Below, piece after piece: positions 1 to 33,181 of a stretch of 33,181 nucleotides of DNA. A program made the position numbers and the translations under genes. The notes beneath the pieces were generated by a model. It was given only the letters and a program-made list of their open reading frames with translations, ran no database searches and was not told the DNA's origin. Positions within the stretch are counted from its first letter, which is position 1. Each line of letters begins with the position of its first letter. This DNA comes from Bacteroidaceae bacterium (GTDB lineage Bacteria > Bacteroidota > Bacteroidia > Bacteroidales > Bacteroidaceae): the NCBI GenBank assembly GCA_024401055.1, contig JAKSLT010000023.1, positions 1-33,181 of the forward strand. Reading direction: 5' to 3'.

Positions 1-150
1 AAACTATTTCCGGCGAAGCCGAATTATTTCTTGCGAAGCAACGAAAATCCCCTCCAACTCCCCCGAGGGGGGAGAGCACAAGAGCGAAAGAAAACAGGAC
101 TTCCCCCCATCGGGGGGATAAGAGGGGGGTCATTTCCGGCGAAGCCGCAC
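1..150 (-). repeat. GC-rich modular repeat cassette (family B), inverted relative to 32222-32348
   Basis: This stretch has no gene. Read on the minus strand it contains a module of about 100 bp (roughly 57-150) with two GC palindromes (six C, GAT, six G; and CCCCC-GA-GGGGG type) joined by a conserved linker. The same module is at 32249-32348 on the plus strand with almost no changes. A second module ending in 'CGGCTTCGCCGG' lies at about 1-45 here and at 32226-32262 there, but the order of the two modules is swapped. That argues for modular units and not one simple duplication. Confidence 0.8.
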
Positions 151-152
151 TA

Positions 153-201
153 TTTCTCGGCGAAGCCGACAAGATATAAAACAGTCGGCTTCGCCGAGAA
201 A
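153..201. terminator. Perfect 18-bp inverted repeat downstream of the C69 peptidase gene
   Basis: Positions 153-170 and 184-201 are exact reverse complements (core CTCGGCGAAGCCGAC) around a 13-nt AT-rich loop. It lies about 25 bp past the peptidase stop codon. It could end that transcript, but there is no clear T-run, and the same motif ('TCTCGGCG...AGCCGAC') recurs in the repeat regions near 14256 and 32446. It is therefore equally well read as a member of a dispersed palindrome family. Confidence 0.6.
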
Positions 202-225
202 CAGGGCCGCCTTGCGGGAGGGGCA

Positions 226-1863
226 TCAGAAGCCCGTCCAACATTTGTCCCAGAGGGTGCGGTAGAGGTCGTCCCAACGCATGACGGTGGCGGCGAAGAA
301 GTCGGCCGTATAGTCGGTGGGGGAGACGAGGCCGCGCACTACGAAGTCCTGCTCCCGCTCGGCTTTCTGGAGGAAATAGTCGCGCTGGGGCTCGAGGAGC
401 TTGCGGTATTTCGCCCAGCGCACGGTGGCGAGGCGGTTGGCACGGCGGTAGCGCCAAAGGGCTGTGCCTTCGTCGTAGCCGTGCTGGCCGCAGGTGGCGA
501 GGAGGGCAGGGAGTTTCTTCGTGCCGCTGAAGATGGGGAAACGGGGACTCTGTCCGGGGTTGTCGAGGGCGAGCCATGCCACGCCGCCGATGCTGTCGGG
601 CAGAAAGGCGCGGCACTGGATGACGGTGCTGTATGCGCACCACGGAACGCTGACCGTGCGGACGTTGCGCAGCGTACTGTCACGGAGGACGGCGGCCATG
701 GCGTTGATGTCGTCGGGGCGGAGCCAGGGGTTGAAGGCAGACACGTTCTTGCCGTCGGCAAAGGCGGCGCCCTGCTTGGCGAGGCTGTCGAGGCGGCAGG
801 AGACGGAGAGGGGCGTGCCTTCATAGTAGGAGGCGAGGAGCTCGCTGACGCGGCGGGGCGAGACAAGGCTGTCGGGGCGCACGGAAAGGGGGAGTTCCTC
901 CACGGTGTCGGAGAGGCAGAGGGAAGGGGCGAGCTGCGAGAGGATGAAATGTTCGCGCGTGGAGTAGTTCTTCACCTCGTGGAAGTAATTTTCTCCGGCG
1001 TAGGCGCGCCAGAAACTGAACTCCGACTTGCCGTCCCACAGGCCCAGGCGGCGGGCCACGTCGCGGACGTTGTCGGAGGCCATGTAGTGGTCGGGATCGG
1101 AGAGGTCGAGGCGTCCGATGCGGCAGACGTTGGCACTGACGGCCACGTGGTCGTCGGGGATGCGCACGGCAGCCCATACGCCGCCAATCTTCTTGGGACC
1201 CTCGCCGAGCACCTCGAAGTACCAGGCCTCGTGGGGGTCGGCGATGGTGAGACACTCGCCGGAGTCGCCGTAGCCGTACTCCTTGATGAGCCGGCCCATG
1301 AGGCGTATGGCTTCGCGGGCCGTCGTGCAGCGCTCCATAGCGATGCGCTGGAGTTCCTCAATGCGGAAGAGGCCGTCGGGGTTGCGCAGGGTGTCGCGGC
1401 CGGAGAAGGTGGTCTCGCCCATAGCCAGTTGGTGCTCGTTGAGGCAGGGGTAGGCCGTGTCGAGATAGCGGAAAGTGTGGCGCGCCTGGGGAATCGTGCC
1501 CAGTTCTTTCATGCCGCTGCGGTCGGAAGCCGAGCGCGTGTGCATGCGGCCGTCCCATACGGAGACGACAGTGTCGCGGGGGTAGTCGGCGGCGGGCTGC
1601 ATCTTCATCCATGTGCGGTACCATGAGTCGCAGGTGTGACTTGTGATGACGCTGCCGTCAGTCGTGGCGCGCGAACCGGCGAGAATGCTGGTGCAAGCGT
1701 CGGTGGAAGTGGATAGGGGGCTCTCCCCGGCCAGAGACAGCCTCTCCCCGTCAAAGCTTCCTTCGGAACTTTGCCACCCCTCCCCTGTTAGGGAGGGGGA
1801 AGATGCGGAAAGTGAAAGACAAGGGAAAAAAAGAGATAAGAAAAAGAGTTTGAGGCGAGACAT
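226..1863 (-). CDS. Secreted C69-family dipeptidase (N-terminal nucleophile cysteine), 545 aa
   Basis: This is a predicted exported peptidase of MEROPS family C69 (dipeptidase A/PepD type), which cleaves short peptides with an N-terminal cysteine nucleophile exposed by processing. The first 20 residues form a hydrophobic signal peptide. The catalytic cysteine is Cys57, in the family motif CTSILAGSRATTDGS. Downstream blocks (GETTFSGRDTL, FEVLGEGPKKIGG, DHVAVSANVCRIG) fit the family, and the length is normal for Bacteroidales members. The ATG at 1863 is the only start that includes the signal peptide. Oddly, residues 21-42, between signal peptide and nucleophile, are encoded by a copy of repeat family A (1741-1800), so the removed segment is partly repeat-derived. 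It is the last gene of a minus-strand series and is separated from the upstream gene by two identical copies of the same repeat. The family call is secure; the substrate is unknown. Confidence 0.9.
   Translation of the reverse strand: MSRLKLFFLSLFFPCLSLSASSPSLTGEGWQSSEGSFDGERLSLAGESPLSTSTDACTSILAGSRATTDGSVITSHTCDSWYRTWMKMQPAADYPRDTVVSVWDGRMHTRSASDRSGMKELGTIPQARHTFRYLDTAYPCLNEHQLAMGETTFSGRDTLRNPDGLFRIEELQRIAMERCTTAREAIRLMGRLIKEYGYGDSGECLTIADPHEAWYFEVLGEGPKKIGGVWAAVRIPDDHVAVSANVCRIGRLDLSDPDHYMASDNVRDVARRLGLWDGKSEFSFWRAYAGENYFHEVKNYSTREHFILSQLAPSLCLSDTVEELPLSVRPDSLVSPRRVSELLASYYEGTPLSVSCRLDSLAKQGAAFADGKNVSAFNPWLRPDDINAMAAVLRDSTLRNVRTVSVPWCAYSTVIQCRAFLPDSIGGVAWLALDNPGQSPRFPIFSGTKKLPALLATCGQHGYDEGTALWRYRRANRLATVRWAKYRKLLEPQRDYFLQKAEREQDFVVRGLVSPTDYTADFFAATVMRWDDLYRTLWDKCWTGF
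1741..1800 (-). repeat. Family A dual-hairpin repeat copy A1, inside the C69 peptidase gene
   Basis: The 60 bp match 5191-5250 with only three differences, all in the loop of the first hairpin. Read on the minus strand it has hairpin 1 (CCCCTCCC, loop TAACAG, GGGAGGGG), linker TGGC, hairpin 2 (AAAG-TTCC, loop GAA, GGAA-G-CTTT) and the tail GACGGGGAGAGG. It is in frame with the peptidase and adds no stop codon. Confidence 0.9.
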
Positions 1864-1894
1864 ATTTAATTTATTTGCGTTTCCAATAACAAAA

Positions 1895-2053
1895 AGTATT
1901 CTCCCCCTCCCTAACAGGGGAGGGGTGGCGCGGCACCGCAGGTGGCCGCGACGGGGAGAGGCTTTTAATAATGTGAAGAGTATTCTCCCCCTCCCTAACA
2001 GGGGAGGGGTGGCGCGGCACCGCAGGTGGCCGCGACGGGGAGAGGCTTTTAAT
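1895..2053 (+). repeat. Two identical tandem 75-bp family A copies (A2 1895-1969, A3 1979-2053)
   Basis: The two 75-bp copies are identical and separated by 9 bp. Each has hairpin 1 (CCCCTCCC, loop TAACAG, GGGAGGGG), then hairpin 2 (GCGG-CACC, loop GCA, GGTG-G-CCGC), then GACGGGGAGAGGC and TTTTAAT. The 5' CTCCCC could also pair with the 3' GGGGAG, competing with hairpin 1. A3 supplies the TAA stop of the dehydrogenase gene (2049-2051). Perfect identity suggests recent duplication or gene conversion. Confidence 0.93.
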
Positions 2054-3002
2054 TCACAACATTAAGCTTACCTCCTTCCAGGAACGCCTTGAGGTTGTCG
2101 GCCATGACGCTGAACAGACGGTTGCGGGCGTCGAGGGAAGCCCACGCGATGTGGGGCGTGAGGTAAACGTTGGGGGCGGAAAGGATGGGGTGGTCGGGTG
2201 AAGGAGGCTCCTGGGAGAGCACGTCGGCACAATAGCATCCGAGTTGGCCGCTGCGGAGTGCGTCGGCCACGTCCCGGTCGTTGATGAGCCCGCCGCGGGC
2301 CGCGTTGATGAGCATCAGGCCGGGGCGGACGGTGGCGAGGAGCGCGGCGTTGACGAAGGCGCTGTTCTGGGGCGTGAGCGGGCAGTGGAGAGTGACGACG
2401 TCGGCGGTGCGGAACGCCTCCTCCATCGTCACCTTGCGCACGCCCTGCGGCAGAGCCTCCTGCGGCTTGCTGCTCACGGCGAGAATCTCGGCCTCGAGGG
2501 GCAGGAGGATTTGCGCCACCTTGCTTCCTATGCTGCCGAAGCCGACAATGGCGATGCGGCGCCCGGTGAGTTCGCGGACAGGGCGGTCCCAGAAACAGAA
2601 GTCGGGACTCTGTGCCCACCGCCCCTCGCGGCAGAGGGCGGAATAGTGCTCCACGTGGTTGCAGGCGGCGAGGATGAGGGCCAGGGTGTGCTGCGCCACG
2701 ATGAGGGTGCTGTAGGCCGGCACGTTACATACCGTGATGCCGTGGCGGCGAGCCGCAGCACCGTCCACTACATCGTAGCCCGTGGCGGCGATGAGAATGA
2801 GCCGCAGGCGCGGCAACTGCTGAAATTCGGCCTCGCCGAGGCGCACTTTGTTGAGCATCAGGACGTCGGCGTCTTTAGCGCGCTCTATGACCTCCTCAGG
2901 GCGGGTGCGGGGGTAGGTGGTCAGCGTGCCGAACGCCTCAATGGGCGCAAAGGACATATCGCCCGGGTTCAGCCCGTGGCTGTCGAGGAAAACGATGTTC
3001 AT
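2049..3002 (-). CDS. D-2-hydroxyacid dehydrogenase (glycerate/hydroxypyruvate reductase type), 317 aa
   Basis: This is a predicted cytoplasmic NAD(P)-dependent oxidoreductase of the D-isomer-specific 2-hydroxyacid dehydrogenase family, which interconverts 2-keto acids and D-2-hydroxy acids such as hydroxypyruvate and glycerate. The Rossmann motif GFGSIGSKVAQ is visible. The catalytic set is Arg in NAARGGLI, Glu in LSQEPP and His in TPHIAW. The frame is open to 3131, but the extra 43 residues translate a GC palindrome and simple repeats, so the start is the ATG at 3002 (MNIVFLDSHG), which gives a normal family length. The stop codon lies inside repeat A3. The ROK kinase gene is 106 bp upstream on the same strand, so a shared role in sugar or sugar-acid metabolism is possible but unproven. 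The exact substrate cannot be read from sequence. Confidence 0.9.
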   Translation of the reverse strand: MNIVFLDSHGLNPGDMSFAPIEAFGTLTTYPRTRPEEVIERAKDADVLMLNKVRLGEAEFQQLPRLRLILIAATGYDVVDGAAARRHGITVCNVPAYSTLIVAQHTLALILAACNHVEHYSALCREGRWAQSPDFCFWDRPVRELTGRRIAIVGFGSIGSKVAQILLPLEAEILAVSSKPQEALPQGVRKVTMEEAFRTADVVTLHCPLTPQNSAFVNAALLATVRPGLMLINAARGGLINDRDVADALRSGQLGCYCADVLSQEPPSPDHPILSAPNVYLTPHIAWASLDARNRLFSVMADNLKAFLEGGKLNVVN

Positions 3003-3108
3003 CAAGTGAAAAGTGAAAAATGAAGAGTGAAGAATGAAAAATGAAGGGGGAAGAGGGAGAGTTTCTATCGCTCCAGGTCTTCCCCCTTCGGGAGATAAGA
3101 GGGGGTCC
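3003..3108. repeat. Spacer with simple GAAAAATGAA-type repeats and half a family B palindrome
   Basis: The spacer between the ROK and dehydrogenase genes has a run of degenerate A-rich units ending in TGAA (about 3005-3050). It also carries a GC hairpin at 3078-3107 (CCCCCTTC...GATAAGAGGGGG) that matches one arm of the family B module at 1-150. No promoter of the TAnnTTTG type is evident here. Confidence 0.65.
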
Positions 3109-3987
3109 TTACACGAAAAGTGTGGCGGCACCCATCATTGCGGCGTCGGAAAGGAGGGCGCAGGGCTTGATGTCGGCCTTGAGGCTCACGGAAGCGTAAG
3201 TCTTGTCCATTTCCGGCTGGAAGAGGTGGAGGCTGCGGGCGATGTTGCCGCCGAGAAGGACGGTTGTGGCGCCGAAGTTCTGGATGAGGCGGGCGGTGAA
3301 CTGGGCCAGTTCGCGGCCAAAGGCATGCCATGTGTCCTGAGCGGCAGGATCGGTGGCGTAGCGGTCGGCTACGTCCTTGGCACCCTCGAGAAGTTCGCCG
3401 GTGAGGGTCTGGTAGCGGGCCAGGATGCCGCGGGTGGAGAACCAGTCGTCGGCTATGCTGCCGGCCCAGGGAAGATTCCACACCTCACCGCCGGGAGGCA
3501 CCGTCTCGCCCTCCTCTACGATTTTGCCACCGCTGACAAATCCAGAGCCGAAGCCCGTGCCGATGGCCAGCACGACGACTTTTTCTACGCCGCGGGCAGC
3601 ACCGAAATGGCACTCGCCGAGAGCAAAGGCGCTGGCGTCGTTGACGAAGCGGAACTCCAGGTTCTCACCGCCGGCGATGCGGCTGCGGAGTTCGTCGGCC
3701 ACGTTTAAGCCCTTGATGTGGGGGAGTTTGTGGTCCATCTGGGAGATGCCGTGGACGTAATCGAAGGGACCGGGGAAGTCCATGCCGATGCGGGTGACAG
3801 GCTCGGGAGCCTGGCGGAGGCACTGGGCGATGTTGTCGGCCCATGCGGCGAAGAGTTCGTCGGCAGGGGAGGTGTGGGGAATGTCAGTTTGGATGCGCTG
3901 GCCGATAATCTGGCCGGCGGCGAGGTCGATGACGGCGCTGCACACGTGGCTACCGCCTACGTCAACGCCAATAGCAAGGTTTCTCAT
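3109..3987 (-). CDS. ROK-family sugar kinase, 292 aa
   Basis: This is a cytoplasmic ATP-dependent sugar kinase of the ROK family (glucokinase, fructokinase and N-acetylhexosamine kinases). The N-terminal phosphate-binding motif is IGVDVGGSHVCSAV. The catalytic aspartate is in the FVNDASAFALGE block. The second nucleotide loop is LAIGTGFGSGFVSGG. The zinc-binding CxCGxxGCxE motif typical of many ROK kinases and repressors is not present, and there is no N-terminal DNA-binding domain, so this is a kinase-like member and not a NagC-type repressor. Length is normal for the short subclass. The metallophosphoesterase gene ends 21 bp upstream on the same strand, so co-transcription is likely. The sugar is not determined. 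Confidence 0.88.
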   Translation of the reverse strand: MRNLAIGVDVGGSHVCSAVIDLAAGQIIGQRIQTDIPHTSPADELFAAWADNIAQCLRQAPEPVTRIGMDFPGPFDYVHGISQMDHKLPHIKGLNVADELRSRIAGGENLEFRFVNDASAFALGECHFGAARGVEKVVVLAIGTGFGSGFVSGGKIVEEGETVPPGGEVWNLPWAGSIADDWFSTRGILARYQTLTGELLEGAKDVADRYATDPAAQDTWHAFGRELAQFTARLIQNFGATTVLLGGNIARSLHLFQPEMDKTYASVSLKADIKPCALLSDAAMMGAATLFV

Positions 3988-4008
3988 ATTTTTTTATTTT
4001 AGGTTTGT

Positions 4009-5181
4009 TTAATGGTCGAGGGTGATGAGGGAAATCTGGGGCCATGCGCCGAGGCGGAAGGGTACGTTGCCGCCGGTGCCGGTGCAAACGAAGAGATGGC
4101 GGGAACCTTCCCTGTAATGCCCGCCCCACTCCTTGAAGAAGAGACGTGAAGGCGAGAGGCCGAGGATAGAGAGCTGCATGGCGTGGGTGTGGCCGGAGAG
4201 GGTCAGGTCTATGGTGGAGGGGTGCCCGATGACTTCGCGCCGCCAGTGGGAGGGGTCGTGGGAGAGGAGGATCTTGAAGGCTTCAGTCGGCACTCCTGCC
4301 AGCGCTTTGCCGAGGTCGCCGCGCGAAGGGAAGGGTGGTTTGCTGATGTTCTCCACGCCGATGATGTAGAGGAGGGCGGCGGGCGCGGATTGGGCGGTTT
4401 CGCCGCCAATCATGGCGGCTCCGTCGGTGCTTGGGGGATTTATGGGGCGGGAGATGGCGAGGTTTTCGTTGCGGAGGAGATGCCAGCCCATTTCCTTCTC
4501 GATGCGGCAGACGGCCTCGGTGTTGGCGCGGGAGGCGGCGGGACTGTGGTCGGGGGCGTAGAGACAATAGTCGTGGTTGCCGAGGATGGCTACCACGCCG
4601 TCGGGGGCCGAGAGGCGCGAGAGGATATCCTGGAACGGCTTAATCTCATCGGGGCTGAAATTCACGAGGTCGCCGGTGAAGACGATGAGGTCGGGGTGCA
4701 GCGCATGGACGCTCTCTACGATGCGGCGCACGTGGGCTGTGTCGTTCTTGAAGGTTCCGATATGCAGGTCGCTGATCTGTGCGATGCGGTAGCCCTTGAA
4801 GGCGGCGGGCAGGCGGTCAGCGAGGTGCACGGTGACGTTCTTTGTGACGAGATGCTTCCATCCGCCGACATAACCGTACACCATGGCGGCGGCTAGGAGT
4901 AGGGCGATGAAGAGGCCCACCTTCGGCAGCCGCAAGAGGGCGAGCAATGAGAACGCCACCTTGGGCAGGGCGAAGCAAAGGAGCACGAAGATGGTGAGTT
5001 CCAGCACGAATATGCTCCGCGTGCCCAACAGGCTCACGGCGAGGGCCACCGCCACGCTCAATGTCGGCAGCCAGTGCAGCAATTGTCCGTACCACGCACA
5101 GTGGTCGCGGAGAAAGGCGTGCCAGATGTAGAAGTCGGGCACGACAAGCAGCACGCATATAATAATTAGGCCGAGAAACAT
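4009..5181 (-). CDS. Membrane-anchored calcineurin-like metallophosphoesterase, 390 aa
   Basis: The first ~105 residues form about four hydrophobic segments. A C-terminal metallophosphoesterase domain follows, with the full motif set: SDLHIG (Asp138, His140), GDLVN (170-171), GNHDY (201-204) and SGHTHAM (330-333). The arrangement resembles YkuE-like membrane phosphoesterases, some of which act on lipid or UDP-sugar substrates. A role in envelope lipid metabolism is plausible but inferred. The ATG at 5181 is well placed, just ahead of the first membrane segment. Repeat copy A4 begins 10 bp upstream of the start codon, so it would lie in the 5' leader if transcription begins further upstream. 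Confidence 0.88.
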   Translation of the reverse strand: MFLGLIIICVLLVVPDFYIWHAFLRDHCAWYGQLLHWLPTLSVAVALAVSLLGTRSIFVLELTIFVLLCFALPKVAFSLLALLRLPKVGLFIALLLAAAMVYGYVGGWKHLVTKNVTVHLADRLPAAFKGYRIAQISDLHIGTFKNDTAHVRRIVESVHALHPDLIVFTGDLVNFSPDEIKPFQDILSRLSAPDGVVAILGNHDYCLYAPDHSPAASRANTEAVCRIEKEMGWHLLRNENLAISRPINPPSTDGAAMIGGETAQSAPAALLYIIGVENISKPPFPSRGDLGKALAGVPTEAFKILLSHDPSHWRREVIGHPSTIDLTLSGHTHAMQLSILGLSPSRLFFKEWGGHYREGSRHLFVCTGTGGNVPFRLGAWPQISLITLDH

Positions 5182-5190
5182 AATATAAAG

Positions 5191-5250
5191 CCTCTCCCCG
5201 TCAAAGCTTCCTTCGGAACTTTGCCACCCCTCCCCGGTGTGGGAGGGGGA
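5191..5250 (-). repeat. Family A dual-hairpin repeat copy A4
   Basis: This minus-oriented copy matches A1 except for three bases in the hairpin 1 loop. There it carries ACACCG, as in A5, instead of TAACAG. It therefore combines the hairpin 2 subtype of A1 with the loop of its neighbour A5, which suggests recombination or gene conversion between copies. It lies immediately upstream of the phosphoesterase start and faces away from A5. Confidence 0.9.
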
Positions 5251-5254
5251 AGAT

Positions 5255-5310
5255 ACCCTTGCTTTTTTAGAAAGACCCTTGCTTTTTTAGAAAGTGTCCT
5301 TGCTTTTTAT
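5255..5310 (+). repeat. Tandem 20-bp repeat between repeats A4 and A5
   Basis: Two exact copies of a 20-bp unit (ACCCTTGCTTTTTTAGAAAG) occupy 5255-5274 and 5275-5294, with a partial third copy to about 5310. The array sits in the middle of a divergent pair of family A repeats, in the miaB to phosphoesterase spacer. Confidence 0.85.
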
Positions 5311-5349
5311 ATTAAATATATAATAATGTATAGTAATTCTTGAGAGGTA

Positions 5350-6759
5350 TTATTCCCCTCCCACACCGGGGAGGGGTGGCGCGGCACCGCAGGTGGCCGC
5401 GGCGGGGAGAGGCTCCCCTTGCAACGTTGCGGAGCTGCCGTCCGTTATCCTCACCTTCACGAAGTCGCCGGGGTGGAAACTGACGGTGCTGCCGTCCTCA
5501 CGGGTGACGCTGCGGGGGATGATAACCACCCTGTTCTGCTCCGTGCGTCCGAAGAGCTGTTCGGCCGAGCGCTTGCTGCGGCCCTCCACGAGGATTTCGT
5601 ATTCACGGCCTATGCAGCGGCGGTTGCTTTCCAGCGACAGGCGGTTCTGAAGGGCGATGAGTTCCTCCAGGCGTCGCACTTTCTCGTCCTCGGCGATGTC
5701 GTCGGGGAAATGCTTCGAGGCGTAGGTGCCGGGGCGCTCGGAGTATTTGAACATAAAGGCGGAGTCGTACTGGCATTCCTCCATCAAGGTGAGGCTCTGC
5801 CGGTGGTCGTCGAGCGTTTCTCCGCTGTAGCCCACGAAGATGTCCGTGCTCAATCCGCAGTCGGGCACGATGCGGCGGATGGCGGCCACTCTCTCCAAGT
5901 ACCATTCGCGGGTGTATTTCCTGTTCATGCGTTTCAGCACGTCGTTGCTGCCGCTCTGCACGGGCAGGTGGATATGGCGGCACACGTTGGGCTCCTCGGC
6001 AATGACGCGCAGCGTCTCGTCGCTCATGTCCTTCGGATGCGAGGTGGTGAATCGCACACGCATGCCCACGGCTTCCCGTGCCACGAGGCGCAGTAGGGCG
6101 GGGAAGTCGGTGCCGTCGGGTGTGCGGTAGCTGTTGACGTTCTGCCCGAGGAGCGTCACCTCCTTATAGCCGCGCTCACGCAGGTCGCGCACCTCCTGAA
6201 GGATACTCTCCACGTCGCGGGAGCGTTCCCGTCCGCGGGTGTAGGGCACTATGCAGTAGTGGCAGAAATTGTTGCAGCCGCGCATGATGCTTACGAATCC
6301 CGCGAGGCGGTTGCCGTGTATGCGCGTCGGCACCACGCCGGCGTAGGTCTCCGTGAGCGAGAGCGTCACGTCCATGGCCTTATGGCCCATCTCGGCCTCT
6401 GCGATGAGGCGGGGCAGCGACATATAGGCGTCGGGTCCGGCCACGATGTCGCAGCCACATTCGTTGAGCAATTTCTCCTGCACGCGTTCCGCCATGCAGC
6501 CTATCACGCCGATTATCAGTCCCTTTGGCCCTTCTGCGGCTTTCTGGCGCTTGCGGCGCTCAGCGCAGAGGGCTTCAAGGCGATGCAGGATTTTCTGCTC
6601 GGCATTGTCGCGCACGGAGCAGGTGTTGAGGAAAATGGCGTCGGCCTCTTCCAGCGACTGCACGGGTTCATAGTCCGCCATGCGCATCACTGAAGCCACC
6701 ACTTCCGAGTCGGCCACATTCATCTGGCAGCCGTAGGTTTCGATATAAAGGTGTTTCAT
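5350..6759 (-). CDS. miaB: tRNA-2-methylthio-N6-dimethylallyladenosine synthase MiaB, 469 aa
   Basis: This radical SAM methylthiotransferase adds the 2-methylthio group to i6A37 of tRNA. The N-terminal UPF0004 domain carries the three cluster cysteines Cys11 (YGCQMN), Cys47 (NTCSVRD) and Cys88 (IGCMAER). The radical SAM motif is Cys162-Cys166-Cys169 in GCNNFCHYCIVPYTRGRE. A TRAM RNA-binding domain follows to about residue 450 (FVKVRITDGSSATLQGEPL). The last 18 or so residues (PAAATCGAAPPLPGVGGE) are translated from repeat A5 and the stop codon is just beyond it, so the native terminus has been replaced or extended. The start ATG is confirmed by the YGCQMN spacing and by a consensus promoter just upstream. 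The family assignment is very secure. Confidence 0.97.
   Translation of the reverse strand: MKHLYIETYGCQMNVADSEVVASVMRMADYEPVQSLEEADAIFLNTCSVRDNAEQKILHRLEALCAERRKRQKAAEGPKGLIIGVIGCMAERVQEKLLNECGCDIVAGPDAYMSLPRLIAEAEMGHKAMDVTLSLTETYAGVVPTRIHGNRLAGFVSIMRGCNNFCHYCIVPYTRGRERSRDVESILQEVRDLRERGYKEVTLLGQNVNSYRTPDGTDFPALLRLVAREAVGMRVRFTTSHPKDMSDETLRVIAEEPNVCRHIHLPVQSGSNDVLKRMNRKYTREWYLERVAAIRRIVPDCGLSTDIFVGYSGETLDDHRQSLTLMEECQYDSAFMFKYSERPGTYASKHFPDDIAEDEKVRRLEELIALQNRLSLESNRRCIGREYEILVEGRSKRSAEQLFGRTEQNRVVIIPRSVTREDGSTVSFHPGDFVKVRITDGSSATLQGEPLPAAATCGAAPPLPGVGGE
5355..5413 (+). repeat. Family A dual-hairpin repeat copy A5, forming the 3' end of miaB
   Basis: Hairpin 1 is CCCCTCCC, loop ACACCG, GGGAGGGG. 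Hairpin 2 is identical to that of A2/A3 (GCGG-CACC, loop GCA, GGTG-G-CCGC), followed by GGCGGGGAGAGGC. The copy lies inside the miaB reading frame and encodes its C-terminal tail. Confidence 0.9.
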
Positions 6760-6766
6760 TTCGCTG

Positions 6767-6797
6767 CAAAGTTACAAATAAACTCTCAAAATGCAAA
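6767..6797 (-). promoter_or_regulatory. Bacteroidales promoter for miaB
   Basis: On the minus strand, TTTG at 6797-6794 is followed after 19 bp by TAACTTTG at 6774-6767. This is the -33/-7 pattern of the Bacteroidetes housekeeping sigma factor. The -7 box ends about 8 bp before the ATG at 6759, which implies a very short leader. Confidence 0.8.
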
Positions 6798-6847
6798 ATT
6801 TGCGACTAAAATAGCTCTAATAGTCCGTAGAATAGAAAAAATAGTCC

Positions 6848-6855
6848 TACCTTTG
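6848..6855 (+). promoter_or_regulatory. Candidate -7 box (TACCTTTG) for pdxB
   Basis: TACCTTTG fits the TAnnTTTG consensus but lies only 4 bp before the pdxB ATG at 6860, so the transcript would be nearly leaderless. No clear TTTG -33 element is found 19-21 bp upstream, so this is a weaker call than the divergent miaB promoter. Confidence 0.5.
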
Positions 6856-6859
6856 CACC

Positions 6860-7888
6860 ATGAAACTCGTTATTGACGATAAAATTCCCTACATCCGGCC
6901 CTATGTCGCTCCCCTCGGCTCCTGCCTCTTCCTTCCCGGCAAGGACATCACCGCCGAGGCCGTCCGCGATGCCGACGTCCTCATCGTCCGCACCCGAACG
7001 CGGGTGGATGCTGACCTTCTCCGCGATTCCCGCGTGCGCCTCGTGCTCACCGCCACCATAGGCTACGACCACCTCGACACGGACTACCTCCAGCGTGCCG
7101 GCATCGCGTGGCGCAACTGCCCGGGATGCAATGCCCGCAGCGTGGCGCAGTATGTGGGCAGCGTCCTCCCGCCCTGCCGCCCCGGTCTGACCCTCGGCCT
7201 CGTCGGCTGCGGGCATGTAGGCACGGAGGTCAAGGCCCTGGCCGAACGGCTCGGCTGGCGCGTCCTCGTCAGCGACCCTCCCCTCGGCCTACACGCCGAC
7301 CTCACTGCCTGCGACGTCATTACCTACCACGTGCCGCTGACCCACGACGGCCCATGTCCCACTTACCACATGGCCTCCGCCGACTTCTTCCGCCGCCTCA
7401 CCCACAGGCCGATGATTATCAACGCCTCGCGCGGCGGCGTAGTGGATGAAGCCGCCCTCTTGCAAGCCCTGGACGACGGCCTCGTAGGTTCCTGCGTCAT
7501 TGACTGCTGGGAAGGCGAGCCCCACGTCAACCCCGCGCTCCTCCATCGCGCCCTCGTTGCCACGCCCCATATAGCCGGCTATTCCGCCAACGGCAAGGCC
7601 ACCGCCACGTGGATGACGCTGCGCCATCTGCTTGATTTCTATTCCACTACCCCCTCCGCCCCGTTGGGGCACCTCCCCCTTTATGGGGAGGCCGTGCGGA
7701 TGGAAAGCGCTCTCAATGCCCTGCGTGCCGCCCTTCCTCCCACGCCCCTCGCCCTTCTCACCGAGGCTCTCGGCGGCACGCTCCCCACGCTGCCGCCCTA
7801 CGACGCCCGCACCGACAGCGACCGCCTCAAGGCCGCGCCCGAGGAGTTTGAATACTTCCGCGGCCACTACCCCCTGCGTCTGGAATAG
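6860..7888 (+). CDS. pdxB: Erythronate-4-phosphate dehydrogenase PdxB, 342 aa
   Basis: PdxB oxidises 4-phospho-D-erythronate in the deoxyxylulose-dependent route to pyridoxal phosphate. The N-terminal block (TATIGYDHLDTDYL, GCNARSVAQYVGS) is characteristic of PdxB. The Rossmann loop is GLVGCGHVGTEV. Catalytic residues are Arg in NASRGGVVDE, Glu in DCWEGEPHVN and His in TPHIAGYSANGKAT. The C-terminal dimerisation part is short. Residues about 264-278 (TTPSAPLGHLPLYGE), linking it to the catalytic core, are encoded by a GC double palindrome of the dispersed repeat type. The gene starts 100 bp from miaB in divergent orientation and stands alone on its strand. The function call is strong; the effect of the inserted segment is unknown. 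Confidence 0.94.
   Translation: MKLVIDDKIPYIRPYVAPLGSCLFLPGKDITAEAVRDADVLIVRTRTRVDADLLRDSRVRLVLTATIGYDHLDTDYLQRAGIAWRNCPGCNARSVAQYVGSVLPPCRPGLTLGLVGCGHVGTEVKALAERLGWRVLVSDPPLGLHADLTACDVITYHVPLTHDGPCPTYHMASADFFRRLTHRPMIINASRGGVVDEAALLQALDDGLVGSCVIDCWEGEPHVNPALLHRALVATPHIAGYSANGKATATWMTLRHLLDFYSTTPSAPLGHLPLYGEAVRMESALNALRAALPPTPLALLTEALGGTLPTLPPYDARTDSDRLKAAPEEFEYFRGHYPLRLE
7649..7693 (+). repeat. GC double palindrome inside pdxB
   Basis: There are two adjacent stems: GCCCC-GTT-GGGGC at 7658-7670, and CCTCCCC with GGGGAGG around a 6-nt loop at 7672-7691. The layout resembles the dispersed GC repeats elsewhere in the window, and it is in frame with the surrounding coding sequence. Confidence 0.65.
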
Positions 7889-8116
7889 AGAAGGCCCTCT
7901 CTTATCCTCCAGCTCTGACGGGGAGAGGCTATAAATTTATCCGAAAAAGCAAAGAAATCGGACAAAAAAGCCTCTCATCTCCAAAAAAAGCTGCGCGCAT
8001 ACGCGATGTGTGAAAATAAATGCGTAACTTTGGCCTGCAATTTCGTGGCAAGGGTCATGAAGTCCAATCCCTGCGGGGCGGGATTCCCCTGCCTTTTATT
8101 CTAACCCTTAAAAATT
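7889..8116 (+). promoter_or_regulatory. Intergenic region with repeat remnant and lipoprotein promoter
   Basis: Just after pdxB, 7915-7930 (GACGGGGAGAGGCT) matches the 3' end of family A and looks like a remnant. TAACTTTG at 8025-8032 is a good -7 box for the lipoprotein gene, implying a leader of about 78 nt. The -33 element is not clear. The leader holds a short hairpin near 8063-8082 (AATCCC...GGGATT). Nothing else is seen. Confidence 0.55.
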
Positions 8117-8734
8117 ATGATGATGAAAAATCTTATTTTCGTTCTGGCAGCTGCGGCTACCATCTCCTTTGCTTCATGCGGAGGCAACAAGTCTGAATCT
8201 TCCGTTCCCGAGACCGACACGGCCTTCATCGACACCACGGCTGCGGCAGTGGAACTTCCCGAAGGCATCGACGCCCTTTCCGACGCGCTGCACGCCGGCG
8301 ACGCAGCCCAGCTGCAGACGGTGGCAGAGACGATGCAGGCAAAGGTGCAGGAACTCATCGCACACGGTGACGTGGAGCAAGCTGAGACCTACAAGCTACA
8401 GCTCGAGAAGTGGTATAACGAGAACAAGGCAAAGGTTGACGCCATCGCCAAGGACGGCCTTGACATAGGTCAGCTTGTGGAGACCGTAAAGAACCTCCCC
8501 ACCACCGCCGCAGATGCCGGCGAAGCTGCCGTGGGTGCCGCCAAGGCTGACGCAAAAACCGTTGGCGAGCAGGCCAAGGAGGTTGCCAAGAAGAAAGCTC
8601 AGGAGGAAGTAAACAAGGCTGAGCAGAAGGTTTCCGAGAAGGTGCAGCAGGAAACGCAGAAGGCCGCCGAAAAGGCAAGAGAAAAGGTGCAGGAAGGCAC
8701 ACAGAAGGCCGTAGAAAAGATGTTCCGTAAGTAA
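8117..8734 (+). CDS. Coiled-coil lipoprotein of unknown function, 205 aa
   Basis: A signal peptide ends in the lipobox SFASC, so Cys becomes the lipidated first residue and the mature protein starts CGGNKSES. Residues ~50-110 are helical and ~125-205 are extremely rich in Ala, Lys and Glu with a repeating pattern (KVSEKVQQETQKAAEKAREK), predicting a long coiled coil or amphipathic helix. It probably sits in the envelope, anchored to the outer or inner membrane. The function is not recognised. The start is one of two adjacent Met codons after a plausible promoter at 8025-8032. The perfect inverted repeat after the stop may end the transcript. Confidence 0.85.
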   Translation: MMMKNLIFVLAAAATISFASCGGNKSESSVPETDTAFIDTTAAAVELPEGIDALSDALHAGDAAQLQTVAETMQAKVQELIAHGDVEQAETYKLQLEKWYNENKAKVDAIAKDGLDIGQLVETVKNLPTTAADAGEAAVGAAKADAKTVGEQAKEVAKKKAQEEVNKAEQKVSEKVQQETQKAAEKAREKVQEGTQKAVEKMFRK

Positions 8735-8743
8735 TCGGAGACT

Positions 8744-8836
8744 TAGCAAATGAAGAAATTAGCAAATTAGAGAATACGGAAATTTTATAATGCCCTGCAG
8801 TCTGCTCTCCTAATTTGCTAATTTCTTCATTTGCTA
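8744..8836. repeat. Perfect 27-bp AT-rich inverted repeat
   Basis: Positions 8744-8770 and 8810-8836 are exact reverse complements around a 39-nt loop. Each arm is built from TTAGCAAAT-like words, and further copies of CTAATTTGC run on to 8885, directly before the nucleoside kinase start. It could work as a terminator for the lipoprotein gene, but the repetitive composition points to an AT-rich dispersed repeat. Confidence 0.8.
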
Positions 8837-8894
8837 TTTTTTCTTTTCCTAATTTTCTAATTTTCCCATTTGCTAATTTGCTAATTCTTATAGT

Positions 8895-10349
8895 ATGGCA
8901 AACACTGTACACACTTCTTACATTCGTTCCCTTTTCTTCGTGCTCTACAAGGCCGTCAGCGAACTCTATCCCGATGCCCGCGTGCAAATCGACGCTCATG
9001 TCAGCAACGGTTTCTACTGTCACATTGCCCACATCAAAAAATGGAATCCCGAAGCCATCTACCAGCGCATGCAGGAGATAGTGGACGCCGACATGCCCTT
9101 CGTGAAGCACACGCTGCCGCGGCCGAAGGCTATCAAGATGTTCGACGCCGCCGGACAGCACAACAAGGCCTTGTTGCTGGCATCCCTCGACGAGCCCTAC
9201 ACAGAGTACTACACCCTGGGCGACACGGCAAACTCTTTCTACGGCAAACTCATCGAAAGCACCGGTCAGCTCCGCCCCTTCGCCCTCGAAGCCTACGATG
9301 CCGGCATGCTGCTGCGCTTCCGCGGCCCCGACGGCGAGCTGATGCCCATGACGCCGCAGCCCAAGATGCTCGCCGTGTTCCGCGACTACCACCGCTGGGC
9401 CCACATCATGGGACTATCCACCGTGGGAGAGCTCAACCACGTCATTGTCAAGGGCGACGAGCGGACGAACGAAATGGTGAACGTGTCGGAATGCCTGCAA
9501 GAAAGGCAGATTAGCCGCATAGCCGACCATCTGGCCGAGAATCCTCAGCTGAAGGTGGTGCTCATCGCCGGGCCGTCGTCGAGCGGCAAGACGACGTTTT
9601 CAAAACGGCTGAGCATACAATTGATGGCCTGCGGTCTGAAGCCCGTAGCCATAAGTCTCGACAACTATTTCGTCAACCGCGTCGATACGCCTCTCGACGA
9701 AGACGGCCACTACGACTACGAGAGCATCTACGCCATGCAGATAGATCTCTTCAACGAGCAGATGACCACGCTCCTCAGCGGCGGCACCGTGGAATTGCCC
9801 TATTATAACTTCAAGACGGGCATCTCGGAGCGCTCCGGACAGTTCCTCCACTTGGAGGAGGACACCATACTCATCCTCGAAGGCATACACGCCCTCAATC
9901 CTCTCTTCTCCGCACAGATACCGCAGGAAAACAAATACCGCGTGTATGCTTCCGCGCTGACTTCTATCCTTCTCGACGACCACAACTACATTCCCACCAC
10001 CGACAACCGCCTGCTGCGTCGCCTGGTGCGCGACTACAAGTTCCGCGGCTACTCCGCCGAGGAGACCATCCGCCGCTGGCCCGCCGTGAGGAAGGGTGAG
10101 GAGAAATGGCTCTTCCCCTATCAGGAAGAGGCCGACGTGATGATCAACACGGCGCTGCTCTTCGAGCTGGCCTGCCTGCGCGAACAGGCCCTGCCCCTGC
10201 TCGAAGGCGTGAGAAAGGACCAGCCGGAACGCGAAGTGGCCGACCGCCTCATCGGTCTCCTGCGCCTCATCAAACCCTTACCTATGGACACGCTGCCCCC
10301 CACGTCGCTGCTGCGCGAATTTATGGGTGGAAGTACGTTCTGCTACTAA
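8895..10349 (+). CDS. Uridine-kinase-like nucleoside kinase lacking the N-terminal TGS domain, 484 aa
   Basis: This is a member of the large Bacteroidetes/Firmicutes nucleoside kinase family: TGS domain, threonyl-tRNA-synthetase-like second domain, then a uridine kinase (phosphoribulokinase-type) P-loop domain. The second domain is at residues ~8-200. Walker A is GPSSSGKTTFSKR (226-238), followed by ISLDNYFVNRVDTP, ILEGIHALNP and the conserved end PPTSLLREFMGG. Known homologues recalled from Bacteroides are about 550 residues, with some 60 residues of TGS ahead of the point matching YIRSLFFVLYKAVSEL. Here the frame is closed by TAA at 8874-8876, and AT-rich repeats occupy the space. The TGS domain appears genuinely lost. 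The kinase core is intact, so phosphorylation of a pyrimidine nucleoside is likely. Confidence 0.9.
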   Translation: MANTVHTSYIRSLFFVLYKAVSELYPDARVQIDAHVSNGFYCHIAHIKKWNPEAIYQRMQEIVDADMPFVKHTLPRPKAIKMFDAAGQHNKALLLASLDEPYTEYYTLGDTANSFYGKLIESTGQLRPFALEAYDAGMLLRFRGPDGELMPMTPQPKMLAVFRDYHRWAHIMGLSTVGELNHVIVKGDERTNEMVNVSECLQERQISRIADHLAENPQLKVVLIAGPSSSGKTTFSKRLSIQLMACGLKPVAISLDNYFVNRVDTPLDEDGHYDYESIYAMQIDLFNEQMTTLLSGGTVELPYYNFKTGISERSGQFLHLEEDTILILEGIHALNPLFSAQIPQENKYRVYASALTSILLDDHNYIPTTDNRLLRRLVRDYKFRGYSAEETIRRWPAVRKGEEKWLFPYQEEADVMINTALLFELACLREQALPLLEGVRKDQPEREVADRLIGLLRLIKPLPMDTLPPTSLLREFMGGSTFCY

Positions 10350-10433
10350 ACAGCCGTCGAAATACCGACTCTTCGAGAAATCGATACTTTGAAATACCGG
10401 CACTTCAACACCTTGTTTTTCCGAATATATTCC

Positions 10434-11738
10434 ATGAGTTTCAGTTATCAGAAAGCCCCCTTTAAGGGGGGCGTGGGTCTCTCCGGAGGCCTCCTTGGAG
10501 GTATCTTCGGTAGTCTTTTCTTATTCCTCCTGCCGCTGACGGCTTGGGGCCAGATGACCTTCTCTTATGCCGTGGAGCCCGTGAGCCTGACGACGCAGGC
10601 CGACGGCTCCACGCTTGTCACCTTCCCCGCCGGCACCAGTCTGCAAGGCGTCATCAAGGGCACGCTGGTAGATGGCAAGACTGCCGTGCCCAGTTTCATT
10701 ATCCCCAATCCCCAGACCACCGTTATCCGCGACGGTGAGCTGGAGACCTTTGTTTATCAAGGCAAGGCCTACTCTTTCCGCTTCACGGCCCCCGAGGACG
10801 AGAGCAAAATCTTCAAGGTCATCATCTTCAGCGACCCTCACATTGAGCACGGCTCCTACGACGCCACGTCTGTCGGCAACATGCAGACCTACGTCAGGAA
10901 CATGGTGGCCATGAAGCCCGCCATCGTGTTCTGCCTCGGCGACATGGATCAGGACAGCGAGTTTTCCGGCAATAATTTCCGCAATGCCGTGCAGGGTTTT
11001 CTGGATGCCGGCATTCCCTTCATCACTATGTGCGGCAATCACGACCTTGTGCCCGACTATTGGGAGGGCGGCGACTACGGCGTGACCTACGGCATCGGCA
11101 ACAACGGCGGCCACAACGCCAACGTCAAGGCTCTGAACATGGTGACGTCCTATCTCAACGAGGCCAAGAAGTACGGCGTGGGCGTGGAGGTCATCAAGGA
11201 CAAGGTGCTACAGTCCTCCGCGCAGCAGTTCTCGCCTTTCGTCGTGACATTCCGCGGTATGAATTTCTATTGCGGCCAGACGTTCTGGTTTCAGAAGCCT
11301 TACACCATACCGGGCCTGTTTGACATAGGCAAGAAGGCCACCTACTGGGCGCCGGACGACGTCATAGAGAGTCTGGCCGCCTTCGTGCGCAACCATGCCG
11401 ACATGCCCTCCGTGTGGATGCAGCACTACCCTCTGGTGGCCGGCAGCGACTGCGACCGCTGGTGGCTCAGCGAGTGCAAACCCGGCACTATACCGCCGGC
11501 CAACGGCACCGCCTACGCCACACCCCGCGCTATGAAACTCAAATACTCCCAGCTGATAAACCTCACCCGCAATCCTGTACACTTCAGCGGCCACACCCAC
11601 AACTTCGCCCAGAACACCTATGAGGGCATCACCGACTACACCGCCGCCGGCATGGGCCGCGTGCCCGGTGCGGCCTATGTGGTGACGTGCAAAGAGGGCG
11701 TAGGCGTGATTAAGGTGGAACAGGCTTGCTTTAATTAA
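10434..11738 (+). CDS. Secreted calcineurin-like phosphoesterase, 434 aa
   Basis: This is a predicted exported metallophosphatase. The motifs are FSDPHIEHG, CLGDMDQD, MCGNHDLV, MQHYPLVAG and FSGHTHNFAQ, in the order and spacing of the purple acid phosphatase/calcineurin superfamily. The frame extends to a TTG at 10389, but the ATG at 10434 (MSFSYQ) is the better start. The signal peptide hydrophobic core is LLGGIFGSLFLFLLPLTAWGQ. Ahead of it, residues 7-19 (KAPFKGGVGLSGG) are translated from a GC palindrome of family C, giving an unusual N-terminal region. An N-terminal beta-rich domain (~35-120) precedes the catalytic domain. The next gene, also exported, is 182 bp downstream on the same strand. 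The substrate is unknown. Confidence 0.88.
   Translation: MSFSYQKAPFKGGVGLSGGLLGGIFGSLFLFLLPLTAWGQMTFSYAVEPVSLTTQADGSTLVTFPAGTSLQGVIKGTLVDGKTAVPSFIIPNPQTTVIRDGELETFVYQGKAYSFRFTAPEDESKIFKVIIFSDPHIEHGSYDATSVGNMQTYVRNMVAMKPAIVFCLGDMDQDSEFSGNNFRNAVQGFLDAGIPFITMCGNHDLVPDYWEGGDYGVTYGIGNNGGHNANVKALNMVTSYLNEAKKYGVGVEVIKDKVLQSSAQQFSPFVVTFRGMNFYCGQTFWFQKPYTIPGLFDIGKKATYWAPDDVIESLAAFVRNHADMPSVWMQHYPLVAGSDCDRWWLSECKPGTIPPANGTAYATPRAMKLKYSQLINLTRNPVHFSGHTHNFAQNTYEGITDYTAAGMGRVPGAAYVVTCKEGVGVIKVEQACFN
10453..10482 (+). repeat. Family C palindrome at the start of the phosphatase gene
   Basis: A perfect 15-bp palindromic core, CCCCCTTTAAGGGGG, is at 10456-10470, followed by GCGTGGGTCTCT. The same core and a near-identical flank (GCGGGGGTCTCT) are at 23348-23374. 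It lies within the translated N-terminus. Confidence 0.8.
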
Positions 11739-11920
11739 GGTAAAAGTTGGGACACGGGATAAGTTAAAAGGTAAAAGAGAAAAGTTAAAAGTTGGAAATG
11801 GGAGAGTACAGTGACCCTTCTTTAAGACAATTTCCTCTTTCCTCTTTCAACATTAAACATTCCACATTAAACATTCCTCTTTCAACTTTCAACTATCAAC
11901 TTTCAACCATCTACAGTCAC
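11739..11920 (+). repeat. AT-rich intergenic simple repeats (TTTCAACTTTCAACT / AAAGTTAAAAG type)
   Basis: The spacer has A-rich words on the left (GTAAAAGTTGG, AAAGTTAAAAG; 11740-11800) and their reverse-complement style on the right (TTTCAACTTTCAACTATCAA, ACATTAAACATTCC; 11840-11910). Similar sequence is at 24386-24412 and 25600-25640. No gene or clear promoter is seen. The open frame continues through it from 11792, but the translation is plainly repeat-derived. Confidence 0.7.
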
Positions 11921-14170
11921 ATGCGCCACTCCTTATATATATTACTGGCAGCTTTGCTTTCCCTTCCCCTGTATGCCCAGACGGACTACACGGGCAAGGT
12001 GAAAAACACTGCGGCAGCCTGGGGCGGCACGGGCACCTGCGTGGCCGGCTCCGTGAGTTGCGTGGAGTATTTCAGCTCCAGCCATTTCTATCAGAACAGT
12101 TTCAGCCAGACCGTCAGCGGCCTGCCCGTCGGCGTGTATGAGGCCGAGGTATATTTCAATGCCTCCTGCACCGGCAGCGCAGGGACTCTCTGCGACGACG
12201 GCACCACGGGCCGCACCCACCTCTTCCTCAACGATGCCGAGGTGGACATCCCCATCTACAACCTCAGCGCAAAGACGCTCTCCTCTCCCACGCTCTACAC
12301 CGTCAGCGGCATCCACGTCAGCGACGGCACCCTCCGCATGGGAGCCCGCAACGACCGCGAGGGCGCAAACTGGCACATCATCCGCGTGAAGTCCCTCCGC
12401 TATCTCGGCACCGACGTCCGCAGCCTCTACGACGCCCAGTTCCCCCTCATACGCCAGGCTCGCCAGGCACTGGACGCCAGCACGTGCCCCAATTATCAGG
12501 AAATGCTCCGCGGAGCCATCGATGCCAGCCTCGTCGCCTCGGCCTACGACAGCCGGGAGCACCTCCAGACGCTCTACGACAACATTTCCGCCGCCATCGC
12601 CGAGAGCGAGGCTTTCGAAGCCGGCAAGACAGCGGCACTGAAGGACATGACGATGCGACTGGAAACCTTCCAGAGCGTATGGAACAATGGAGCACTCACC
12701 GCTTCCGAGGATTTATGGCTCTCCTTCCTACCTCCCGTGGAGAAGGTGTGCCTGGCCAAGGACAGCGCGTGCGACCTCGATGACATGAAGACGGCATGCC
12801 AGTCGCTTGCCGACGCCCTGGGCGCCGCACCCGTCACCTACACCATCGTCTTCACCGGCGACACCGAAGGCCTGAAGAACCTTAAACTCAAGTATAAGGG
12901 CTACAACTACACCGCCACCCTCGAGACCGGCGACCTCGACCCCTCTGCCCTCACCGCCACCGACGTGAGCGGCTACGACTACACCATCGACGTCACGGGC
13001 ACCACCATCACTGTGACCTACACCAAGCGCTGCACAGTGCGCCGCAGCCAGCTCTACACCGTCTCCTGCCCCCGCGGCGCATGGAAGTACGCCGACGGCA
13101 TGGCAGTGGCCGGAAGCCCCAACGCCGGCGACGAGGCACAGCTCTTCGCCTTCTACGACTTCAACGGCCACACCTACCTCTGGAGCCAGGGAGCCGGGCA
13201 GTTCCTCAACAACGGGGGCAAGGCCGTGCCCTTCACCGAGGCCAGCCCCGTCACCTGGGCCGAGGAAGAAGGCGGCACGAAAGCACGCTTCTGGTTCACC
13301 GATGCCGCCGACAAGAACATCAACATCGACGGCTACAGCCACATCTTCATCGACGCATGGGACTACGCCGACGACGGCAACAAGATGACGCTCAACGCCG
13401 TGGAGGGATTCGACGCCGTCCTCGTGCAAGCGCTCATCGCCTCCCAGCTCGGCGAAATCATCATCACCGATGCCCAGCCCTATTCTGCCGCAGCGGCTTC
13501 ATACTACGACCGCGTGACCTACAAGCGCAACTTCACCAGTCGCGACTGGGAAGCTCTCTACGTGCCCTTCACCATGACCAGCGATGAGTGGAGCGACAAC
13601 TACGACATCGCCGAGGTCAGCAAATTCATCGAATACGACGACGATGCCGACGGCACCCCCGACCGCATCTACCTCCTCGTGCAGCGCAAGACGTCCGGCA
13701 GCACCAAGGCCAACCATCCCTACCTCATCCGCGCCAAGCGCACCGGCACCCGCAGCCTCATCCTGTCCGGCCGCACCCTGGAAGCTTCCAAGACCACCGG
13801 CACCAGCCTTCGCAGCGAGAAATACCTCTACACCCTCATGGGCTCCTACTCCACCGTCGGCAGCCTCTCTTCCAACGGCTACTACACCCTCTCCGGCGGC
13901 AGCCTGAGCCGCTCCTCAAGCAGCAGCGCCACGCTCTCGCCCCAGCGCTGGTACATGGCCCTCACCTCCCCCACGGGCGGCACGGTCTCTGCCAAGGTTC
14001 AGAAAATCCCCGTCTGGATAGAGGGCGAGGACTACGTCACCGGCCTCGGCACTCCCGCCGCCCTTTCCGTGCCGTCCGCCTCAGCCTTCGACCTCACCGG
14101 CCGCCGCCTCACACAACCCGCCACCTTCCGCGGCGTCAGCATAACGAACGGAAGGAAAGTCATCAAATAA
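11921..14170 (+). CDS. Large secreted protein with Bacteroidales C-terminal tail, 749 aa
   Basis: The signal peptide MRHSLYILLAALLSLPLYAQ is cleaved after AQ; the ATG at 11921 is chosen because everything upstream in frame is repeat. The mature N-terminal ~130 residues (DYTGKVKNTAAAWGG ... GANWHIIRVKSLRYLG) look like a jelly-roll, carbohydrate-binding type module. Residues ~160-280 are helical and resemble FIVAR-like linkers. A beta domain follows (TYTIVFTGDTEGLKNLKLKY), then a region containing the DWEALYVPFTM block common in Prevotella surface proteins. It ends FDLTGRRL...VSITNGRKVIK, the short tail seen on many exported Bacteroidales proteins. No catalytic motif is recognised. It may bind polysaccharide or act at the cell surface with the phosphatase upstream; that is inference. 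Confidence 0.82.
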   Translation: MRHSLYILLAALLSLPLYAQTDYTGKVKNTAAAWGGTGTCVAGSVSCVEYFSSSHFYQNSFSQTVSGLPVGVYEAEVYFNASCTGSAGTLCDDGTTGRTHLFLNDAEVDIPIYNLSAKTLSSPTLYTVSGIHVSDGTLRMGARNDREGANWHIIRVKSLRYLGTDVRSLYDAQFPLIRQARQALDASTCPNYQEMLRGAIDASLVASAYDSREHLQTLYDNISAAIAESEAFEAGKTAALKDMTMRLETFQSVWNNGALTASEDLWLSFLPPVEKVCLAKDSACDLDDMKTACQSLADALGAAPVTYTIVFTGDTEGLKNLKLKYKGYNYTATLETGDLDPSALTATDVSGYDYTIDVTGTTITVTYTKRCTVRRSQLYTVSCPRGAWKYADGMAVAGSPNAGDEAQLFAFYDFNGHTYLWSQGAGQFLNNGGKAVPFTEASPVTWAEEEGGTKARFWFTDAADKNINIDGYSHIFIDAWDYADDGNKMTLNAVEGFDAVLVQALIASQLGEIIITDAQPYSAAAASYYDRVTYKRNFTSRDWEALYVPFTMTSDEWSDNYDIAEVSKFIEYDDDADGTPDRIYLLVQRKTSGSTKANHPYLIRAKRTGTRSLILSGRTLEASKTTGTSLRSEKYLYTLMGSYSTVGSLSSNGYYTLSGGSLSRSSSSSATLSPQRWYMALTSPTGGTVSAKVQKIPVWIEGEDYVTGLGTPAALSVPSASAFDLTGRRLTQPATFRGVSITNGRKVIK

Positions 14171-14192
14171 GGCATCCTTCCGTCCTCCTGCC

Positions 14193-14321
14193 CTCCCCCC
14201 TCGGGGGAGTTGGAGGGGGGCGTTTCTATTTCCCGCCCGCAAGGCGGCCTTATTTCTCGGCGCCAGCCGACAGAAAAACTACCCCTCTCAAACAAACGCC
14301 TTCCTACCCGCCCCAACCCTC
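14193..14321 (+). repeat. GC-rich palindrome modules beside MITE-like element E1
   Basis: CCCCCCTCGGGGGAGTTGGAG (from 14197) matches the family B end at 32325-32345. CCCGCCCGCAAGGCGG (14233-14248) and TTATTTCTCGGCG...AGCCGAC match 32425-32465. The same order of modules precedes both MITE-like elements, so the homologous block is longer than the elements themselves. Confidence 0.75.
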
Positions 14322-14930
14322 CAAAATTTTTGATAAATTTTTTCCTAATTCATGTAGCGCCGCAGGCAACCCTTTTGTCAAAATTTTTTACAATTTATGT
14401 GCTCGTACAGCGCGATATTCGCGAGCGAAGTGTAAGTCGATTGGCTACACGCGATTCTCGCGAAAGTTGGCAAAGCACTGACACATAAATCATTACCAAA
14501 GTGTCGGCTAAAATTTCCTCCCAATTTCCGCAACTAAATGCCGACTAAGCGCGGACAATGCTTGCACCCGGCATGAAATTCCGCTCTTTTAATTTTCACT
14601 AGTTCCCTTTTAATTTTCACTTGTTCCCTTTCGCTGGAAATTAAAAGGGAACTAGTTCGAATTAAAAGAGGACTAATTCGAATTAAATGGGAAGAAGTTT
14701 GAATTAAAGGAGGACTAGTGGCCAGAGGATGCGGGTGTTTTGCGGCGCGGGGTGGAAAAAGTTGGCGCAAGTCTTGAAAATGCCATTCCGAAATGGCAAA
14801 ACCCCTGTCGCGAACGGCGAAAAGTCCCCAAAATTTAGTCAAAAATTTTGTCAAAATATTTTACAGTTTCGGGAAAGGGATATCGCCTGCGGCGCTACAT
14901 GAATTAGGAATAAATTTATCATAAATTATG
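14322..14930 (+). mobile_element. MITE-like element E1 with 46-bp terminal inverted repeats, no transposase
   Basis: Left 14322-14367 and right 14885-14930 are inverted repeats with about 43 of 46 positions matching; the inner 26 bp (14342-14367 and 14885-14910) match perfectly. The interior has no convincing gene. It holds GC-poor 21-bp unit arrays in opposed orientation, and a near-identical direct repeat (TTTTGTCAAAATTTTTTACA at about 14373 and its variant at 14843). A second element, E2, is at 32516-33181. Differences between the copies change most codons of every small frame, so it is non-coding. The features fit a non-autonomous transposable element, though flanking target duplications are not seen. 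Confidence 0.75.
14587..14722. repeat. Opposed arrays of 21-bp units in E1 (2 inverted + 4 direct)
   Basis: The left array has two 21-bp units (TTTTAATTTTCACTAGTTCCC and a one-base variant) at 14587-14607 and 14608-14628. After a 10-bp centre (TTTCGCTGGA) the right array has four 21-bp units starting AATTAAA at 14639, 14660, 14681 and 14702. The right units are reverse complements of the left, so the block can fold into a long hairpin. There are no unique spacers between units. Confidence 0.88.
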
Positions 14931-14992
14931 TCGCCCTTTCAGGGCCTGGCCTGCGGCGCGGCAGGAATCGGGGGAAAATTTTGACGAAAAAA

Positions 14993-15012
14993 AGCCTCCC
15001 CGGGGGGAGGCT
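14993..15012 (-). terminator. Rho-independent terminator of the reverse rubrerythrin gene
   Basis: An 8-bp GC-rich stem (AGCCTCCC at 14993-15000 with GGGAGGCT at 15005-15012) is followed on the minus strand by a run of seven T (complement of 14987-14993). It lies 30 bp past the reverse rubrerythrin stop codon. Confidence 0.85.
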
Positions 15013-15042
15013 CGTGCTGTTGGCGTTGGAGATTTTCAGGAC

Positions 15043-15603
15043 TTACTTGAAAAAGCGATTGAAGAGGCCCTGGAATCCGGCGCCGTGGCGGGCTTCGTCC
15101 TTGGCCATCTCGTGTACGCTGTCGTGGATGGCATCAAGGTTGAGTTCCTTGGCAACGCGGGCGATGTCCATCTTGCCGGCGCAAGCGCCTTCCTCGGCCA
15201 TCATGCGCTTCTGGACGTTGGTCTTGGTGTCCCACACCACTTCGCCGAGCATCTCGGCAAAACGTGCGGCGTGCTCGGCCTCCTCGAGGGCGTAGCGCTT
15301 GAAGGCTTCGGCCACTTCGGGATAGCCTTCGCGGTCGGCCTGGCGGGACATGGCGAGATACATGCCTACTTCGGTGCACTCACCCACGAAGTGGTCGTGG
15401 AGGCCCTGGCGAACGAAGTCACCCTTCTCGCCGGCGGGTATTTCTTTGGCAATGCCGATGACGTGCTCGGTGACGAACTGCAGGCCGGCATCTTCTTTCT
15501 TTTCGGTAAACTTAGCGCCGGGAACTCCGCAGAGGGGGCACTTTTCGGGGGCGGCGTCACCTTCGTGAACGTAGCCGCAAACGGGGCAAATCCATTGTTT
15601 CAT
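15043..15603 (-). CDS. Reverse rubrerythrin (N-terminal rubredoxin + diiron domain), 186 aa
   Basis: This is a non-haem iron peroxidase that reduces hydrogen peroxide in the anaerobe cytoplasm. The rubredoxin iron site is at the N-terminus (Cys6, Cys9, Cys22, Cys25 in CPVCG and CPLCG), with a ferritin-like diiron domain after it. Conserved Glu/His blocks are [24 protein letters not shown] and [10 protein letters not shown]. This order is the reverse of classical rubrerythrin, as encoded at 16482. It is probably co-transcribed with the upstream Fur/PerR gene (66 bp spacing) and ends at a clear terminator. The electron donor is not encoded nearby. Confidence 0.93.
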
Positions 15604-15669
15604 GATTTTAGGTTTTGGGGGATTTTGGGGGTTAGTAATACGTGATATTTTTATGATGACTGTGTTGTC

Positions 15670-16152
15670 TTACTGTAGCGTCTGCGCGTCCTGCATCTCT
15701 TCGAGGCATTGCTGGCACACGCCTTTGTAGTATTGGTGTACTTCCTGCACGAGGTGCTTGCCGATGGTGAAGGCGTGGCTGGCCTGAAGGGTGGAGATTC
15801 CCTGTAGGGGTATGTCCACGATGTGGCCGCAGCGCGTGCAGTGGAGGTGGGCGTGGGGGAGAGTGTTCTCGTCGATGTTGATGTTGTGGTCGTCGATGGA
15901 TAGGAGCGTCACTGCGCCGTGGGCGGCCAGCATCCTGACGGTGTTATAGACGGTGGTGCGCGAGAGGCTGGGGTGCTGGGGCGCGAGGGCGGAGTAGATG
16001 TCGTCGGCGTTGGGGTGGACGTGATGCGTCATGAGATACTGCATGATGCACACCCTCTGCCTTGTGACGTTGATGCCGCAGCGGCGCAGCTTCTCGGTGG
16101 CAGCGCGCTCGATGGCGAGGGTGTCGGTGGGGGTGGAGGCGAGTGTGTTCAT
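15670..16152 (-). CDS. Fur-family peroxide-responsive repressor, PerR-like, 160 aa
   Basis: This is a metal-dependent winged-helix repressor. The DNA-binding part has TRQRVCIMQYL, HPNADDIYSAL and SRTTVYNTVRML. The metal region has the HAHLHCTRCGH block (His100, 102, 104; Cys105, Cys108), and the C-terminal CQQC (Cys146, Cys149) completes a structural zinc site. Its place between two rubrerythrin genes, directly ahead of one, argues for PerR over Fur or Zur, as such neighbours are typical PerR targets. The N-terminal ~12 residues are longer than in many homologues. A consensus promoter lies upstream at 16226-16257. Specificity for peroxide is inferred from context and not from a diagnostic residue. 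Confidence 0.88.
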   Translation of the reverse strand: MNTLASTPTDTLAIERAATEKLRRCGINVTRQRVCIMQYLMTHHVHPNADDIYSALAPQHPSLSRTTVYNTVRMLAAHGAVTLLSIDDHNINIDENTLPHAHLHCTRCGHIVDIPLQGISTLQASHAFTIGKHLVQEVHQYYKGVCQQCLEEMQDAQTLQ

Positions 16153-16225
16153 CTTCGTGCAGTGGGCGGGGGCCTTATGAGCGCATTTCTGTGCCGCGAG
16201 AGCCGCCGGTGTTGGTTTCTGAGTG

Positions 16226-16257
16226 CAAAAGTAGGGATTATTTGCAATGTTTCCAAA
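16226..16257 (-). promoter_or_regulatory. Promoter of the PerR-like gene
   Basis: On the minus strand TTTG (16257-16254) and TACTTTTG (16233-16226) are separated by 20 bp, matching the Bacteroidales -33/-7 pattern. The predicted leader is about 65 nt. Confidence 0.75.
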
Positions 16258-16273
16258 TTTTAGGCTGAAAAAA

Positions 16274-16288
16274 TTGTAATCAGTACAA
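16274..16288. promoter_or_regulatory. Candidate PerR/Fur-type 7-1-7 operator
   Basis: TTGTAAT-C-AGTACAA is a 15-bp inverted repeat with one mismatched pair, in the 7-1-7 layout of PerR and Fur boxes (consensus TTATAATNATTATAA). It lies just upstream of the perR -33 element, inside the divergent rbr/perR region. A site in this position could act on either gene; binding is not shown. Confidence 0.45.
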
Positions 16289-16341
16289 AATACGGGTGTT
16301 TTTATTTATGTTTTGTAATGTTTGGAAGTCAAATAATGTGG

Positions 16342-16375
16342 TTTTTTGCCGGAAAATGTCATTTTTTGCCGGAAA
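16342..16375 (+). promoter_or_regulatory. Two direct copies of TTTTTTGCCGGAAA with a 20-bp period upstream of rbr
   Basis: Exact 14-bp copies lie at 16342-16355 and 16362-16375. They are two helical turns apart, and the second ends 26 bp before the rbr -7 box. This is the layout of an activator site placed at or just upstream of the -33 region. The protein is unknown. Confidence 0.5.
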
Positions 16376-16401
16376 GAGGCGAGAGTTAAGGATAAAAGTC
16401 G

Positions 16402-16409
16402 TACTTTTG
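16402..16409 (+). promoter_or_regulatory. -7 box (TACTTTTG) of the rubrerythrin gene
   Basis: TACTTTTG fits TAnnTTTG. No TTTG occurs 19-21 bp upstream, which would suit an activator-dependent promoter using the direct repeats just upstream. The leader would be about 65 nt and AT-rich. Confidence 0.6.
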
Positions 16410-16481
16410 CAGTGGAAAAGGAAAGAGACACTCCATAATAAATAATAATAAACACTATTCACCGTAAAACAAAAAGACATT

Positions 16482-17018
16482 ATGAACAAGTACGCAGGTA
16501 CACAGACCGAGAAGAACCTGGAAGCCGCTTTCGCCGGTGAGAGCCAGGCCCGCAACAAGTACACCTATTTCGCCTCCAAGGCCAAGAAGGAAGGCTACGA
16601 GCAGATAGCCGCTCTCTTCCAGAAGACCGCCGACAACGAGAAGGAGCACGCCAAGCTCTGGTTCAAGGAACTGGAAGGCATAGGCACGACCGCCGAGAAC
16701 CTGGCCGCCGCTGCCGCCGGCGAGAACTACGAATGGACCGACATGTATGAAGGTTTCGCCAAGACCGCCGAAGAGGAGGGCTTCCCCGAGCTCGCCGCCC
16801 GCTTCCGCGCCGTGGCCGCCATCGAGAAGACCCACGAGGAGCGCTATCGCGCCCTGCTCCACAACGTGGAGGCCCAGGAGGTGTTCAAGAAGAGCGAAGT
16901 GAAGGTGTGGGAATGCCGCAACTGCGGCCACATCGTAGTGGGCACCGCCGCCCCCGAACTGTGCCCCGTGTGCAACCATCCGCAGGCCTACTTCGAGGTA
17001 CACGCTACTAATTATTAA
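16482..17018 (+). CDS. rbr: Rubrerythrin (diiron + C-terminal rubredoxin), 178 aa
   Basis: This is a classical rubrerythrin, an NADH-dependent peroxide reductase component of anaerobes. The diiron ligands lie in [15 protein letters not shown] (Glu20), [28 protein letters not shown] and [13 protein letters not shown]. The C-terminal rubredoxin has Cys145, Cys148, Cys161 and Cys164 (CRNCG, CPVCN). It diverges from the perR-reverse rubrerythrin pair, so both rubrerythrin types probably respond to the same regulator. Codon use is typical of a highly expressed gene in the window (strong bias to C-ending codons and AAG). The cystatin-like lipoprotein gene follows 146 bp downstream across a repeat block. 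Confidence 0.96.
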
Positions 17019-17027
17019 GTAAAGACC

Positions 17028-17155
17028 TCCACTGACTCCCCCAAAGGGGGAGAGAAAGCCCCCCTCAATCCCCCCTTTGGGGGGAAGCTTCAAAGCGATT
17101 TCTTTATCGCTCGCTGAACTTCCCCCCAAAAGGGAGACTGATGGGGGGCCTTCAT
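17028..17155 (+). repeat. Cluster of GC palindromes downstream of rbr
   Basis: The stems seen are CTCCCCC-AAA-GGGGGAG (17036-17052), CCCCCC-TTT-GGGGGG (17070-17084), AGCGAT...ATCGCT (about 17094-17111), and a final CCCCCC...GGGGGG pair (17122-17149). These belong to the dispersed GC palindrome type. The first stem could help end the rbr transcript, but there is no T-run. Confidence 0.75.
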
Positions 17156-17164
17156 AAAAAGGCT

Positions 17165-17884
17165 ATGAACAAGACTATTCTTTCTTTCATCTTAATCAGC
17201 GGCTTCGCCTTCATGGGCTGCACGCCACATGCCGGCAAGGAAGGCACGCAGGCCTCCGATGCCGGTCTCGCCGGCGGCTTCAGCCAGGGCGACACCCTCA
17301 CGCAGACCGACCGCAACGCCTTCGCCCAGGCCACGGCCGGCCACGACTTCTTCGCCGACTGGATGCCGCAGCGCGTGAGCCGCCAGGTGGTGGCCGGCAC
17401 CAACTACCGCTTCTTCTGCAAAGTGGGCAAGGACGAAGGCACCGTGGAGGTGTTTCAACCGCTCAACGGACTGGGACGCACGCTCGTCACCGGCATCAAC
17501 GGACAGCACAACGCCGCGCTCGTCATCGTGAACAAAAAGACGGGCAAAGAACTCGGCCGCTACGAGGGCGAGACACCGAAGGAATACGTGGGGAGCCTGC
17601 AGGACGACTTTAAGGTGCAAAAGTCGAAGGCTCGCCTGGAACTTCGCAGCGCAGCAGCGGGAGAAGGCTACGTGTGGCTGCGCGACTTCGGCACGATAGC
17701 CGTAAAGCGCTCCCCCGCCGGATACGGCGATCCGCTGACCACCCTCAGCCACACGGAGGGCGAACTGCCGGAAGTGATGCCCTGCACCGGACTCGTGGAA
17801 GGCCACTATCGCGTGGTGGTGGACGGCACATACGGCTACGTGGAAGCAGACCGCATGACATGGGACGCCCTCAACACCTTCTGA
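17165..17884 (+). CDS. Lipoprotein with cystatin-like QVVAG motif and C-terminal SH3-like segment, 239 aa
   Basis: The signal peptide ends in FMGC, so Cys19 is lipidated; the ATG at 17165 gives a standard signal peptide and the earlier ATG at 17141 is inside repeat DNA. Residues ~50-115 resemble the cystatin/stefin fold: a helix (NAFAQATAGHDFFADW), the papain-inhibitor loop QVVAG at 74-78 in QVVAGTNYRFFCKV, then GTVEVFQPLNG. A middle region of ~60 residues is unassigned. The end, HYRVVVDGTYGYVEADRMTW, looks like an SH3b domain. Cystatin-type domains inhibit C1 cysteine peptidases, so an envelope protease inhibitor is a reasonable guess. Many bacterial QVVAG proteins are untested, so the function stays open. 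Confidence 0.8.
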   Translation: MNKTILSFILISGFAFMGCTPHAGKEGTQASDAGLAGGFSQGDTLTQTDRNAFAQATAGHDFFADWMPQRVSRQVVAGTNYRFFCKVGKDEGTVEVFQPLNGLGRTLVTGINGQHNAALVIVNKKTGKELGRYEGETPKEYVGSLQDDFKVQKSKARLELRSAAAGEGYVWLRDFGTIAVKRSPAGYGDPLTTLSHTEGELPEVMPCTGLVEGHYRVVVDGTYGYVEADRMTWDALNTF

Positions 17885-18039
17885 CACCCCGCGCGCGTAT
17901 ATATAAATAAGGAGTACGCCATTTTCCAGACCCACTTTCCTACACAAAAACAGAGCCCGGAGAAAAAAAATGAAAAAAAATACACTTTTAGATTTTATTT
18001 TTCCACTTTTCCCGGGTCTTATATACAGAGACACCTAAA

Positions 18040-18549
18040 ATGAAACTCCGTCTCATACCCCTCAGCCGCCACTCAGAGCGAGCAGCCGAAGAAAACTTCC
18101 GCCTCATCGTGAGGCAATATCAGGAACCGCTCTACCACCATCTGCGCCGCTTCACTGCCACCCACGAGGACGCGCAAGACGCCCTGCAGGAGACGTTCAT
18201 CAGAGCTTACAAGCACATCTCCGAACTGAACGACCCGCAAGCCCTCAAGTCCTGGCTCTACCGCATCGCCACCCACGAGGCCCTACGCCTTGCCGAGCAA
18301 CGGCCCACCGCCGACCTCGACATAGACCCTCCCGCGGAAGACACCCCTGACTACGAAACTTTGGAGCAAGCCTTGGAGCAAGCCCTCCTCACCCTGCCAC
18401 CCCGCCAGCGAGCCGTCTTCACCATGCGCCACTACGAGGACATGAGCTACGAAGACATCGCCCAGACCATGGACTCCAACGTCAAGGCCGTCACGGCCAA
18501 CTACCACCTTGCCAAAGAACGCATAAAAGAAATACTCCTCCAGCTATGA
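18040..18549 (+). CDS. ECF-type RNA polymerase sigma factor, 169 aa
   Basis: Sigma region 2 is at residues ~18-85 (FRLIVRQYQEPLYHHLRRF, DAQDALQETFIRAYKHI, LKSWLYRIATHEAL). After a short linker, region 4 is at ~115-165 (LPPRQRAVFTMRHYEDMSYEDIAQTM, AVTANYHLAKERI). There is no region 1 or 3, as expected for group 4 sigma factors. Its stop overlaps the start of the next gene by four bases (ATGA), a sign of coupled translation with the membrane protein that probably holds it inactive. The genes downstream encode exported small proteins, so an envelope-stress regulon is the likely output. The leader at 17885-18039 is AT-rich with no clear housekeeping promoter. Confidence 0.92.
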   Translation: MKLRLIPLSRHSERAAEENFRLIVRQYQEPLYHHLRRFTATHEDAQDALQETFIRAYKHISELNDPQALKSWLYRIATHEALRLAEQRPTADLDIDPPAEDTPDYETLEQALEQALLTLPPRQRAVFTMRHYEDMSYEDIAQTMDSNVKAVTANYHLAKERIKEILLQL

Positions 18550-18893
18550 CACGCTTCACTTCCCAACAAATCGACCAGCTTCTGGCACATCCCGCCGACC
18601 GGAAGCCCGCCCCTCTGGCCGAAGACTTCCTCAAGGCCAACGAGGAGAGAATAATGGAGCGCATACACACCCACAATTCTCACCGCCGCACAGGCTGGCT
18701 GGCCGCTGCCGCCTCCTTGCTGCTGCTCATCGTGGCCGGAGTGACGCTCAACACGCTGCCCTCGCGCTTCTCCCACAATACTGCCGACGACAGCCTCCAC
18801 GCCCTCTACGATGTGGACGACAACACCACCGAAGAGGAACTCAACGAACAGGAAACGCTCATAGAGTGCGACACCTTCCTGGAATTTGTGTAG
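18546..18893 (+). CDS. Single-pass membrane protein, probable anti-sigma factor, 115 aa
   Basis: The layout is an N-terminal cytoplasmic stretch of ~48 residues (IDQLLAHPADRKPAPLAEDF, ANEERIMERI), one membrane segment (WLAAAASLLLLIVAGVTL, ~51-68), and an acidic periplasmic tail of ~45 residues. It overlaps the sigma factor gene by 4 bp. It lacks a recognisable zinc-binding HxxxCxxC anti-sigma motif, so the anti-sigma role rests on gene order and topology. Similar small proteins follow ECF sigma genes in other Bacteroidales. Confidence 0.8.
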   Translation: MTRFTSQQIDQLLAHPADRKPAPLAEDFLKANEERIMERIHTHNSHRRTGWLAAAASLLLLIVAGVTLNTLPSRFSHNTADDSLHALYDVDDNTTEEELNEQETLIECDTFLEFV

Positions 18894-18936
18894 AAAACCA
18901 ACACAACTTTATATATAACTATCAACTTTATTAACC

Positions 18937-18972
18937 AAAACCTTTACAACATTTCAAAAAAAACCTTTACAA
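18937..18972 (+). promoter_or_regulatory. Direct repeats of AAAACCTTTACAA before the first small lipoprotein gene
   Basis: Exact 13-bp copies are at 18937-18949 and 18960-18972, a 23-bp period. The second ends 2 bp before the ATG at 18975. They could be a regulatory or leader element; no binding protein is known. The region further upstream is AT-rich. Confidence 0.4.
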
Positions 18973-18974
18973 AA

Positions 18975-19331
18975 ATGAAAGCAACCACCAAAATCCTCTG
19001 CGCCTTCTTCGCGCTCTCGTTTTCCCTGATTACTTTCACTTCCTGCAACGACGACATTGAAGATGTCAACTTCCTCCTCGGCACCTGGATGCACCAGGAC
19101 GACGACAGCCGCGAGTACTATCAGTTCCTCACCGACGGCGTCGGCTACGAATGGGATGAACCCCTCGCAAACTGGACCGACTTCCAGCCCCGCAAGGAAG
19201 AATTCCGCTATGAGCTCAACGGCAGCAAACTCACTATCTATGAGGCCGACGGTGATTGCGACGTGGAGACCGTGAAGCTCATCAACGACAACCGTATCAA
19301 GATAGGCGGCGACACCTATAACCGCCAGTAA
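18975..19331 (+). CDS. Small lipoprotein, lipocalin-like, 118 aa (paralog of the next gene)
   Basis: The signal peptide ends in the lipobox FTSC; the mature protein starts CNDDIEDVNF, with acidic residues after Cys that suit surface export in Bacteroidetes. The body is one small beta domain with LLGTWMHQDDDSREYYQF, GVGYEWDE, FQPRKEEFRYEL, YEADGDCDVETV and NRIKIGGDTY. It aligns block by block with the next gene. The GTW start and beta-strand periodicity suggest a lipocalin-like barrel, but the ligand is unknown. It lies 81 bp after the anti-sigma candidate and is probably in the same operon. Confidence 0.82.
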   Translation: MKATTKILCAFFALSFSLITFTSCNDDIEDVNFLLGTWMHQDDDSREYYQFLTDGVGYEWDEPLANWTDFQPRKEEFRYELNGSKLTIYEADGDCDVETVKLINDNRIKIGGDTYNRQ

Positions 19332-19407
19332 GAACGGAAGAATTAACAAATCTGCAAATTCGGAAATCAGTAAATAACAGTATTAATATAAAAACAACGC
19401 AATCAAT

Positions 19408-19761
19408 ATGAAAATCCGCATAATCATCTTAGCTCTTACCCTCATCGGCATCACTACTTCCTGCATCGCCAAGAACCCCCAGAAGGTCGCCAACACGTCC
19501 ATCGTAGGCACTTGGTCACACAACGACGGCGACGACACCGACTACTATCAGTTCAATGCCGACGGCACGGGCTACGAATGGGAAGTGTCGAAGTACGCTC
19601 CCACGAACTATCAGCCCCGCAAGAAGTCCTTCACCTATGAAATCAAGAACGGCCGCATCATCTTCGTGGAACACGACGGCGACGTGGAGTCCGAGAGTCT
19701 GAAGGTGTCCGGCAAGGGCCGCATCAAGATAGACCATGAGGTATATCACCTCGTAAAATAA
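19408..19761 (+). CDS. Small lipoprotein, lipocalin-like, 117 aa (paralog of the previous gene)
   Basis: The lipobox TTSC gives a lipidated N-terminus. The body repeats the pattern of the preceding protein: IVGTWSHNDGDDTDYYQF, GTGYEWEV, YQPRKKSFTYEI, VEHDGDVESESLKV and RIKIDHEVYHL. The two proteins thus share GTW, DYYQF-like, GYEW, QPRK, DGD and RIKI blocks at matching positions, which indicates tandem duplication followed by divergence. Basic residues after the lipid Cys (CIAKNPQK) differ from the acidic start of the first copy, so the two may be sorted to different membranes. Function is unknown. Confidence 0.82.
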   Translation: MKIRIIILALTLIGITTSCIAKNPQKVANTSIVGTWSHNDGDDTDYYQFNADGTGYEWEVSKYAPTNYQPRKKSFTYEIKNGRIIFVEHDGDVESESLKVSGKGRIKIDHEVYHLVK

Positions 19762-19789
19762 CTCTATTAACACAAATAACTTCCCTATT

Positions 19790-20317
19790 ATGAAAACACG
19801 CCTCTTTACTCTCCTCATGCTCGCCCTGAGCCTCACCGCCACGGTCAGCGCCGAAAATCAAAAGAAGGGCCAGCGCCCTCAGGGCATGCACCAAGTAAGC
19901 ATGACCGAGCGCATCGTGGATGAGCTCGACCTTGACGACGCCACCGCAGCCCGCTTCACCACCGTCTATAACCAGTATGTCAGCGAGATGCACGCCGCCT
20001 ACAAGCAGCATGCCATGATTCGCCCGCAGAAAGGCGACGACGGCAAGAAGAAACGCCTCACCGACGAGCAGATCAAGCACAATCTGGAGGAGCAGCTTGC
20101 CCTCTCGCAGGCCACGCTCGACCTTCGCAAGAAGTATTATAAGGAGTATCTCAAAATCCTTACCCCGCGACAGATAGAGCATCTGAGCAAGCTTGAGAAG
20201 AAGCAGGCCACCGACGTCCACAAAAAGTGGGGCGAGCACCAGAAACCCGGCCAGATGCGCCCCGGTCAGCGCCCCATGGGCAAGAGCGTGATGCCACCGC
20301 GGCAGGAGAAGAAATAG
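19790..20317 (+). CDS. Spy/CpxP-like periplasmic protein, 175 aa
   Basis: The signal peptide is cleaved near TVSA-EN. The mature protein is almost all helical, with two matching segments: VDELDLDDATAARFTTVYNQYV and LALSQATLDLRKKYYKEYLKILTPRQIEHL. The 'LTDEQI' and 'LTPRQIE' signatures recall the Spy/CpxP LTxxQ motif of stress-induced periplasmic chaperones. The tail is basic and Pro/Gln-rich (QKPGQMRPGQRPMG). It is the last gene of the ECF operon, 28 bp after the second lipoprotein, which supports an envelope-stress role. The family relation is from motif and composition, so moderately sure. Confidence 0.8.
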   Translation: MKTRLFTLLMLALSLTATVSAENQKKGQRPQGMHQVSMTERIVDELDLDDATAARFTTVYNQYVSEMHAAYKQHAMIRPQKGDDGKKKRLTDEQIKHNLEEQLALSQATLDLRKKYYKEYLKILTPRQIEHLSKLEKKQATDVHKKWGEHQKPGQMRPGQRPMGKSVMPPRQEKK

Positions 20318-20355
20318 GCGTATCCGCACAGCCCTTACGGCTGAGATTAACAATA

Positions 20356-20389
20356 CGGCGGGCACATCCTTCAGTGGATGTGCCCGCCG
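20356..20389. terminator. Strong bidirectional hairpin between converging operons
   Basis: A perfect 14-bp stem (20356-20369 with 20376-20389; GGCGGGCACATCC / GGATGTGCCCGCC) encloses the 6-nt loop TTCAGT. It sits between the Spy-like gene and rmuC, which converge here, with AT-rich sequence on both sides. It probably ends both transcripts. Confidence 0.88.
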
Positions 20390-20422
20390 CTGCTATTTTA
20401 TGGAGAGCTTCAGGAAAGGGTC

Positions 20423-21772
20423 TTATTCGAGAGCCTCGGTCTCGACCTCGTCTTCGGGAGCAGGGGGCAATTCCTTGCCGGTGCGGGTGGCCTTAGGCTT
20501 CTGGGCGCCGAACTTGATGAGTTGATGGGCGGAGGTGATGATACTCTTGCCCTGGGGAGCCACGGCTGTGGAGAGCTCGTCGAAGGCGCGCTGCGTCTTA
20601 CCCAGCTGCTCCTGTACGGCGAGGAAGCGCTCATAGAAGCGCTGGACACGCTCCACGATGGTGTTGGCAGCCTTCATGATGTTCTCTTGATTTTGCACCT
20701 GCCGCTGCTGGCGCCAGCTTATCTCTATCATGCGGAGGAGGGCGTAGAGGTTCTGCGTGGAAGATATCATGACGCCGCGGGTGAACGCCCAACTATAGAG
20801 CGAGGGATCGGCCTGGAGAGCGAGAAGGAAGGCGCTCTCGTAGGGGATATACATGATGACGTAGTCGAGGCGGACGCGGCCTGTGCGGATGTAGGCGCTG
20901 TAGTTTTTTTCGGCCAACTCCTTGACGTGCTGGCGGACGGAGGCAAGATGGCGCTGGAGGGCGGCGTCGCGGGCGGCGTCGGTGGAGGCGTTGTGATAAT
21001 CAACGTAGGCGGTGAGGGACATTTTGGCATCGATGACGACGTCGCGCTCGTCGGGGAAATGGAGGATGACATCGGGCTGCATGCGCTGGCCTGTGTCGGC
21101 ATTGTGGAGGGTGCGGCCGGCGTCGTCGCGGAGGGTTTCCTGCTCAGTGAACTGCACGCCGGGCTCGAGACCCATCTGCTCGAGGAGCTGGCGGAGCTGG
21201 AGTTCGCCGAAGTTGCCCTGCGACTTGTTTTCGGCGGTGAGGGCGCGGGTGAGGCTGTCGGCACGCTCACCGATGCGCTGGGCTTGCTCCATGCCCTGCT
21301 TGAAACTCTCGTCGAGGCGCGCCATGCCCTCGGTATGGGCTTGCTGGCTTTTCTCCACGGCTTCCTGCATCTGGCGGATGCCGCTCTGGAGGGGCGTGAG
21401 CACTTTGGCGAGTTGCTCGTTGCTGGCCTCGGCGAGTTCCTGACTACGTTCCTTGAGTACGGCTTCGGTGGATGATTTGAGTTGCTCCTTGATAAGGAGG
21501 ATGTGTTGCTGCATCTCCTGGCGGTGCTGCTGCTGAAGTTCGGCGAGGCGGGCGGCATATTGCTGCTGGAGTTCGGCGATACGCTTGTCGGCCTGCTCCT
21601 CTTCGTGTTCAACCTGCTGACGGAGCTCGGCAAGATGCTGGGCATATTGCTGCTCTTGATGCTGAAGGTTTTCAGTGTGCTGGCGCTTGAGTTCGCCAAC
21701 TTGGTGATGAGCGAGGAAATAGCCTACGATAAGGCCTACGATAAGGGCAAAGAGTGGAAGTAATATGGTCAT
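20423..21772 (-). CDS. rmuC: RmuC-family DNA recombination protein, 449 aa
   Basis: RmuC proteins carry an N-terminal membrane anchor, a long coiled coil and a PD-(D/E)xK nuclease-like core, and limit rearrangements at inverted repeats. Residues 3-22 form the anchor (ILLPLFALIVGLIVGYFLAH). The coiled coil (~25-200) is very rich in Gln, Glu and Leu. The core includes GNFGELQLRQLLEQMG, MQPDVILHFPDERDVVIDAK (nuclease Asp and Asp-x-Lys), YIPYESAFLLAL and ISSTQNLYALLRMI. Length is typical. The MATE gene lies 83 bp upstream on the same strand. In E. coli the protein affects inversion at short inverted repeats, which is notable in a genome so rich in palindromes, though this link is only a thought. 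Confidence 0.93.
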   Translation of the reverse strand: MTILLPLFALIVGLIVGYFLAHHQVGELKRQHTENLQHQEQQYAQHLAELRQQVEHEEEQADKRIAELQQQYAARLAELQQQHRQEMQQHILLIKEQLKSSTEAVLKERSQELAEASNEQLAKVLTPLQSGIRQMQEAVEKSQQAHTEGMARLDESFKQGMEQAQRIGERADSLTRALTAENKSQGNFGELQLRQLLEQMGLEPGVQFTEQETLRDDAGRTLHNADTGQRMQPDVILHFPDERDVVIDAKMSLTAYVDYHNASTDAARDAALQRHLASVRQHVKELAEKNYSAYIRTGRVRLDYVIMYIPYESAFLLALQADPSLYSWAFTRGVMISSTQNLYALLRMIEISWRQQRQVQNQENIMKAANTIVERVQRFYERFLAVQEQLGKTQRAFDELSTAVAPQGKSIITSAHQLIKFGAQKPKATRTGKELPPAPEDEVETEALE

Positions 21773-21855
21773 CTTGTAGGGGATTGGGCGCGCAAGGCTC
21801 GCGCCTTGCTGAACTGAAAGAAATTAAAAAAAATTTATTTCAGAAATTATATTTT
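21773..21855 (-). other. MATE-rmuC spacer with two hairpins
   Basis: One hairpin is GCAAGGC-TCGC-GCCTTGC (21792-21809). A second, imperfect AT-rich one pairs CTGAAA near 21814 with TTTCAG near 21838. No TAnnTTTG promoter is evident. Confidence 0.45.
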
Positions 21856-23232
21856 TCACTTTTCATTTTCTCGGTGGAATCGGAGGGAAAGCGTGCGGGG
21901 CCACTTGACCCAGAGATAGAGTGTGCGGACAACGAGGTGGGCGAGGTAGGCGGCATAGACGGCATGGATACCGCAGGGAAGTCGGAGGGCCACGTAGGTC
22001 AGTACGAAGGCAAGGGCGGCGAGAAACATGCAGTCGCGCACCTGGCGGCCGGCGGTGGCGCCGATATAGATACCGTCCCACATGAAGGCGGCGCTGCTGA
22101 CGAGGGGCATGGCGACGAGCCAGAGGAGAAGGGGGTGAGCGTCGGCGCGCACGGCGGTGTCGGTGGTGAAGAGGTTGACCATACCCTGCCCGCAGAGGGC
22201 GTAGAGAAGCGTGAAGACGAGACCCACGGCAAGGCACCAGGCCATGAGTTGGCGCACGGCACGCTGCGTCTGAAGGCGGTCGCCGGCTCCGATGAAGCGG
22301 CCCACGAGGGCCTCGCCGGCATAGGCGAAACCGTCCACGAAGTAACTGAAGAGCATAAAGAGCTGCATCATCACGGCGCCCACGGCCAGGGCGGCATCGC
22401 CATAGGCAGAGGTGAGGGCCGTGAAGCCTACATAGACCACCATGAAGCCCAGCGAGCGGAGCATAAGGTTGCCGCCGAAGCCGAGCATACGGCGGAGGCG
22501 CTGCCAGTGGAGGTTGCCGCGCAGATGGATATGGGGAAAGACGGTGCGGCGATAGTGGACGGTGAGGAGCACGAGGGCCACGAGTAGGCCGAGCCACTGG
22601 GCGATGAGCGTGCCCCACGCCACACCGATAGGGCCGAGGGGCGTGCAGACGGCGAGGTAGTAAGAAAAGAACATGTTGGCCACGTTCACGATGATATCGA
22701 CGGCCATGGGGCTCACCGTGTTCTGCGAGCCGATGAACCAGCCCTTGAGGGCCATGAGGGAGAGCGTGGCGGGAGCGGCCCAGATTCGCACGTGATAGTA
22801 GTCGCGGGCGAAGGAGGCCACGGTGGATGTGCAGGGGGTAAGGGCGAGGGCGATTTCCACGACGAGCCAGCCCGTGAGGAGCAGGAGAAGTGCGCTGGAG
22901 AGTGCCAGAAAGAGGCTTTGCGTGAGGAGTGCGGCGCGGTCGGCCGTATCGCCTCGGCCATAAGCCTGGGCCGTGAGGCCTCCGGTGCCCACACGAAGGA
23001 AGCCGAAGTTCCAGTAGAGCAGCGAGAAGAGCATCGCCCCTATGGCAATGCCGCCCATAGCGGAGGCATCGGCAATGTGGCCGGCGATGGCGATATCTAC
23101 CATACCGACAAGGGGCACGGTGATGTTGGCCAGAATGCTTGGGACGGCCAGGCGGAGGATGGGGAGACGGAGACCCTCTAAATGGAGACCCCCTCGCTCC
23201 CCCTTAAAGGGGGATGTCTTGATGGAGAACAA
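21856..23232 (-). CDS. MATE-family efflux transporter (DinF-like), 458 aa, with repeat-altered N-terminus
   Basis: This is a twelve-helix cation-coupled drug/organic cation exporter. Family blocks include LRLAVPSILANITVPLVGMVDIAIAGH, GTGGLTAQAYGRGD, PMAVDIIVNVANMFFSYYLAV and VDGFAYAGEALVGRFIGAGD. Normal homologues begin a few residues before the LRLAVP block. Here the DNA just ahead is a family C palindrome (23185-23217), which is translated as TSPFKGERGGL. No ATG exists in frame before the first helix. The only usable start is a TTG (23232) directly abutting the TAA of the upstream gene, so translation may depend on coupling or reinitiation. The transporter itself shows no frameshift. The family is certain; substrates are unknown. 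Confidence 0.88.
   Translation of the reverse strand: MFSIKTSPFKGERGGLHLEGLRLPILRLAVPSILANITVPLVGMVDIAIAGHIADASAMGGIAIGAMLFSLLYWNFGFLRVGTGGLTAQAYGRGDTADRAALLTQSLFLALSSALLLLLTGWLVVEIALALTPCTSTVASFARDYYHVRIWAAPATLSLMALKGWFIGSQNTVSPMAVDIIVNVANMFFSYYLAVCTPLGPIGVAWGTLIAQWLGLLVALVLLTVHYRRTVFPHIHLRGNLHWQRLRRMLGFGGNLMLRSLGFMVVYVGFTALTSAYGDAALAVGAVMMQLFMLFSYFVDGFAYAGEALVGRFIGAGDRLQTQRAVRQLMAWCLAVGLVFTLLYALCGQGMVNLFTTDTAVRADAHPLLLWLVAMPLVSSAAFMWDGIYIGATAGRQVRDCMFLAALAFVLTYVALRLPCGIHAVYAAYLAHLVVRTLYLWVKWPRTLSLRFHRENEK
23183..23217 (-). repeat. Family C palindrome in the MATE N-terminus
   Basis: The core CCCCCTTAAAGGGGG (23199-23213) with flank GGAGACCCCCTCGCT is the inverse orientation of the copies at 10456 and 23348. 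It is in frame with the transporter. Confidence 0.8.
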
Positions 23233-24381
23233 TTAGCGAATGAATTTGTGGCCGTTATGAATGAAGAGGCCGCGGAGACCTCCTCGCTCCCCCTTAGTAG
23301 TTTTGAGGGCACGGCCTTGCAAGTCATACATATTCCCTTGCTGGAAGCCCCCTTTAAGGGGGGCGGGGGTCTCTATTCCCTCGGGGTTGCCCTGGAGGAC
23401 GGGATTCTGGAGATATTCGGAGAAGAGGCCGGTCTCTCTGAACTTGCCCTGCGAGATGAGTATGCCGTTCTGGCCGGTATAGGTGTCGGTGACGGGATTG
23501 TAGTCGAAGACGAGGTCGGCAAGTGCGACATCCTCATCGCCCATGTAGTAGGTGGCGCCATAGAGATACATGTCGTTGGAGCCGCCGTAGTTCACGATGA
23601 AATGCTCCTGGGGGAACACGATACGCGAGCCGTTGCGATGGCCCTTGACGCAGGTATTGGTCTGAATGCACACGGAGCAGAAACCATCCATATAGACATC
23701 GTCGCCGACGAAAGCGAGGCGGGCGGGATGGGTGAGAGGTCCCGTGCGGAAACTGTTGGCGGAGAGCGTGTAGGGAAGGAACACGGCTCCATCGGGCACC
23801 ACTACGGGCACCTTGGGGCCGTCAGGCGTGACAGGCTCGTCGGCGGGGTCAGCGGGTTCCCAGGCCTTGGACGGCGTAAGGGTGATGGAGGCATAGCGGT
23901 TGTAGGGCATGTACTTGTTGGCCGACGTAGAGAAATCGTCGTAATAGTATTCGCCGAAGCCGTAGCCCTCTGCCGTGGAGAGCACGCCCGTGGAGAGGTT
24001 GCGCTGGAGCGTGAGGTCGCAGTGCTTGGCGGCATCACCGCGGTAGCCGAAGAGATAGATGTCGAGGCCGAAGTCCTGACCCAGATATTGTTCCTGGGCA
24101 AAGGTGATGGAGGTCTTCTCCTTGTTGGCCTTGCCCTTTACCCAAGCGTCGGGGAAAGAGTCGCAAAGGCCCTGGATATAGACGTAACCCTCGGCGTTGC
24201 CCACGGTGAGGGTGCGGGAGAAGGACGTCTGACTGCCGTAGAAGTCCACGGAAGTTATCTGTGCCTTCATCGTCGTGGTGACGATGGACTTCGGCGGCGT
24301 GACAAGGGTCTGTGCCTGCGTGGCGACAATGGTGCAGAGAGCCAGGATGATTATTGAGAAAGAGATACGGAGGTGCTTCAT
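23233..24381 (-). CDS. Secreted protein with internal duplication and Bacteroidales C-terminal tail, 382 aa
   Basis: The signal peptide ends TQAQ. Two copies of a beta domain are visible. The first (~35-150) has YVYIQGLC...WVKGKANKEKTSITFAQEQYLG...DIYLFG. The second (~200-320) has DVYMDGFC...CVKGHRNGSRIVFPQEHFIV...DMYLYG. A Pro-rich linker (EPADPADEPVTPDGPKVPV) joins them. The end, MYDLQGRAL...GLFIHNGHKFIR, is the short tail common on exported proteins of this order. The tail region contains two in-frame repeat pieces: APLKGGF from a family C palindrome, and KGERGGL, also seen in the MATE N-terminus. Function is not recognised; surface or periplasmic location is likely. Confidence 0.8.
   Translation of the reverse strand: MKHLRISFSIIILALCTIVATQAQTLVTPPKSIVTTTMKAQITSVDFYGSQTSFSRTLTVGNAEGYVYIQGLCDSFPDAWVKGKANKEKTSITFAQEQYLGQDFGLDIYLFGYRGDAAKHCDLTLQRNLSTGVLSTAEGYGFGEYYYDDFSTSANKYMPYNRYASITLTPSKAWEPADPADEPVTPDGPKVPVVVPDGAVFLPYTLSANSFRTGPLTHPARLAFVGDDVYMDGFCSVCIQTNTCVKGHRNGSRIVFPQEHFIVNYGGSNDMYLYGATYYMGDEDVALADLVFDYNPVTDTYTGQNGILISQGKFRETGLFSEYLQNPVLQGNPEGIETPAPLKGGFQQGNMYDLQGRALKTTKGERGGLRGLFIHNGHKFIR
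23279..23374. repeat. Two family C pieces within the C-terminal coding region of the secreted protein
   Basis: A full palindrome CCCCCTTTAAGGGGG is at 23348-23362 with flank GCGGGGGTCTCT. A partial piece at 23279-23295 (CCTCCTCGCTCCCCCTTA) matches the flank of the copy at 23189-23206. Both are in frame and lie on either side of the conserved MYDLQGRAL block. Confidence 0.75.
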
Positions 24382-24414
24382 TTCAACTAATAACTTTTAA
24401 CTATTAACTTTTAA

Positions 24415-25548
24415 CTAAAGAAGACATATGCCTACCCACACCCAGTGGGCCACGATGCCGGCCACGATACCGCCGACGGTGTGGGCACCGATGGCTTTGG
24501 AGGTGAGTTGGCGGTAGCCGAGGGAGTCGAGCATGGCGGTGTGGGTGCTCAAGTAGCCGCTCCAGCACATACCTATGGCGGTGAACACGGCAATGGCGTT
24601 ATCATTTATCCAGCCCTGCTCAGCAAAGTTGGGCACGAGGCCGAGGGCGGCACCCACGGCGCCGAGAGCGGTGATGGGGAAGGCTATCTGGTGCGGGTCG
24701 TTGAAGCCGAAAAGCCACTCGAAGACCACCGAGCACTTGTCGGCGAGCCAGGGGAGGAGTTCCACGCCCTGATAAGCGGCACCGGTGAACTCGCCCGTGG
24801 CCTTGTCGGCGCCGAAGGTGAGAATCATCACGGTGGTGCTGATGACGAGCACGCCGGGGATGATGGCCATGCCGATTTCCACACCGGCCTTGCCGCCGTC
24901 GAGGATGGCGTCGAGGATACGCATGAAGAGCGACTTGGTCTCGGGGTTCTTCGCGGCGGCCTGCTGTTCCTCGGTCCACACCTCCACGGCCATCTCCTCC
25001 TTAAATTCGGGGTAGGCCTTGCAAGTGAAGCGCTGCATGAGGCGTGTGCTGACGATGCAGCCGCAGAAGGCACCGAAGAGGCCCACGAAGGGCGCGGTGG
25101 TGTAGCCCTGCCCCACCATGAAGACGATGACGAGCAAGCCCATACCGAAGGCGGTACCGAAGTTCGTCAGCGAGATGAGTTGGTACTTGCGGAAGAAACG
25201 TGCGAACTTCTTGTCGTGGGCCAGCGTGATGATGGCGGGGTTGTCGCTCAAGAAGGTGAGTACGGCGCCGAGGGAGGCTGTGCCGGGCAGGTTGAAGAGG
25301 GGCTTCATCAGCGGGCGCAAGATTTTCTCAAAGAGAGCCACCACGCCGAACTTGCTGAAAATCTTGCCCAGCGCTCCCGTGATGACGCAGATGGCCATGA
25401 GGAAGAAGCAAGTGTTGATGAGCAAGTCGAAGGCGGTCTTCATGATTGTGTTCATCATGTTGGCCACGCCCATCACATGGCCGAGATAGCCGAAGATGAG
25501 AAAGATAATAATGAGGCAGGGGATGCCTTCAAAAGTTTTCTTATTCAT
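24415..25548 (-). CDS. Gate-domain (nucleoside-recognition/SpmA-SpmB-like) membrane protein, 377 aa
   Basis: This is a multi-pass inner-membrane protein with about nine hydrophobic segments. The central block LTFLSDNPAIITLAHDKKFARFF and the paired segments before and after it resemble the Gate (nucleoside-recognition) domain family, which includes the spore maturation proteins SpmA/SpmB and YjiH-like proteins. Bacteroidales do not sporulate, so those names do not describe its role here. A cytoplasmic insert at ~180-210 (EFKEEMAVEVWTEEQQAAAK) separates the two halves. Transport or sensing of a small solute is possible, but no substrate can be assigned. It lies 33 bp upstream of the secreted protein gene, across AT-rich simple repeats. 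Confidence 0.75.
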   Translation of the reverse strand: MNKKTFEGIPCLIIIFLIFGYLGHVMGVANMMNTIMKTAFDLLINTCFFLMAICVITGALGKIFSKFGVVALFEKILRPLMKPLFNLPGTASLGAVLTFLSDNPAIITLAHDKKFARFFRKYQLISLTNFGTAFGMGLLVIVFMVGQGYTTAPFVGLFGAFCGCIVSTRLMQRFTCKAYPEFKEEMAVEVWTEEQQAAAKNPETKSLFMRILDAILDGGKAGVEIGMAIIPGVLVISTTVMILTFGADKATGEFTGAAYQGVELLPWLADKCSVVFEWLFGFNDPHQIAFPITALGAVGAALGLVPNFAEQGWINDNAIAVFTAIGMCWSGYLSTHTAMLDSLGYRQLTSKAIGAHTVGGIVAGIVAHWVWVGICLL

Positions 25549-25622
25549 AATTAATAAAGACCCCCAACCCCCTTAAACGGGGCTTTCTGTCAGGGTGAAA
25601 GTTTTATTTTACTTTTTATTTT
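25549..25622 (-). repeat. Family C palindrome and AT-rich simple repeats between two genes
   Basis: At 25558-25592 an inverse-orientation family C copy reads GACCCCCAACCCCCTTAAAC and then GGGGCTTTCTG. It is followed by TTTTACTTTTTATTTTTTAC-type simple repeats to 25637. No promoter consensus was found. Confidence 0.65.
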
Positions 25623-26681
25623 TTACTTTTTACTTATTAACTTCTTCAAGTGCAGCAGGTCGGCGCGGAAGGTGAGGCCTATGTTGAGGGTGCTCTCCTT
25701 GTCCTGCAGCACACCGGCAGGGTTGGTGTTCTGTCCCCACGTATGGAAATAGGAGGCGTGGAGGCGCAGGTCGCGGCGACCCTTGAGGGGGAAGTATTCC
25801 ACGCCGCCGCCCAGGTGGTGCTGCTCCGTGCCGGCGAAGACACAGTAGTCGCTGCCGTTTTCTTTGTTGCGGTCCCAGCCATACTTGACGAAGGCGTTGA
25901 GTTCCCTAATGGGCTGCACGTGGAGTTCCGTCGTGAGCGTGAAGTCGCCGAAGAAATTGGCGTCGTAGCCGCCGGCGTAGCGGTTTGTCCAGTCCACGAT
26001 GAAGCGGCCGCGGCTGAAATCAAAACGGTTGCCCAAGGCGATGTAGTTTATCCAGTGACCGGGCGTGGCCTCAAAGAGATTAGTGGAGTAGAGGGCAGTG
26101 AAGGGCCCGTGCTTGCCGTCCCACTTCACGCCGAAGCCGTACATATCGTCGGCGTTGGCCCTGAACGGACTCTGCGTGGCCTGCACCTGCAGGCGGTCGC
26201 TCTCCGTGAGGTTGTACGCCACGCTGGCACCGAACTGATAACAGCCGATATTGTTGCAGTATTCCGAGTACTGGTACACGTCAATGGGCGCGTAGTCATA
26301 CTCAAAACCGCCGACGCCCACCACTTGCTTACCGGCCGACATTTCCCACTTCTTAATATTATAAGTAAGGTACAGCCAGTCGGTGGCATTGAAGAAGCCG
26401 CTCTTCAATTCCTTACTGAAGCGCTGGCGGTAGGCATAACACCAGTGTTTGCCGAGTTCTCCTTTCAGGACGAAGTTGAGATATTGTCCGCGGAAACCGC
26501 TCTCGCTGGCGCGCTTGGTGCCGTCCAGCCAGTCGCGCTGCCAGTCCACGCGGGCCTCCACCTGGGCCGTGGTCACCCAGTTGCCCAGGGGCTTGTCGGT
26601 GCCGGTACTGTCGGCCTCCTGACCGAAGGTCGGCGCAGCGAGGACTATGAAAAGGAAAAGAGAGAGAAACTTTCTGTTCAT
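25623..26681 (-). CDS. Outer-membrane porin-like beta-barrel protein, 352 aa
   Basis: The signal peptide MNRKFLSLFLFIVLAAPTFGQ fixes the start at the ATG at 26681; the frame runs open to 26744 but only through repeat A6 and spacer. The mature protein is built of alternating strands with aromatic girdle residues: FRGQYLNFVLKGELGKHWCY, YRQRFSKEL, DWLYLTYNIKKWEMSAGKQ, FTALYSTNLF and LNAFVKYGWDRN. It ends in ADLLHLKKLISKK. This is typical of phosphate-selective porin O/P-like proteins (OprO/OprP relatives) common in Bacteroidales. The preferred substrate is unknown. It lies upstream of the Gate-domain gene on the same strand. Confidence 0.8.
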   Translation of the reverse strand: MNRKFLSLFLFIVLAAPTFGQEADSTGTDKPLGNWVTTAQVEARVDWQRDWLDGTKRASESGFRGQYLNFVLKGELGKHWCYAYRQRFSKELKSGFFNATDWLYLTYNIKKWEMSAGKQVVGVGGFEYDYAPIDVYQYSEYCNNIGCYQFGASVAYNLTESDRLQVQATQSPFRANADDMYGFGVKWDGKHGPFTALYSTNLFEATPGHWINYIALGNRFDFSRGRFIVDWTNRYAGGYDANFFGDFTLTTELHVQPIRELNAFVKYGWDRNKENGSDYCVFAGTEQHHLGGGVEYFPLKGRRDLRLHASYFHTWGQNTNPAGVLQDKESTLNIGLTFRADLLHLKKLISKK

Positions 26682-26747
26682 TGAGGTTATAATTGATTTT
26701 TCGATGATTCGATATTTCAAGGTTGCGACATCTCCTGCCCGCATTTT

Positions 26748-26808
26748 TCCCCTCCCTAACAGGGGAGGGGTGGCAGGGTGCCGTAGGCAGCCCTGACGGG
26801 GAGAGGCC
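26748..26808 (+). repeat. Family A dual-hairpin repeat copy A6 (third stem subtype)
   Basis: Hairpin 1 is CCCCTCCC, loop TAACAG, GGGAGGGG, as in A2. Hairpin 2 is AGGG-TGCC, loop GTA, GGCA-G-CCCT (26775-26794), followed by TGACGGGGAGAGGC. All eight pairs of hairpin 2 are formed by bases that differ from the other subtypes. It lies between ettA and the porin gene. Confidence 0.9.
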
Positions 26809-26842
26809 GGGGGAGGCTGTGGTGAGCTGGAGCCGGTCTTTC

Positions 26843-28534
<1,692 letters not shown>

Positions 28535-28621
28535 AAAAGATATAAAAGTCCCTGCAGTCCCTTGTGAGAAACTTGCAATCAGAGGATGATGAATATTAAT
28601 AAAAGAATATTTAGGCAAGCG

Positions 28622-28638
28622 AAAAGCCTTGGGCTTTT
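28622..28638 (-). terminator. Terminator of the TldD-like gene
   Basis: A 7-bp stem, AAAAGCC-TTG-GGCTTTT, lies 12-28 bp past the TldD-like stop codon. On the minus strand the 3' arm provides a short T-run (GGCTTTTCGC). It probably isolates ettA as a separate transcription unit. Confidence 0.7.
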
Positions 28639-28649
28639 AATTAGAGGAA

Positions 28650-31600
28650 TTACCTTAAAGCAGGATTTTTGAGATTGAAGTCTTCCTCACAGCGAGGTAG
28701 CATGAAGTTTATTTCCATATTTTCCACGATGAACGCCTCCGGTGCAATTATGGAAGTTGGTCTTCCGCCCCAGGGAACAGTTTTTCCATTCATCTGATAA
28801 AAGTTTGTATAAGTGTATTTATTCAGAATATTTTCTTCATTTGAAACGGCCGTAAGATGATTCATGTCTTTTCTTGAAATCGAGGACAGTCCGTCTCCAT
28901 CCATATCAACGATTTCCTCCTCACCTGTATTGACATCGTAACGAACGAGATAGGAAAAGTCATTCCCCATTGATTTTACTATATAGGCATAATCGAGTCC
29001 GGCTTTTCTAGCTTCATCCGCAAGCAGTTTACGCATCTTGGAATAGGGCACCGGATTTTCATAGGTAACATGGAGAATGCCGAAACCTGAATCTGTTGCA
29101 TAAGAATTTACTTTGAAGGTTTTGCCCGTAGGGGCTATTGCTCCCAGCGCCGGTTTGTCACCATTGATGAAGTTCTTCACAAAGCCCTTCCCCACTATCG
29201 TGAGCTTCTTGGCTGGTATCTGCCCGTAGGCATCCATAGTCGCATTTCCGAGGAGTTTCACTCCCTTGTAGAGAGGCATATCGGACAACGCATAAATATT
29301 GAACTGCGTGCTAAGTACCCGTTTGCCAAGCATCATACTGTTTCGCGAAGTACCATTCTCAAGACTTTTGGATACTTTTCCGATTTGTGCTATCTTAAAC
29401 ATTTCAAGCTGGGCACTGCTTCCCTCATACATAATAGGACCGCTATAATATTCCTTTATACTCCTTGCCTTGCTCAACTTCATAAGAAGATCGGCAAAGT
29501 CGCGGGTCTCTTGCACCAGTTTTTCCTTAGGTGGAAGGTCTGAATGAGACTTGATATCATAAGATAATTCCTTTTTCTTTATTGAGCCATTCTCACACTT
29601 CACTTCAGCCGAAATTGTAAGTGTACTGGAAAAGCGAGGGGAATGGATTATCACTCCATCGGAAGTGACACGATGAACATCAACCGCCTCCTCAAAAAAT
29701 ATGACAGAGGTATTGTAGAGGTGTGGATAATCAAGGAAGATGGCAGAGAGCGAATTGATAAGGTCTTCCAATTCGGCCCTATTAAAGTTATGATTGATGG
29801 GTTCGTCTTTAGAAAAATACTCTCCTGCAGGATAATGGAAGCGCACAGGGAGGTTAGCATCTTCTTCAGAAAGAGGATGACTTTTCCTATAATTACGGAC
29901 ATTGGCATATTTGTTTATGCCATCCTTATACAAGTATTCGCCGGCATCCCAAAAGAAGCGACGTATAATGTCGTAAGAGATATGATCTTTAGTAAGAGTA
30001 TTAGAAAGTGTTCCAGTAGAGACGCAAAGAGAGTCACCTACTTCAAAATAAGATGTAAGGTTGTAGTTCGCTGGTTCATCTATACGCCCCGTAATACCTC
30101 CCAGTTCGGAAACAATACGGAATTTATGTCCAAATTCTACAGCATTGTCAATAAAGTATGGCCGAGGCTGCCCTTCGATATAAAGCGAATCAAGCGACCT
30201 CTTTATCCCATCCTCAAGAGCCTTTGTGATAGTCCTTACATCGTCATTCGGCATATCGACATACTCCGGTGCCGGAAGTATATTCGGCAACTGGTAATTT
30301 ATGTTTGCCAACTGTGTTTCTATCTTCGTGACGAATATTTCAGGAGAGACGGCTGTAACGGGCACTTGGCCGGATTCAGCAGTACATATTCCTGTGAACA
30401 CCTCCGGGTTTTCGCCGGCTGCCGTAATATTGGAGAATACGGAGAGAGGAGTGCCTATGAGTTTCACGCCACGAACCAATTCATCAGGCCGCCCGTCAAC
30501 ATACACCCTATATACCTCTACAGGATCAACATTAAAGGAATTGATACTGCCATTGTCTCCTAAATAGGTCAGACCACTCGTAACATTGCTGAAATAATAA
30601 CCATATTCCTTGCCCTGCTTCTTGGCTTCATCAATGAGCATCTTGCGAAGTTCAGCTTCGGTATAAGGCTTTGAAGTTTCTATCACGAGGTTCGACTGGC
30701 GAGCCACAGGAGTCATTCCAGGTGCTGCACGGCCGTGACCGTTACTGCGAGGGAAACCATTTATTGGAGTTCGGTTCATAAGGAAATTGGTAAGCACACC
30801 ATTCTCTACATTCTCCACCCGCTGCGCCTTCACACCCTCATCATCATAGAGATAATAACCGTTGAGGTCTTTTCCGCGATATTGAGCGAGAGTCGGGTCG
30901 CTGAACACATGGGACTCTTTCGGAAGTACCATCTGCCCTACATATTGTTTAAACGTCTGGTTGCCCATCCTCATTCTATGCCCTTCAAGCCTATGGCCGA
31001 AAATCTCATGGAAGAAAACCCCGCTTGATGAGCCGGAGAGTATGGCAGGACCGGCATAAGGGCCGGCAATAGGAGCGTCACGAAGTTTGAGAAGACGGCT
31101 TACCATGTCCTTTGCTGCATCTATCAGGACTTTGTTGTCGGGGAGGTCCTTCAGGTCGTACACAAAGAAATCCTTAAAGAGAGGACAGCTCATGCCATCT
31201 GTAGCCTTGATAACGGCTTCAATCATTATTCTCGCGGCCTTTCTGTTTTGTACCACAACGGAACCTTCAGACGTGACAACGTATTCCCTCTGCACCTGAT
31301 ATGTCATACTGACACTTCCTTGCAGTTCGCGGCAATCCTTGAGCACCTTAGAGACTTCTTCCAAACGCTTTGCCCAGCCCTCCTTGTCAAATTCGTAGTC
31401 TGCTTCCGACAGCGGAGCCTCGTAGTAAGTCACAACATCGGTAGGCGAGAAACACGGAACCTTACTCTTATTGCCCGCTAGGGTATTAACCTTCGTGACA
31501 GATGTATCATACTTTGCTTTGGCTTGCTTGTAAGATTGCAAGGTCATCTGCCAGATACCTTGACGGATTGCCATAAGCGATTCATCCTTGAACGGAATAG

Positions 31601-31970
31601 CATACGATACTGCACCATTCTGATACAAGGATTGATAATTGTCAAACTCATACGAACCGATTCTTACCTGTGGGGTTAACAGTTTCGTATGTTCCTCCGT
31701 CGATGATGATACCCCCATTCGGCTTTTTATGGTCACAGTATAATCATCATTGACGCGAAGTGACATAAAATACGGAGCAACAGGCTCGTTCTTGAGTTGT
31801 TCCATATTGTATGCCAGTTCCTCCTTCATTGACTTGACAAGAGGGTCGGTATCCACGTTTTGCGCCATCGCGGAATGAGCAAAAAGGGATATGAAAAGGG
31901 CACATATCGCGAAGGCCATCAGCCGATGGCTTTGTCTAGCAGATACTCGGTGCTGGATGAATAACTTCAT
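28650..31970 (-). CDS. Exported single-chain TldD/TldE-like metallopeptidase, 1106 aa
   Basis: The N-terminus carries a signal peptide (MAFAICALFISLFAHSAMAQ, cleaved near residue 37). Residues ~40-560 are a TldD/PmbA-type domain with the zinc motif HEIFGH (His321, Glu322, His326) in FFHEIFGHRLEGHRM, and the later CTAESGQVPVTAVSPEI block whose Cys529 is placed like the third metal ligand. Residues ~580-1106 repeat the fold (GPIMYEGSSAQLEMF, MYKG-like PLYKGVKLLG, SIIAPEAFIVENMEI) but lack the HExxxH. In E. coli, TldD (active) and TldE (inactive) form a cytosolic heterodimer that cleaves unfolded peptides. Here both halves are in one exported chain. The gene is visibly AT-richer than its neighbours, hinting at transfer. 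The start is the ATG at 31970. Confidence 0.87.
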   Translation of the reverse strand: MKLFIQHRVSARQSHRLMAFAICALFISLFAHSAMAQNVDTDPLVKSMKEELAYNMEQLKNEPVAPYFMSLRVNDDYTVTIKSRMGVSSSTEEHTKLLTPQVRIGSYEFDNYQSLYQNGAVSYAIPFKDESLMAIRQGIWQMTLQSYKQAKAKYDTSVTKVNTLAGNKSKVPCFSPTDVVTYYEAPLSEADYEFDKEGWAKRLEEVSKVLKDCRELQGSVSMTYQVQREYVVTSEGSVVVQNRKAARIMIEAVIKATDGMSCPLFKDFFVYDLKDLPDNKVLIDAAKDMVSRLLKLRDAPIAGPYAGPAILSGSSSGVFFHEIFGHRLEGHRMRMGNQTFKQYVGQMVLPKESHVFSDPTLAQYRGKDLNGYYLYDDEGVKAQRVENVENGVLTNFLMNRTPINGFPRSNGHGRAAPGMTPVARQSNLVIETSKPYTEAELRKMLIDEAKKQGKEYGYYFSNVTSGLTYLGDNGSINSFNVDPVEVYRVYVDGRPDELVRGVKLIGTPLSVFSNITAAGENPEVFTGICTAESGQVPVTAVSPEIFVTKIETQLANINYQLPNILPAPEYVDMPNDDVRTITKALEDGIKRSLDSLYIEGQPRPYFIDNAVEFGHKFRIVSELGGITGRIDEPANYNLTSYFEVGDSLCVSTGTLSNTLTKDHISYDIIRRFFWDAGEYLYKDGINKYANVRNYRKSHPLSEEDANLPVRFHYPAGEYFSKDEPINHNFNRAELEDLINSLSAIFLDYPHLYNTSVIFFEEAVDVHRVTSDGVIIHSPRFSSTLTISAEVKCENGSIKKKELSYDIKSHSDLPPKEKLVQETRDFADLLMKLSKARSIKEYYSGPIMYEGSSAQLEMFKIAQIGKVSKSLENGTSRNSMMLGKRVLSTQFNIYALSDMPLYKGVKLLGNATMDAYGQIPAKKLTIVGKGFVKNFINGDKPALGAIAPTGKTFKVNSYATDSGFGILHVTYENPVPYSKMRKLLADEARKAGLDYAYIVKSMGNDFSYLVRYDVNTGEEEIVDMDGDGLSSISRKDMNHLTAVSNEENILNKYTYTNFYQMNGKTVPWGGRPTSIIAPEAFIVENMEINFMLPRCEEDFNLKNPALR

Positions 31971-32097
31971 ATTTGTCAAAGTCAATATTCACTACATCAA
32001 TAATGCGCAGCTTTTTCGCTAAGCATTATAGCGTAATCGGGCCGCAGCAGGGTAGTGCTGTGAAGCCCGGAGAGCGGTGCTATGCAATAATGCGCAG
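31971..32097 (-). promoter_or_regulatory. Structured 5' leader of the TldD-like gene, bounded by direct repeats
   Basis: The leader is about 120 nt. CAATAATGCGCAGC occurs exactly at 31998-32011 and 32085-32098. Between the copies nested stems are possible: ATAGC/GCTAT (32028-32032 with 32079-32083), CGGGC/GCCCG (32038-32042 with 32065-32069) and CAGCA/TGCTG (32045-32049 with 32056-32060). No known riboswitch class is recognised. Confidence 0.5.
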
Positions 32098-32128
32098 CAA
32101 AGTTACATAAAAAAGCCTACGTGGCCAA
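32098..32128 (-). promoter_or_regulatory. Promoter of the TldD-like gene
   Basis: On the minus strand TTG (32128-32126) and TAACTTTG (32105-32098) are 20 bp apart, matching the Bacteroidales pattern. The predicted start of transcription is near 32091. Confidence 0.75.
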
Positions 32129-32152
32129 GTTTTAGGTCTTAAAAAGGAGTTA

Positions 32153-32170
32153 AGAGCCCATAAGGGCTCT
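32153..32170. terminator. Short hairpin upstream of the TldD-like promoter
   Basis: AGAGCCC-ATAA-GGGCTCT is a perfect 7-bp stem. It lies in a gene-free region, so it may end transcription arriving from the repeat region or may simply be a palindrome. Confidence 0.45.
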
Positions 32171-32221
32171 CTGTATGCTTTGTAAAAAGGAAAAAAATCC
32201 ATAAAAGAGGCAGAGGAGTCT

Positions 32222-32348
32222 CTTTTTCGTTGCTTCGCAAGAAATAGTTCGGCTTCGCCGGAAGTGACCCCCCTCTTATCCCCCCGATGGGGGGAAGTCC
32301 TGTTTTCTTTCGCTCTTGTGCTCTCCCCCCTCGGGGGAGTTGGAGGGA
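32222..32348 (+). repeat. Family B modular cassette, inverse of 1-150
   Basis: It begins with the CGTTGCTTCGCAAGAAATAG module and TTCGGCTTCGCCGGAA (32228-32263). The two-palindrome module (CCCCCCGATGGGGGG at 32279-32293 and CCCCCCTCGGGGG at 32325-32337) follows. The module copy at 1-150 matches on the opposite strand with the modules in a different order. Confidence 0.85.
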
Positions 32349-32515
32349 TGGGGAGGTAAAAGGCTCTCCCCCTAAAGGGGGGAGGTGGAGAGGGGCTTTA
32401 TTTCCCGCGAAGCGGCTCATTATTTCCCGCCCGCAGGGCGGCCTTATTTCTCGGCGACAGCCGACAAAAAAACTACCCTTTCCAAACAATCGCCTTCCTA
32501 CCCGCTCCGACCATC
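32349..32515 (+). repeat. GC palindrome modules leading into MITE-like element E2
   Basis: A CTCCCCCTAAAGGGGGGAG hairpin (about 32366-32384) is absent from the E1 flank. CCCGCCCGCAGGGCGG (32427-32442) and TTATTTCTCGGCGACAGCCG (32444-32463) match the E1 flank at 14233-14272. No gene is present. Confidence 0.7.
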
Positions 32516-33181
32516 TAAAATTTTTGATAAATTTTTTCCTAATTTATGTAGCGCCGCAGGCAAAACTTTTGTCAAAATTTTTTACAATTTATGTGCTCGT
32601 ACAGCGCGATATTCGCGAGCGAAGTGTAACTCGATTGGCTACACGCGATTCTCGCGAAAGTTGGCAAAACGCTGACGCATAAATCATTAGCAAAGCAAGG
32701 ACTAAAATTTCCTCCCGATTTTCGCAATTAAATGCCGACTAAGCGCGAATTTCTCTCGTACTCGGCATGAAATTCCGCTCTTTTATTTTTCACTTGTTCC
32801 CTTTTAATTTTCACTTGTTCCCTTTTAATTTTCACTTGTTCCCTTTCGCTGGAAATTAAATGGGAACTAGTTCAAATTAAAAGAGGACTAATTCGAATTA
32901 AATGGGAAGAAGTTTGAATTAAAGGAGGACTAGTGGCCAGAGGATGCGGGTGTTTTGCGGCGCGGGGTGGAAAACGGAGGCGGGAGGTTTGGAAATGACA
33001 GGTGGAGGTGGCAGAATTTTCGCCAATCATGGCGAAAAGTCCCCAAAATTTAGTCAAAAATTTTGTCAAAATATTTTACAGTTTCGGGAAAGGGATATCG
33101 TGTGCGGCGGGGCATGAATTAGGAATAAATTTGGAAGAGATGCCTGCGGCGCTACATGAATTAGGAAAAAATTAGGAATAA
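32516..33181 (+). mobile_element. MITE-like element E2, second copy, reaching the window end
   Basis: It aligns with E1 over its whole length. The left terminal repeat core is at 32536-32561 and the right core at 33142-33167, matching in inverted orientation at 25 of 26 positions. A partial extra copy of the right end (CATGAATTAGGAATAAATTT) is at 33113-33132. Between the unit array and the right end, one stretch (about 32971-33030) differs strongly from E1 yet also holds a hairpin (TTTTCGCCA-ATCA-TGGCGAAAA). No transposase is present. The element may continue beyond the window. Confidence 0.72.
32781..32937. repeat. Opposed arrays of 21-bp units in E2 (3 inverted + 4 direct)
   Basis: Left units are at 32781-32801, 32802-32822 and 32823-32843; right units start at 32854, 32875, 32896 and 32917. 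E1 has only two left units, so the unit number varies between copies while the right array and centre are conserved. Confidence 0.88.

Follow-up and report, generated by a model that had tools for sequence, protein, structure and literature searches.

Dual-hairpin repeats of a Bacteroidaceae genome form inverted dimers and bracket DUF559 nuclease genes

Results

Six element ends in a 33-kb window

The window analysed here, a stretch of 33,181 nucleotides from a Bacteroidaceae bacterium, contains six copies of a dual-hairpin repeat (Table 1). Six copies had been claimed from the letters alone (the original prediction), and matches to a model of the repeat, R1, place all of them at the predicted positions or a few bases away. 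Hairpin 1, the linker TGGC and the tail are shared as predicted, the tail reading GACGGGGAGAGG in five of the six copies and GGCGGGGAGAGG in the copy at 5350. The hairpin-2 arms are AAAG/CTTT and TTCC/GGAA in the copy at 1738–1803 and GCGG/CCGC and CACC/GGTG in the copy at 1899–1964. Four of the copies form two inverted dimers (1738–1964 and 5188–5415), an arrangement absent from the original prediction, and the end at 26744–26809 has no partner within 1 kb among the copies listed in our pairing census.

Table 1. Features located in the window.
Feature	Coordinates	Strand	Basis
Element end, left half of dimer 1738–1964	1738..1803	-	R1 model, 93.2 bits; alignment
Element end, right half of dimer 1738–1964	1899..1964	+	R1, 94.0 bits; structure and pair counts
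Hairpin 1 of the 1899–1964 end	1904..1925
TGGC of the 1899–1964 end	1926..1929
Hairpin 2 of the 1899–1964 end	1930..1949
Tagged tail GACGGGGAGAGG of the 1899–1964 end	1950..1961
Tandem duplicate of 1899–1964, 84 nt apart	1983..2048	+	R1, 94.0 bits; direct repeat D4
Element end, left half of dimer 5188–5415	5188..5253	-	R1, 88.8 bits
Element end, right half of dimer 5188–5415	5350..5415	+	R1, 85.1 bits; ORF comparison
MiaB-like radical SAM/TRAM gene	5350..6759	-	Pfam
Single element end (AGGG/CCCT and TGCC/GGCA)	26744..26809	+	R1, 94.3 bits

The 5350 copy overlaps the 3′ end of the MiaB-like ORF, in which the element encodes the final residues, those beyond about 453 of 469. Relatives stop before it: 10 of 11 loci align only to residues 448–455 and one to residue 460. 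The phosphoesterase match next to this dimer is absent from the relatives' loci, so that a clean empty site is lacking at the window's own dimer. Pfam gives no match for the ORFs at 13588–14481 and 32287–32682, near the window's long direct repeat.

Hairpin 2 covaries genome-wide

In the window's genome, which is approximately 83% complete, R1 identifies at least 149 copies (E ≤ 1e−4), a number that the true count may exceed because 149 of only 150 scored candidates matched. An exact pattern has 37 matches genome-wide and its reversed control none. In a set of 56 strong model matches chosen without regard to the tag, 54 have the tag GACG (CGTC on the other strand) and 52 have TGGC.

We counted base pairs in 30 copies (29 distinct), 29 of which were chosen by a pattern in which linker and tail are fixed and the stem is free. 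Hairpin 1 is nearly invariant. Six of the eight pairs of hairpin 2 have changes on both sides and 98.3% of its cells are paired, with 54 cells changed on both sides, 3 on one side and 5 unpaired. All 500 shuffles fall below the true alignment in covariation score, in paired share and in cells changed on both sides; in two further measures not all do, namely how many pairs change on both sides (33/500 as high) and how many pair types occur (499/500 as high). Slid alignments score lower than the true register on all measures. The 31 distinct hairpin-2 sequences comprise 248 cells (242 Watson-Crick, 2 G-U, 4 unpaired), and their first stem pair is A-T in 16 and G-C in 15. Of 61 fetched copies whose hairpin 2 is 20 nt long, a set that leaves out shorter variants, 57 have a GNA loop and all 61 have the bulged G.

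Arm covariation with pairing, loop and bulge kept, predicted from six copies, is thus real across the genome. The original prediction had named as contrary outcomes arm changes that break pairing and an absence of paired variation beyond its three hairpin-2 subtypes; 4 of 248 cells are unpaired, and the paired variation extends well past those three. The subtypes themselves proved to be a small-sample effect, as the arms comprise 7 outer and 9 inner pairs (three of the inner with mismatches) in 16 combinations. Nor is the suggestion of separate lineages with different partners supported: the arms combine freely, and hairpin 2 usually differs between the ends of a dimer (identical in 3 of 21 dimers).

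Because pairing, loop and bulge are kept while the arms drift, the folded object is likely a single strand, in agreement with the predicted selection on folded RNA or single-stranded DNA. Of these two, DNA is favoured by the near absence of G-U pairs and by z-scores between −3.3 and −3.9 when folding is computed with DNA parameters. Template switching or templated correction within palindromes could also produce paired arm changes without selection, in which case the covariation would be uninformative on function. The nearly complete concertedness of the changes in the 30 copies is what such a process would yield, but the constant bulged G and the GNA loop are left unexplained by it, as is the link to a nuclease gene described below, and we find this account rather doubtful.

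Many copies are arranged as inverted dimers

Of 136 copies listed, 74 sit in inverted pairs with hairpin 1 inside and the CGTC tag outside, typically as a dimer of 170 nt, and 62 have no inverted partner listed within 1 kb. Neighbours less than 1 kb apart are oriented −/+ in 37 cases, +/− in 4 and on the same strand in 8. The spacer is 36–41 nt in 18 of the 37 −/+ pairs; the three longest (472–521 nt) each enclose one DUF559 gene. With its inverted palindromes, short spacer and many copies, the window's repeat is a REPIN by arrangement.

A 172-nt dimer lies in frame inside a DPP4-type peptidase gene as a 55-residue insert, and the peptidase gene of a genome of the same genus (G009) is without it, providing one empty site. 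No target duplication was found in 14 dimers (one right end used twice), where the flanks match at a mean of 0.43 compared with 0.60 for shuffled flanks. The copies occupy unrelated places and share no common flanking target beyond the end box.

In the window, stable hairpins stand beside gene ends, which would suit repeats selected as RNA, whether as terminators, mRNA-end stabilisers or a small RNA. Against this stand the rarity of G-U pairs, the inverted dimers, the intragenic in-frame copy, the absence of any Rfam family at the gathering threshold within the window and the tie to one nuclease gene. We consider selection as RNA highly improbable, and a secondary effect of the repeats on transcripts may occur.

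DUF559 nuclease genes lie between element ends

The window's genome encodes six DUF559 genes, five of which are bracketed by R1 matches on both sides; the sixth lies between the ends of another palindrome family. The chance of five in six is approximately 3e−21 at uniform repeat density and 2e−4 at a 50-fold local density. Within the genus, the single DUF559 gene is bracketed in G039 (1/1) and, by weak matches (E 1.5e−4 and 5.9e−4), in G009 (1/1). The enclosed genes encode Vsr-like, PD-(D/E)XK proteins of 127–145 aa that match PF04480 (E 1e−30 to 1e−34). The DUF559 profile matches 3hrl (E 3.5e−31) and the solved homing endonuclease 3r3p (E 5e−5), and alignments A4 and A9 contain invariant E, D and ExDG..H columns. 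By profile and conserved acidic and histidine residues, the enclosed protein is a predicted EDxHD/Vsr-like nuclease. We set aside a reading of DUF559 as a defence system, for which PADLOC matches are weak and partial.

As some copies carry the DUF559 gene, its product is the likely partner in spreading these repeats and similar ones elsewhere, and we infer that it mobilises the element. The original prediction had looked to a Y1/RAYT-like transposase flanked by the same hairpins. The genome does contain four Y1 (PF01797) genes, but none of the four is bracketed by the element: each is flanked by its own, unrelated dual-hairpin inverted palindromes (arms 28–62 nt), and an R1 scan of the four loci gives no match at a border and a single 13.2-bit match 1 kb from one gene. 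We therefore reject Y1/RAYT as the partner within the assembled part of this genome (about 83% complete).

These Y1 genes, together with the tie of REP elements elsewhere to Y1 enzymes reported in excerpts of PMC3733652 and PMC6006769, raise the possibility that DUF559 is a passenger, or a repair or defence nuclease, that became trapped in a palindromic element which a different enzyme, for example Y1, moves. We judge this unlikely, given the separate palindromes of the Y1 genes, the lack of any Y1 match over the family cut-off in G039 (39 copies, 68% complete) and the finding that, among the places examined across phyla, only DUF559 genes lie inside ends, with which they co-vary.

The 3r3p match, and the filing of a DUF559 gene among EDxHD homing endonucleases in an excerpt of PMC9403480, are compatible with homing-like spread, in which DUF559 would cut element-free sites and recombination would copy the element in, as for Vsr-fold (EDxHD) homing endonucleases. 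Homing requires homologous flanks, however, whereas the copies lie in unrelated places with none in common beyond the end box, and high-copy non-autonomous hairpin dimers are not expected of it; we regard it as quite improbable, more so than a passenger nuclease.

Most DUF559 loci surveyed across several phyla carry terminal inverted repeats

Terminal inverted repeats (score ≥ 20) occur at 82 of 120 distinct DUF559 loci, after removal of three near-duplicates, and in 1 of 111 control windows. These loci span Bacteroidota, Alphaproteobacteria, Cyanobacteria, Deinococcota and others. By set, the repeats are present at 60/78, 15/27 and 9/18 DUF559 genes (outer-window controls 1/73, 0/23 and 0/18), and 39 of the 123 scored genes, including those of E. 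coli, Geobacillus, Photobacterium, Sinorhizobium sp. K101 and A. brasilense, lack an inverted repeat that reaches this score. Across loci the ends are built alike, from an outer box, hairpin 1 and, in some, hairpin 2. At a Novosphingobium DUF559 gene, R1 finds an inverted end pair on one side (E 4e−4 and 1.5e−3), and the same arm is present on both sides. The arms beside the DUF559 gene of S. meliloti pSymB, which may be RIME elements, recur in other Sinorhizobium and Rhizobium replicons. A comparison of flanks for strain-level empty sites at S. meliloti and Sphingomonas DUF559 loci gave no second same-flank record among the matches listed, which in one case were the best 40 of 139 records, 4 of them covering 80% of the query.

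Nuclease identity correlates with arm similarity (r = 0.24, 60 loci; 0/2000 permutations as high), also when near-duplicates and stop-bearing rows are removed (r = 0.25, 56 loci; 0/1000), and the arm similarity of DUF559 paralogue pairs from one assembly is unremarkable in 6 of 7. Repeat type follows nuclease clade in part.

DUF559 is found in 12 of 18 genomes with matches to a second model, R2, and in 28 of 132 without (p = 1.7e−4), a test that is partly circular, since the arms that flank DUF559 genes were the source of R2 (both R2 matches in G040 are the flanking ends), and whose p-value, like the others, overstates independence because the genomes are related. The six relatives with R2-type repeats and no Pfam DUF559 match are G035, G054, G067, G136, G137 and G141; in a profile search of these, G067 (30 copies) has a fragment and G136 a marginal match of 26 residues, with no match in the other four.

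Discussion

Relation to known repeats and nucleases

REP sequences, named in the original prediction as the nearest analogue, are the right functional one. Like REP/REPIN with RAYT, the window's element consists of short palindromes in inverted dimers at high copy number, with one gene bracketed by the same palindromes and no target duplication seen. It differs in bracketing a PD-(D/E)XK DUF559 gene in place of a Y1 HUH enzyme, in having two successive hairpins per end, and in its tag, which reads GACG where RAYT-associated REPs require GTAG/GTGG 5′ of the stem (excerpt of PMC6006769).

Also similar are the CGTC-tagged REPs, which are reported in Bacteroidetes (excerpts of PMC3733652). As defined there, these have a CGTC tag, a stem of 8–9 bp and a CCA tail, all present in the window's repeat, which has CGTC before an 8-bp stem, CCA after it and inverted dimers. 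The window's repeat has a triloop and a bulge and theirs a 4–5 nt loop; their first two stem pairs are A-T, which is not fixed here; and hairpin 1 and the outer box are additional here. The same excerpts describe CGTC repeats as having no adjoining transposase gene and seemingly no dedicated transposase; they mention DUF559 zero times, the scope of that paper being transposases. In the window's genome, the CGTC module lies in the ends that bracket DUF559 (5 of 6 genes) and has no Y1 link.

The bipartite palindromes of RIME in Rhizobium and Sinorhizobium are similar. DDE-transposon MITEs resemble the element as short non-autonomous units with inverted ends and a one-gene autonomous parent, and differ in that here target duplication is absent, the ends are hairpins and DUF559 is enclosed. 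DUF559 itself is related by sequence to Vsr/EDxHD (I-Bth0305I-type) endonucleases. We know of no such endonuclease described as the partner of dispersed hairpin repeats, and of no DUF559 protein known to transpose. Known members act in mismatch repair or intron homing (excerpts of PMC12907096 and PMC9403480), and a Caulobacter DUF559 protein has been interpreted as a mismatch-repair endonuclease (excerpt of PMC12907096). Among the titles and opening lines of abstracts listed, we found no description linking DUF559 to dispersed hairpin repeats.

A proposed DUF559-encoding mobile element

We consider it probable that the six copies belong to a REPIN-like mobile element as its ends, that the autonomous form of this element encodes DUF559 and that its short dimers are non-autonomous. 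The basic unit would be an inverted dimer spanning about 170 nt, AGCCTCTCCCC-GTC-hairpin 2-GCCA-hairpin 1-(often GATAC) followed by its mirror image, and the autonomous form the same end pair enclosing a DUF559 gene. The window's short dimers would be copies spread in trans. In single-stranded or cruciform DNA their ends would form hairpins. DUF559 may recognise this folded shape, with its two hairpins, GNA loop and bulged G, together with the flanking boxes, and not the arm sequence, and may cut beside the ends to move the unit; host repair may do the rest. This model is built on the observed dimers and their copy number, on the DUF559 gene that the ends enclose and on the recurrence of that layout in other phyla; further observations behind it are that nuclease and ends co-vary in part, that one site is empty in a relative and that target duplication is lacking in 14 dimers.

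On a wider proposal we stand evenly divided: DUF559 nucleases could be the enzymes of a large, unrecognised class of hairpin-ended mobile elements of related design in Bacteroidota, Alphaproteobacteria, Cyanobacteria and Deinococcota, reading the shape of single-stranded or cruciform ends (paired arms, GNA loop, bulged G) in place of arm sequence, and the source of many orphan C-rich palindromic repeats, some of them with hairpins of the CGTC type that lacked an enzyme. Bacterial genomes commonly contain short palindromic repeats, of which those studied best are tied to Y1 transposases. If DUF559 does move these repeats, a widespread protein family of unknown function would acquire one, and orphan repeats of this class would acquire an enzyme, which apparently reads the shape of a hairpin and ignores the sequence of its arms.

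Copies, dimers and insertion sites

The six copies of the original prediction were all located in the window. A covariance model of the element (R1, trained on 30 copies) gave at least 149 matches in the window's genome, where 150 candidates were scored, together with 39 in the same-genus genome G039 and 7 in the same-genus genome G009. Of the 150 genomes searched, including the window's own, 7 were matched at E≤1e-3, and in four of those 7 (G054, G073, G075 and G077) the matches were all weak. This patchy presence of the element family, even within a genus, is as expected of a mobile repeat.

The element copies are ends, not units. Among the 136 own-genome matches listed, neighbors less than 1 kb apart are ordered −/+ in 37 cases, +/− in 4 and on the same strand in 8; the −/+ order, which places hairpin 1 inside and the tags outside, holds for 74 of the 136 copies. 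Spacers in these listed −/+ pairs are 36–41 nt in 18 of 37, yielding a unit of ~170 nt, with 16 others at 66–226 nt and three at 472–521 nt. Tandem duplication was also found. The outer end reads GACGGGG-AG(A/G)GG-CT(G/T), beyond which conservation drops (56 copies), and no target duplication was present at the flanks of 14 dimers.

Past insertion of the element is shown, and two coding sequences bear on it. A 172-nt dimer lies in frame within a peptidase gene (L082), presumably of the DPP4/S9 type, adding ~55 stop-free residues. The G009 counterpart is uninterrupted: both halves align at 89–90% identity and query residues 122–176 are absent between them; as this site is a variable loop, the border can be placed only approximately. 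A MiaB-like ORF in the window extends into the element, which encodes the residues beyond ~453 of 469, and 10 of 11 related loci align only as far as residues 448–455.

Positions of repeats and associated features
Feature	Position	Basis
Tandem duplication of the element	window, copies 1899/1983	
Peptidase gene with in-frame dimer	L082 2085–2972 (G000:C1)	
Second C-rich palindrome family	window 44–129, 3076–3106, 14190–14220, 17022–17148, 32265–32350	repeat comparison
Direct repeat	window 14227–14917 and 32421–33132	
ORFs adjoining the direct repeat	window 13588–14481 and 32287–32682	

Hairpin 2 drifts and stays paired

Hairpin 1 is almost invariant among copies and thus carries no information on pairing selection either way. 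Hairpin 2 is variable yet paired, with both-side changes at 6 of 8 pairs. None of 500 shuffles reached its covariation score, paired share or number of both-side cells, but this was not so for the number of changed pairs or of pair types. Template switching inside palindromes, rather than selection, could likewise produce such concerted arm changes.

A census of 61 fetched copies whose hairpin 2 is 20 nt long, chosen by a pattern fixing linker and tag and excluding shorter variants, yielded 31 distinct hairpin-2 sequences in 16 outer-by-inner arm combinations, replacing the three subtypes originally proposed. The 248 cells of the distinct hairpins comprise 242 Watson-Crick, 2 G-U and 4 unpaired, bearing out the claim that pairing is kept as the arms drift. 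The bulged G is, as predicted, at a fixed place (61/61), and the triloop, said to be always GNA, is so in 57 copies and not in the remaining 4. A GNA loop closed by C-G forms an unusually stable DNA mini-hairpin. Among 56 strong R1 matches chosen independently of the pattern, 54 carry the GACG tag and 52 the TGGC linker.

The folded molecule had been proposed to be RNA or single-stranded DNA. Because RNA families normally tolerate G-U pairs, here nearly absent (2/248), hairpin-2 pairing looks like DNA pairing, and the RNA half of the proposal is the less likely one. Folding with DNA parameters gave the two-hairpin form in four window copies (z −3.3 to −3.9), and RNA folding of slightly longer stretches in the same orientation gave z −1.1 to −2.7 with alternative pairing in some, the different lengths making the scores not strictly comparable.

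DUF559 genes lie inside the ends

The three widest dimers (L079, L080 and L081) each contain one ORF, of 129–145 aa, matching Pfam DUF559, a Vsr-like nuclease family (E 1e-30 to 1e-34). The reverse search found six DUF559 genes in the window's genome, five of them between inverted R1 matches (chance ~3e-21 at uniform density, 2e-4 at 50 times that density). The sole DUF559 gene found in G039 is likewise bracketed, as is that in G009 by weak matches, for a total of 7/8 in the three genomes. Around the eighth (L101, G000:C42) lie, by eye, inverted palindromes of another C-rich family.

The window itself holds a second C-rich palindrome family (a box plus a CCCCC-loop-GGGGG hairpin, partly in inverted pairs), by eye of the type flanking L101. 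It also contains a direct repeat of three blocks (300, 216 and 102 nt, 91–95% identical) with TTTTAATTTTCACTTGTTCCC tandem units; the adjoining ORFs had no Pfam match.

Inverted repeats flank many DUF559 genes in other genomes

A search of the genome collection with eight DUF559 proteins returned 80 loci, nearly all from Bacteroidota, two of which were too short for our inverted-repeat test (score of 20 or more between two 350-nt flanks). Inverted repeats were present at 60/78 loci versus 1/73 windows further out, 0/78 reversed flanks, 4/78 same-strand flanks and 33/391 pairings of flanks from different loci, a control in which the family is shared. They recurred at 15/27 additional loci from relatives (0/23 control windows) and at 9/18 loci taken from 52 plasmid-collection records (0/18). 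The plasmid loci with such repeats are those of Azospirillum lipoferum, Sinorhizobium meliloti, two Deinococcus, Pseudanabaena, Sphingomonas, Sphingobium, Novosphingobium and Qipengyuania; the others, which were negative or borderline, are those of E. coli, Geobacillus, Photobacterium, Sinorhizobium sp. K101, Azospirillum brasilense, Methylobacterium, Picosynechococcus, Neisseria gonorrhoeae (score 16) and Synechocystis (12.5, although boxes resembling each other can be seen on either side). Pooled, the counts are 84/123 versus 1/114, or 82/120 versus 1/111 keeping one of each of three near-duplicate pairs (pooled p ~2e-31, not literal since the loci are related).

Bacteroidota arms are for the most part built alike. 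An outer box (for example GCCTCACCCCC) comes first, followed by either 2–4 nt or a hairpin 2 whose sequence is free, and hairpin 1 comes last. The window's element is the variant whose middle part is a CGTC-hairpin-CCA module. The layout is reversed, with hairpin 1 outside and the tag inside, at loci including L228 and Novosphingobium, where R1 detects two inverted ends to one side of the DUF559 gene. At L189 (S. meliloti pSymB), ~100-nt arms, which we take to be perhaps the known RIME repeat, lie on both sides of DUF559, each with a whole inverted hairpin pair; among the matches listed, some part of the 1151-nt query recurs at 31 places in the same replicon, and matches elsewhere are mostly to the arms.

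DUF559 identity correlates with arm similarity across 60 loci (rank r 0.24, 0/2000 permutations as high) and across 56 after removal of near-duplicates and stop-containing rows (r 0.25, 0/1000). Arm similarity between same-assembly paralogues was unremarkable in 6/7 pairs and high in one. A general model from DUF559-flanking arms (R2) matched 18/150 genomes, and DUF559 occurs in 12/18 of these versus 28/132 others, a test that is partly circular because of how R2 was built. R2 matches bracket a DUF559 gene in G075, G007, G040 and G112; closely spaced inverted R2 pairs also occur elsewhere in G075 and G007. By Pfam, DUF559 is absent from six R2-positive genomes (G035, G054, G067, G136, G137 and G141). 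G067, with 30 R2 copies, carries a truncated DUF559 gene (L256, G067:C4), likely a dying autonomous element; it is flanked on one side by an R2 match and on the other, by eye, by a similar palindrome.

Relation to REP systems and a proposed mechanism

REP sequences with RAYT transposases had been named the nearest analogue. REPINs with RAYTs are alike in design and behavior, but two of their defining features, the Y1 partner and the GTAG tag, were not found here. The expected Y1 gene flanked by the same hairpins did not appear: none of the four Y1 genes in the window's genome (L031–L034) is bracketed by the element, each lying between its own, different inverted palindromes (28–62 nt arms). 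At L031 one palindrome forms a CGTC-stem-loop when read on one of the strands; this puts a CGTC-like repeat beside a Y1 gene, a link not found in PMC3733652. The CGTC-tagged REPs described there have their tag, stem length and CCA tail in common with the hairpin-2 module, whereas loop and first base pairs differ.

The DUF559 protein matches solved protein 3hrl and, weakly, homing endonuclease 3r3p. PMC12907096 connects a Caulobacter DUF559 protein with DNA damage responses and interprets it as a nuclease of mismatch repair. No paper connecting DUF559 with repeats turned up in the literature searched, which leaves out most subscription papers. The element is hairpin-ended, often dimeric and dispersed, and in the places examined the DUF559 nuclease is the sole gene found inside such ends. 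We propose that DUF559 would recognize the folded ends and cut adjacent to them, and that the short dimers may use it in trans.
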